This document shows positions 1-49,080 of a DNA stretch of 49,080 bases, in pieces; the first letter of the stretch is position 1; every line of letters begins with the position of its first letter. The DNA lies in assembly GCA_024697225.1 (NCBI GenBank), contig JAILGA010000106.1:1-49080 (forward strand), written 5' to 3'. Made by a program: the position numbers and the translations under genes. Source of the stretch: Lachnospiraceae bacterium. Its GTDB lineage: Bacteria; Bacillota; Clostridia; Lachnospirales; Lachnospiraceae. The notes under the pieces are model-generated. The model saw nothing but the letters and a program-made list of their open reading frames with translations, had not been told where the DNA came from and did not search any database.

Positions 1-1
1 G

Positions 2-37
2 TTTACGGAGGGCAAGAGTCTCTCTGATTTTGTATGA
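2..37 (+). CDS. Possible C-terminal end of an upstream gene (partial)
   Basis: The frame starting at base 2 reads eleven sense codons (FTEGKSLSDFV) and stops at TGA 35-37, ten bases before the next start codon. The other two forward frames also stop within 41 bases, so the choice of frame is weak. It would be the tail of a gene upstream in the same direction. Nothing can be said about its function. Confidence 0.3.
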   Translation, partial: FTEGKSLSDFV

Positions 38-47
38 ATAAGGATCT

Positions 48-3000
48 ATGAGAATAGACGGATCAGGGGAAAGGAAGATAAGGCATATTCCGGCGCCGGT
101 GAAGCAGATGCTTCGACGGGCGCTTCTTATAATGCTGTGCTTTACCCTTACCGGCTGTACCACGATACTCGGAGACGGGGAGATAAACGTGGTCACTGCT
201 CCGCCCATTATCACGCCAAAGGTCATGGTCTATGATTCTTACGGAAAGGGAAATCCTTCGAGATTTGACATAGGCGGGACAGAGGCTTTCTACCTTCTGC
301 CGGGTATAGAACATAATCCTGATTATCTGCAGGATTTCAACTGCCTTGACTATACGGATAACGGCTTCTTTGTCTATTATTACTGCGGTCCCGCGTACAT
401 CGAACCCGAAGCGGTGACTGCTTTTGCAGGCACAAAGGGCGTTGCCCCGGAGGATCCGTATAAAGATCGTAACACGAGACAGGCAACAGTCTGCGACGCC
501 ATGGTGGTCATGGCATATAACCCCCTGACCAGGGAATACTATGTCATGGATGCGCAGGCATACAGCCAGGATACAGCGAATTCGGAGACGGGGGGAGAGG
601 CCAACACCGGCTTAGATTTCTACTCGTCCCCGGTCTTTGGCTTCTACACGCTCTCCCATTGCTACGGCTGTAAACTCTACGGCGCGCACAGGTATTACAT
701 CTTTGATCAGGCGGGCAATGTATCCGTATATGATCAGACCTTCAGGCTTCTTTCCCGCACCGTGGTGGGAGGACTGGTCATGTCCAAGGTCGAAGAGGTG
801 GCAGGAGAACTGAACACAAAGATAAAGAGCGGGAAAAGCGCCGAGGCAGCAGCAAAGGATATAAAGAAGGAAGAGGTAAGCGATAAGGACGCCGAGGACG
901 AACTGGGAGACGGCGATGAGGATGAAATAGCAGAGGCGAAGAAGGAGGTCGAGGAGGCAACAGGCGAGACCTTTGACAGCGGTGAGGTGGCAGAGGATGA
1001 GTCTGTGACATTGAACTGCCTCATCAAATCCGCGGTAATGGACGGCGGAAACGTCATGTATCTGACTGTCATGCTGTACACCGGCGAGAGCCCATGGGTT
1101 TCCGAGATCATGTTCAACAGAGTCATACAGATCTACAGCTTTGACCTGTCCGGCGATCAGCTTAAGTTTATTTCAACAAACGAGAACCATGAAGCGCAGG
1201 TGAAAGCTTTTCAGGCGGCGAACGGCACCGTGCCGATGGCGGATATCAAGGAAGGCAAAGGCACCGCCCCCGGGGATTCCTTCACACCCTTTGACTCGGA
1301 CAGCGAGAGTTTCCCGGCGTATATAGCAGGTTACGGAGACCTTGAAGCGGACGGCGCGAAAGGCTTTATCGCTCTGGCTAATTCCTCGGCGAACAACGGC
1401 AAGGACACAAACCTGGCCGCAGCCGCCATAGCCAGACAGCTTGTGAAAGGCATGGACGATGACTGGAGTTTATGGAGATGGCTTCATGAGGATGGTTATA
1501 ATATCGCAAAGAATCTGGTCAACAACAGCGGCTTTTCCAAATCGGATCTGGATAAGGTGATCGAATTCTTCAATGCAACAGGAACGCTTAGAGAATTCAG
1601 CTGGAGCGATGAGGGACGGCTTGCAAATGCGCTGGACAGCGATAATGTCTCAGGTGTGCTTCTGTCCGCCTTCTATAATTCAACGAACCTCAACGACAGT
1701 ATCCGGGATAAGAGCAAGATCGAGAAAGTAAGACAGAAATGGGATGCCCTTCCGGCCAATATCCAGGCGATCTTCTATCAGGGCCTCGGAGGATATATAA
1801 CCAGGCTTGCCTCGGGATACAGGCAGGGCGGATCGGGCTCCAAATGGATCAACAGCTGGTCGTGGTACTGGAATTACAGTTCACTGTTATCATGGTATAA
1901 CGTATGGAACGGACGCCACAGTCAGAACAGGGATTATACCGGCAGCTATGAGGATTATCAGAATTTCCTGAAGATGTTTTCGCTGATTCCGGCCATGGGA
2001 GCCTACAGCAGGCAGACAAACAGAAACAGTACGATATTCCCCACAGCCGAAGGCGGAAAGCTTCTTCAGGCGCTGTTACTCATCCACGGAACAAATGCGG
2101 AGTTCTCCGATAAGGTGTCGCTGCCCCGCACGTCAGTCATCACGCAGATGAACGGAGATAATGTCTGGGTCGAGCCGGAAGCGTTTAACGAGGAGATACA
2201 GATCATCGAACCGGGCGGCTGGAAGGTTGATGAGGCTGCCGCGACTGATCTGTGGGACAAAGCGATGGCACTCACGCCGGGCAGCAATCTGAGCATTGAC
2301 AGTCTTTTGCTGTATGAGGACGCAAATGGCAAGGATGCCGCACTTCTTGCTGTGGCGGAGCATATCAGGGAGTTCGCGTCCGCATATTTCCCCGACGGAA
2401 ACGAGACTGATGAGACAGTGACCGAACTCGCATATGTGCTGTATCAGGCGGCGCATGGCGAGGTTCTGAAGGAGCCCACTGTAAATCAGAACCTGACGAT
2501 TCCCGCAGGCACTTATCCCATATCGTACCGCCTTATGTTCCCGAAGGGCACTCTGGTGCAGTTTGTGGATATGGAGGACACGGAGGGCTCGAGCAATACC
2601 TCGGTCAGGACCGGTGCCCTGCTGTTTTCAGATGACGCCAAGGATACGAAGAACGGTCTTGTATATACCGCGAATATCCGCTGGCAGCGCGAATCCGGGG
2701 TATCCTTCAGCGATACTAAGGTTCCGGGATCAGCCATCGACACGGGCGCCCTGAGCTCCGGGAATAATATGACGCTCATGCTTATAACCGAGACGGGTGT
2801 AAAATTTTATCCCATGCTTGCGAACGGTTCCGCATCCGAACACGTACATTTCATGACCAATGAAATGCTTCTCTCGTCCACGGGTTTCACCCCCTATACC
2901 GAATCCGGAACGCAGGGGGCGTTGAGCGAGCGTCTTGAGAGTGCAGAGGGCATGCCCGACGAAAAATACAAGGATAAGAACCAGGTTCAGGTCACGCAGG

Positions 3001-5282
3001 AACAGCTTGCACAGACACTGAATTCGAGCCGGGTCGGCACCATTCAGGCTGCAACAAGCTTCACAATGCTCTCGGAGTCTGAGGTGCTTATAAGCGCTTA
3101 TGATTCCGGGCTCTCACTCCTTCGTCTCAATGACACCCATGATGTGCTGCATCTTCAGAACGGCTCCTACTATCAGAGCTTCCCGGACAGAAACACGGGG
3201 GCCTATAAAGTTGTGGGCTTTGATACCGAGAAGTTCCTGTACGGCTCCATGGATCTCGCCAGGGCCAGGGTCTATGACTTCGATGCGAAAAACAGAAAGA
3301 CGGAGATATATCTCACGGCCATAGAGAGACATCTCGACCAGCTTGCCGTCGACTATGTCAGAAGACTCCACCGCACCAAGGTGGAATACGACGAGGATGG
3401 CGAGGGCAATATTATTCAGAAGACGACGGTCATAGTGCCTTTTGAGGACGATGCTTCTGAGGAAGCTGCATCGGAAAAACTGCTTTTTGCCGGCGGCGAG
3501 GCCGAAGCCATGGCTGAGCTGTCCCGCATGGAGACCGCGGCGACCATCACTCACACGGATGCCGCGAAGGAATATCTGAGAGTTCTCAGAAAGAGGGTAC
3601 AGGATCAGCAGAAGGCGCTGCTCGAGGTCATTGAACTCACGGGGGCAAATAAGCTCGGAAGCAGGACGGATACCGATCCCTACTGGGTCAGCATAAAGGA
3701 GAGGCTGCAGGCGACGACAGAGATCGGCGATCTTAAGGATATCCTCGCCGAGATAGTGACTTCCGACGAAATGCTTGCCACGATGGATACAAAAGATGCC
3801 GATACCTACAGGGAGTACAAAAAGAAGCTCAACTACAGGGAGGAGAGCGAGCAGCAGGACGAAACCCTCGCGACGGTAGATCTGACTGCGGAGGAACTCA
3901 CGAAGCTTCTTGAAGAGAGAAAGACACCGAAGGATTTCGAGGAGAAGTATGACGAGTTATCCAGGGGTGTCGTGGAGGAGCCCGATCCGCTGACCGAGGC
4001 ACTTAATACCGACAGACTGAGGGAGGATACAAAGGAGAGAACCGCCGACCGGGCGCAGATAAGGAAATATGTGCTCTGGGATATAGAGAACAGATATCTG
4101 GAGGCTCACCCTGTCCCGAAGGAAAGGATATATGCACCTGACGGAAGCTATGAGGAGAGAGTGATCGAGGAGAAAGAGGATATGGCATGGGAGAACTATC
4201 TCTCTGATCTTCTCTACCGCATAAATCCGAACAACCTCGAAGCCGCAAGAGCCGTGGCGGCAGAGGAATTTGCGGAGCTGACATATACATCGGCGAGGAC
4301 AATGTCCGGCGGCGTGATCACGGATACGCCTCTTAAGGTCAGCGATGATATAAAGGAAAAGATGAAGGCGGATGTGCTCAAAGGGCTGGATACCTGTGAA
4401 ACCCTGTATCAGGCGGAGGCGCTGTTCTTCGGCACACAGGCAAAGTATCTGGGCAATCCCTACGGTCAGTACAAGAGCGCAGTGGAGGCATGGGAGAAGC
4501 AGACGTTTGCAACAGAATCTGAAAAAGCCAAGACCATGAGGGCATCCGAGTGGTACAAGAACATGAACAAATGGCTCACGAGCGATCCGCAGATCAGGGT
4601 TTTGCTGGCGTCCAAGGGACAAACCTGGGAGGAGTATATAAACTCAGTTGTCACGCACAGGACCGGAAGGGTCCTCAGGGACGAGCAGACCGGCGAGGCC
4701 GCAGGAGGAAATACCAGCGCGGCATCCGTATTTGCGCAGCTTGTCGAATTTTTGTGCGAGGGCGCCGGAGAGGTGAGTCAGCAGACGAAGATCGACATGG
4801 TGGAGGATCTGCTCCTTGGCATGTATGCCATTTCGGGCGCCCAGCCTGCCGAGGAGGCGGTGCTCATCGAAAGGATGACACTTCCCGCATATAAGGGATA
4901 TATGTCCTCATATACGGCTTTTAACTCAAAGAGCTATGACGACAACATTGACGAAAATGAAGAGGAACAGAGCGGTGTCAGTCTAACACTGTCTTCCGGA
5001 GCTTCACTAAGACTCCAGACCTACAGAGAGCAGGATTTCTACAGGGATCTCATAGTCACCATGCAGGAGTCTGAACTAGTGAAGGCCTATCTGGCAACGA
5101 TGAACATGACCTGGGAGCAGTACATGGCTTCGCTGCCGGTCCTGGCACAGAATGAAGGCATAACGGATCCCGCTGCCAGTGCAAAGAAGATCTATGAGAA
5201 CTTTGAACCCTTTGTGCCTGTTGATTCCGAGAGACCTGAGGCTGCCCGGGGCGAGGAGGAAAGGCCGACTGTTGCTCAGTGA
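48..5282 (+). CDS. Giant surface lipoprotein, 1,744 aa, unknown function
   Basis: A type II signal peptide is clear: a basic stretch ends in LRR (22-24), a hydrophobic core follows at 25-36, and the lipobox LTGC has its lipidated cysteine at residue 37. The mature protein should be tethered to the outer face of the membrane. A second start at residue 21 (base 108) would also give a normal lipoprotein signal; neither start has a strong ribosome binding site. The N-terminal half has alternating beta-strand segments that resemble propeller blades, an acidic low-complexity linker at about 265-315, and a Trp-rich patch with six Trp between residues 600 and 620. The last 600 residues are helical and highly charged. 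A short motif, TWE(E/Q)Y, occurs twice, starting at T1526 and T1688. No enzyme family is recognisable. It sits 94 bp upstream of a membrane PP2C phosphatase, so a role as an extracellular sensor or scaffold is possible but only inferred. Confidence 0.85.
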   Translation: MRIDGSGERKIRHIPAPVKQMLRRALLIMLCFTLTGCTTILGDGEINVVTAPPIITPKVMVYDSYGKGNPSRFDIGGTEAFYLLPGIEHNPDYLQDFNCLDYTDNGFFVYYYCGPAYIEPEAVTAFAGTKGVAPEDPYKDRNTRQATVCDAMVVMAYNPLTREYYVMDAQAYSQDTANSETGGEANTGLDFYSSPVFGFYTLSHCYGCKLYGAHRYYIFDQAGNVSVYDQTFRLLSRTVVGGLVMSKVEEVAGELNTKIKSGKSAEAAAKDIKKEEVSDKDAEDELGDGDEDEIAEAKKEVEEATGETFDSGEVAEDESVTLNCLIKSAVMDGGNVMYLTVMLYTGESPWVSEIMFNRVIQIYSFDLSGDQLKFISTNENHEAQVKAFQAANGTVPMADIKEGKGTAPGDSFTPFDSDSESFPAYIAGYGDLEADGAKGFIALANSSANNGKDTNLAAAAIARQLVKGMDDDWSLWRWLHEDGYNIAKNLVNNSGFSKSDLDKVIEFFNATGTLREFSWSDEGRLANALDSDNVSGVLLSAFYNSTNLNDSIRDKSKIEKVRQKWDALPANIQAIFYQGLGGYITRLASGYRQGGSGSKWINSWSWYWNYSSLLSWYNVWNGRHSQNRDYTGSYEDYQNFLKMFSLIPAMGAYSRQTNRNSTIFPTAEGGKLLQALLLIHGTNAEFSDKVSLPRTSVITQMNGDNVWVEPEAFNEEIQIIEPGGWKVDEAAATDLWDKAMALTPGSNLSIDSLLLYEDANGKDAALLAVAEHIREFASAYFPDGNETDETVTELAYVLYQAAHGEVLKEPTVNQNLTIPAGTYPISYRLMFPKGTLVQFVDMEDTEGSSNTSVRTGALLFSDDAKDTKNGLVYTANIRWQRESGVSFSDTKVPGSAIDTGALSSGNNMTLMLITETGVKFYPMLANGSASEHVHFMTNEMLLSSTGFTPYTESGTQGALSERLESAEGMPDEKYKDKNQVQVTQEQLAQTLNSSRVGTIQAATSFTMLSESEVLISAYDSGLSLLRLNDTHDVLHLQNGSYYQSFPDRNTGAYKVVGFDTEKFLYGSMDLARARVYDFDAKNRKTEIYLTAIERHLDQLAVDYVRRLHRTKVEYDEDGEGNIIQKTTVIVPFEDDASEEAASEKLLFAGGEAEAMAELSRMETAATITHTDAAKEYLRVLRKRVQDQQKALLEVIELTGANKLGSRTDTDPYWVSIKERLQATTEIGDLKDILAEIVTSDEMLATMDTKDADTYREYKKKLNYREESEQQDETLATVDLTAEELTKLLEERKTPKDFEEKYDELSRGVVEEPDPLTEALNTDRLREDTKERTADRAQIRKYVLWDIENRYLEAHPVPKERIYAPDGSYEERVIEEKEDMAWENYLSDLLYRINPNNLEAARAVAAEEFAELTYTSARTMSGGVITDTPLKVSDDIKEKMKADVLKGLDTCETLYQAEALFFGTQAKYLGNPYGQYKSAVEAWEKQTFATESEKAKTMRASEWYKNMNKWLTSDPQIRVLLASKGQTWEEYINSVVTHRTGRVLRDEQTGEAAGGNTSAASVFAQLVEFLCEGAGEVSQQTKIDMVEDLLLGMYAISGAQPAEEAVLIERMTLPAYKGYMSSYTAFNSKSYDDNIDENEEEQSGVSLTLSSGASLRLQTYREQDFYRDLIVTMQESELVKAYLATMNMTWEQYMASLPVLAQNEGITDPAASAKKIYENFEPFVPVDSERPEAARGEEERPTVAQ

Positions 5283-5376
5283 TATCCGCATACATGATGA
5301 CGCGATGATGGTTGTCACATGACGTTCAAAATGGTAAAATATACAGATTAAGGCTGAAAGCATTTTAAATGAACGA

Positions 5377-7008
5377 ATGAAGAAAACGGACAAAGCTGAA
5401 AAAAATCAAAAAGTAAACGCTGACGATTACCAGGGCAAGAGATACGGAAAACTTTCACGCAGAGTGGTGATCGGTATGCTCATGCTGGGAGTTGTGCTCA
5501 TCATAGCTGTCGGCGTGGCAGTCGGCGGCATAATAAAGGATGCTGTGGATGACCAGTATTGCCAGCTTGCCCATTCATACGGCAAAATGGTGGTGGACTG
5601 CATAGATGGCGACAGGATCAGAGGCTATCTCGAGACCGGACAGACAGATGAGCATTACCGCGAAGTTGAGGAGCTGATGGATATCATCGAACAGGAATCC
5701 CCGCTCAAATATCTGTATGTCTGCGTTCCCGACGGGAATGAACTGGTCTATGTCTGGGATGCCGATATCGGTGACGGAATGCGGGATACTCTCGGGTCGC
5801 GTGTGGCTATGAAACGGGAAGACCTGTATCTTCTGGAGCGGGTTTATAACAATAATCCCGTAGAGGAATTAGAGTTCTTCCCCGAGGAGGATCTGGCGGT
5901 GGCCTTTGTGCCCGTGTATGACAGCACGGATACCCCGGTGGCAATAGTGGGTGCAGATTTCCCTATGGAGGGAATTCAGAGAACCTATCTCACATTTATG
6001 TACTCGATACTTATAAATATACTGGTGGTCTTTGTTTCCTTTATGCTGGTGTATTACTTTGCCATACAGAAGAGGATCGTCGATCCGATAAGGAGCCTGT
6101 CCAGGGCGGCCTCACAGATGAAGACCAGACTCGATGTCGCGGACGGGGCTTTTAAGGCCGACATTCATACCGGAGATGAGATCGAGGAGCTGGGTGATTC
6201 ATTTGAGAGGATGGATGTTGAACTCAGGGAATACCTGAACAAGGTGAAGACCATAACCGCCGACAGGGAGAAGATCGGAGCGGAGCTGTCCGTCGCCGAA
6301 AAGATCCAGGCGAACATGCTGCCGATGAAGTTTCCGGCTTTCCCGGACAGGAAGGATTTTGACCTCTATGCGGCCATGTATCCGGCAAAGGAGGTGGGCG
6401 GTGATTTCTATGATTTCTTCCTGATAGATGACGACCATCTGGGACTTGTGATCGCCGATGTCTCTGACAAGGGTGTTCCGGCAGCTCTGTTCATGGCGGT
6501 CTCGAAAACGCTCATCCACAATCAGATGATCAGGGGGGACGCTCCGAATGAAACTCTGATGCATGTGAATAATGAACTGATGGAGAGCGAGGAAAACGAA
6601 ATGTTCGTCACCGTGTGGGCGGGGATACTGACCATCTCGACAGGCGAACTCGTGTGTGCGAACGCAGGTCATGAATATCCCGTTATAGGAAAGGCGGGCA
6701 GAGAATATGAGCTGCGCAAGACGAAGCACGGGACGCCCCTCGGGATCTACGAGGGCGTGAAATATGAAAATGAGACATTTTTCCTCGAGCACGGCGATCT
6801 TCTCTTTGTATATACGGACGGACTGCCGGAGGCCACTGATCCGTATCAGGAACTGTTCGGCAATGACCGGATGATAGAGGCGCTTAACAGGTTCGGAAAT
6901 ATCCCGCCCAGGGATATACTGATCAGGCTGAAACAGGAAACAGATCACTTCGTTGACGGAAGGGATCCCTTTGACGATCTTACGATGCTGGCTGTAAAAC
7001 TGATGTGA
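5377..7008 (+). CDS. Membrane HAMP-SpoIIE/PP2C serine phosphatase (RsbU-like)
   Basis: Domain order: cytosolic basic N-terminus, TM1 at about 30-52, an extracytoplasmic Cache-like sensor domain at 53-205, TM2 at 207-229, HAMP at 230-283, and a SpoIIE-type PP2C phosphatase from about 300 to the end. Metal-binding acidic residues are in place: D343 in GGDFYD, D361 in ADVSDKG, D481 in YTDG and D533/D534 in FDDLTM. The family removes phosphate from Ser/Thr of STAS anti-anti-sigma factors, so this is probably the input phosphatase of a partner-switching circuit, switched by an extracellular signal. An RsbW-like kinase lies 2.5 kb downstream. The start is ATG 5377; an ATG eight bases earlier meets a stop after three codons. 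No strong Shine-Dalgarno is seen. Its catalytic domain closely resembles that of the phosphatase at 29963-31828. Substrate not visible in the window. Confidence 0.93.
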   Translation: MKKTDKAEKNQKVNADDYQGKRYGKLSRRVVIGMLMLGVVLIIAVGVAVGGIIKDAVDDQYCQLAHSYGKMVVDCIDGDRIRGYLETGQTDEHYREVEELMDIIEQESPLKYLYVCVPDGNELVYVWDADIGDGMRDTLGSRVAMKREDLYLLERVYNNNPVEELEFFPEEDLAVAFVPVYDSTDTPVAIVGADFPMEGIQRTYLTFMYSILINILVVFVSFMLVYYFAIQKRIVDPIRSLSRAASQMKTRLDVADGAFKADIHTGDEIEELGDSFERMDVELREYLNKVKTITADREKIGAELSVAEKIQANMLPMKFPAFPDRKDFDLYAAMYPAKEVGGDFYDFFLIDDDHLGLVIADVSDKGVPAALFMAVSKTLIHNQMIRGDAPNETLMHVNNELMESEENEMFVTVWAGILTISTGELVCANAGHEYPVIGKAGREYELRKTKHGTPLGIYEGVKYENETFFLEHGDLLFVYTDGLPEATDPYQELFGNDRMIEALNRFGNIPPRDILIRLKQETDHFVDGRDPFDDLTMLAVKLM

Positions 7009-7042
7009 ATGCACCATTTTACACGGAAGGAAGGAAACGCAA

Positions 7043-7861
7043 ATGAGAAAGATTGTACTACCGAACAGAAAACGACTGGCCATGACTGGCATCATGTGCG
7101 CGGGACTCGTGGCGGTGATAGCTGCCGCTCTGTTTTCGCCCGTGCTGGCCAGATTTGACAGCGTGAGCGTTGAGGCCGCCAACGGAAACATAGTGAACGG
7201 CGGGGAATGGGTGCCGCTGGAAGGCGTGCCGAACGCCTGGTATTATGTGACTTCTGACGGGACACATCACGCGGACTGCTTTTCCTTTGACAGTTACTAT
7301 GTAGAGGCTAACGGCGTGAGACTCCTGACCAAGTCCATACTGAATACCGAACTGCCCATGCGGAATTCGTGGCTTACCGCCAAAGACGCGGCCAATTTTG
7401 ACTGCTTTGTTCCTACGGCTGCTTCAGTGCAGAGGGCGCTGGCCGGGACACTGAAAAAATACAGAACGCTGACCGTATACAATACGCATATGATGCTATC
7501 GTCTGTCGGCTCCACGGGGGACGGTACTTATATGGCCGACAGACTGGGACTCTATAAAAATTCAGACATAAACGGATATACCATAATGGTGGCCACCTCC
7601 ATCATAGGCGACAGAAAGGTGGCAAGCGCCGCGATCGGTGATGTGGATCTGATCGCCTACTACGATTACGAGGTGCTGCGTTACTATACCAATTCGGTGA
7701 GCAGGAACGGCGACCTTCTGGCGGGAGCGATATATTCCCACTGGATGGATGTGAATGAAAAGAATATCAAGCTTGGCGAGTGGGTGCGCATCGGTGATAC
7801 CATGGTGCGCTACATGCCGGGCGACGGACAGGGTCTCTATGAGATCAAGGCGGCCTTTTAA
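7043..7861 (+). CDS. Exported protein of unknown function, 272 aa
   Basis: A classical signal peptide is visible: basic residues at 2-11, a hydrophobic core at about 13-32, and a likely cleavage after the VLA at 34-36. The mature part is mixed alpha/beta, with no cysteine pair pattern, sortase motif or wall anchor that I recognise. A good ribosome binding site (GGAAGGAAGG) lies upstream of ATG 7043. The gene follows the PP2C phosphatase by 34 bp and its end overlaps the proposed start of the 3D-domain protein by 23 bp, so the two exported proteins are probably translationally coupled. I do not recognise the family; a role at the cell wall is inferred only from its neighbour. Confidence 0.85.
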   Translation: MRKIVLPNRKRLAMTGIMCAGLVAVIAAALFSPVLARFDSVSVEAANGNIVNGGEWVPLEGVPNAWYYVTSDGTHHADCFSFDSYYVEANGVRLLTKSILNTELPMRNSWLTAKDAANFDCFVPTAASVQRALAGTLKKYRTLTVYNTHMMLSSVGSTGDGTYMADRLGLYKNSDINGYTIMVATSIIGDRKVASAAIGDVDLIAYYDYEVLRYYTNSVSRNGDLLAGAIYSHWMDVNEKNIKLGEWVRIGDTMVRYMPGDGQGLYEIKAAF

Positions 7862-8774
7862 GGGAATATGCGATTATAACAGACACGCGGCGGCCCTGAC
7901 AGCTGCCGGTATTGCCGTTTGCATTACTCTGACTGCCGCGCATAAGGCCTATGCGGCTGAACCGTCAGTTTCCGAGAGGGAGCGGATGGAAAGCTTTTCG
8001 GCCTATGTGCAGAGTGAGGATCTGACTGACGCGGTGGTAGGCTACGGCGATTTTTCTGATGTAAATGACGGTTATTATGCCGATGCCGGTATGGCCGATG
8101 CAAGAATGAAGGGCATGCTCGATCAGATGGCAGCCATGGATAAGGAGTACGGTCCCGTCGTAAAGGATGTTGTCACGGTGATATCTGCTCCCGACCGCGC
8201 TGTCGGCGCGGAGCAGCAGAGAATGTCGGAGATGTCATACCTTGCGGGTGAGGTCGGTTATTACGGGGAAGATGAAAACCGGGCTGATGACGCAGGTATG
8301 TATGTTAACGCACCAGGACCGGCTGATCCGGACATCATACTGAGCGCGGCGGAGAGACAGGTGCTGTCAGGAGTGATGCCTGTTTTTGACAGAAATTCGC
8401 TGGCGGCTCTCAGACTCGAGATCGATGGGGCGGTCTCGGGAGAGAATTTCCCCACTACCAACTGGAGGCGCTTCGGCACAGAACTTGAGGATCTCGGAAC
8501 ATTTGTGCTGACGGCATATGACCCGTGCATCAAATGCTGCGGCAAGACCGACGGCATCACTGCCACCGGCACCAAAGGAAAGACAGGGCGGACAATTGCT
8601 GTGGATCCGTCGGTTATCCCATATGGTACAAGGGTGCTGATAGGCGGATATGTGTATATTGCCGAGGACACCGGGAGCGCGATAAAGGGACGGCACATAG
8701 ATATGTTTATGGACACACATGACGTGGCCATGCAGTTCGGAAGAAGAACGGGGCAGGTTTATCTGATAAAATAA
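7839..8774 (+). CDS. Exported 3D-domain cell-wall protein (putative lytic transglycosylase)
   Basis: The C-terminal ~100 residues are a textbook 3D domain. They contain the cysteine cluster YDPCIKCCGKTDG, the TATGT stretch, and three aspartates in DPSVIPYGT (D256), EDTG (D277) and HIDMF (D288), which give the family its name and form the MltA-like active site. These proteins act on peptidoglycan outside the cell. I chose ATG 7839 because it gives a clean signal peptide: basic RSRRPFK, hydrophobic core at about 18-34, cleavage near AYA-AEP at 39/40. The longer frame opens at 7755 and adds 28 residues read through the previous gene. A helical, acidic linker separates the signal peptide from the catalytic domain. 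The start overlaps the preceding gene by 23 bp. Confidence 0.88.
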   Translation: MRSRRPFKGICDYNRHAAALTAAGIAVCITLTAAHKAYAAEPSVSERERMESFSAYVQSEDLTDAVVGYGDFSDVNDGYYADAGMADARMKGMLDQMAAMDKEYGPVVKDVVTVISAPDRAVGAEQQRMSEMSYLAGEVGYYGEDENRADDAGMYVNAPGPADPDIILSAAERQVLSGVMPVFDRNSLAALRLEIDGAVSGENFPTTNWRRFGTELEDLGTFVLTAYDPCIKCCGKTDGITATGTKGKTGRTIAVDPSVIPYGTRVLIGGYVYIAEDTGSAIKGRHIDMFMDTHDVAMQFGRRTGQVYLIK

Positions 8775-8775
8775 G

Positions 8776-8807
8776 GCCGGTATCGACCGGCATATGACAA
8801 AGGTCAT
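8776..8807 (+). other. Two adjacent short hairpins after the 3D-domain gene
   Basis: GCCGGT (8776-8781) pairs with ACCGGC (8786-8791) over a four-base loop. Two bases later ATGAC (8794-8798) pairs with GTCAT (8803-8807) over a four-base loop. There is no run of T after them, so they are a poor intrinsic terminator; they could be an mRNA processing or stabilising structure or an operator. They sit between the stop codon at 8774 and the ribosome binding site of the next gene. Confidence 0.35.
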
Positions 8808-8834
8808 AATAGAAGTATAGTTCGGGGGAGAGTC

Positions 8835-9425
8835 ATGCAGGACGACGATAAGAAAAACGGTATACGCGAGATCAGTTTTTCCGAGCTTGCGGGGGATATG
8901 ATAACCTATAAACCCAAAGTCACGAGGAACAGGGAGCAGATCAGGGATGACGACCCCTATTTCAGGGTAATAGATGCCGGACATGATCTCCTCATGAAAA
9001 AAAAGAGAGGCAAGGAGCTCGTGGACAGCCTCCCTAAGTCCCTCCAGGGCATGATACTCGAACTTGAGGCGATAATGAAGGAGATAACGCTCTCCGCCAT
9101 GGAGGATGAGTTTGATTACCGCACGCAGATGGACAGATACTATTTTCATATGATCAGGATCAATTCCCTGGGGACGCTCATGGCCTTTAAAATGAACCGG
9201 TTTGTCAAGGACCGCACTGCTGTGGAGAAATATCTGGGCGAACTCGGAAAAGACCGTTTCCCGGAATTTCTGAGGGAACTGCGGCTGTTTGCCGGGATAG
9301 GTGAGGAACTGGCAATGTCTTCGGGCCTGTTCATGGATCATCTGGAGAATGACTATACCCTCGAACCCGATGTCATGCAAAAGAGAATTCTCGAGAACGA
9401 ACGGATCATGACACTCATGAAGTGA
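8835..9425 (+). CDS. Small cytosolic protein of unknown function, 196 aa
   Basis: ATG 8835 follows the ribosome binding site GGGGGAG. The protein has no signal peptide or membrane helix, is predicted mainly alpha-helical, and is rich in charged residues with a Met-rich helical centre. I do not recognise the family. It lies 55 bp upstream of the RsbW-like kinase, in the same direction. Position suggests a partner of that kinase, for example a regulator, but there is no STAS-like sequence or sigma-factor helix-turn-helix to support this. Confidence 0.8.
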   Translation: MQDDDKKNGIREISFSELAGDMITYKPKVTRNREQIRDDDPYFRVIDAGHDLLMKKKRGKELVDSLPKSLQGMILELEAIMKEITLSAMEDEFDYRTQMDRYYFHMIRINSLGTLMAFKMNRFVKDRTAVEKYLGELGKDRFPEFLRELRLFAGIGEELAMSSGLFMDHLENDYTLEPDVMQKRILENERIMTLMK

Positions 9426-9480
9426 TCCCCAATGATATAACGATCTTATTTATTCGAGTGAGACAAAGGAGAACACCGAT

Positions 9481-9915
9481 ATGAATGAGGAAAAGAAGGA
9501 ACTGACACTGGATGCAGTCATGGATAATCTGGATGAGGTGCTGGGGTTTGTTGACAGCGAACTTGAAAACTGTGACTGTCCGCCCAGGATACAGCTTCCC
9601 GTCGATGTCGCGGTGGAGGAACTGTTCACCAACATAGCCAGCTACTCCTACACTCCTGATATCGGAACCGCGACCGTCAGGATCGAGGTTAATACCGATC
9701 CACTCGCGGTCATCATAACCTTCGTGGATCACGGTGTTCCCTATGATCCGCTCAAGAAAGAGGATCCAAGCCTTGACACTGAGATAGAAGACCGGAGGAT
9801 AGGCGGCTTCGGTATCTTTATGGTGAAGAACAGCATGGATGAGATCAATTATGAGTACAGAGACGGTCAGAACATACTCACCATAAAAAAGAAACTGCAC
9901 GAGGAAGATGAGTAA
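9481..9915 (+). CDS. RsbW-like anti-sigma factor serine kinase (HATPase_c_2)
   Basis: At 144 residues this is the usual size of an RsbW/SpoIIAB-type GHKL ATP-binding protein. The N box is E46-E47-L-F-T-N51, the G1 box is D83-H-G85, and the glycine-rich G2 box is at 107-116 (IGGFGIFMVK). Known members bind a sigma factor and hold it inactive, and phosphorylate a STAS antagonist on Ser; a PP2C phosphatase reverses this. Two such phosphatases are in the window, but neither antagonist nor sigma factor is. The ribosome binding site AAAGGAG stands ten bases before ATG. Its stop overlaps the start of the DUF975 gene by eight bases, implying coupled translation. Confidence 0.9.
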   Translation: MNEEKKELTLDAVMDNLDEVLGFVDSELENCDCPPRIQLPVDVAVEELFTNIASYSYTPDIGTATVRIEVNTDPLAVIITFVDHGVPYDPLKKEDPSLDTEIEDRRIGGFGIFMVKNSMDEINYEYRDGQNILTIKKKLHEEDE

Positions 9916-10657
9916 GACCGAAGGATGGAAGAACAGTGAAATAAAAGCGCTGGGCGTAACTGCCTTAAAGCGCAGCTTTAAGATGTGCGTCATCGCATCT
10001 TTTTTCATGTCGCTGTATGTGCCGCTGGCTGCTGCAGTTTCAGCCAGTGGAAGAAATATCTGGCGGTCATCCGGAGATTCTTTAGGGGAGAAGCTTTTCG
10101 ATCTTGCATCGACAATGGCGACCGGAGGCACTCCGATACTGGTGCTGAAGCTTATGGGCATCAACGGTGTGGTGCTGGTAATGCTCAATGTAGTCATTTT
10201 CAACGCTCTTCAGACCGGATGCGCAAGATTCTTTCTCAAAAACTCCACGGAAAACGCATCTGCGGATGATATCGGGTGGATATTCAAGGAGCGCTATTTT
10301 ACCGCCCTTCTGGCAAATCTTTTTGTGGATGTCATAATAACGATCACCGGAACACTGCTTTTTTTCCCGGCACTTGTCGCAAGGTATTCATACATACTTA
10401 CATCATACATAATAGCAGATGAGGAAGACATCAGCTGGATAAAGGCTTTACGAAGATCCAGAATGATGATGAGAGGACGGAAATGGAAGTATTTTGTCTA
10501 TGACCTGACCTTTATTGGATGGATGCTGATATCCATGGCAACGCTCGGACTGGCCGGGGTCTTCTTCTATAATCCCTACAAGGACTGCGCCGACGCTGAG
10601 CTCTATAGGAAGATCAAGGCCGATTATGAAAAACAGGCGAGGGAAAAAAGCGGTTAG
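9908..10657 (+). CDS. DUF975-family integral membrane protein
   Basis: The 249-residue protein has the hallmarks of DUF975. An N-terminal NSEIKALGVTALK-like stretch is followed by a hydrophobic segment at about 26-46. Further membrane segments lie near 85-110, 135-160 and 198-222. The late signature reads ALRRSRMMMRGRKW, then FIGWMLISMATLG, then NPY. Its biochemical role is unknown across the family. It overlaps the RsbW-like kinase by eight bases, so it belongs to the same transcript and could tie the switch to the membrane, which is inference only. Confidence 0.87.
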   Translation: MSKTEGWKNSEIKALGVTALKRSFKMCVIASFFMSLYVPLAAAVSASGRNIWRSSGDSLGEKLFDLASTMATGGTPILVLKLMGINGVVLVMLNVVIFNALQTGCARFFLKNSTENASADDIGWIFKERYFTALLANLFVDVIITITGTLLFFPALVARYSYILTSYIIADEEDISWIKALRRSRMMMRGRKWKYFVYDLTFIGWMLISMATLGLAGVFFYNPYKDCADAELYRKIKADYEKQAREKSG

Positions 10658-10722
10658 CGCATATATACATATGTGACAGGAAATGATATTTTCGACGATT
10701 GGTTAAAAAGTCTCAGTTTTAC

Positions 10723-10728
10723 AGGAGG
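10723..10728 (+). promoter_or_regulatory. Consensus Shine-Dalgarno AGGAGG for the 2,171-aa protein
   Basis: A perfect AGGAGG sits eight bases before ATG 10737. It is the best ribosome binding site in the window and fixes the start of the first giant cytosolic-type gene. Confidence 0.8.
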
Positions 10729-10736
10729 TAAAGAAC

Positions 10737-13700
10737 ATGGCTAATGAAGTCAATGCCCCAAAGAACAGGGTCACCCGCAAGCATCTGCGCGAGGAGATCA
10801 AGACTATCAGGAATGATGCGCAAAAAACCGAGAATAATTATACAGATGCGTATAAGCAGCTGACCAATAAGGCATATCGTATGGCCGAAAGGGTCGCCGG
10901 TGTGCATCTGCCCAAAAAGGATAAACAGAAGGAGCTTCAGAGTGACTTTCTTACCGACCTGAAAACCATGCTGGAGACCATTCGTGATTACGCGGGAAAA
11001 GAAGGTCTTGATGACAATCTGCAGCTTGAGGAAATTGAGCGGATCAACCGTCGTCTGTTAAGGATGGATACAGCATTCTCGAGTACGAATCTGAGCTCGG
11101 ATCAGGGGATTTCCACTGAGTATATAGAGCTCAAGCAGATGTTTGACGATATCCATGAAAAGGTTTTGTCCAAATTTACGACCCGCACTTATGCGAACAG
11201 CAATGAGAAGGCTCAGAATTCTCCGCTGCAGTTTCTTAATGATCTTGTCAAACAGGATCCCAGACACAGTGATTACCACGGCATCTCGACTCTTAAGACA
11301 CTGATGGGGCTTCCCTATGAACAGATCCAGCTGGATCAGCAGCAGCAGATAGTCCAGGGGTATGAGAACAGATTAAATGCGCAGGCGGCTATGGGGAATA
11401 CCATACACAGATTTGCCGAAAAGATATGTTCTTTTTATACCCTCGATGAGACCACAAAGGCTACAAAAAACTTATCCCGCGAAGATCTTGCAGGTCTGAA
11501 GGAAAGCTATGATGATCTTATCACCAAGATCACGGAATATAAGAACCTCCTGCCTGAGAACCACTCATATCTGGAGGTACTGACCCGGGCTTCCGTCGAT
11601 CTCGTGAAAGAAAGAACACAGGTCGAGCAGGCCATAAGGGCGATCGATGACAACGTAAGATCCAACGAGGAACTGAAAAGAGAGATCCGTCCTTTTTCTA
11701 TCTATGAGGTTCAGGGCAGGATCAATCCGGATTTCAGTAATGGATTTTTTGAACGGGCCCATAAGGTGCAGAACACCGGAAGTGCTTTCCGCGCCAAGCT
11801 CACACAGTGGAAACAGGATTCCGCGACAAAGGCGATGCTCGAGGACTTTGACGAGACGATGGCAGCCTTTAATAAGCTCACGGATCAGACACTCCCGCAG
11901 CTTTTGAGCCTTGACCGCGGTGATAAGGGCTATCTTCCGGCCATGACCGCTCAGGAACTGAGTGACTTAAGAGATGACTATCAGAATGCGGTCATCAAGA
12001 TCGATCAGTTTGCGAAGACTTACGGAGAAAAACCCAGAAGTGAGGAGCAGAAGGAATTTATGAGAGCCATTTCCGGTGTATATTTGGAAATGGTGGACAA
12101 ATTCCGCATGCTCGACCAGCTTGCGGGTGCCGAGGACGTGAAGGAGCTTCCTGAAGCGCTGGATATCCAGAATGCCAAAAAAGATGAACTTGAAGGCAAG
12201 GAGCCTCCCAAGAAGGAAGAGGAAAAGAAGGCTCTTGAGGAGGCGGAACAGGAACTCTCCGAAGAACAGCAGCGTCTGAAGGATGCGGGATTCTATCAGA
12301 TGCTCTTAAATGACGGGCAGCTCTTCCCTCAGATGCTCTTTGAGCCCACCGATTCCCAGCGCGCGACGGATCTTATAGGCCTGAAGAGGGAGTCTCAGGC
12401 TCTTGAGGGTCCCCGCAAGAACTTCAACCAGATCATGACAAGAAACAGAAGGATGCGCGCGTGCCCCGATATCAGTACCTTTGATACCGCACTCGCCGTC
12501 AATCCCGATTATCCGATTCTCACAGAAGAGGATAAGCTCGGCTTTGAGTCGCATTTCCAGGAACTGCAGAAGCAGGCCATAGACCTTGCGGGTAAGCTGA
12601 CCACTTATTATGAGCCGGATATTAACGGCAGGACCAGACTCCTCAACGCCGCGGAGATTGCCGAAATGGAGCAGGCTTACAGGAATCTGGCGACCGAGGC
12701 GTTCATGTGCGAGGGATGGCTTCCCAAGAACGATCCGAGAAAGGCGGCATTCTCTGCCCTTGAGGAGCTGTGTGACAATCATGTAAAGAGCTTCAGGGCC
12801 GCAATAGATTATATTGAGAGGAATGCGCCCGAGTATCAGGAAGCCAGAAAAACGGATGAGAACGGGAATGAGCTGCCGGTAGTTCCGAGAACCAAGGCAT
12901 TCTCGCTCTACGAACTGCAGGGCGGCATGAATCCGGAGATTGACGGGGGCGCGCTGGAAACCGTGACTCAGTTCAAAGAGGAACTGGATGCCTTTGAAAG
13001 TACCCTGAATAAGGTCAGCAACAAGGAGTTCGGCCAGTTTAAGCCGATCCGCGCCGAGTACCACGCATTTGCCAGAGAGATTAACAATCTCTATAACAAA
13101 GTGATCCCCGATATGCTGCGAATGGACTTCGACAAAGGGGATTTCTCGTCGCCTGTAACGAGACAGAAGGTACAGGATGCCATCAAGGAATTTGAAAAGG
13201 CGACCATGGCGTTTATCCCCATGCGGGTCGATTATGAAAGACGTCAGAAAAAGAATAATCCGAAGATCACAGAGGAAGAAAAGAAGATGTTCCAGACCGC
13301 CGCTGTGCTCTTCCAGAAGGTCTCTGACAAGTGGCTTGCCATGAACTATCTGCTTGACCGCAAGGGCAATGAGATCGCACAGGATATTGAACGTCACAAT
13401 ACGGAACTGGATGAGTTCAGGCAGGAACTCAAACAGTATAAGGATAACCAGCAGCTTCCTGAGAACGAGAGGAAAAAGGATCTGAAGTTCAAGCACGATG
13501 CGAAGTTCCTTGCCTGGGCGACACAGCTGGATGATCTCTATATGAACAAGAGGCTGTCTCCCGCCGCGTTATTTGAGGAGGATCCCTCGGTAGGCCGCTC
13601 CCAGATATTGAGCGAGCTTCGTCTTACGGAGCAGAACATCAATGATGTTCAGATGCGCGCCTTTTATCTCGGCGAGCAGCCATGGAAGACTGATGGCACA

Positions 13701-16700
13701 CGCGATCTCGGAAACCTCGCAGAATTTCAGGCACATCTTGCGCAGAGAAACGAGTTCGGTACGCATACTGTCAAGCAGTATGCCACCAAGGGTCAGACAA
13801 GTTCGCAGGAGATACTTGAGAAGGCGATCCGCAACATGCCCGATAAGCTGAAGAAGCTTCAGGTTACCTACCTGGATGAAGTGGTCGAATATATCGATGA
13901 GGTGGAAGAACCCAGGCAGCAGGAGATCCCGCAGGTCAACGAAGCGGGGCGTGAGGAACAGCCCAAACAGGAAGAGAATATTCAGGACAATCAGCCTAAG
14001 CAGGAAGTTCCTCTGAATAACCAGCCCGTACAGGCGGCGCCCAAGCCAAAGAGGAAGCGCGTCACCAGGCAGGTGGAAAGGAAGGGGACCGTCGAGGAGG
14101 CGCTGCGGTCATTCTACAACAGGAATACGAAGGGAAAATTTAACCACAAGGATGAAGACCTGATGCTCGAGATCAGGAATGATGATATCCGTGATTACGA
14201 GACGAAGGGATTTGCCAAAGCATTTAAGAGGGAGACGCTTCAGGACAACAGACCGCTCATGTATTTTGTATGCGATCTCAATCGCGCGCTCTTCAATGCG
14301 GGCTGCAATTATGATGTCTATGATCTTCACACGGATAACCGTATCCCTAACGGCTACAACCGCGGATATGCCAAGATCGCGGCCCAGGCGATCAACGATG
14401 ACTTTGCCTTTGTGAAGTCGCCAGAAAACAAAAAGGGTACGATGGTCTTCACGGAAAGAAAGGATAAGCAGGGCAACCAGCCTTCCGATAATCTCCTTCC
14501 CAGGACAAACCTCTGGGACGGTCAGAAGTTCCAGTTCGGAGAGGCAAAACAGGATCAGAGTTTTGATGTGGTGATCGCGTCCACCGAGAAGGATTATGCC
14601 GAGCAGGTTCCCGGTGATAAGACTAAGGAGTTTTATACCACGACAAAGAACTTCCGCTCGTCGAGCTTTGTGGGCTTTTTACCCACCTCCGTGGTACAGG
14701 CGCCGGATTTCTCCAATATGACGGCCAAGGAGATGGCCATGGTCATGGATGATATCGAGGAAATCCAATACAATGTGTCCGCCGAGAAGAACAAGGCAGC
14801 GGATCCCTTCACCTCGAAGGTGGATGACTTCTCATCCTACGAGAAGGCGAATACGCTGGCCAATGCGGCGGATCTGCAGGTCATGGGCTACATTCTCGGA
14901 ATACCGAAGTATACGTCTGATAAGCTGCGCATCGGTTTCAAGCTCAATGAAAAGGGAAAGCCCGAGGTATCAAACATCCTTGGCGCGGAGAGCGATGAAG
15001 ATCTGTTCTCCAATCTTGCCCCCAATGATCCGGCCCTGGTGGATCCCGACAATATGCTCGTCATGACAAGCGACATGGCTCAGAAGATACTTGACTGGTC
15101 CGAGGGAAAATTTAACCCCAACCATGATGCTGTTATGGCGTCGCTAAGCAGACTTCCCGACGGAGCGAGGGCCGCCTTCGACAGGCGTCTGAAGGTCATG
15201 GCCGCCAAGGTCCGCGAAGCTTATTTGTACAATGATGACTTTGATGACGTGGTCGATGCGGAAAAGAAACCGGGAGAACCCGGAATGATCGGTCTTCACG
15301 TCAAAAAGGGCGTCATCAGGATACTTAATCGAAATGACTTCAACCAGCTCAAGCTTGACGATCTCTCCGTCGGACGAAACAGCGGCGACTACCGTACGCG
15401 CTTTTCCAAGCCGCCTGAAAATATATTTGACGCGGTGGCGGATCTGCCGAAGCAGAGCCATCTGGCCCTTATGGACAAGTGGGCAGCGACCTGGAGCGGT
15501 GATAAGAGCAAGGAATACGGTCATCTTCCTGAGTCGAGACTCGGCCAGAGCCAATACAGGAAGTTTATCCATGAGAGTAAGTTTGAGCGCGAATATACGG
15601 AAAAGGAACGCGAAAGGAGTCTGTTGAAACTCAAGCGCATGACGGGCGATATCGTGCGTATGGACAGAAACCGCAAGAAAGAGAGCATCTTCCACTGGGA
15701 TACCGGTAAGTATACGGATGTGTTGAAAGCACAGGAGGAGCTTGACAGGGAGATCTCAAAATATGCGGATCTGCATGTCTCGAAGACAAAGGATGAATAC
15801 CAGAAGCACTTTAAATATGCCAGGGAACAGCTCAAGGAGAACGAAAACTATACGGAACTCTATGAGAAGGCGCGCAAGGAGAACCTGGAGATCAAGAAGC
15901 AGAGGGATAAGATAAAAGCGGAGAACGAGAAAGAACCGGATCAGAAAAAGCATAAGCCTCTGCCGCCATTTAAGCCGTATCCGAAGAAAAAGATCGTTTC
16001 AATCTATGACCTGGATCCTTCCGCGGTCAGGCGTATCAACGATTACAGGGATCTGAGGGGCGTAAGGGATGCCATGCTCAAGATGAGAAAGAAACTGGAG
16101 ATCTATCTGACCGCAAGGGTCAATCCCTCCAGCGAATTCGGACAGATGCGTTATGACGCCATGCTTAAGATGTACAATGACCTGAATGACCGCCTTGCGG
16201 AGTATATCACCTATACGGGAGATCTGAAGGAGGTGCCTAAGACCGCAAGGCTGGAAAAACTCCCGGCTAAAAAGGGTGATGAAAAGGTAAAGTACAAGGT
16301 TGTCTTTGAGCCTATGATGGATTCCGGAGAGTGGGAGCTGCGCATTCCGGAGCACGTCCGTGAGGATTATATCCATGCCGAAAGGGAGGAGATATTTGAA
16401 AAAGGCGAAAAGAAGAACAAAGATATGGCAATGATCAGAGCTGAGGCTGATATGACGGAGCAGGTCATCCGCCAGCGCTATGAGACCGCAAAAAAGGATT
16501 ATGACCTGAACGGACCGAAGAAGCAGAATGCTTTCCTTGACGGCTTTGAGATCTGGGATAACAACGATGCCGTGATCAAAAATGCCAAGAAATTAAACCC
16601 CAGAAGGCTTCGTCCGGTATTGCTCAATGATCCCAAGAAGAAAAAGGCCCCTGCGGCGCCGAAGATCTCTGTCGAGGATCAGCGCAGACAGGCCAAGGCC

Positions 16701-17252
16701 GAATACGAGAAACTGCTTAAGGGCGGTAAGGAAAAGAGCGGCTTTGATTTTGCGACCATGAAGATGGTCAAGCCCGAGCCTGTCGTACAGGCTCAGCCGG
16801 CAAAGGATGCCAAGAATGCCGGGAATATAGTGAATCCGCCCGAACAGAAGAACATCGTGAATCCGAACGTGCAGAATAACGGAACCAAATCCCTGGTGCA
16901 GGATCTTGACTTCAACCAGATGATGGCGAAGGAACTCAATAAAAACAAGAATAACAATAATAAGATCAACAATGGCCAGAAGAATAATGAACAGATCATC
17001 ATTGAGGACAAAAAAGAGGACAAAATCATCATAGAGAAAAAAGAGGATAATATCATCAACGAGAAAAAAGAGGATGGAAAGGAACAGAAAAAGGGGCAGG
17101 TAAATACTATAGACTTCGATCAGATGTTCGGAAGCCTGATCACTGAAAACATGAATGACAAGAAGGAGATACACAGAACGGAACCTGTTAAGGTTAACGA
17201 GATTGATCCGAATCAGAAAAAGAATAACGGACCTATAACCAACTTACATTGA
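10737..17252 (+). CDS. Giant modular protein, 2,171 aa, with helical repeats and a degenerate kinase-like domain
   Basis: There is no signal peptide or membrane helix. Residues 1-1050 are helical and contain about four degenerate repeats of 150-200 residues; two begin with F-S-(I/L)-Y-E-(V/L)-Q-G (320 and 722). A Pro/Gln linker (1058-1105) leads to a mixed domain at about 1115-1560. There, LQVMGYILG (1380-1388), then IPKYTSD, then SNILGAESDEDLF line up by eye with the LQLMDYICG..DRHxxN..GIDNDxSFG segment of PI3K/HipA-like bacterial kinases, but the catalytic Asp/Asn and metal Asp are not conserved, suggesting a pseudokinase. A shared helical module follows (about 1652-1830). The tail is Lys/Asn-rich with three KKED repeats and two D-F-(N/D)-Q-M motifs (2058 and 2126). 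It heads a run of related large genes. Function unknown; an effector or scaffold is my inference. Confidence 0.88.
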   Translation: MANEVNAPKNRVTRKHLREEIKTIRNDAQKTENNYTDAYKQLTNKAYRMAERVAGVHLPKKDKQKELQSDFLTDLKTMLETIRDYAGKEGLDDNLQLEEIERINRRLLRMDTAFSSTNLSSDQGISTEYIELKQMFDDIHEKVLSKFTTRTYANSNEKAQNSPLQFLNDLVKQDPRHSDYHGISTLKTLMGLPYEQIQLDQQQQIVQGYENRLNAQAAMGNTIHRFAEKICSFYTLDETTKATKNLSREDLAGLKESYDDLITKITEYKNLLPENHSYLEVLTRASVDLVKERTQVEQAIRAIDDNVRSNEELKREIRPFSIYEVQGRINPDFSNGFFERAHKVQNTGSAFRAKLTQWKQDSATKAMLEDFDETMAAFNKLTDQTLPQLLSLDRGDKGYLPAMTAQELSDLRDDYQNAVIKIDQFAKTYGEKPRSEEQKEFMRAISGVYLEMVDKFRMLDQLAGAEDVKELPEALDIQNAKKDELEGKEPPKKEEEKKALEEAEQELSEEQQRLKDAGFYQMLLNDGQLFPQMLFEPTDSQRATDLIGLKRESQALEGPRKNFNQIMTRNRRMRACPDISTFDTALAVNPDYPILTEEDKLGFESHFQELQKQAIDLAGKLTTYYEPDINGRTRLLNAAEIAEMEQAYRNLATEAFMCEGWLPKNDPRKAAFSALEELCDNHVKSFRAAIDYIERNAPEYQEARKTDENGNELPVVPRTKAFSLYELQGGMNPEIDGGALETVTQFKEELDAFESTLNKVSNKEFGQFKPIRAEYHAFAREINNLYNKVIPDMLRMDFDKGDFSSPVTRQKVQDAIKEFEKATMAFIPMRVDYERRQKKNNPKITEEEKKMFQTAAVLFQKVSDKWLAMNYLLDRKGNEIAQDIERHNTELDEFRQELKQYKDNQQLPENERKKDLKFKHDAKFLAWATQLDDLYMNKRLSPAALFEEDPSVGRSQILSELRLTEQNINDVQMRAFYLGEQPWKTDGTRDLGNLAEFQAHLAQRNEFGTHTVKQYATKGQTSSQEILEKAIRNMPDKLKKLQVTYLDEVVEYIDEVEEPRQQEIPQVNEAGREEQPKQEENIQDNQPKQEVPLNNQPVQAAPKPKRKRVTRQVERKGTVEEALRSFYNRNTKGKFNHKDEDLMLEIRNDDIRDYETKGFAKAFKRETLQDNRPLMYFVCDLNRALFNAGCNYDVYDLHTDNRIPNGYNRGYAKIAAQAINDDFAFVKSPENKKGTMVFTERKDKQGNQPSDNLLPRTNLWDGQKFQFGEAKQDQSFDVVIASTEKDYAEQVPGDKTKEFYTTTKNFRSSSFVGFLPTSVVQAPDFSNMTAKEMAMVMDDIEEIQYNVSAEKNKAADPFTSKVDDFSSYEKANTLANAADLQVMGYILGIPKYTSDKLRIGFKLNEKGKPEVSNILGAESDEDLFSNLAPNDPALVDPDNMLVMTSDMAQKILDWSEGKFNPNHDAVMASLSRLPDGARAAFDRRLKVMAAKVREAYLYNDDFDDVVDAEKKPGEPGMIGLHVKKGVIRILNRNDFNQLKLDDLSVGRNSGDYRTRFSKPPENIFDAVADLPKQSHLALMDKWAATWSGDKSKEYGHLPESRLGQSQYRKFIHESKFEREYTEKERERSLLKLKRMTGDIVRMDRNRKKESIFHWDTGKYTDVLKAQEELDREISKYADLHVSKTKDEYQKHFKYAREQLKENENYTELYEKARKENLEIKKQRDKIKAENEKEPDQKKHKPLPPFKPYPKKKIVSIYDLDPSAVRRINDYRDLRGVRDAMLKMRKKLEIYLTARVNPSSEFGQMRYDAMLKMYNDLNDRLAEYITYTGDLKEVPKTARLEKLPAKKGDEKVKYKVVFEPMMDSGEWELRIPEHVREDYIHAEREEIFEKGEKKNKDMAMIRAEADMTEQVIRQRYETAKKDYDLNGPKKQNAFLDGFEIWDNNDAVIKNAKKLNPRRLRPVLLNDPKKKKAPAAPKISVEDQRRQAKAEYEKLLKGGKEKSGFDFATMKMVKPEPVVQAQPAKDAKNAGNIVNPPEQKNIVNPNVQNNGTKSLVQDLDFNQMMAKELNKNKNNNNKINNGQKNNEQIIIEDKKEDKIIIEKKEDNIINEKKEDGKEQKKGQVNTIDFDQMFGSLITENMNDKKEIHRTEPVKVNEIDPNQKKNNGPITNLH
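11688..13364 (+). repeat. Degenerate ~150-200-residue helical repeats in the 2,171-aa protein
   Basis: Residues 318-462 and 719-876 align from F-S-x-Y-E-x-Q-G-x-x-N-P through a helix ending in an (M/L)D motif. A related unit lies at 516-696, and a partial one ends near 305, outside this interval. Each ends with a helix pair of the type (L/V)xxx(E/K)(L/I/V)xxxxxxYxxA followed by a second amphipathic helix. Similarity is protein-level only. Confidence 0.6.
16995..17075 (+). repeat. Lys/Glu/Ile low-complexity repeat (IIIExKKED type)
   Basis: Residues 2087-2113 of the 2,171-aa protein contain three copies of a nine-to-ten residue unit, IIIEDKKED, IIIEKKED and IINEKKED. An Asn/Lys-rich stretch precedes them. 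The base composition is locally AT-rich. It is probably a disordered charged linker before the terminal D-F-D-Q-M motif. Confidence 0.75.
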
Positions 17253-17259
17253 GCATGAG

Positions 17260-17265
17260 CGGGGG
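17260..17265 (+). promoter_or_regulatory. Ribosome binding site that decides the start of the 280-aa gene
   Basis: A run of G (GGGGG) lies seven bases before ATG 17273. Earlier in-frame starts exist at TTG 17249 and ATG 17255, but neither has a Shine-Dalgarno at the right spacing, so ATG 17273 is preferred. Confidence 0.55.
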
Positions 17266-17272
17266 TATAGAT

Positions 17273-18115
17273 ATGGCAGAGTTTACCGAAGATTTTTATT
17301 ATGAGTATCCGATCGATTATGAGCCTGAAGAGTTTGAGGAACCCAGTGTAAGAAGTATTGAGGATCTAAGGAGAGACCTCAGGTCTGATCCCGCCAGCTG
17401 GAAGGCCGATCTGATGGCAACGCTGACGGAGGCGTATCTCCCTGCCAGGGAGGTATACGAACAGGATGAGATAATGCGGAAGTTCAGATACAGGATCGAA
17501 GATCCCGATGACGACAGCCCGTTCAGCAGAGAAGAGCTGGAGGAGGAACTGGAGTTCCTTACGGATGTTTTTGAGGCGGATCGCGAGCGCTCCAGAGAAA
17601 TGATAGAGAGCGATTTCATTGAGGAAGTGAGGATGCACGCGCTGGCCGCGTATAATATTCTCGACAGCTCAGAGGATTATGAGCCGTCAGGAAAGGCGGA
17701 TCTGCTTGAAGGCTATGAACCCGCGCCGGAGGATGACAGGATCCCGCGCCGGCTGTATGAGAGTGCTGAAAGCCTTCGAAAGCTTTCATATCAGATCGAC
17801 AGGCTGGATGAGGATGAGGATCTTGCCGATATGCGTTCTCCATTTGTTATCATCGAAGACATCAGTGAGGAGTCACTTACCACCGCTGACAGGCAGCTGA
17901 TAACGAAGGATGCGGAGCACAAGAGGGATCTTAACCGCTTGTTTGCCAGAAAGACCGAACTTGAGGACGAGCTTATGGACCTCGCGGAGAGCATGCTTCA
18001 GGACAGATCCCTGTGGGAGAATGAGGATGAGATCTTCGCGGAGGATAACATGATCGCCATAGAAGAACTCGGAGAGGAGATCCTGAACATGCAGATCAGC
18101 CGGGCAGCCGTCTGA
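17273..18115 (+). CDS. Acidic coiled-coil protein, 280 aa, short paralogue of the 1,140-aa protein
   Basis: The start is set by a G-rich ribosome binding site; an upstream TTG would overlap the previous stop. The protein is very acidic and helical, with no signal peptide or membrane helix. Its first 80 residues match the N-terminus of the protein at 23366-26788: both have YEPxxFE, then D(L/I)RxD, W(K/M)xDL, TLTExYxPA and Y-R-(I/L). Its second half (LLEGYEPAPE, then LxYQIDxL, then EIIE/VIIED and DLNRxFxR) matches residues 151-275 of that protein. It lacks that protein's coiled coil and C-terminal parts. It lies 20 bp after the 2,171-aa gene and 12 bp before the cysteine-peptidase gene, so these are almost certainly co-transcribed. 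Function unknown; it may compete with or cap its larger paralogue. Confidence 0.82.
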   Translation: MAEFTEDFYYEYPIDYEPEEFEEPSVRSIEDLRRDLRSDPASWKADLMATLTEAYLPAREVYEQDEIMRKFRYRIEDPDDDSPFSREELEEELEFLTDVFEADRERSREMIESDFIEEVRMHALAAYNILDSSEDYEPSGKADLLEGYEPAPEDDRIPRRLYESAESLRKLSYQIDRLDEDEDLADMRSPFVIIEDISEESLTTADRQLITKDAEHKRDLNRLFARKTELEDELMDLAESMLQDRSLWENEDEIFAEDNMIAIEELGEEILNMQISRAAV

Positions 18116-18127
18116 CGGGAGTGAAAG

Positions 18128-20782
18128 ATGAACCAGACAGTAAACAATCTGCAACTGAATACCGATGCGCTGAGCAGGGAACAGAAGATCGAGCTGTTAA
18201 GAAACTACCCTCCGTCCGCAAGGCCGGCCGGGGTACATCCGCCGGTAAGATCGCTCGGATCAGGGGAAATCCTTATACGCTCGCATGATCCCGTACCTGA
18301 ACTCGGCGACTATGACCCGGGTGATACGACGCTGCCGCGCGGTATCCTGAACTCCGGTGATCCTGAGCTGCTGCAGGTATACAGGGAAATGTACGGCAAT
18401 GTCATAAGGGCGCTGCCTGACGGCAATCTTTACCTGGAATACCTGGATCAGCGCATCCAGGGGCTGAATCGAGTCAGACAGACAAAGGAGATCAGCGCAA
18501 GGCGGACTGCCAGAGGAGAGGTGCCTGCACTGCCGCCGGTTCAGAACCAGCCGAACGGTGCGATAATACTCGGAGGCGTCGGGCAGACAGAGTTCCAGTC
18601 AGCCACGCAGGGCTGCTGGTCCGTGGCCATGAGCAATCTCCTGGGGAGCCGCGGCGTACAGATATCCCAGAAGGACATACGTTCCTTCAGGCCCACGAAC
18701 TCGTTTGGCCTGACAAACAGCATGCGGGCATACGACACCAACGAGATGAACAATGACGCAGGTTCCGATCCCTTCTACGACAGTGAACTGGTGATGGATA
18801 ACCTGCCAAACACCGCAGTGCGGCAGTGGGGATTTGACAATCTGCCCCCGGCGTTTATTGATGATCGGGGTAACGTCTACAGGGATCTCACGGACGACAC
18901 GGCTGTAGAGGCCATAAGAAAACAGATAGAATATGCTATAAAGCACGACCATTCGCCTATGGCGCTTAAATACGGCGGACATTATCAGACCGTCGTGGGC
19001 ATCAGGGAAAACAAGGTGATCCTCAAGGATTCACTGCCGCCTCCGGCATATGACGAACGCGGAAACGCCATCCCCCGCGATCCCAATACCACCTATGAGG
19101 TAGATCTGTACGATATCGTGCGAAAGGTCAGATCTCTGCCGCCCGGGTATCAAAGGGATATTTCCATGATATGGCTGTCCGAGCTCCATAAGGATCCGCA
19201 GACGGGCGAGGTCGAGGAACTGAAGGATATTCCCAATCTCAGAGTTGACGAAAAAGGAAATCTTGGCATCGCACATGCTGAGGATCCCAATATGCTCATT
19301 GTCGAGCAGCATGCGGATACGGAATGCGGAAAAACGGTACCGTATGAAAAAGAGGGTCTGACGCCGTATTTTAAGACCAGATTTCCGAAGACGATCCATA
19401 AAAATCTCCTGAAGAACGCGACGGAACCTTCGCACACTTTTGCCGAGCATCTGAACATACCCACTGTACCGGCGTCTCAGAAGACGCTTGATATGCAGCC
19501 GGTGGCCAAGCTCCCCGGATATGACACGCAGCAGAATCTGAGCCGCTTCCTGACTGAAGATGAGGAACTGAATCTGGCTATCATGGCTTCTCTTGAGACC
19601 CAGAGGAAGGAGCAGCTGGCGATCGAGGAAAACATCCGCTTAAGACAGGAGAACAAATACGGCAGGATATCTACCGGAGGGACACAGACGCAGAGGACCG
19701 CACCGGTGACATCCAAGGCTGCGCCGGGAAAGACTAAGCCTGTGACACAGACTCTAAAGCCTGTGAAGCCTGTAAAGCAGACGGCAAAACCCGTTACACA
19801 GACAACGCAGACGACAAAGCCTGTGACACAGACTGTAAAACCTGTTACGCAGACGGCAAAACCTGTGATGCCCAAGCAGACGCCGCCTGTGACACAGGCT
19901 CGCGTGAAACCGGTACAGGAGACATACACCGCTCAGGAAACCATCTCAATGTATGAGGAGGATGAGCCCAGGGGAATCAACCGGCTCACCGAGAGGCAGC
20001 GGGAATATCTGATGTATCCCGAGAAGCTGAACGATCTGGCTGCCATCTTTGATACGAAGAAGCATATGCGCATCGTAAACTGGAACTCTTCGGAGTATAA
20101 CAAAGCCAGAAGCGCTCTTGGAGACTTTGTGAAGCAGGCAGCTGAATTTCGCAGATTTGCCAAAGAAAATGTAGGTAAGCCCGGATTTGACGAGAAGATA
20201 GAGAAACAGATCGAGGTCCTTGAGCAAAAGGAGGAAATGCTCTGCATAGCAATGTCCGTTTATGTCAGCAAGGTGACGGATGGCCCTAAATATACTGCCG
20301 GTAATAAGGGAGCCGCGGACATGACACAGGCCGCTGGTGCGGCAAGGCTTGTGGGAGCAAAAGGACTGCTGGATTATATCGGCGGTGATAACGGGTTCAT
20401 GAAACGCCTTGTGGGTGAGAGAAACGGTGTTAATTACGATATAGCCCAGGTGGAAGAAAGCGTAGAGCAGCAGTTTACCCGGCATGAGATGGAGATCATC
20501 CGCCGCGAGGCAAAGCTCATGGAAAAGGAGCGCCCGAAACAGGGGTATAATAAGCCTGACAGACTCTCTGTCGAGCAGAAGATAGAGCTTTTAAACCGCA
20601 ACTACGACAGGCAGAATTCCGAGCGCGTGAAGGACACAACCTTTGAGGCTCTCTATACTGAGAAGTATAAGGAAGTTAAGGGTTCCAAAGAAAAGAACGC
20701 ACACCGCCGCGCAGCGGCCTATGCCATGGATGAGGCGGAGAAGCGCGCGAAGGAAGCCGGTAAGGCGCCGACAAAAAAATAA
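18128..20782 (+). CDS. Large protein with a papain-like cysteine peptidase domain, 884 aa
   Basis: There is no signal peptide. Residues about 145-350 hold a papain-like active site. Gln157 lies six residues before Cys163 in QGCWSVAMSNLL, as in papain. His285 is in GGHYQTVVGI, and Asp301 in LKDSLPP follows 16 residues later, matching the papain His-to-Asn spacing. The layout resembles C39-like/papain-like peptidases. The protein may cut other proteins or be an inactive relative; catalysis is inferred. A Pro/Thr/Gln-rich repeat linker lies at 537-598, then a helical domain with the shared module (about 649-750) and a Lys-rich tail. ATG 18128 follows GGGAGTG. It sits 12 bp after the 280-aa gene. 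Processing of its large neighbours is one possible role. Confidence 0.87.
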   Translation: MNQTVNNLQLNTDALSREQKIELLRNYPPSARPAGVHPPVRSLGSGEILIRSHDPVPELGDYDPGDTTLPRGILNSGDPELLQVYREMYGNVIRALPDGNLYLEYLDQRIQGLNRVRQTKEISARRTARGEVPALPPVQNQPNGAIILGGVGQTEFQSATQGCWSVAMSNLLGSRGVQISQKDIRSFRPTNSFGLTNSMRAYDTNEMNNDAGSDPFYDSELVMDNLPNTAVRQWGFDNLPPAFIDDRGNVYRDLTDDTAVEAIRKQIEYAIKHDHSPMALKYGGHYQTVVGIRENKVILKDSLPPPAYDERGNAIPRDPNTTYEVDLYDIVRKVRSLPPGYQRDISMIWLSELHKDPQTGEVEELKDIPNLRVDEKGNLGIAHAEDPNMLIVEQHADTECGKTVPYEKEGLTPYFKTRFPKTIHKNLLKNATEPSHTFAEHLNIPTVPASQKTLDMQPVAKLPGYDTQQNLSRFLTEDEELNLAIMASLETQRKEQLAIEENIRLRQENKYGRISTGGTQTQRTAPVTSKAAPGKTKPVTQTLKPVKPVKQTAKPVTQTTQTTKPVTQTVKPVTQTAKPVMPKQTPPVTQARVKPVQETYTAQETISMYEEDEPRGINRLTERQREYLMYPEKLNDLAAIFDTKKHMRIVNWNSSEYNKARSALGDFVKQAAEFRRFAKENVGKPGFDEKIEKQIEVLEQKEEMLCIAMSVYVSKVTDGPKYTAGNKGAADMTQAAGAARLVGAKGLLDYIGGDNGFMKRLVGERNGVNYDIAQVEESVEQQFTRHEMEIIRREAKLMEKERPKQGYNKPDRLSVEQKIELLNRNYDRQNSERVKDTTFEALYTEKYKEVKGSKEKNAHRRAAAYAMDEAEKRAKEAGKAPTKK
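19736..19921 (+). repeat. KPVTQT tandem repeat linker
   Basis: Residues 537-598 of the cysteine-peptidase protein repeat a six-residue unit, KPVTQT, about six to seven times with some shortened copies (KPVKPVKQTA, TQTTQTTKP). It is rich in Pro, Thr and Lys and should be disordered. It separates the peptidase half from the C-terminal helical domain. Confidence 0.85.
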
Positions 20783-20833
20783 AGCCAGGCATATATTTAT
20801 TGCAGGGAAAAGCAGAGAGGGAGGATACATATC

Positions 20834-23263
20834 ATGCCCAATACAGTAACCAGAATGACGGCGGCTGATCTCAAGAAGTTTTCGTATACGCTTTCCAGCT
20901 TCTATCCGGCACTTTACGGCACACCTGCCGCAGATGTGGCGAGAAAGCTGAATGAACAGTTTTTCCATACCGTGGACTATGTCTCGGATGACATGGTGGA
21001 GGATGATGAGTATCGCACCGTGGCGGAACTCTATGAAGATCCTGATGATCCTGACAGGGTATCGGGTTATAAGGTCACCTTAAACGGTCCGGTTTCAGAG
21101 GAAAGGCTGCTGGATTCGGGTTTGGATCAGACAGTCAATGAACAGCTTGCAATTCTCGAGGACGGTGTGAAGAATAACATCTATCCCGAGGGCAGCATAG
21201 CGCGCGTTGAGGTCGATTATATGATCGATTCCCTGAAGCGCTTCCAGCGGCGGGAACTGGTCTCTGATTTCCAGGACAATAAGAGCATGTCCTGGATACC
21301 TGCGGTCGGAGTCAACAAAAAGTTCGCCGATTATGTACTGGTGCCGAAGATCCCGCCGGTAAAAAAAGAAGAAAACGGCAGGATTTCATACAGTCTCCCG
21401 GAGGAATTTGCCGCCGATGACCCGGCAATCGGGTTCATCCCCAGACAGGACCAGGCGAAAAACGCCAGATATACGAAGGAACAGCTGCAGGAATCGGCGG
21501 ACAAGGTCAATCTCGCGGGCTTCAGCAAGGCCGCAGAGTCGTTCCTCGACAGCCTGAGAGTGGCAGAGAACATCGGAGTCATGAAGGATCCAGACCCCGC
21601 ACAGGAGGAGATCGTAAGACGAAATCTCATCACCAATATCAGATACCTCAGGCAGGAACTGCAGAAGGCCAGACATGCAGATCCTGCGGATATGGCAGCG
21701 CGGAGGATGTTCGGCGACAAGCTCGGTCAGATGAACGGATTGCTCTTTTCCGACAGAGGCTTTACTGAGGACATCAACAATCTGACATTATTTGAAAACT
21801 ACCTTGAGGCGGGACTTCCCCTTTCGGGATTCAAGGAGTACAGGGCATATTATGAAACCGCTCACAATCTCACCGGTACCATGGATGAGATAAAGGCGGC
21901 AGGTACAGGCCTGGGTGAGCTGACGGGCGCTTTTGATACCCTTAAAGAGCGGATAAATACCCTTCCCCCTAAGGGCGCGAACGTCGCTTCGCGGGACGAA
22001 TGGAAAAAGAGCCTGAAGGAAGCGATGCAGGGCTTAAAAGATGCTTACAGCAGGATCAATCCCGCCGATTATCAAAATGCAAAGGGCACCATAAAGACAG
22101 GTATCGAGAGCACTCTCAGGAATAAGGAGATCCCCAATATCGAGGGATACATCAGCAACATAGACAACATGGGAAAGGCGACAGTAAAAGAGGAGAGAAG
22201 GGATCTCGATCACATAATGGCTGACATGGTCCGGGATATGGACCGCATGTCGAAGGAGATGGGAAAACGGATCAAAACCGAAAGGGGATTGTCCGAGGGA
22301 TTAAAGAAAGCCATCAATGAGGTGGTAAAAACCGGAGATGTGAACAATGCATACAGTCCGAAGCGATTTGAAAAAGCGCTGAGAGACCTCGCGGGTGAAG
22401 CTCACAGTGCCGGAAATGCCGATCTCGAAAAATGGGCAAAGAAAAACGCGGCGCATTTCGGCAACAGGATGAAGCAGGCTGAAAGCAAGGGCGTGCTTCC
22501 CGATGAGTCCTTAAACCTGCAGCGCAGAGTCAACGAACGTGAGAACAGGATCAGGTTCGATCAGGCTCTGAGGCTGTTCAATACGACAAGGGCAAAGATC
22601 TTCAAGAGCGAGACCAAAGAGCACGAGAACGCCAGAAAAGCGGCAGAGAGTTTTCAAAAGGCAATAAAAGAGCTTCAGGATCTGAATGGAGAAAAGGGAT
22701 CCGAAAAATGGAAGCAGAAGGCAACCGAGGTTATGACCATTGCAGGTGAACTCAGTAAGCAGTCCTTCAAATACATGAACGCAAAGAAATTCTACGCTGA
22801 CTCCCCGGCGGGAAAGGACCGCTTAAACGGCGCGATCATGCTGTTTCGGGAGGCCGAGATAACCCGCGTCATGCTGAAAAAGCAGATGGCTGCAAATGAG
22901 CGTTATCAGCAGCTTTCCGCGAAGACCGACGAGCTTGAGAGATCCATAAGCAACGATCCCGCGATCACAGATGAGATAGGCGACGCAAATGCCGCTAAAA
23001 TGGCGGAGGAGCTTCAGAGGGTAAAGCAGGAGGAAGACCGCAAAAAGGATCAGAAGGAGAGATTCGACAGGGTAGCGGATCCTTTCCAGAGGACAAAGTC
23101 TGAGGTGACAAGGGCAGGTGGCAGGAAGTTCAAGGAGACAAGCTTTGAAGAGCTGACAAGAAACATGACTCTTGACGAGAACAAGAGGGAACCCGTCAAG
23201 CGAAGAGCAAGCATAAATGTGAATTCGAACGAGGCACCGCAGCCGGGTGCACCGAGGATCTGA
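20834..23263 (+). CDS. Large helical protein of unknown function, 809 aa
   Basis: ATG 20834 is preceded by GAGAGGGAGG. There is no signal peptide or membrane segment. The first 200 residues are acidic and mixed; from about 215 the protein is almost all helix with coiled-coil character. The shared module is at about 590-675 (KSETKEHENARKAAESFQKA to the GKDRLNGA segment). The disordered tail carries SFEELTRNM (770-778) and RRASINVN (790-797). The giant protein at 34228 has a similar pair near its end, SINVV and SFDELEKKL. I recognise no enzymatic motif. It lies 51 bp after the cysteine-peptidase gene, in the same transcriptional direction. Confidence 0.85.
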   Translation: MPNTVTRMTAADLKKFSYTLSSFYPALYGTPAADVARKLNEQFFHTVDYVSDDMVEDDEYRTVAELYEDPDDPDRVSGYKVTLNGPVSEERLLDSGLDQTVNEQLAILEDGVKNNIYPEGSIARVEVDYMIDSLKRFQRRELVSDFQDNKSMSWIPAVGVNKKFADYVLVPKIPPVKKEENGRISYSLPEEFAADDPAIGFIPRQDQAKNARYTKEQLQESADKVNLAGFSKAAESFLDSLRVAENIGVMKDPDPAQEEIVRRNLITNIRYLRQELQKARHADPADMAARRMFGDKLGQMNGLLFSDRGFTEDINNLTLFENYLEAGLPLSGFKEYRAYYETAHNLTGTMDEIKAAGTGLGELTGAFDTLKERINTLPPKGANVASRDEWKKSLKEAMQGLKDAYSRINPADYQNAKGTIKTGIESTLRNKEIPNIEGYISNIDNMGKATVKEERRDLDHIMADMVRDMDRMSKEMGKRIKTERGLSEGLKKAINEVVKTGDVNNAYSPKRFEKALRDLAGEAHSAGNADLEKWAKKNAAHFGNRMKQAESKGVLPDESLNLQRRVNERENRIRFDQALRLFNTTRAKIFKSETKEHENARKAAESFQKAIKELQDLNGEKGSEKWKQKATEVMTIAGELSKQSFKYMNAKKFYADSPAGKDRLNGAIMLFREAEITRVMLKKQMAANERYQQLSAKTDELERSISNDPAITDEIGDANAAKMAEELQRVKQEEDRKKDQKERFDRVADPFQRTKSEVTRAGGRKFKETSFEELTRNMTLDENKREPVKRRASINVNSNEAPQPGAPRI

Positions 23264-23365
23264 CAGGACAATGATCTTAAAGAGCTGAGCGTGGTTTTTG
23301 AACGGGATATGTATATATAGATACAGATACAGACAAATGTGATTTCGGAAAAGGAGTGAAAAGAG

Positions 23366-26300
23366 ATGGCACATGCAGTAGAGAGTTTGGATTTGGTAAT
23401 GCCCGCGGGTTACGAACCTTTGCCTTTCGAACCTGTTAAGGTCAGGAATCTGCTTGACATCCGCAGTGATTTTGAATCGGACGGCGAGAAATGGATGGAC
23501 GATCTGGTCAATACTCTGACCGAAATATACAAGCCTGCCGAAGAGATGCATCTTCAGAATGAGAATCTGAGGATGCTTAAGTACAGGCTTGATCACACAA
23601 CGGATAAGGTTCAGAGGACAGCCATACAGGAGTCGCTGGACGCTCTGACAGAGGAGTATGCCGAGTACCGCCACAAGTGTGACGAGCAGATCAATAATGC
23701 AATAATCGAGGAGTCAAAGCGCCGCTATCTGGTGAATCTGAATATATTAAACGGCAAATACGAGCCTATAGTAGATGAAGATGAACTGAATGACGAGTTA
23801 TCGGAGGAGACTCTTCTTGAGGGGTATGTGCCCGAGCCTGTTGAGAAGAAGGGAGAGCTGAGGAGCGTCGAGGAGCAGAGGGAAATCTTCGATATGGTAG
23901 ATGAAGAGACCGGGAGACGCGAACCTGTTGATGAGCAGGAATGGGCTGAACAGATGCAGGAGATCCTCATGGAGGAGATACTGCCTTCCAGTGTGATACG
24001 TGATCAGAATGAGTATCTGAACAAGCTCCAGTATCAGATCGATAAACTGAATTCGAATTCCCATGTACGCAGTATGGTGGAGCCCTATGAGATAATTGAA
24101 CCCGATCCGGATATGCTCACCGAAGAGCAGTATGACGAGGCTGTCCGCGATCAGCTCTATAAGGAGGACTTAAACCGCCGCTTTGAAAGGAGGGTCGGTT
24201 TAGAGAAAGAACGGGACAATTTCAAAGAGATGGTTGATGCTGACCGCGAGCAGTGGCTTGATGAGCTGGATCAGCGTATTGATGAGGAAATGAACCTGCG
24301 CATTGAAAGCCTGGAAAAGCACGCGGAATGGCTTAAAGAGCAGGATGAACTGGCAGAGGAGGAAGCCAGGCAGGAGCGCGAAGAGAACGAGAGAAGGCAG
24401 AGGGAAGCGCAGGCAGCCAAGCTGCGCGCCAAAGAAGAGAGCAGGATAAGGCGCGAGGAGGAACAGCGCGCCCGCGAGGAGGCGGAGAAAAAAGCCGCCG
24501 AGGAGGAGGAAGAACGCCGGCGCAGGGTTGAGGCGTATCAGAAGGATCTGAAGGCGAGAGAAGACGCCAGGTCGTTTGAGATCTTTGCAGAAAGAGTAAG
24601 ACTCAGGGAGGAAGAGCTCCGCCGTGAGGAGAATGAGGCACAGTACCGCGCCGAGATGCTGGCGAGACAGAAGAAATATGTGCTTGCGGATGCCATCGGC
24701 GAGGAGATTGAAGAGAATAACGGATTTGTCAGGGCACAGAACGAGCCCGAAAAGGAAGCCGGAGGCATAGGCCTTGATGAATTCCTGAATGATGACATAC
24801 AGCAGGTTAACGCCAATCCTATGGAAGATATCGACCTTGGCAACCAGGGAAATATGAATGATTTCTTTGAACAAAGGCCCGGTGAGGAGAATGAACTTCA
24901 GGATATCGACCTGGGTGGTCAGGGCGATATGAATGATTTCTTTGAGCAAGCGCCCGTGGAAAAGCCGGAAGAGAAGCCGGAAGAGAATCTTGATGACCTG
25001 ATCGCGGATAAACCGGAAGTTGAACCGGAAGTCAGGCAGGAAGCTGAACCGGAAGTTGAGGTCGTTCCTGAAGTGAACGAACCGGTAGACAACGATGATT
25101 TCATTGAACAGCATCTTCCGACGGAGGAGGAATTGAAGGCGCGCTTTGTCGATGAGATCGCCGTGGTTCCGTTTAAAAACGCCGGAGACAGGGAACTTCT
25201 GGCTGATCTGTTCGACGCGAGGAAAAACAGGGATCAAAGCCTCAACACTGACCTGAATAAAGCGCTTGAGGATATCAAAAAAGATCCCGGCATGCTGAAT
25301 GATCTGCAAAGACGTGAAGAGACGCTTAACAGGATTAAGAACAGTCTCGACAAGGTCTCACTGAAGGAACAGACAGAAGAAGAGAAGCAGTCCGGCAAGG
25401 CACCCGAAAAGGATCCTACAGAGGCGCAGAAAAAGGCACAGGGCAGAGTGCAGAACGAGCTTGATACTGTGCTTGCGCGCCAACGGGAAGCAAAGCAGTT
25501 TGCCGAGGATATCGCCGCAAAAGGGTGGTACGGAGAACAGGATCTCTATGAAAACCTGTATCTGGCGGGGACAGATCTTCCCAAAGACCACCCGTATAAT
25601 AAACTGCTCGGGGATATGCGCGAGGGAAAGAGCCAGAGCCATCCGGAATTTCCCGCCCGCAAGGTCAGGATCCAGTATGACAAATACAGTTTTTCTGAAA
25701 AAGGCGGTGTGATCGGTCACCTGCAGACGTATGACGATCTTGAAAAAGCGAGAGAGCTTCTCACACAGGAAGGAATAGCGACGCCTGAAAGGAAAAAAGC
25801 CGTCGAGGGTATCAACGAACTGAATAACCACATGAAGAAATACGCCGACGATGAGCGTGTGAAGCTTGACGGATACAAGAGGCTCATGGACATCGGTGAG
25901 GCAGGAAGGGAAAGAATCAAAAGATTTGCCGACGCGATGGATGTTCACACCGTTTTCAGAGGAGTGATGAATTACAACTCCGTCAAGTTTAATCTGTCAG
26001 GACTTACGGCTGATCCGATGCAGGCCAAGGAGGCTTTGGAACTGGACGGACTGATGAAAAAGCTGACAACGATTGAAGAGAAAATGCCGGCTTTCCTCGT
26101 CCACATGAAGACGGACAATCCGCTGTTTAAGGAGGCAACGGCGGTTTTTGAGATCATTAATCCGGATTACGCTAGGGCGATCAGAGAACGGGAGGAAAAG
26201 AAACTCGAGGAGCGCAGAGCCGAAGAACTTGCGAAAGATCTTGAGGCGTTTAAGACGATAAAGGACAATTTTGAAGCCGTGAACAAGTCATATACCGGGC

Positions 26301-26788
26301 ATGAGAATTCGGAAGAATACAAGCGCATGACGGAGGCTCTTGACAAAGCCGCGCAGTCGAAAACATGGCAGGAGCTTCAGGAGAACAAGAAAAATCTGGC
26401 TGACATGACCAAAGACTACCTGGATCACACGGGTCTCGGCAAGGCGTCTATATTCCACAGAAACGCCGAGACAAGGCGCAAACTGGCGTTCTATACGCTA
26501 TATAAGAGCAGTTCGAACGAGAGACCGTACTTTGAGTCCTACAGGGATATGGCCAATCAGGTGCGGAGCAGATCTCACAGGATCGAATCGTATGAGCTGA
26601 AGGATACTCCGGGTATCGGAAAACCCCTTGCAGGGAGAGTCAAGGAGATTAACGCGGATGCTCTCGCAAACAAGGTGGGCGCAAATCAGCCGCAGAGGGA
26701 GCATCATCAGAGGAAGGCACAGATTCAGGCCGGTGCTGTGAGTGAAAAGGTGATCGAAGGCCCCGGACTCGGACAGAACAATAAGTAA
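23366..26788 (+). CDS. Large coiled-coil modular protein, 1,140 aa
   Basis: ATG 23366 follows AAGGAG at good spacing. The N-terminus has two related segments: residues 30-80 and 175-230 both end in a (L/Q)-x-Y-(R/Q)-(L/I)-D helix. This region is shared with the 280-aa protein at 17273. A long charged coiled coil spans about 255-450. An acidic disordered region at 465-590 has LDEFL (470-474) and two copies of a DIDLGxQGxMNDFFEQ unit (488 and 513). A globular helical region follows at about 600-960, then the shared module (about 974-1048) and a basic tail. No signal peptide or membrane helix. It is the last gene before a strong terminator, closing this run of large proteins. Function unknown. 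Confidence 0.86.
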   Translation: MAHAVESLDLVMPAGYEPLPFEPVKVRNLLDIRSDFESDGEKWMDDLVNTLTEIYKPAEEMHLQNENLRMLKYRLDHTTDKVQRTAIQESLDALTEEYAEYRHKCDEQINNAIIEESKRRYLVNLNILNGKYEPIVDEDELNDELSEETLLEGYVPEPVEKKGELRSVEEQREIFDMVDEETGRREPVDEQEWAEQMQEILMEEILPSSVIRDQNEYLNKLQYQIDKLNSNSHVRSMVEPYEIIEPDPDMLTEEQYDEAVRDQLYKEDLNRRFERRVGLEKERDNFKEMVDADREQWLDELDQRIDEEMNLRIESLEKHAEWLKEQDELAEEEARQEREENERRQREAQAAKLRAKEESRIRREEEQRAREEAEKKAAEEEEERRRRVEAYQKDLKAREDARSFEIFAERVRLREEELRREENEAQYRAEMLARQKKYVLADAIGEEIEENNGFVRAQNEPEKEAGGIGLDEFLNDDIQQVNANPMEDIDLGNQGNMNDFFEQRPGEENELQDIDLGGQGDMNDFFEQAPVEKPEEKPEENLDDLIADKPEVEPEVRQEAEPEVEVVPEVNEPVDNDDFIEQHLPTEEELKARFVDEIAVVPFKNAGDRELLADLFDARKNRDQSLNTDLNKALEDIKKDPGMLNDLQRREETLNRIKNSLDKVSLKEQTEEEKQSGKAPEKDPTEAQKKAQGRVQNELDTVLARQREAKQFAEDIAAKGWYGEQDLYENLYLAGTDLPKDHPYNKLLGDMREGKSQSHPEFPARKVRIQYDKYSFSEKGGVIGHLQTYDDLEKARELLTQEGIATPERKKAVEGINELNNHMKKYADDERVKLDGYKRLMDIGEAGRERIKRFADAMDVHTVFRGVMNYNSVKFNLSGLTADPMQAKEALELDGLMKKLTTIEEKMPAFLVHMKTDNPLFKEATAVFEIINPDYARAIREREEKKLEERRAEELAKDLEAFKTIKDNFEAVNKSYTGHENSEEYKRMTEALDKAAQSKTWQELQENKKNLADMTKDYLDHTGLGKASIFHRNAETRRKLAFYTLYKSSSNERPYFESYRDMANQVRSRSHRIESYELKDTPGIGKPLAGRVKEINADALANKVGANQPQREHHQRKAQIQAGAVSEKVIEGPGLGQNNK
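24827..24949 (+). repeat. Tandem 25-residue acidic repeat (DIDLG...NDFFEQ)
   Basis: Residues 488-503 and 513-528 of the 1,140-aa protein are near copies: DIDLG-(N/G)-QG-(N/D)-MNDFFEQ. The period is 25 residues (75 bp). Both end in an acidic-aromatic motif, NDFFEQ, inside a disordered region, which looks like a duplicated docking motif. Confidence 0.8.
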
Positions 26789-26804
26789 AACCAGGATCGA
26801 CCCG

Positions 26805-26834
26805 GAGAAGGAAGCGAAAGCTTCCTTCTCTTTA
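26805..26834 (+). terminator. Strong intrinsic terminator after the 1,140-aa gene
   Basis: An 11-bp perfect stem (26805-26815 with 26820-26830) closes on a GAAA tetraloop and is followed by TTTATA. The tetraloop and perfect stem make this the clearest terminator in the window. It separates the first block of large proteins from the sensor-phosphatase pair. Confidence 0.9.
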
Positions 26835-26891
26835 TAAATAGATGTGCGGGAGGGTATACGTTTAGGAAGAATTTTGATAAAATAAAATGAT

Positions 26892-29800
26892 ATGCTGATG
26901 AATGGGGATCACGCTAACAGGAATAACGGGAGGATCAGGCTCCGGGCGCGGCTTGTGACAGGCGCGCTCGTTGTGATGCTTGCATTTGCCGCGATGTCGG
27001 AGACGGGGCATTGCGAGGAAGCGGGCGCCGCGACCCAAAAGCAGACAACTGAACGCATTCCGCCTGCCCTGAATACTTCCGGTGCCCTGAACAGGCAGCT
27101 GGCAGTGGATCCGATCCGCGACAGCGACGGTTTCTCCGCGGTCCTGTACAACAACAGAAACGGACTTCCGACTTCGGACGCCAATGCCATCGCCCAGACC
27201 AGGGACGGATTTTTATGGATTGGAAGCTATTCCGGCCTGATACGCTATGACGGCAACAACTTTGAACGGCTTTATCTGGCCGACGGAATAGCCAATGTCC
27301 GCTGCCTGTTTGTGGACGGTAAGAACAGACTCTGGGCCGGAACCAATGATTCCGGAGTGTTTTCACTGTCAAAGGGCATGATGGAAAGCTGGAACAAGTC
27401 TGACGGACTGCGCTCCAACAGTGTCCGTGCCGTAGTCGAGGGGAGCGATGGATACATATACGTATCCTGCGCGGCCGGCGGCATCTCGATGATCGGCGAA
27501 GACGGAAAACTTGTGCTGCTTTCGGACGAGAGGATCGACAATCAGACGATACATGAGCTGCGCAGGGGCAGTAACGGTCTGATCTACGGCGTCACGCAGG
27601 AGGGGGATATCATAACCATTCAGGATGGCGGACAGCTCTCCTTCTTTTCACATGATGATATCCATTCGGACCGGATATTGTGCATTATGCCTGATCCCGT
27701 AAGTCCCGGAAGCATTTATCTGGGAACCTCCGATTCCAAGATAATCCATGGTGATCTTACGGATCGTTTTGTAAAGCGCGAAGAAAGCTCGATAGACCCG
27801 CTCACCTACATAATCAGCATGGAGTACATAGACGGACAGATATGGATCTGTGCCGACAACGGTATAGGCCGCCTCGGAGAGGACGGCTTCAGACAGCTGA
27901 CGGGGGTTCCCATGAACAACTCCGTTGAGGGCGTGCTTACGGATTACGAGGGCAATCTCTGGTTTGTATCCAATCATCAGGGAGTTATGAAGGTCGTAAG
28001 CAACCCGTTCTCGGATCTCTTCAAACGATACGGACTGCCGGAAGCAGTTGTAAATGCCACCTGTTTTTACGAAGAGAGGCTTTTTATCGGAACAGACACG
28101 GGACTTATCGTCATGGAGGGGGATAAGCGCATTGAACGTCTTGCGATAAAGTCGATCCGGACAGCGTCCGGCAAAATAATGCACGACACCGACCTCATAA
28201 AGTTTCTGGAAGGGGTGCGAGTCCGCGGTATGTACCGGGACAGCCGCGACAGATTGTGGATTCCTGCGTGGCATAAATACGGGCTTTTGTGTTACGATCA
28301 CGGAGAGGTGACAGTGTTTTGCGAGGAGGACGGCATGTTCTCCGATGCGGTCCGCACGGTTACGGAGCTTGGCGACGGATCGATCGTTGCGGGAGGAAAC
28401 GGAGGAGCATGCATCATCGAGAACAACAGGGTGACGAAAAGCTTCGGAGCGGAGGACGGAGTTGTCAATCAGACGATCCTCACGGCGATGGAAGGTTTTC
28501 ATGGTGAACTTATCCTCGGCTCGGACGGCGACGGTATCTACTGTATCGGACCGGAGGGCACGGAGCATATCGGCCTGGAGGAGGGGCTCCGTTCCGAGAT
28601 CGTACTGCGCATCAAAAAGAGCAAAAAGCGTGATGTGATATGGATAGCCACCGGCAATTCCATGGCATATATGACGCCGGATCACAAGGTTACGACCATT
28701 CAGAATTATCCCTATCCGAACAATTATGATATGTATGAGAACAAAAAGGGAGATCTCTGGATACTGGCGAGTGCGGGTATCTATGTGATCCCGTGCGATG
28801 AACTCCTTGCAAACGGCCAGATCGAACCGACCTTTTACGGCATACAGAGCGGAGTTCCCTGCGCCGCATCAGCCAACGCCTCAAGCGAACTCACCCCGGA
28901 GGGGGATCTGTATATTGCCGGAAGTTCGGGTGTGATCAAGGTCAATATCGATAAGACGGTGAGAAATGCCGTCAGCTTAAAGATAGCACTGCCCTATATC
29001 GATGCTGATGAAGTGAGGATCTATCCGGACGAATACGGCCATTTCCTCATCCCGGCCAATGCAAGAAAAGTGACTATCTATCCCTATGTGTTCAATTACT
29101 CGCTGGTCGAGCCGCTTGTCACCTATGAACTGGAGGGATTTGACCTGCCGGCCACCACTACTACGCGCGATAAACTAAAACCGATCGATTATACCAACTT
29201 AAAGATCGGGAAATATATATTCGTGATGAATGTCAGGGATAGCGCGGGCGATACCGAACAGACCCAGACCTTCACGATCGTAAAGGGAAGGGAACTCTCC
29301 GTGGGGACGATAGGAACCATGATCCTGGACGGAGCCGTTATCCTCCTGCTCTCCGGGATAATCATCTTCACTTCGGTCTACAGAAGACGCGGACGAATCA
29401 CTGACAGACTCTATTTTGCGATGATCATTTCCGCCATTTCGCTTGCGGCTTCCGAGTTTTTATCCTACAGGATAGAGACCGTCACGGCGCCGCTGATGCA
29501 TGCGCTTATGATATTTACAAATACACTCTATTATGCGGCGCTGGTTTTTTTGCCCTATCTTCTTACCGTATATCTTGCCTGCCGCATCACGTCAGACAAG
29601 AAGCGTCTGAGAAAATGGAAGCTTCTGTCGGGGATACCGTGCATTCTGTATCTTGCGGCGGTGCTCATCAATCTCAGGACCGGCTGGATATTTACCATAG
29701 ATGCGGGAAATGCATTTCATCCCGGATCGGATGGGATGCAGCTGTGCTATCAGCTGCCTGCGGGATTTTATCTGCTGCTTATGCTTATAATGGCATTTAA

Positions 29801-29966
29801 GGTCAGTAAGAGAATGTTTGTTTCATTTACGCTCCTGCTCCTTATCAGGTATGCGGGATTTAATTCTGCCTGGATGATCTCCTCCACATCCTTTGAATAT
29901 GCGATGTTTCTGGCAGTCATCCATCTCTGTGTACTTGGCAAACCGCTAAAGAGAGAGGAGATATGA
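26892..29966 (+). CDS. Membrane sensor with 14-blade double propeller, Y_Y_Y domain and 7TM, no output domain
   Basis: A signal peptide/anchor lies at about 17-37. Fourteen blade motifs of the two-component regulator propeller type follow (for example GFLWIGSYSGL at 107, NRLWAGTND at 145, GNLWFVSNHQG, GDLWILASAG, DLYIAGSSG), enough for two seven-bladed propellers. A Y_Y_Y domain lies at about 725-795, then about seven TM helices at 803-1015. This is the sensing half of hybrid two-component (HTCS-like) receptors, usually linked to polysaccharide sensing, but here no kinase, GGDEF or phosphatase follows in the chain. The output is probably supplied by the next gene, whose ATG overlaps this stop by four bases. 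The TM region of that next protein is related: both have an I-N-L-x-T-G-x-I-F signature. ATG 26892 has no strong ribosome binding site; ATG 26898 is an alternative. Confidence 0.9.
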   Translation: MLMNGDHANRNNGRIRLRARLVTGALVVMLAFAAMSETGHCEEAGAATQKQTTERIPPALNTSGALNRQLAVDPIRDSDGFSAVLYNNRNGLPTSDANAIAQTRDGFLWIGSYSGLIRYDGNNFERLYLADGIANVRCLFVDGKNRLWAGTNDSGVFSLSKGMMESWNKSDGLRSNSVRAVVEGSDGYIYVSCAAGGISMIGEDGKLVLLSDERIDNQTIHELRRGSNGLIYGVTQEGDIITIQDGGQLSFFSHDDIHSDRILCIMPDPVSPGSIYLGTSDSKIIHGDLTDRFVKREESSIDPLTYIISMEYIDGQIWICADNGIGRLGEDGFRQLTGVPMNNSVEGVLTDYEGNLWFVSNHQGVMKVVSNPFSDLFKRYGLPEAVVNATCFYEERLFIGTDTGLIVMEGDKRIERLAIKSIRTASGKIMHDTDLIKFLEGVRVRGMYRDSRDRLWIPAWHKYGLLCYDHGEVTVFCEEDGMFSDAVRTVTELGDGSIVAGGNGGACIIENNRVTKSFGAEDGVVNQTILTAMEGFHGELILGSDGDGIYCIGPEGTEHIGLEEGLRSEIVLRIKKSKKRDVIWIATGNSMAYMTPDHKVTTIQNYPYPNNYDMYENKKGDLWILASAGIYVIPCDELLANGQIEPTFYGIQSGVPCAASANASSELTPEGDLYIAGSSGVIKVNIDKTVRNAVSLKIALPYIDADEVRIYPDEYGHFLIPANARKVTIYPYVFNYSLVEPLVTYELEGFDLPATTTTRDKLKPIDYTNLKIGKYIFVMNVRDSAGDTEQTQTFTIVKGRELSVGTIGTMILDGAVILLLSGIIIFTSVYRRRGRITDRLYFAMIISAISLAASEFLSYRIETVTAPLMHALMIFTNTLYYAALVFLPYLLTVYLACRITSDKKRLRKWKLLSGIPCILYLAAVLINLRTGWIFTIDAGNAFHPGSDGMQLCYQLPAGFYLLLMLIMAFKVSKRMFVSFTLLLLIRYAGFNSAWMISSTSFEYAMFLAVIHLCVLGKPLKREEI

Positions 29967-31828
29967 TGAAGATCAGCAGCACCGCCATCGTATCCTGCTA
30001 TCTGGACATTGCCGCACTGTGCACGATGCTCCTTCTGCTGGTGCTGAAGCGCCACCGGAAGAACGAGGATCTTTCCAGTCGGATCATTTCCGCCATTAAT
30101 ATCGCGCTGACGATCTCCTGTGTGACGAGCTTTATCTGCCATGCGGTAGTCGGACAGCAGGCACTTAAGTACCACCACGTCGCGGTCGCTTCAAGAACCA
30201 TCTGGGAGTGGCTGGCATTTTTTACGATCCTTCTGTGGGGCGCCTATGTGCAGAATAAGCTGTACGGTGACATCAGACGGCACGCGCGGTGGATCCTGAT
30301 ATTGCTGGTGCCGGTCACCATCTTTACGATACTTCTGATCATCAATCTGTTCACCGGGATCATATTTTCCTATTCACCGGAAAACCAGTTTGAAGAGGGG
30401 CCTCTGTATATGATCATGATGGTGGTTGAAGCGGCTTGCTTTATGGCCAGCATCGTCCGCGTATGGGCTTATGACAGAAGCTCTGACAAGATCCGGTTCC
30501 TGAGGGTCATGCCGATGCTCCTGCCCGTTATGGCGGGGGTCTCGGTGCAGTTTTTCATCCCGCATCAGGCTGATGTGCTTGGCTTTGCCATAGGAGCAAT
30601 GCTGGTATACTTTTCCATGTCTGAGGAAATGCGGGTGCTCGATGAGGAATCGGGCATGTACAACAAAGGTATTTTTGCATATATTGTAGACCAGGCGCTG
30701 ACAGGCAAAAAGGTCACAAACAGCGCGCTGATCCTCAAGGTTGACGGGGATATCCCTTCGGCTTTTCCAATCATACACGACACTCTCGATCCCGAAGGTA
30801 ATGTGATACGGACAGATAAAAACCGGTTTCTGATGTTCTTTTCGTCCGATATGCGATCCGAACTGCAGCTTCTCTCAACGCGTGTGGAAGAGGCAGTAGA
30901 GCGGCACAACGAAGAATTTCCGGATAAGACCGTGGCGATCAGGGTGCTTGCCCGCGTTCGCACAGGGGATGAGGATGTGCTCACCTTCCTTCGAAAGACT
31001 GCAGAGGATCAGGATGCCGGAGATCCGGTGAGGAGCGTGGCGTCCATGATCTCTGAGCTCGCTCAGATAGACAATGAGCTGAAGCTTGCCGGTGATATAC
31101 AGCAGAGCATACTTCCGATGAATTTCCCGGCATTTCCGGACAGAAAGGAATTCGGACTCTATGCCAGCATTGATCCCGCAAAGGAGGTAGGAGGGGATTT
31201 CTATGATTTCTTCCTTGTCGACAGGGATCATCTCGCGCTTGTTATCGCGGACGTTTCGGGCAAAGGTGTTCCGGCCGCTCTCTTCATGATGGTCTCCAAG
31301 ACAATGATAAAGAACCAGCTGATGGAGGGCTGTGATCCGGCAACAACACTGACGCGTGTAAACAAACAGCTTTGTGAACGCAATTCCTCCATGATGTTCG
31401 TCACAGTCTGGCTTGCCGTGATAGAAATATCCACAGGCAAAGGCAAGGCCTGCAATGCCGGTCATGAGAAACCGGCGCTCCATCGCGCGGGCAAGGGCTT
31501 TGAACTGCTTAAGTATAAGCATTGCAGGCTTGTGGGACTGGACGATGAAGCGGAGTATGAAAACCGCGAATTTGAGCTGCAGCCGGGGGACTGCGTCCTT
31601 GTATACACGGACGGTGTGCCTGAGGCTGCCAATTCTTCAAAAGAGATGTTCGGTGATGACAGACTGCTTGAGTGCCTTAATAAGAACGCCGGCAAAGATC
31701 CCGAAAACGTGGTCCACAGTGTTCGTGAAGCGGTGGACCGCTTTGTGGACGGGGCACCGCAGTTTGATGATATAACAATGGTATGCGTCAAGTATTACGG
31801 AAAACAGACCGGTCAGCAGGATTCTTGA
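29963..31828 (+). CDS. 7TM sensor with degenerate GGDEF-like segment and SpoIIE/PP2C phosphatase
   Basis: Six to seven TM helices fill residues 8-220. Residues about 225-350 look like a decayed GGDEF domain: DEESGMYNKGIFAYI (227-241) sits where D-x-LTGLYNR-x-F is expected, but TDKNRFLMFFS replaces the GGDEF loop, so cyclase activity is unlikely. A PP2C domain runs from about 365 to 612, with D412 in GGDFYD, D430 in ADVSGKG, D550 in YTDG and D602/D603 in FDDITM. It should dephosphorylate a STAS antagonist. The ATG overlaps the stop of the propeller sensor (ATGA), with GAGAGAGGAG just upstream, so the two are made together and probably form one receptor. The catalytic core is almost the same as that at 5377-7008, for example FPAFPDRK(D/E)F and PAKEVGGDFYDFFL. 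Confidence 0.92.
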   Translation: MMKISSTAIVSCYLDIAALCTMLLLLVLKRHRKNEDLSSRIISAINIALTISCVTSFICHAVVGQQALKYHHVAVASRTIWEWLAFFTILLWGAYVQNKLYGDIRRHARWILILLVPVTIFTILLIINLFTGIIFSYSPENQFEEGPLYMIMMVVEAACFMASIVRVWAYDRSSDKIRFLRVMPMLLPVMAGVSVQFFIPHQADVLGFAIGAMLVYFSMSEEMRVLDEESGMYNKGIFAYIVDQALTGKKVTNSALILKVDGDIPSAFPIIHDTLDPEGNVIRTDKNRFLMFFSSDMRSELQLLSTRVEEAVERHNEEFPDKTVAIRVLARVRTGDEDVLTFLRKTAEDQDAGDPVRSVASMISELAQIDNELKLAGDIQQSILPMNFPAFPDRKEFGLYASIDPAKEVGGDFYDFFLVDRDHLALVIADVSGKGVPAALFMMVSKTMIKNQLMEGCDPATTLTRVNKQLCERNSSMMFVTVWLAVIEISTGKGKACNAGHEKPALHRAGKGFELLKYKHCRLVGLDDEAEYENREFELQPGDCVLVYTDGVPEAANSSKEMFGDDRLLECLNKNAGKDPENVVHSVREAVDRFVDGAPQFDDITMVCVKYYGKQTGQQDS

Positions 31829-31960
31829 TACGGCGTGGATTTTTGCAAAGATGAGCATATATCTCTTATGAAAATCATCGATTTTGGTTCCGTCGTGTGA
31901 GGTGAGACGGACGTACGGGATAAAAACCGTAAGGAAGGAACGCAGAAGTGGAGGAAGGTC

Positions 31961-34192
31961 ATGTCTAACCAGGTAACGGATTTTAACGCAGTCATAAAGG
32001 ATTTCAAGGTGGGCCGCAGGCTGTCAAGATCTGCTGTGCAGAATGCCGCTCTGAGCTATGTCACGCAGCCTAAGCCGGGCAAAGAGGACGAGGCTCTGAT
32101 CAACGCATACGCAAGCGGCAATTACCGAAGGATCGATGAGGTCGCTTTTGAGGGCGCGATGCTGAAAAAGCGCATGATCGTATCAATGAAGAGTTTTGAC
32201 GACATGATGTGCAATGAGTTCGGTGAAGCATGGTCGAAGAGCGATGACTTCGCGGAAGCCGTAAACAATATTCTGGCTTTGCCGAACGGGGAAAAGAAGC
32301 TCACTGAGACGATAGACAAATTCAGACTCGATCCCTTTTTCAGGCTGGGGCTTTCAACCATCGCGCGCATGGGCACGACGACAATGGAAAACAAAGAGGT
32401 GATGGGCTTTCATGCGCTCCTGACGCAGGAGACCCGCATTACAAAGAAGGCGGTGGATGATACGCTGGCACCTGTCACCGGGGAAAATCTTGAGAGGATA
32501 CGGCGGGACACAGGTCTTACTGATGAACAGAAGGATCAGATGCTTAGTGAAAATGCCGAACAGCAGCTTAACATGGCTAAATTCTTCTTTCTGATGCAGC
32601 TTGGGGGGATAAAGCTTCGCAATCAGAAAAAGGGCGATTCCTACACATCAAATGTCAGTATGGCGGAGATAATAGCTCACGGCGGCAGGCTGATGGTCAC
32701 GCTTCCCACAGGCGATAAAGATCTGCAGGATCATATGATCGATGCCACGGTCGGTGAAAACAGGGGAAGGGCATCGGGAATGAAGAAACGCTCCGCCGCG
32801 ACCCATGACGTAAAACGAAAGGTCGTTTCTTCAGACGGCACGATCGTAACTCCCGCAAAGGAAACCAATCCCAAGACCGGTACCTGGTCAAATAATTACG
32901 GGATGAACTTTGCAGGCGGTGGTCTGGGCAATTACGCCAGAGGAACGGGGTATGTGGTCCAAAACGACGGAACTGCGGGCCACTGCTATATGAGACTCAT
33001 CCCGGGAGATAAGACGCACTGCGGTCAGATGCTTATAGGATTTGAGACAAGTGAGCCCGGAAAGGCCAATAACTATGGCCTCACGCATGACTGGCACGCA
33101 AGAAGCGCACCTCAGAGTTCATTCCTTGCGGATAAGAATACTGTCGGAATAAAGCACGGCGGCCGTGAGGTCGATCTCTCCAATATGTCCGCTGAGAGCT
33201 ACGCGTCTATAATGAACAGGTTTGAACAGCGCTACCGTGAGCTTCAGAAGCTTGGTGATGTGGAAAAGCTCAAGTCGATGAATGAGTTTCTCACAGGCAA
33301 GATGGCAAATACCAGAGATCTGAGCAGGTTTATGAACGAGGAGCTGGGTTTTTCCAGAGAAAGTGCTCAGATCCTGTCGACGGAGGCGCGCTATGCTCTC
33401 AGCGATGCCCCGAAAAACTTAAGAGACAGCGATAAGCACAGACTTTCCGAAAACGAGCTGGCCGTTAATCCCGCTATGAACCGTGTGAACGCCGAGGAAA
33501 GAACCGAACGCGAGAATGCCCCCATGGACGGCACCAGAATGGCTTTGGCTTCGCAGGCAAAACGGGACGAGATGGCAAGACAGATGAAGGATCTGCGGGC
33601 AAAGAAATTCGGTATAAACACCGGCAAGTATTCAAAGCTCCTGAAAGCCGCGGAGAAACTGCAGCGGGATATAGATCTGCTTGCAGTGGAGGATCTCTCC
33701 GGGGGAGACCGGGCAGCACTGATCGGCAGGATAGAAAGTGAGACCGAGGAGATGAGGAAGCTTGCCGCCGAGTATGTTAAGGCCCGCGGCAAGGGAGTGC
33801 CGCATCCGACCTTTGGCAGCGATTACGGGGAAAAGCGCTTCTATGCGGCGCGCAGTCTCATGTATCTCGCGGAAAAGATGCAGGACGACATGAGACTCCA
33901 GATTGAAAAGAGTCGTCCGTCACTGGCCGATGATCCGGGGAGGGATTCCATGTCTTCGATGGACGGGGGTCTTTCCGAGGAGCCGGGGCTTTCCGAGGAG
34001 CATGGGATGACCGATGAGGACATTAAGTACATCAGCGCGGATGAGCTGGCATCAAAGATAAAAACCGACGCTCATACCAATACAGCCACTGAGGATTACA
34101 GTAAGAAACGGCAGGAACTGAATCCTGTAATGCCCGAAGAGATCGAGGGTAAAAAGAAACTGAGCAGACAGGAATTATTCGATAAGAAGTGA
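31961..34192 (+). CDS. Large protein with an unrecognised His/Cys-containing domain, 743 aa
   Basis: ATG 31961 follows GTGGAGGAAGG. No signal peptide or TM is seen. Residues 1-260 are helical. A glycine-rich mixed domain at about 305-395 has conserved-looking polar residues in TAGHCYMRLIPGD (H341, C342), C354, GFETSEPG (360-367) and THDWHARS (H376, H379). This has the look of an enzyme or ligand-binding site, but I cannot name a family. Next come a helical region, the shared module at about 548-645 (INTGKYSKLLKAAEKLQRDI, nearly the same opening as in the 2,171-aa protein), and an acidic tail with two SEEPGLSEEH-type repeats and ending KLSRQELFDKK. It lies 132 bp after the phosphatase gene and 35 bp before the 4,780-aa gene. 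Confidence 0.85.
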   Translation: MSNQVTDFNAVIKDFKVGRRLSRSAVQNAALSYVTQPKPGKEDEALINAYASGNYRRIDEVAFEGAMLKKRMIVSMKSFDDMMCNEFGEAWSKSDDFAEAVNNILALPNGEKKLTETIDKFRLDPFFRLGLSTIARMGTTTMENKEVMGFHALLTQETRITKKAVDDTLAPVTGENLERIRRDTGLTDEQKDQMLSENAEQQLNMAKFFFLMQLGGIKLRNQKKGDSYTSNVSMAEIIAHGGRLMVTLPTGDKDLQDHMIDATVGENRGRASGMKKRSAATHDVKRKVVSSDGTIVTPAKETNPKTGTWSNNYGMNFAGGGLGNYARGTGYVVQNDGTAGHCYMRLIPGDKTHCGQMLIGFETSEPGKANNYGLTHDWHARSAPQSSFLADKNTVGIKHGGREVDLSNMSAESYASIMNRFEQRYRELQKLGDVEKLKSMNEFLTGKMANTRDLSRFMNEELGFSRESAQILSTEARYALSDAPKNLRDSDKHRLSENELAVNPAMNRVNAEERTERENAPMDGTRMALASQAKRDEMARQMKDLRAKKFGINTGKYSKLLKAAEKLQRDIDLLAVEDLSGGDRAALIGRIESETEEMRKLAAEYVKARGKGVPHPTFGSDYGEKRFYAARSLMYLAEKMQDDMRLQIEKSRPSLADDPGRDSMSSMDGGLSEEPGLSEEHGMTDEDIKYISADELASKIKTDAHTNTATEDYSKKRQELNPVMPEEIEGKKKLSRQELFDKK

Positions 34193-34227
34193 ATCAGCGT
34201 AAACCGCTTATGAAAGTGAGGTAAAAG

Positions 34228-37200
34228 ATGCCTAATCAGATCCAGATAACGTCACAGTACAGCGATAACATGAAGAAAATATTAAATACGACCATGGGGG
34301 ATGATGCCAATGATTTCATCTACCGGGCTCAGGTATTCATCGGAGATGAAGGCAGGGCTCTAATCGTGAACGGTCACGAAGGCCCCGGGATGGTTTACCA
34401 GTCGGACCGTTCGGAGTATATAGAGCAGCAGCCGCATCAGCCATGCGCTATAAACCAGCCTTTAAGGATGGCGGTATATGAAGGTGATATCGACACACAG
34501 AAGATGTGGGAGGACTTTCCCAATGTCGTAAGAGAAGCAGAGGAAATGTTCAGGCAGAAGGTGGCACCCGGTGACGAAAACATCGTGGATTTCGCGAATG
34601 CCATGGCATTTAACCCCGCCAAACGCGCTATAAACGGCTGGCCTGTCTTCAAACTTACGGAGCGGCTGAACCTTAACTGCTGGTTTAAAGAATTCGGTGC
34701 TTATACGAACGGCGGCACGGGAGATAAGGCGCGAAAGGAGCTTGCCTATTGCGACGCTCATTACCCTTTTAACCGCATGATAATAGCAATCGATAAGGCA
34801 ATCGGGATCCATGTCGACTATTTTGACGCTTCGGAAAAGAAATCTCTGACTCCCGAACAGGAAGCGGATTTCCGTCAGAGGCTTCTGGAGGAGGAAACCA
34901 GGATCCTGCAGAATTTGAAGGTGGTCTCCGGGTTCACGGACGATGAGGAGGGAAATCATGTCCAGAAACTGTCGGGGGTGGGAAATCCCGCACATGAATT
35001 CAACCGGCACAGCGCACGCGGTATCAAGGTCGTCTATTCCGATACCGAGGCAAGGATCACCGGACTTCAGAACGGATGGCCCATAGAGGATCTGAACGCC
35101 CTTTCAAGCTTTAAAAAGGATATGGATTCGATATACTCTTCTGTCTTCTACGAGAGCGGCATGGTGCCGAAGCTTCGCGAAGTCCCCGAGTACAAGCCCG
35201 GTGAGAAGGAGTATCTGGAGAAGCTTCAAAAACAGTGGGATAAGATAGAAAAAACCATAGTGCGGGATCCTGAAACCAGAAAGGCCCTTCTCACCGAGAT
35301 GCGTGATCTGATAAAAGAGGGAGCCGAAAAAGGTCTTATTTTCTCAACAAACCTGGAGGAGGATGCAACGGAGCGGTTCAGTCATACGCTCCATGACATA
35401 GAGAGGAAACTGGAAAGGGAGCTGACGCCTTCGGAGCAGGAGGTAATGGAGCACGGCGAGGCCTATAACAAGGAAGAGTACCGCAGGTTTGTGGAGGCTG
35501 AGAATGACGCCGCTAAAAAACGCCGCGAGGAATACGATCTTCGTATGGAAGCGGAGCGCAGAGAGCGTGAGCTCAGGGAGAGAGCAGAGGAAGAGAGAGC
35601 ATTTACCGAACAGCTTGCGGCTGAGGAACAGGCGCTCAGGGACTTTATGGATGCTCCCGATTACTATGAAGGCATTAAGGAGGAGGCCAGGCGCAGAAGA
35701 GAGGCGCCCATTTCACTCGGGGAGAGGGAGAGAATAAAGCTTTCAACGAATGATGCGGAGTATACCTGGTTTTACAGGCTGCTTGCGGATAAGAGGCTTG
35801 AGGCCGCCGCTGCCGCGCCCATAAATAAAAACGAGAGTCCGGTTTCGGATCAGAATGACATAACCCGCTACTATATGGGGAAACTGGACATATCCTATGA
35901 CGAGGCGCTGAACTTAAAGCTTCTGCCGCCTGAGGACCGCAGAAAGCTGGCTGAGGATTATTATGACGATCTGATCGCTCATCCGTTCAGCGGGGTCTCC
36001 GATGATGCCGCATCAAAGAATGCGCGCTATTTCGGCGAACTGGACGCCATTGCAGCAAAGAAAATGATGGATGTGACGATGCCCGTGATCGATCTGAAGG
36101 ATCCGGAGCAGGTGAAGAATTTCGCAACCGGACATATGGGATATCTCTCGACATTCGCGGCCGATTTCCTGCAGAACAATGCAAATCTTACGGATGTAAA
36201 AACTCCTTCAAGTCCGGTGCGGCAGGCCTATATAGGCGCTTTCGGAGGCCGGTCGGAATATGCGGCTGTCGCCGGTAAACTCGCCGCTGCAAACAGTCTC
36301 GAGGAAATCTCCAGGATCGTCAACGATGAAAGCAGACCGATGCTGCAGCGCGCCATAGGACTTCATTTTCTGCAGAAGTACTACGGGGAACTCTCAGGCA
36401 AAAAGCTATCTGAGATCCCGGAAGGAAAGTGGCTGGAGATCGGGGCTGCTGCGAGAACGGTCGATAGTGCGATATCGGCAGGTACGGATCTTGGGCTGCC
36501 CGCGGCAGAGGCGCCTACGGAAGAACAGCTGAACCAGTTTATGAGAGGCGGCGAATCGCCTTTTACAGACTATTATCTGAAGGCTGTTGAAGATGAAATG
36601 AACCGGAGTATGCGGACAGGAACCGGCAGAGTTCACGAGGACGCCGTGAATAACCTTCGCACCGGCGTCATCGATTCCGCGCGTATCTACAACCTTGATT
36701 TCATCAGACAAAACGGACACACAGGGCCGTTTGGACCTGAGGGCTTTATGAAGATGGGCGCGGATGAGAGGGAGAAGACTGCCCGCATCTTCGATCAGAC
36801 CCTTGGCAATCTCATCTCCGTGGAGGGAAACCAGCCGCTTCTCGCAGCCGCAAACGGGGAGAGTGTTTATGACAGATTTACTATCGGCGGCAAGAAAACC
36901 ACCGACAGACTGAAGGAGATCTATGGTGATCAATATGAAAGGATGACTCAGGCAGAGCGCGATCTCGCCGCCGAGGCAGAGCTTTTGAGCGCCTGGGCCG
37001 ATCCTCAGGGACACGTGGTCTTCAGACCGCTAAACTACGATAATAACGGCAATATTGTCACGCTGGACGGCTTTATGCTCTCGACCCCAGCACCCCAGCG
37101 CGTATCGGACGTTCCGGCAAATGCCGATGAGCGCAGACAGGCCCATGAAAGAGCACTAGTCAGGGCGCAGAATAACGCACAGAAGCTGAACAGCCTTGCA

Positions 37201-40200
37201 CCCGGGCAGTACCAGGTCTTTGGTGAAAACTATCTGAGAAACAGGCTGGAAGGAGCACCGCAGGCTCAGCATGAGGGTATCCGCAATGATTTCATGCTGC
37301 AGTATGTGAATTCGACCAGTGACCTCGCAGACAAGGTGAGAGATCAGAGTCCCGATATGGCTGCATATCTGAGATTGCAGTCAGGCATCGCAAGACGTGC
37401 CCTCGATCCCGCTTCGCCCGCTTTCACACCTTCTTATGAGGCTCTCATGAATCTGGTGGACCAGGTGCATCTGCCCATGCCAGATGCGGTCGACGAGAGG
37501 CAGCCGGGACCTGTGTTTGGCACGCTGGCCGACAATCCCGGAAACTTCAATGCATTCCCTCTTATGGATGCAGCTGAGAGCGCCGAGAGGATCATGAATC
37601 TCACGGCGGATAACGCCGCACCCGGAGACATCCTCAAGGAGATCGCGACTCTTGAGACTCATCTGAGTGAGATGGAGCGCGTTGCCAGGGTGAGAGGCCG
37701 CGGGGATCGGCTCGATCAGGCCTTTGACGGAGATCATACCGCCACAGGTTTCATTAACGGGAATCCGGGGATCAATACCCTGCGCGCGGAGCTTGACGGG
37801 CGCCGCAAGGCTATAATACAGGGCTGGCCTCTTGAGGACACCAATCTCATAGCCGGACTCTATGCCAAGCGGGAGACTGTAAGAAGGGCCATGGCGGGAC
37901 TCCCTGAGGGCTCACAGAGCAGACTTGCCCATGAAAGAGCTTTCAGGACACTGAATGAGATATGCACGACGCTTGATACCACTGTCATTGAAAATGCGGA
38001 ACAGAGGAAACAGGTCCTGTCCGCGATAGATGCATACGGGCCCGCTCTTTACAACGATATCACCGCAGGTATCGGATCCGGTACCGATCCGCAGGCCTTC
38101 AGAAATTCCGTCAGAAGCGCCGTGAACGCAGATGTGCGTGAGAATGCCTTCAGGAGTCCTGAGGATGGTATCGCACTCGCGGATACATCGGTGCAGGCCG
38201 TAGACGACGCAAGAAAGAGGGCGCGGACAAAGGAAGAATACAGGAGGGAGCGCGTAAGGAATGCCAGAGCAGCTGCCAGAGAGCAGAGAGCGCGTGAAGA
38301 ACAGAGAGTGCGTGAAGAGCAGAGAGCGCGTGAAGAACAGAAGGAGCCTGAGATCAGGGCAGAGGACTTGTTCGATGAGATAGATGGAGACGAGCAGGAT
38401 GAACTGATCGATAATGTCCTTGACGATGCGAAGGCGGATGTTCCTGATGAAGAACTGGTTGATGTTTTTGAGAACGGGAATGCCGATGATAACGGGGATG
38501 CCGGGAAACAGGATGTAAACGCGGACCAGCCGGAACAGAGCTTTGCGGACTTTGTCAAAAGCGTGGACCTCGGGGTCATGCCTTTTGAGGATGACACCTT
38601 TGAGGAGGCCTTTGCGACAGAGGAAGAGAGGGTGCGTATAGAATCGGAGAGAGAGGAGACCGTCTTAGGAAACCTCTTTGACCTGCCTAAGGACTATAAG
38701 GAAGCGGGATATAATATCTACGGCAGCGGCAGGAACGAAGGATTCTTTGAATGGCAGGATATAAGAGAGCGCCTGGACAACTTTGCCAAAGGCCCCGGCA
38801 GTATGCTGGCAGTAAAGATTCACAGGCTTGGTTCCGTGACCAACGATTTCCGCGCCTATATCATGAGCGATTACGATCTTTCTCTGGAAGAGGTAATGCA
38901 GTTAAGTGCCGGGGATCTGCCCGCAAGGCGTCAGCTTGCTTCCGATTATCTGGGTGTCCTTGAGGCGCATCCTTTAAACAAAAACATGACGCAGGAGGAG
39001 AGGGAGGAGTCCGCGCGTTTCTACGGTGAAATGCATAAAAAGGCCATTGATAAATTCGTGGACACTACCTTCCCGCCGCTTGATCTGTCAAACAGAGAGA
39101 CTATCGCCGCTATCGGAAACGGCCCCTCAGCTATCTGGTCAATGGGACAGTTTGCTCTGGATATGAGCCAGGATACCGAAGCCATCTACTGGGGCGAAGA
39201 TCCGGCAGTGCGCTCCGCATATGCGGATGCCATGGGTGGAATGGGCAACATGTCAAAACTGCATGATCAGATGTCTACGATGCAGACAGTCATACAGCTT
39301 GCGAGAGTGGTGGCAGAGAAGCCGAATCCCGGGAGCCCGCTGATAAATAAGGCTATCGGCAAATTCTATCTGGAATCGGCCAATGCCATTATGGCCGGGA
39401 AAAAGCTTTCCGAAGCGCCGGAGGGCTTCCCGTTATATTTTAGCAACATAGGGGGGTTACTGAGTTCGATCCCGGTACTGCTCCCTGCCGAAGGAGCGCC
39501 CACTGAACAGGAACTGCAGGACTATCTGGACGGAAAGATACCGATGCCCTTCTCTGATGCCTATCTTGAAGCGGCCAACAGGGCTTTGGCGGAAGAAACA
39601 ATGGCAAGCCTCTCGGAGACCGCGCAGAAAAGCGTTTCGGGGGATCTTGCAAGTAAGCTTGTAAATGCCTCTGCGATCTATGACCTGCCCTATATCCCGG
39701 CAGGTCCCGAGGCAGATCGTCCCCGTCCGGATTATTTAACTATGTCGGAACAGCTGCTGCATGACACGCATGTGACCTTTAACAGGGTGTTCGGAAAGAC
39801 GCTGCAGGCAGAGTCCAACGGACAGATCATGCTGTCCGGGCTTAGGGGCGAGGAGATATATGACCGGTTCCTGATAGACGGGAAGCCTGTTTCGCAGGCT
39901 CCGACCCTTGCAGACGCGAAAAACATAAGGACTCCGGAGGAGTACCGGATCCTGCTGGAGGCCGAGATCATGCAGGCTATGGCCGATCCGAAGCGCACCG
40001 TGACTTACACGCCTCTGACATATGATCTGGATGGCAAGGCTGTGGAAATGACAAGGAACGGACAGCCTGTACGGACAGAGATCGCAAGACCCGGTATGCC
40101 GTTCACCAAAGAGAAATTTGAACCGATACCGGTCGCGAATACAACCAGGGAAGCAGAGACTGTCATGAAGTATACCATGGCGCGTCACAAGCTGCCCATG

Positions 40201-43200
40201 GATCTGACAACAGTAGCGGGAATGCATAACAACAACCCGCTGCTGGATCATCTGAAACAGTCCCAATTGCTGATATTTGGTACCGATGAGAGACTGTACT
40301 CGTTAGATGAGCAGCTCGAAGGGGAAATGGAATATCCGAATAACGATATGCATTATGTGGACTATAACCACATCAAAAGCGCTGTCTATCAATATTCCCT
40401 GATACACGGTCTTATGAGCGACGGTACTCTGACGGAACTTGGCCAGAATAACCTGCGCAGTATAACGGATGATCTGAATAACCAGTATGACGGCCTCAGG
40501 GAGATCGCAGGGAGCTGGAATTCCAGGAATCCTCTTCTGGGAGAAATGATACGTCTGGTTGCCGATGACGCGACCACGTATGAGCGCGGCACCCCCTGGA
40601 TGGATCTGAAGAAGAATTATACATATCAGAATCTTCAGACACAGGCAGGTATGCTGCATCTTTCAGAAGCCAGTGAATCGTTCCCGTACGGCGGTGATGA
40701 GACTGCGATGGTGTATCAGGGCTATCCGACCGGAAGTCCCAGGTTTCCTCTTCCGTACGCGATAATCGCCGGCAGGAGAATGGCTCTGACGGAGGCAGCC
40801 CAGAACAGATCCCAGGAGAACGGGACGCTGACCAGACTGCAGGATCGTCTGAACCGCCGTATGATGTTAAGCGAAATTGAGGAGATCAAGAAGCAGCTTA
40901 ATAAAGTGGATGCCATGCATCTTGCGAGCGTGGATGAAAAAGGAAGACCCGACCCTTCAAAGCCGGGATTTATGGATGTCGCGCATTTAAACCGTTATCT
41001 TGAGAATCCTGTAATCGAGGCATCTTCGTATTATCCCAGAGGCACCAGACATGTACATAGTGATCTGAACGCGAAGCATACTCTGATATGCAACGGCTGG
41101 CCGGTGAGCGATCTGAACCTCCTCTCAAAGCTGTATATTCAGCGTGCCGATCTTAAGGAAATGCTCGATAAGCCTGATGAGCAGAGGATATATATTCTGA
41201 CTCCCGAAATGGAGGCAGAGTGTGCCAGAGGCTACAAGGTACTGTGTGAGATCACGGATTACCTCGATAAGCAGACGATCAGAAACGCTGCGGACAGGGA
41301 GAGGGTTCTTGCCCATATCAACAGTTACGGTGATCTGTTATACAACGATACCGTACTTGGCTCGGAGGGCAGAGAGCACGCCTACAGGACGCAGTTTGAA
41401 CAGATGCGCAGGAGACAGGTACCTGAGATGGAGTTCCTCTCGGAACAGGAGCTTGAGGATCTGAGGGAAAAGAACCGCAGCTACATGGAGATGAAGGATT
41501 CGACGGAGCTTACTTCTTCGTATAACGCTCCTGTTTCGGACGAGGAGAGATCCTTCATCAATGCCGAGCAGATATCAAAACTCGCTGAGGCACAGGGACA
41601 GCTCGAAAACAACGGGGCGGTCCCGGCCGATCCAAACCTTCAGAACGCGCTGCATCAGATACAGCTCTTTACTGCCGGCGTGGACAGATTCTACAGAAAT
41701 ACCGATCTGAGCAAACCCGAAAATGCCGCAAGCCGCAGGCAGGAATTTGAAAGACTCGTCGATCAGGCGGCTGAGGCTGAAAACGCGCTCTCCGAAGCCG
41801 AGTATGCGCTTACAAACGGCGGTGAGAAGAAGGACTTCACGCCCGAAGAAGAGAAAACTCTCAGGCAGGTCCGGCTGGCCAAGGATTCCGCACGTGAGAT
41901 GAACAACATGTATGCCGGATTCATAGCCTTTGAGGCGCAGCGCAGAGAGGATATCATGGCCGAGGAACAGCGGGTCATAGACGAGGCGAGGGCAGAGGCT
42001 GAACAGCGGGAGATCGATGAGCGCCACATGGTGAACACCCTGGACTATATGGTCACGCTCGATCCGGAGGAGAGAGACAGGCTCCGTCAGCTGCTCACGG
42101 CTCCGCTGGAAGGAGAAGAGCGCTTTGATTTCGAGACGGGTGAGATCGTAGAGGCCCAGCCGAGACCGCTTCCGGACCGCATTCTGCTCGCATATGACGA
42201 TGACGGGGATATGAGGCCGCAGGTATTGATAATGGCCGAGAAACATGCTGCCCTGCGCGCCGAGGAGGAAAAGCTTGCCGAGGAGAACAGACAGGAATCC
42301 ATCCGCGCGGAGAGACGCCGCATGAAGGAGTCACGTGAGGCTGCGGCGAAGGCGGGAATATCGCCCTATGATGAGGGTGCGGAGGATCTCTTTGCCGAGG
42401 TTGACGAGAACAGCTATCTCGGGGAGGTCGTGCGTCAGGGAATGGTGCAGGCCCAGCTGAACAGAACATGGAATCCCATGGTTGACGACCGCCCGGTGCC
42501 GAAGAGGCGCGAGCGTGAAATGGAGGGTATCCGCAGACGTCAGGCCGCCATCGACAACAATGATCCGCGCTATGAGTGGAGCTTCAGCCACATTCTGAAT
42601 GATGCGTGGAATAAGAATGTGGCGGCAAAGCAGGAAAAACTGGCCGCGGCAGGTGAGGAAGTGATCGATGAGGCAAGGATCGCAAAGGCGCAGTTTGCCG
42701 CGACAGACGCAGAAAATATCTATAAATCCATGGCAGGAGTGATCACCGCGCACTACAGCGCGGATGATATGGACCGCGTGATCGAGGAAAAGTATCCTGA
42801 TTACTACAAGAATACGTGGGTTCCCATGATCGCGATACGCATGCAGGAAAACGGCTACGACCCGCGTCAGAACCCGCAGGGCGCCAAGGCTGTGCGGGAT
42901 GAATTCCTCATGTCTGAGCTTATAACGATCCCGGATCGTCACCAGATACTCTCATACCTCGCGGATGATCTTCCGACACCTCTGAGAGAGGATGTGCGAA
43001 AGAGGATGCTCACCACCGATATTCCGTCAGAGAGACCGTACGAGGAACAGATATCAAAGCCTCTGCATGACAGAATACAGGAGCTTATGGATATAGAGAA
43101 GCCTGTGAACGCGGACGGCGTTCCGGTTCCTCCGGGTGAGGGCATAGAGGAGTACAGAGAGGCTCTTGAATACGCCGATGAGGTGCTCGACGAGGTTGAA

Positions 43201-46200
43201 GACGATGTCTACCGCTCTGCCACGGGCCGAGCTGCCGACAGAGCCTACGTCGAACGTACCGTCAGGGATAATCAGTTTAAGAATGCGCTTAAGGATAGAA
43301 ACGACGAATATAAGATCGTAGCGGGGAAACTGCTGCGGGCTGAGGAGGACGTGGTCAGGAAAGGCGTACTGCCTGTACATGAAACCGCACTGAACCGCAT
43401 ACTCTATCCTGATATGAATTATTCACAGGAGTATCTGAACAACATCGGTCATATGCTCAGGCGCATGGATGAGATGAAACTCACTCCCACGCAGGATGGC
43501 GAACAGCAGTTTAAGGTATACGCCTATGAGGATGTCGCCAGGGCAAAGGCAGACCTTGAGGATGCGATCAAAGGCGGTGACTGGGATAAGATCATAGAGG
43601 CAAAGCGCGTATACAAGGAAAAACGCGAAAACATGAAGGAACTCATGGATTTTGCCAGGGAGCACTTCTCGGATACAAGTACCGTCGGCAACCTGGATTC
43701 CACGAGAAACAAGGCTGTGCCGTGGGAGTATTCGAAGGATTACTTTGCAAGTTCTCATGTCAATTCCATATTCCAGCTCTATTCGGCTATCAAGCAGACC
43801 GGCGTATCTGTGGAGGACTTCATCTATGATCCCTATGATGCGCGCAGACAGATGAATGCCATACTGGATGAGAAGCGAAGCTATAAGACAACCCTCGGGA
43901 ATAAGAGCATCGGTGCCGGGCTCGGAACTCTCATGGCAGAGAATGATATCGCAAAGACCATCCGGACCATAGATGCGGGAACCCAGGATATGATGGTGAG
44001 CCGTGCCTTTGCGACGATCGTCGAGTGCAACCCCAACAAGGAGAACCAGGCACAGAACCGCCTCTCCGACTGGCTCTTAAGTAACCACAGGAGCATAACC
44101 TCCAAGGTGCGCGAAGCCGACAGGAATCCCTTCAGCATGGGAGACCCGAAAAGAGCGACCGAAGTATTACAGCTTTTGTCGGTCGTGTCTGAGGAGGACC
44201 TCAAAGAAAACTACGATCAGATGGTCTGCGGCGTCTGCTATGACGATGAGGGCAAGGCCATTCCGAAGATAACCGCGGAGCAGTATATCGCAGGCAAGGA
44301 GAGCTTCGATTATTACGAGCTTCTGGACCGCGGCAGCGACATCATCCGGGATGCGACGGCGGTTGAGGGAACCACCTTTGCCCCCGCGGCATTTATGGAG
44401 GAGCGTCAGAAGGTTCTGGCAATGGTCCTCACCTCAAGAGCTGCGGATGCCGGAACACCTGGCTATGACCTGCTTGAGTATGAGGTGACGCACATGGCGG
44501 AAGTCTATGACATGTTAAGAACCGCCAATCCGCAGATGAATCTGCCGGAGCTTGCACAGGAGCAGAAGCAGCGCATGGCGGCGGTGTCCGCACAGTATCA
44601 GCAAAAGACAAGGCAGCTTCAGAATGCCATGCCCGGAGAGCAGAGAAATGAGATCAGAAACCGCAGGCGTGCGAACGGAGATGTGGCAGATAACGCCAGA
44701 AGACGTATCGTCGGGCGTGAGGCAAACCGCAATCACGCGGAACAGGTGCGGCGCGTACGCGAGGAAAGAGAGCGGCGCAGAGAGGAAGCTATCCGTGAGC
44801 AGGAGGAAAACAGACGTCTTGCGCAGGAGCAGCTGAAAACCGAGCTGGCGGCACAGGCTGCCAGAGAGAAGACAAACCGCGAAGTCGAGGCGCGTATCGC
44901 GGAGCATGCCGATCTCCAACTGACCAGGAGAGTGCTTGAACTTGTGGACGCGGACGAACAGGCGAATCGGGAAAAGCACGAGGTGGCAGCCAGGCAGGGT
45001 GCGACGCAGAAAGAGATCCGTGACACAACCCTTAAGTCTTTGAATGCCGCTGAGCGCAGGACGTATGTTGTCAGAAGCATTCTTTCGGCATACAACCAGG
45101 ATCCCGCCAATGGAAGACTTACCAAAGATCAGATCAGGGAGATCCTTACTGCGGAGGTCGGAGCGGAGCGTGCCCGGGATATATCTGAGAAGCTTCCGCT
45201 CGGTGTGGTCAAGAGTCTCGCACACATGGAGCAGCTGACCGAGGACGAGAAAAAGATCGTGCTGGGCGCGATCATCGGAACGCTTTCACCGGAGCAGAGG
45301 GAAAGGATCCTGGCTGACGAGAAGAATTTCCTGCCCTTCGAAAAAATGGAGCTTTCGGGCAATCCTTACGCTCCTGGTGCAGGAGACAAGCTGATGGTCT
45401 TTGAATCGCAGCTGGTGACGAACAGCCCTATAAGCAGGGAGATAAAGGATCTCAAGGCAGATATTTACAACAACTGGGAGAAGTATTCGAAAGGAAACCT
45501 GGGCAAAAAGGAACGCGCCCAGTTCGCCGCCGATCTGGATTACGCCGAGAAGATGCTCCGTCCTGTCAAAGAGTCTGTCATGGATTTCGGTATAGCGTGC
45601 AGGGCTGTCAATGATACCTATCTGACCAGAAGAGACAGAGAAACATCAAATGAGCTCGCGGGGCGCGAAGAGAACAGCTTTACGCAAAATCTCCTCGCTC
45701 CGAAGCCGGGCGACAGACAGTCGATCGAGTATCCGCGCGCCGAAAGGACAGATGATATCCGAAGGCTTAAGAATGAAAAACTGCAGTTTGATCCCAATTA
45801 CATAAAGACCGTGGCCAATCTGCTCCGCAAAATGGAGAATATGGGAATAATCGATCCGCAGGCAGCAGCCGAGGAGGATTATAAGATCTATTCCTTCAAG
45901 CCGCTTGTGAAGGCTCAGCTTGATCTCAAGGAAGCGATTAAGAGCAAGGACAGGGAGAAGATACATAACGCGACCGAAAAGCTTAAAGAAGTCCGCAAGG
46001 AATATGATGAAATGATGAGGATCGCGGAAACGAGCTTCCATCCCACGGATTACATGGATAACCTGGATGTGATGCGCAACGAGCTCGTACCCTGGGATTA
46101 TGCAAAGAATTATGTCGCCACATCCCAGCTCAATGCCATCGGAATGTTCGGCAATACTCTTAAGGACTTCAATATCTCTGTGGATGATTTCGAACGCGAT

Positions 46201-48570
46201 CCCGCAGCGGCCATACAGGAGATGGAACGGCAGACGCAGGAAAGGTATTGCACCATGAAGGGCTTTGCGGCAAACAAGTCCGTCGGCGCGCTTGCGACCA
46301 ATGCCCAGGCCAAACTCATAGACTGGGGAGTATCCGGTATCGGAACTGCCGCGGATGGCAGATATCTGCGCGCCGTGGAGGGCATCATTATGGCTGATCC
46401 CGGCGTCAGTAAGGATGTGCGCGAAAGGAATATTTTCCTGCACAAGCAGGTCACTGACTATAACAGCGCCGTCAACTCCGCACGTCAGAGCAGGACGCTG
46501 GCTCCTTTGGAAGACGGCTTTGTAAATGAGTCTTCCAAGGGCCGCGAGGCAGTCAGGGCCCTGATGGTGGTCGATCTGCATGATATCGATCCCGACTGGA
46601 TGTTTACCGATCCGCCCATAGCACCGGACGGTACTTTGATGAAGCCTTTCTCACTTTCCGAATATATCACGGGAAAGCAGCCCTTTGATTATCAGGCACA
46701 GGCCAGCCGGACCGACACCATGATAAAAGATGCGGCACGAGAAAACGCCAGACTTGCTGAAATCCGTGCGGAAGACCGCAGGAGAGGCAGGAAGACTATC
46801 ACGATGGAGGGCTACGATCCCGATGGATATTCACCGGCCAAACTCCTGAAGGCCAGACAGGAAGCACTGACAGAGCTTCTGGTGCTCCGCGCGCACGAGA
46901 AGGATCAGCCCGGATATCAGGCGCTGGTGCAGGAACTGAAGGAGATGCCGGAGCACTATGAGAGGTTAAGACAGTCGGATCCTTCGCTCGATCTTCCTCC
47001 GCTCACAAAGGCACAGAAGAATGATCTGAAGGCCGGCGCGAAGGTCTTTGACGAGCTTGTGACAAACAGGGCAAAGTCCATGGACGCCGAGGAAAAGCGC
47101 ATTAAGAGGGCTGAGTCCGCAAAGGAGAAGGCCTTTACAAATTCTCTGAAGGATATCAACAAGACCATCAGGCAGCAGAATCAGCGCCTTGCCCGTCTTG
47201 GGCAGAGGCATGCGCCGCAGCGCGAGATCGATGAAGCTTTGAGGGAATTGCAGCTGAGCGAGCGCAGACGTGAAAGCCTGATCCGTGCGAGGGCAAGAAC
47301 CATTGCGGACGATTACAAGGCGGGTAAGATTCCCGAGGGATATGCGGCCGGACGTCTTAACCAGCTGGCAGCCATGTCAGAAAACAATTATCAGCCGGTC
47401 GAGGCGCCGCCTCTCTTCGGAGAAAGACAGACAAACCCCGTAAGAGAAAACAACCGTCTGAGGGCGAGGGAGAAATACCTTGTACAGAGTCTTATGGAAG
47501 GACGCGGCTATAAGGTGGGACTTGAAAAGACAGATATCGCCGATAGTATGCGTAATTCCATGGAGAAGCTCACCGTGCCGGTCGCCGATGAATGGGAGAT
47601 CATCTCGAGACCCGAGGCCGGACAGGCACAGCCTGTGGTGCAGAACGGGGAACTCGCCCGCGGAGCGCAGGATGTGGCAAGGGGTGCACAGGATGTGGCT
47701 CAGGCTGCTCTGAACATGGCTCATGAAGTACGCGATATGATCAATAACGGGCAGCTGCCGAATGCGGCCCAGGGACTGGCCAACGAGGCACAGGATCTCG
47801 CAAGGGGTGCTCAGAATGTGGTACAGGGCGCTGAGGACCTGGCCCGCGGAGCCGAAGATCTTGCGAGAGGACCTGTAGAAAATGTTCAGGTAGCCCGTGC
47901 GGCAGGGGATCTGGCGAGAGAAGGCGGACAGGGTGTAAATGAAGCCCGTCCGGAGGAAGGCATACAGAACGCCGGTGAAGGTATGCAGCAGGGCGACGGA
48001 TTACATCACGGGGATGCTCAGAATCCGAATGTAGAAAATTACGTGAATGTGAACGAGCAGAAACCGAATGTAGAAGAGCCGCAGGTGCATGAACCCGAGG
48101 TGAATGTGAACGAGCAGAAGCAGCCGAAGGAGGTTTATGACGGAAACAAGGACTACGAAGAGGCTGCTAAAGAAGCGGGTATGAATATCAACGAGTTTGT
48201 CGGTCAGGGCTCTGCGTTTGATCTGGAACTCGAAGAAGGTCCTGAGATCGCGCAGAACGGGCCGCAGCAGGAGCAGATCAAACAGCCTGAGGTGAACAAG
48301 CCGCAGGAGCAGATCAAGCAGCCTGAACAGAACAGACCGCAGCCGAAAGCGCCTGAGAGACGCGAACCCGCGCAGCGCCCCAGAGCAAACAGCATCAATG
48401 TCGTACGCGGTGTGCAAGAAAAGAGTTTTGACGAACTTGAGAAGAAGCTTCTTGGCGGCAGGCCGCAGGAGGGACATTTCCAGAGAAAGGATGCTCAGGC
48501 CGGAAATCTTAAGGGTGCGCAGCTTGACAACAACCACCCTGACGGACCGCAGAAGAATGGCATGAAGTAG
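34228..48570 (+). CDS. Giant repeat protein, 4,780 aa (about 540 kDa), unknown function
   Basis: ATG 34228 follows GTGAGG and the frame is open for 14.3 kb. There is no signal peptide or TM. Layout by residue: an N-terminal part with G-W-P motifs at 137 and 283; a charged coiled coil at 424-474; repeat A1 at about 545-1310 and A2 at about 1540-2400, each ending with a GWP(L/V)xDxNL motif (1199, 2290); an acidic linker with AEDLFDEID (1378) and a related AEDLFAEVD (2718); coiled coils near 2566-2711 and 3500-3561; repeats B1 (about 2905-3449) and B2 (about 3660-4267); a helical region at 4288-4361; then an Ala/Arg/Gln seven-residue repeat (4474-4570), Asn/Val/Glu and Pro/Gln linkers, and a tail with SINVV and SFDELEKKL. 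No catalytic motif is recognisable. Duplication built most of it. It could be a scaffold, fibre or exported effector; all are inference. Confidence 0.88.
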   Translation: MPNQIQITSQYSDNMKKILNTTMGDDANDFIYRAQVFIGDEGRALIVNGHEGPGMVYQSDRSEYIEQQPHQPCAINQPLRMAVYEGDIDTQKMWEDFPNVVREAEEMFRQKVAPGDENIVDFANAMAFNPAKRAINGWPVFKLTERLNLNCWFKEFGAYTNGGTGDKARKELAYCDAHYPFNRMIIAIDKAIGIHVDYFDASEKKSLTPEQEADFRQRLLEEETRILQNLKVVSGFTDDEEGNHVQKLSGVGNPAHEFNRHSARGIKVVYSDTEARITGLQNGWPIEDLNALSSFKKDMDSIYSSVFYESGMVPKLREVPEYKPGEKEYLEKLQKQWDKIEKTIVRDPETRKALLTEMRDLIKEGAEKGLIFSTNLEEDATERFSHTLHDIERKLERELTPSEQEVMEHGEAYNKEEYRRFVEAENDAAKKRREEYDLRMEAERRERELRERAEEERAFTEQLAAEEQALRDFMDAPDYYEGIKEEARRRREAPISLGERERIKLSTNDAEYTWFYRLLADKRLEAAAAAPINKNESPVSDQNDITRYYMGKLDISYDEALNLKLLPPEDRRKLAEDYYDDLIAHPFSGVSDDAASKNARYFGELDAIAAKKMMDVTMPVIDLKDPEQVKNFATGHMGYLSTFAADFLQNNANLTDVKTPSSPVRQAYIGAFGGRSEYAAVAGKLAAANSLEEISRIVNDESRPMLQRAIGLHFLQKYYGELSGKKLSEIPEGKWLEIGAAARTVDSAISAGTDLGLPAAEAPTEEQLNQFMRGGESPFTDYYLKAVEDEMNRSMRTGTGRVHEDAVNNLRTGVIDSARIYNLDFIRQNGHTGPFGPEGFMKMGADEREKTARIFDQTLGNLISVEGNQPLLAAANGESVYDRFTIGGKKTTDRLKEIYGDQYERMTQAERDLAAEAELLSAWADPQGHVVFRPLNYDNNGNIVTLDGFMLSTPAPQRVSDVPANADERRQAHERALVRAQNNAQKLNSLAPGQYQVFGENYLRNRLEGAPQAQHEGIRNDFMLQYVNSTSDLADKVRDQSPDMAAYLRLQSGIARRALDPASPAFTPSYEALMNLVDQVHLPMPDAVDERQPGPVFGTLADNPGNFNAFPLMDAAESAERIMNLTADNAAPGDILKEIATLETHLSEMERVARVRGRGDRLDQAFDGDHTATGFINGNPGINTLRAELDGRRKAIIQGWPLEDTNLIAGLYAKRETVRRAMAGLPEGSQSRLAHERAFRTLNEICTTLDTTVIENAEQRKQVLSAIDAYGPALYNDITAGIGSGTDPQAFRNSVRSAVNADVRENAFRSPEDGIALADTSVQAVDDARKRARTKEEYRRERVRNARAAAREQRAREEQRVREEQRAREEQKEPEIRAEDLFDEIDGDEQDELIDNVLDDAKADVPDEELVDVFENGNADDNGDAGKQDVNADQPEQSFADFVKSVDLGVMPFEDDTFEEAFATEEERVRIESEREETVLGNLFDLPKDYKEAGYNIYGSGRNEGFFEWQDIRERLDNFAKGPGSMLAVKIHRLGSVTNDFRAYIMSDYDLSLEEVMQLSAGDLPARRQLASDYLGVLEAHPLNKNMTQEEREESARFYGEMHKKAIDKFVDTTFPPLDLSNRETIAAIGNGPSAIWSMGQFALDMSQDTEAIYWGEDPAVRSAYADAMGGMGNMSKLHDQMSTMQTVIQLARVVAEKPNPGSPLINKAIGKFYLESANAIMAGKKLSEAPEGFPLYFSNIGGLLSSIPVLLPAEGAPTEQELQDYLDGKIPMPFSDAYLEAANRALAEETMASLSETAQKSVSGDLASKLVNASAIYDLPYIPAGPEADRPRPDYLTMSEQLLHDTHVTFNRVFGKTLQAESNGQIMLSGLRGEEIYDRFLIDGKPVSQAPTLADAKNIRTPEEYRILLEAEIMQAMADPKRTVTYTPLTYDLDGKAVEMTRNGQPVRTEIARPGMPFTKEKFEPIPVANTTREAETVMKYTMARHKLPMDLTTVAGMHNNNPLLDHLKQSQLLIFGTDERLYSLDEQLEGEMEYPNNDMHYVDYNHIKSAVYQYSLIHGLMSDGTLTELGQNNLRSITDDLNNQYDGLREIAGSWNSRNPLLGEMIRLVADDATTYERGTPWMDLKKNYTYQNLQTQAGMLHLSEASESFPYGGDETAMVYQGYPTGSPRFPLPYAIIAGRRMALTEAAQNRSQENGTLTRLQDRLNRRMMLSEIEEIKKQLNKVDAMHLASVDEKGRPDPSKPGFMDVAHLNRYLENPVIEASSYYPRGTRHVHSDLNAKHTLICNGWPVSDLNLLSKLYIQRADLKEMLDKPDEQRIYILTPEMEAECARGYKVLCEITDYLDKQTIRNAADRERVLAHINSYGDLLYNDTVLGSEGREHAYRTQFEQMRRRQVPEMEFLSEQELEDLREKNRSYMEMKDSTELTSSYNAPVSDEERSFINAEQISKLAEAQGQLENNGAVPADPNLQNALHQIQLFTAGVDRFYRNTDLSKPENAASRRQEFERLVDQAAEAENALSEAEYALTNGGEKKDFTPEEEKTLRQVRLAKDSAREMNNMYAGFIAFEAQRREDIMAEEQRVIDEARAEAEQREIDERHMVNTLDYMVTLDPEERDRLRQLLTAPLEGEERFDFETGEIVEAQPRPLPDRILLAYDDDGDMRPQVLIMAEKHAALRAEEEKLAEENRQESIRAERRRMKESREAAAKAGISPYDEGAEDLFAEVDENSYLGEVVRQGMVQAQLNRTWNPMVDDRPVPKRREREMEGIRRRQAAIDNNDPRYEWSFSHILNDAWNKNVAAKQEKLAAAGEEVIDEARIAKAQFAATDAENIYKSMAGVITAHYSADDMDRVIEEKYPDYYKNTWVPMIAIRMQENGYDPRQNPQGAKAVRDEFLMSELITIPDRHQILSYLADDLPTPLREDVRKRMLTTDIPSERPYEEQISKPLHDRIQELMDIEKPVNADGVPVPPGEGIEEYREALEYADEVLDEVEDDVYRSATGRAADRAYVERTVRDNQFKNALKDRNDEYKIVAGKLLRAEEDVVRKGVLPVHETALNRILYPDMNYSQEYLNNIGHMLRRMDEMKLTPTQDGEQQFKVYAYEDVARAKADLEDAIKGGDWDKIIEAKRVYKEKRENMKELMDFAREHFSDTSTVGNLDSTRNKAVPWEYSKDYFASSHVNSIFQLYSAIKQTGVSVEDFIYDPYDARRQMNAILDEKRSYKTTLGNKSIGAGLGTLMAENDIAKTIRTIDAGTQDMMVSRAFATIVECNPNKENQAQNRLSDWLLSNHRSITSKVREADRNPFSMGDPKRATEVLQLLSVVSEEDLKENYDQMVCGVCYDDEGKAIPKITAEQYIAGKESFDYYELLDRGSDIIRDATAVEGTTFAPAAFMEERQKVLAMVLTSRAADAGTPGYDLLEYEVTHMAEVYDMLRTANPQMNLPELAQEQKQRMAAVSAQYQQKTRQLQNAMPGEQRNEIRNRRRANGDVADNARRRIVGREANRNHAEQVRRVREERERRREEAIREQEENRRLAQEQLKTELAAQAAREKTNREVEARIAEHADLQLTRRVLELVDADEQANREKHEVAARQGATQKEIRDTTLKSLNAAERRTYVVRSILSAYNQDPANGRLTKDQIREILTAEVGAERARDISEKLPLGVVKSLAHMEQLTEDEKKIVLGAIIGTLSPEQRERILADEKNFLPFEKMELSGNPYAPGAGDKLMVFESQLVTNSPISREIKDLKADIYNNWEKYSKGNLGKKERAQFAADLDYAEKMLRPVKESVMDFGIACRAVNDTYLTRRDRETSNELAGREENSFTQNLLAPKPGDRQSIEYPRAERTDDIRRLKNEKLQFDPNYIKTVANLLRKMENMGIIDPQAAAEEDYKIYSFKPLVKAQLDLKEAIKSKDREKIHNATEKLKEVRKEYDEMMRIAETSFHPTDYMDNLDVMRNELVPWDYAKNYVATSQLNAIGMFGNTLKDFNISVDDFERDPAAAIQEMERQTQERYCTMKGFAANKSVGALATNAQAKLIDWGVSGIGTAADGRYLRAVEGIIMADPGVSKDVRERNIFLHKQVTDYNSAVNSARQSRTLAPLEDGFVNESSKGREAVRALMVVDLHDIDPDWMFTDPPIAPDGTLMKPFSLSEYITGKQPFDYQAQASRTDTMIKDAARENARLAEIRAEDRRRGRKTITMEGYDPDGYSPAKLLKARQEALTELLVLRAHEKDQPGYQALVQELKEMPEHYERLRQSDPSLDLPPLTKAQKNDLKAGAKVFDELVTNRAKSMDAEEKRIKRAESAKEKAFTNSLKDINKTIRQQNQRLARLGQRHAPQREIDEALRELQLSERRRESLIRARARTIADDYKAGKIPEGYAAGRLNQLAAMSENNYQPVEAPPLFGERQTNPVRENNRLRAREKYLVQSLMEGRGYKVGLEKTDIADSMRNSMEKLTVPVADEWEIISRPEAGQAQPVVQNGELARGAQDVARGAQDVAQAALNMAHEVRDMINNGQLPNAAQGLANEAQDLARGAQNVVQGAEDLARGAEDLARGPVENVQVARAAGDLAREGGQGVNEARPEEGIQNAGEGMQQGDGLHHGDAQNPNVENYVNVNEQKPNVEEPQVHEPEVNVNEQKQPKEVYDGNKDYEEAAKEAGMNINEFVGQGSAFDLELEEGPEIAQNGPQQEQIKQPEVNKPQEQIKQPEQNRPQPKAPERREPAQRPRANSINVVRGVQEKSFDELEKKLLGGRPQEGHFQRKDAQAGNLKGAQLDNNHPDGPQKNGMK
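35860..38157 (+). repeat. Repeat A, copy 1 of the 4,780-aa protein
   Basis: Residues about 545-1310. It aligns with copy 2 in order at several landmarks: MGKLDISYDEALNL, a P-E-D-R-R-K-L-A-E-D-Y segment, the GKKLSEIPEG stretch, APTEEQLNQFM, VYDRFTIGGK, the W-A-D-P-Q stretch and GWPLEDTNL. Divergence is high, so this is an old duplication. Confidence 0.8.
38284..38337 (+). repeat. 18-bp minisatellite, three tandem copies
   Basis: Three abutting 18-bp units encode QRAREE, QRVREE and QRAREE (residues 1353-1370). Units 1 and 3 are identical in sequence and unit 2 differs at two bases. It lies in the charged coiled-coil linker between repeats A1 and A2 and is young enough to be a slippage-prone site; unit gain or loss would keep frame. 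Confidence 0.85.
38845..41427 (+). repeat. Repeat A, copy 2 of the 4,780-aa protein
   Basis: Residues about 1540-2400. Landmarks matching copy 1, in order: MSDYDLSLEEVMQL, ARRQLASDYL, GKKLSEAPEG, APTEQELQDYL, IYDRFLIDGK, MADPKRTVTYTPLTYD and GWPVSDLNLL. Copy 2 is about 90 residues longer, mainly in its second half. Confidence 0.8.
42940..44574 (+). repeat. Repeat B, copy 1 of the 4,780-aa protein
   Basis: Residues about 2905-3449. Landmarks shared with copy 2: YADEVLDEVEDDV, NNIGHMLRRMDEM, the KVYAYEDVARAKADLEDAIK segment, VPWEYSKDYFASS, VSVEDFIYDP, ITAEQYIAGKESFDY, and MNLPELAQEQK at the end. Confidence 0.8.
45205..47028 (+). repeat. Repeat B, copy 2 of the 4,780-aa protein
   Basis: Residues about 3660-4267. 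Landmarks matching copy 1: YAEKMLRPVKESV, KTVANLLRKMENMG, KIYSFKPLVKAQLDLKEAIK, VPWDYAKNYVATS, ISVDDFERDP, SLSEYITGKQPFDY and LDLPPLTKAQK. A charged coiled coil precedes it, as a similar one precedes copy 1. Confidence 0.8.
47647..47937 (+). repeat. Seven-residue Ala/Arg/Gly/Gln repeat near the C-terminus
   Basis: Residues 4474-4570 repeat a unit of the type (L/V)ARGA(Q/E)D, interrupted by a Met-rich and an Asn/Gly segment. The spacing would place Ala and Leu/Val on one helix face, so an extended amphipathic helix or coiled coil is likely. It is followed by disordered Asn/Val/Glu and Pro/Gln linkers. Confidence 0.8.
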
Positions 48571-48612
48571 AAAGTGCAGAGACAAGCAGTTAGTTGGCTG
48601 AAACGAATCATC

Positions 48613-48642
48613 ATGGGGCTGCCGCAGTCAGGACAGCCCCAT
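48613..48642 (+). terminator. Probable intrinsic terminator after the 4,780-aa gene
   Basis: A 9-bp stem (48613-48621 with 48634-48642, GC-rich core GGGGCTG/CAGCCCC) closes a 12-base loop. The downstream TTGAATTATT is only moderately T-rich, so termination may be partial. It lies between the giant gene and the hydrolase gene. Confidence 0.6.
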
Positions 48643-48669
48643 TGAATTATTGCAAAGGGGGACTGAATA

Positions 48670-49080
48670 ATGAGTGAGACCATTAAGATAAACGATAATA
48701 CATGGAGATTTGAGGATGATGGTGTGCGCTTCTTCCTTTTTTGCGGGAGCGAGAAAGCTGCTCTGATCGATTCGGGAATGAAGACGCCTGATGCCCTGGA
48801 ACTTGCGAGGGGTATTACAGCTCTTCCGATCATCATGATCAACACCCATGCGGATCCCGATCATATATCGGGGAATGGAATGTTTAATGAGTTCTTTATG
48901 AGTCCCGACGAGGAAGAAAACTACAGGGAAAACGGCGGAAAAGGAACACTTTTGCCCATACATGAGGGGGACGTCATAGATCTCGGCGACCGTCCTCTGC
49001 GGATAATAGATATCCCCGGGCATACGCCCGGAAGCATAGCGATCCTTGACGAGAAGAACCGCGTGCTGATCAGCGGAGAT
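48670..49080 (+). CDS. MBL-fold metallo-hydrolase, N-terminal part (cut by the window end)
   Basis: 137 codons are visible and the frame is open at the last base. ATG 48670 follows AAAGGGGG. The metallo-beta-lactamase signature THADPDHISGN lies at residues 59-69, with an upstream ALIDSGM strand, then a second metal-site histidine in DIPGHTPGSI and the SGD of the next metal site at the cut end. These enzymes bind two metals and hydrolyse varied substrates such as thioesters and lactones; the sequence does not tell which. It is small and ordinary compared with the neighbouring giants and is probably a separate transcription unit after the hairpin at 48613. Confidence 0.92.
   Translation, partial: MSETIKINDNTWRFEDDGVRFFLFCGSEKAALIDSGMKTPDALELARGITALPIIMINTHADPDHISGNGMFNEFFMSPDEEENYRENGGKGTLLPIHEGDVIDLGDRPLRIIDIPGHTPGSIAILDEKNRVLISGD

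Follow-up and report, generated by a model that had tools for sequence, protein, structure and literature searches.

Introduction

Effectors of type IV secretion systems (T4SSs) of the Bartonella BID-tail and Xanthomonas XVIPCD kinds combine varied cargo with a C-terminal part that is used by VirD4. For Gram-positive bacteria, the accessible part of a 2025 review (PMC12857230) states that nearly all known T4SS functions consist of DNA transfer only and treats dedicated effector translocators as a long-standing question. The 89K T4SS of Streptococcus suis with its SspA-1, as presented in that same part, resembles the system proposed here in being a Gram-positive T4SS reported to export a protein. 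T4SSs of monoderm bacteria, Patescibacteria included, are alike in having VirB4, VirD4 and VirB6-like proteins, the last of which are candidates only in the present system. A VirB2-like pilin and the lack, in most cases, of a relaxase are further points in common with Patescibacteria, as reported in another article (PMC12102498), which also says that Gram-positive T4SS classes are without virB2 pilins. Ntox11, found in one protein of our locus, is known, as far as the partly available sources tell, in PVC-type toxins and, distantly, in Legionella VpdC.

Here we describe a window of 49,080 nt (the whole stretch of DNA that was analysed; contig JAILGA010000106.1 of assembly GCA_024697225.1) from a gut-dwelling relative of rumen Butyrivibrio. 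Sequence comparisons indicate that its six large genes, A to F, probably encode effector substrates of a dedicated T4SS. The window would then consist of the closing part of a T4SS cluster and, after it, an array of substrate genes. A literature search, covering titles and the starts of abstracts with most subscription journals outside its coverage, found no description of this system.

Results

The initial annotation of the window had placed six large genes, a partial paralogue and a receptor pair at positions 10737–48570. The genes are all there: the open reading frames A (10737..17252, 2171 aa), B (18128..20782, 884 aa), C (20834..23263, 809 aa), D (23366..26788, 1140 aa), E (31961..34192, 743 aa) and F (34228..48570, 4780 aa) lie on the plus strand, as does every other feature located below, and contain no internal stops. 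The extent of the locus has to be redrawn, with its true start further upstream and genes of the T4SS cluster from position 48. Between A and B, a 288-codon frame opens with TTG (17249–18115); from the ATG at 17273, the position that matches the start of its relative in G291, it encodes the 280-aa acidic protein a (17273..18115), a partial paralogue of the N-terminus of the 1140-aa D (31%) from which the C-terminal motif described below is absent. The order A–a–B is kept in G291:C49 (G-numbers are genome labels, G000 being the bacterium's own genome, and C-numbers after the colon are contigs). In agreement with the first account, hydropathy analysis gave no membrane helix or signal in A to F, the highest mean over 19 residues being 1.40 (in F). 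Searches of the window for RNA families and tRNAs found none.

Over its first 10.6 kb, judged by homologues in relatives, the window looks like the final part of a T4SS gene cluster. The gene o1 (48..5282) encodes a 1744-aa lipoprotein-like surface protein, a conserved member of such clusters, with a homologue of 56% after VB6c and cl20 on G034:C83 and one of 53% in the VirB4/VirD4 cluster of G027:C2. The T4SS-cluster gene o2 (5377..7008), coding for a HAMP–SpoIIE (PP2C) phosphatase (Pfam SpoIIE 1.7e-42, HAMP 2.3e-6), adjoins o1 in G034:C83, G027:C2 and G294:C12. Another cluster gene, o3 (7043..7861; 272 aa, a single N-terminal membrane helix), has a 61% counterpart in G027:C2 and is further present in G294:C12, G018:C301 and G291:C124. 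The 3D-domain protein o4 (7755..8774; Pfam 3D 5e-19) has homologues within the T4SS clusters of G034:C88, G027:C2, G018:C301 and G291:C124; it is a possible peptidoglycan hydrolase and may play a VirB1-like role. After o5, a 196-aa protein (8835..9425), come o6 (9481..9915), an RsbW-like ATPase of the anti-sigma type (Pfam HATPase_c_2 1.4e-19) with a homologue in the G027 T4SS cluster, and o7 (9908..10657), a DUF975 membrane protein (Pfam 9.5e-22) with a 31% homologue downstream of an F-type protein in G034:C61.

The T4SS cores of the bacterium's own genome lie on contigs other than that of the window. A G000:C82 protein matched VirB4 (PDB 4ag5) at 3.9e-48. VirD4 was recognized in a G294:C44 protein (PF02534 1.9e-48, TraG-D_C 5.8e-31, Cag5 1.1e-6), relatives of which (75–80%) are found in G000 on C82, C93 and C77. 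A VirB2-like pilin encoded on C93 of the own genome matched T4SS_pilin (PF18895, 2.2e-10), and this protein has a match in 21 of 43 loci. Two to three proteins beside VirB4, each with about 5–8 predicted helices, are VirB6-like candidates assigned by topology and position without a Pfam match; VirB8 and VirB3 gave no family match, and a 270-aa one-helix protein is found at a spot where VirB8 could be. In the 8 of 13 VirD4 copies that were examined, one of them cut by a contig end, the tails are acidic, the final 150 aa having net charges of −15 to −71.

Gram-positive conjugation machines, too, are usually built from VirB4, VirD4 and polytopic proteins, according to the accessible part of PMC12857230, and the T4SS might be the ordinary conjugation machine of an integrated element, with the giants as element cargo acting in the cell or after DNA transfer. 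We judge this improbable. A PF03432 relaxase was detected in 1 of 7 T4SS genomes, several of them incomplete, and there on G027:C7, apart from the T4SS; none of the 21 ORFs in and around the G027 T4SS locus is a relaxase at 1e-4. VirD4 occurs at two or more places in 4 of the 7 genomes, VirB4 of one series is conserved at 85–91% between species, and passive cargo is not expected to have a common tail motif.

As the initial annotation had proposed, gene neighbourhoods were compared among relatives, and in three of them homologues adjoin T4SS genes. On G034:C83 the order cl2–VB6c–cl20–o1–o2–o5 is followed by the start of an F-type gene; on G294:C44 B/F-type proteins and o5 adjoin VirD4 and VirB6-like proteins; and on G027:C2 a C-type protein adjoins the T4SS cluster. 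This VirD4 is present in 7 of 79 genus genomes, and all five genomes with strong F matches, as well as all six with o5, are among those seven (hypergeometric 9e-7 and 3e-8, respectively, without correction for kinship). G290 has the T4SS and no F, B or o5 match. Homologues scattered without co-occurrence, which the initial annotation had named as grounds for rejecting a common system, were not seen for F, D and o5, except for one F match at 1.7e-4 in G267. C and B are a partial exception, with weak matches where this VirD4 is missing: C-like proteins occur in G028 and G273, B-like pieces in G028, G292, G288 and G006. When 12 further T4SS genomes were searched, B had a match in five (including G034 again) and none in seven (including Hungatella effluvii), and the tails of these matches reached motif scores of only 4.7–7.3.

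T4SS linkage in three relatives, fusions of B with F-type proteins, the limitation of F, D and o5 to genomes that encode this VirD4, and the common tail motif and upstream box described below together support the earlier proposal that these genes form one system. They also favour one of its two suggested roles, effector-like export by a non-Sec route, over the other, a cytosolic scaffold; the route itself, which the initial annotation had left unnamed, would be a T4SS.

The make-up originally described for the six proteins, of helical modules, coiled coils and low-complexity linkers, does not cover everything, since B has a C39-like peptidase domain, E an Ntox11 domain and A a kinase-like region. 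The last of these, at about residues 1340–1572 of A, was found by hhalign of the A family (A has eight homologues) against K (G000:C3:16250-18775; 95%, E 4e-8). K itself is below the Pfam PI3/4-kinase cut-off (25.7 versus 27.1 bits), and the PI3/4-kinase catalytic residues are not kept in A, where GNVDRHEGN of K reads GIPKYTSDK. B, a predicted substrate with a C39-like cysteine peptidase domain, passes the cut-off of Peptidase_C39_2 (PF13529, 4e-5, 24.7 bits versus 24), and by eye the Cys and His are kept in 11 of 11 sequences and the Asp in 10 of 11; B is fused with F-type proteins in G034, G294 and G291. Predicted substrate C has a paralogue in its own genome and a distant homologue that adjoins the G027 T4SS cluster, and stretches homologous to D occur, among 79 genomes, in G000, G291 and G294 only. 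F, which has homologues in 5 of 79 genus genomes and seven homologous proteins, is built with modules X (530–1010 and 1528–1980) and Y (3050–3500 and 3839–4320); the model of Y is wholly helical (pLDDT 90), and a structure search with it against the PDB gave no clear match. At 540 kDa, F would be exceptionally large for a T4SS substrate, which counts against the T4SS reading. For A to F, NCBIfam yielded no credible additional match and Pfam no WXG100 or LXG domain of the kind linked to Type VII secretion.

We considered and rejected the idea that the six proteins share one conserved helical domain in penultimate position. An iterated HMM from E clearly reached both G294:C44 proteins (4e-20 and 2e-11), and by hhalign six other pairs lay between 5e-4 and 1e-2 and the rest gave nothing, with controls at 0.04 or worse. 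Since most pairs were weak or absent when set against these controls, we do not claim a common penultimate domain.

Ntox11 occupies residues 198–429 of E (PF15521, 5.5e-25, 88.8 bits versus a cut-off of 25). The structure model of E has a mean pLDDT of 70.7, falling below 50 in the tail (654–743), where short helices surround the motif. In relatives, this domain also has another setting: an Ntox11 protein lies within a sheath/tube/eCIS_core locus on G015:C81, and a sheath gene is present in 4 of 4 other genomes with an Ntox11 match, as would suit a cargo of an extracellular contractile injection system. We set this route aside as very unlikely, because the G015 sheath query had no match in G000 (89% complete), because E stands among T4SS-type genes, its G034 counterpart adjoining T4SS-type giants, and because the Ntox11 relatives are without the motif. 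The proteins of G015, G018 and G052 match E over the toxin part only, with tail-motif scores of at most 2.8, and the three Ntox11 proteins of the G009-type loci L009, L010 and L013 have no tail motif.

The tails of A to F carry a common motif of the type V-[KR]-[DE]-I-S-F-x-[DE]-L, followed by basic residues and weak in B and C. A motif matrix was built from hand-placed 13-residue seeds of motif-bearing families only, excluding the tails of two G294:C44 proteins and G000:C45 as ill-fitting, and was evaluated by leaving out each of eight families in turn. In every such test, no more than 1 of 422 background ORFs scored as high as the best member of the family left out. As a sequence pattern, the motif held across eight left-out families and could be a common C-terminal signal of otherwise unrelated substrates, several relatives being without it. 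None of the 422 background ORFs scored as high as the first copy in A (VQDLDFNQMMAKE, 16896..16934) or the motifs of D (VKEINADALANKV, 26639..26677), E (IKYISADELASKI, 34022..34060, visible also in the E family alignment) and F (VQEKSFDELEKKL, 48412..48450). The second copy in A (VNTIDFDQMFGSL, 17100..17138) is weak when left out (5.9 bits). The motif of B (VKDTTFEALYTEK, 20627..20665) is weak, with 24/422 background ORFs as high (0/422 for its G291 homologue), and that of C (FKETSFEELTRNM, 23129..23167) is reached by 9/422 (0/422 for the own-genome paralogue). The F motif is present in 7 of 7 homologues, two of which are matrix members; among later homologues outside the matrix, the motif was found in the last 150 aa of 5/5 F and 4/7 A proteins. 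Two E homologues are weak with the E family left out (18/422 and 20/422).

The matrix found no motif in the two B/F-type proteins adjoining VirD4 in G294:C44, in G000:C45, or in G294:C56, P0024 and P0025. The same holds in G027 for the large C39-like proteins of C3 and C8, the C-type protein of C2 and a 786-aa protein of C1. By eye only, the tails of motif-lacking relatives bear a distant likeness.

Related motifs appear in two proteins linked to the machine. A conserved 101-aa T4SS protein scored at least 8 with the effector matrix in 12 of 25 copies, compared with 18 of 224 short ORFs. The pattern [VR][RK].[IV][TNS][FLIY]..L, written from those same 25 sequences, fits all of them and 5 of 224 short ORFs; in its strict form it fits 1 of 27 effector motifs. 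Because the pattern is self-derived and so few effector motifs fit, we term this motif similar, not identical. In o5, which is confined to genomes with this VirD4, the N-terminal substrate-like motif IREISFSELAGDM (window 8862–8900) follows R.[ITV][STN]F.[EQ]L, a pattern that fits 7/7 copies and was written from these same sequences. The site is the best matrix match in four of six scored copies; the o5 tails of G294 and G018 are not the best match within those proteins.

The similar motif in o5, along with the absent signal peptides and the helical modules, would also suit a cytosolic giant scaffold whose common tail motif binds a partner such as o5 in the cell, without export. This seems rather unlikely in view of the co-occurrence and linkage with the T4SS, the toxin-type and peptidase domains, and the similar pattern in a protein of the T4SS cluster.

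Several array genes are preceded by the same box, GCATATAT, which lies 78 nt upstream of A (10659..10666), 45 nt upstream of C (20789..20796) and 106 nt upstream of E (31855..31862), and is found upstream of E in G034 and G294 too. The box, picked after inspection, precedes 10 of 40 effector ORFs, compared with 3 of 284 among unrelated ORFs and with one of the 357 ORFs of 34 additional loci. The receptor pair between D and E is present as annotated. The propeller/7TM sensor-like protein (26892..29966; Pfam Reg_prop 1.1e-20) ends in helices and matches Y_Y_Y weakly, below the cut-off (20 versus 26.6 bits); a 63% homologue adjoins E in G034:C243. Its partner, a 7TM–PP2C (SpoIIE) phosphatase (29963..31828; Pfam 2.3e-52), matches o2 at 49% across the catalytic part.

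Discussion

In the mechanism that we propose, a trigger at a surface sensor would act through the HAMP–PP2C, propeller–7TM–PP2C, STAS, RsbW-like and ECF sigma genes to turn the system on. The VirD4 coupling protein would recognize the C-terminal tail, perhaps with o5 and the 101-aa protein, whose motifs are similar. Substrates would then be unfolded and threaded via a channel of VirB4, VirB6-like proteins and pilin into the target cell, inside which the peptidase, Ntox11, kinase-like and giant helical parts may act.

A eukaryote such as a rumen ciliate is the likely target, considering that no immunity genes were seen and that cargo of these types would fit one; of all the steps, the choice of target is the least certain. 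The same effectors might be antibacterial, as in Xanthomonas-type killing, a variant that differs from our preferred explanation in its target only and that we regard as somewhat unlikely. Ntox11 comes from a survey of polymorphic toxins (the accessible part of PMC3482391), and killing of bacteria by proteobacterial T4SSs is known (PMC10989847, available in part). Against this, the gaps between substrate genes do not exceed about 130 nt, which leaves no immunity genes between them on the same strand; the sole small gene there is a, the paralogue of the N-terminal part of D. Cargo of the peptidase and kinase-like types is moreover commoner for eukaryotic targets, which counts against antibacterial use.

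The proposal in its fullest form is of a pilin-bearing, relaxase-free T4SS of rumen Lachnospiraceae that injects giant effectors of several domains and up to 4780 residues into rumen protozoa, addressed by a short tail motif common to two machine-linked proteins and controlled by a partner-switching circuit that would detect the target from the cell surface. We offer it tentatively, as possible though in its entirety doubtful. Butyrivibrio was reported as enriched among ciliate-associated bacteria, according to the available part of PMC6079354; if ciliates are the targets, the system would give a molecular basis for the interplay of rumen bacteria and protozoa. Named strains whose records contain this machine include Butyrivibrio sp. 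WCD3002, Lachnospiraceae bacterium AD3010 and Hungatella effluvii DSM 24995, and the question of Gram-positive effector T4SSs is therefore testable in them. WCD3002 gave no F-type match, but it carries o5, two large proteins containing a C39-like domain and, next to the T4SS, a C-type protein.

Compared with the Patescibacteria/monoderm T4SSs, the system described here belongs to Lachnospiraceae and has a linked array of soluble giants with a common C-terminal motif, and it differs from the Gram-positive T4SS classes without virB2 by the T4SS_pilin match in nearly half of the loci. For the S. suis 89K system, export of one serine protease is reported in the part of the literature available, whereas the present system offers many candidate substrates that share a motif, outside any virulence context. 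What sets E and its four full-length relatives apart from Ntox11 toxins is an N-terminal part, a helical module and a tail of their own. A further parallel is with the BID and XVIPCD effectors of Bartonella and Xanthomonas, in which varied cargo is likewise joined to a C-terminal part, and by analogy VirD4 would recognize it here as well. Pfam, which may not hold these models, gave no BID or XVIPCD domain match in A to F, and the common part is instead a short motif in a low-complexity tail. The candidate Gram-positive effector system described here has a machine, a set of predicted substrates and a predicted signal and, if the proposal is true, it would be a Gram-positive counterpart, in a gut commensal, of the Dot/Icm and VirB/D4 effector systems.

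Gene content of the window

At 49,080 bp, the window makes up the entire contig C11 of a draft genome (G000; 2.8 Mb, 89% complete). ORF calling and Pfam searches recovered the six large ORFs (A to F) together with the partial paralogue and the pair of sensor and phosphatase genes listed in the initial annotation, and hydropathy analysis bore out its statement that the large proteins lack signal peptides and membrane helices (6/6). E carries an Ntox11 domain (88.8 bits, cut-off 25) and B a Peptidase_C39_2 domain (24.7 bits, cut-off 24); A, C, D and F gave no credible Pfam match. Since the catalytic Cys and His are kept in 11/11 B-type domains and Asp in 10/11, B is likely to be an active C39-like peptidase. 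A aligns over ∼190 residues with K, a kinase-like protein of the same genome (hhalign 95%, 4e-8), and does not retain that protein's catalytic stretch. Because K itself falls just below the Pfam PI3/4-kinase cut-off (25.7 against 27.1 bits), the kinase label is tentative. F consists of two X modules, two Y modules and linkers, and the Y module gave a confident all-helical model with no clear PDB match.

Seven genes occupy the window start: o1 (1744 aa, lipoprotein-like), o2 (HAMP-SpoIIE), o3 (272 aa), o4 (3D-domain protein), o5 (196 aa), o6 (RsbW-like ATPase) and o7 (DUF975). o3 and o4 lie in different frames and share ∼100 nt (7755–7861), and the true o4 start probably lies further downstream. 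At the contig end, a metallo-beta-lactamase-fold gene begins (48670–49080).

The large ORFs are probably linked to a type IV secretion system

In the relative G294 (contig C44), a VirD4 coupling protein and polytopic membrane proteins directly adjoin two B/F-type proteins. This VirD4 was matched at ≤1e-30 in 7 of 79 genomes of the genus, namely the five with strong F-type matches (G000, G034, G294, G291 and G018) plus G027 and G290; G027 is labelled as belonging to the same genus as the window genome. F-type genes had no match in 199 genomes from other genera of the family, and a G267 match reached only 1.7e-4 and contains an internal stop. o5 occurs in 6/79 genomes, all VirD4-positive. The chance of such co-occurrence is 9e-7 for F/VirD4 and 3e-8 for o5/VirD4, figures that ignore kinship among genomes and serve as a rough guide.

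Besides VirD4 itself, the clusters around it encode a CPBP protease, a surface protein, a VirB4 ATPase (3.9e-48 against PDB 4ag5), two to three polytopic proteins, proteins of 270 aa (with one helix) and 101 aa, STAS, an ECF sigma factor and, in some, a pilin. Because homologues of o1–o4 and o6 also sit in these clusters, the window most likely starts with the tail of a type IV secretion system (T4SS) cluster, as judged from gene content; its own core may lie on G000 contig C82, whose end falls inside the cluster gene VB6c. On a single G034 contig (C83), an F-type gene begins after cl2-VB6c-cl20-o1-o2-o5, and in G027 (C2) a C-type gene adjoins the T4SS cluster. At least two VirD4 places were found in each of G000, G034, G291 and G294. 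G000 has two T4SS series (C82; C93/C77), whose VirB4 proteins share ∼75% identity, compared with 85–91% within the first series across species. Taken together, we consider it rather probable that the locus encodes an array of substrates for a T4SS of Butyrivibrio-like bacteria that is dedicated to protein translocation.

A conjugation element was considered and set aside by relaxase tests: the 21 ORFs examined at the G027 T4SS locus and its surroundings included no relaxase, and a PF03432 relaxase occurred in 1/7 T4SS genomes, on a contig other than that of the T4SS.

Distribution of the substrate families and of the machine

The other substrate families are distributed more patchily than F. 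Among the 79 genomes, D matched only G000, G291 and G294. B gave strong matches in five T4SS genomes and weak partial ones in G292, G028, G288 and G006; C was strong in G000 and G291 and weak in G027, G290, G028 and G273, of which G028 and G273 lack a match to the G294-type VirD4. For A, a search of 60 relatives found no match, and the protein database yielded eight homologues, one from G291. Several gene arrangements suggest that the families form one system. B and F are fused in a single ORF in G034 (C243), G294 (C15) and G291 (C25). The order A-a-B is kept in G291 (C49); in G034 (C243), E precedes propeller and PP2C genes, an order different from that of the window.

G000 also encodes a second C, a B/F-type protein on C45, K, and further F copies on C154 and C25/C3. 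C25 and C3 (L023, L052, L053) each end within an F-type gene with complementary coverage, and are probably one gene split by assembly. Near the C154 paralogue, a protein that begins with a signal-like stretch and exceeds 5191 aa (16175–31747; L021, L022) runs off the contig. The two are separated by a sortase-like protein of 294 aa and an EAL-like signalling protein.

A VirB4 alignment used to scan contigs of named genomes identified 43 loci, most of them from rumen Lachnospiraceae. The set includes Butyrivibrio sp. WCD3002, Lachnospiraceae bacterium AD3010 and Hungatella effluvii DSM 24995, as well as distant loci from other Bacillota. Gene order was largely kept; the pilin was matched in 21/43 loci and the 101-aa protein in 22/43, many loci being truncated. 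B was matched in 5/12 genomes reached in this way, one of the five being G034 again. A distant VirB4 match (32%; L173) lies in a Mycoplasmataceae MAG record.

A C-terminal motif is shared by the putative substrates

A 13-residue motif, approximately [VI][KRQ][DE][ITK][SDN][FLIAM]x[DE][LM] plus four residues, lies 40–140 residues from the C-terminus in A–F and many relatives, followed by basic residues (often RRNS in F-types). It was assessed with a leave-one-family-out matrix built from hand-placed seeds in motif-bearing proteins only, against 422 other ORFs. All eight left-out families had at least one member equalled by ≤1/422 background ORFs. With their families left out, the counts of background ORFs scoring as high were 0/422 for each of window A, D, E and F, 24/422 for B, 9/422 for C, and 18/422 and 20/422 for two E homologues. 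The motif is absent from both VirD4-adjoining G294 proteins (C44), from the G000 C45 and G294 C56 proteins and from four G027 proteins.

Among later-found homologues, the motif lies in the last 150 residues in 7/7 F-types (two of them matrix members) and 5/8 A-types (one a matrix member); in the A homologue P0023 it is at 177, and P0024 and P0025 have none. Elsewhere in the 21 scanned proteins there were three more matches >12, two of which (one being that of P0023) lie just upstream of the 150-residue limit. In the E model, short helices surround the motif within a tail (654–743) of pLDDT ∼30.

Similar sequences occur in two T4SS-linked proteins: V-R-x-I-T-[FL]-x-E-L in 25/25 aligned copies of the 101-aa protein and R-x-[ITV]-[STN]-F-x-[EQ]-L near the o5 N-terminus (7/7). 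VirD4 tails are acidic in all eight examined of 13 copies, one being cut short. The motif could thus be a sorting signal read at VirD4, and o5 and the 101-aa protein would act as adaptors or competitors in its recognition.

Near-identical stretches in G034 (C11) and G292 (C24; L125, L126) carry a motif-bearing 505-aa protein; of the two genomes, G292 lacks a match to the G294-type VirD4. The near-identity of the stretches may reflect recent transfer or shared binning.

Regulation

The presence of PP2C phosphatases, STAS, an RsbW-like ATPase and an ECF sigma factor across the T4SS cluster and the window suggests control by partner switching. A GCATATAT box lies ≤200 nt upstream of 10/40 effector ORFs (two of the ten being the near-identical G034 and G292 copies), 4/132 T4SS-type ORFs and 3/284 others (effectors against others, Fisher 6e-8, for a box picked after inspection), and of 1/357 ORFs in 34 further T4SS loci.

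Comparison with known systems

Protozoa are our preferred, if uncertain, target; PMC6079354 describes Butyrivibrio as enriched among ciliate-associated bacteria, which is circumstantial. A contractile injection locus in G015 (C81; L012, L013) comprises sheath, tube, gp25, AAA ATPases and an eCIS_core protein and also encloses an Ntox11 protein, and its type of sheath gene was found in 15/61 relatives. Published descriptions report Ntox11 from PVC-type toxins, call it structurally uncharacterised, and describe the Legionella effector VpdC as a distant relative.
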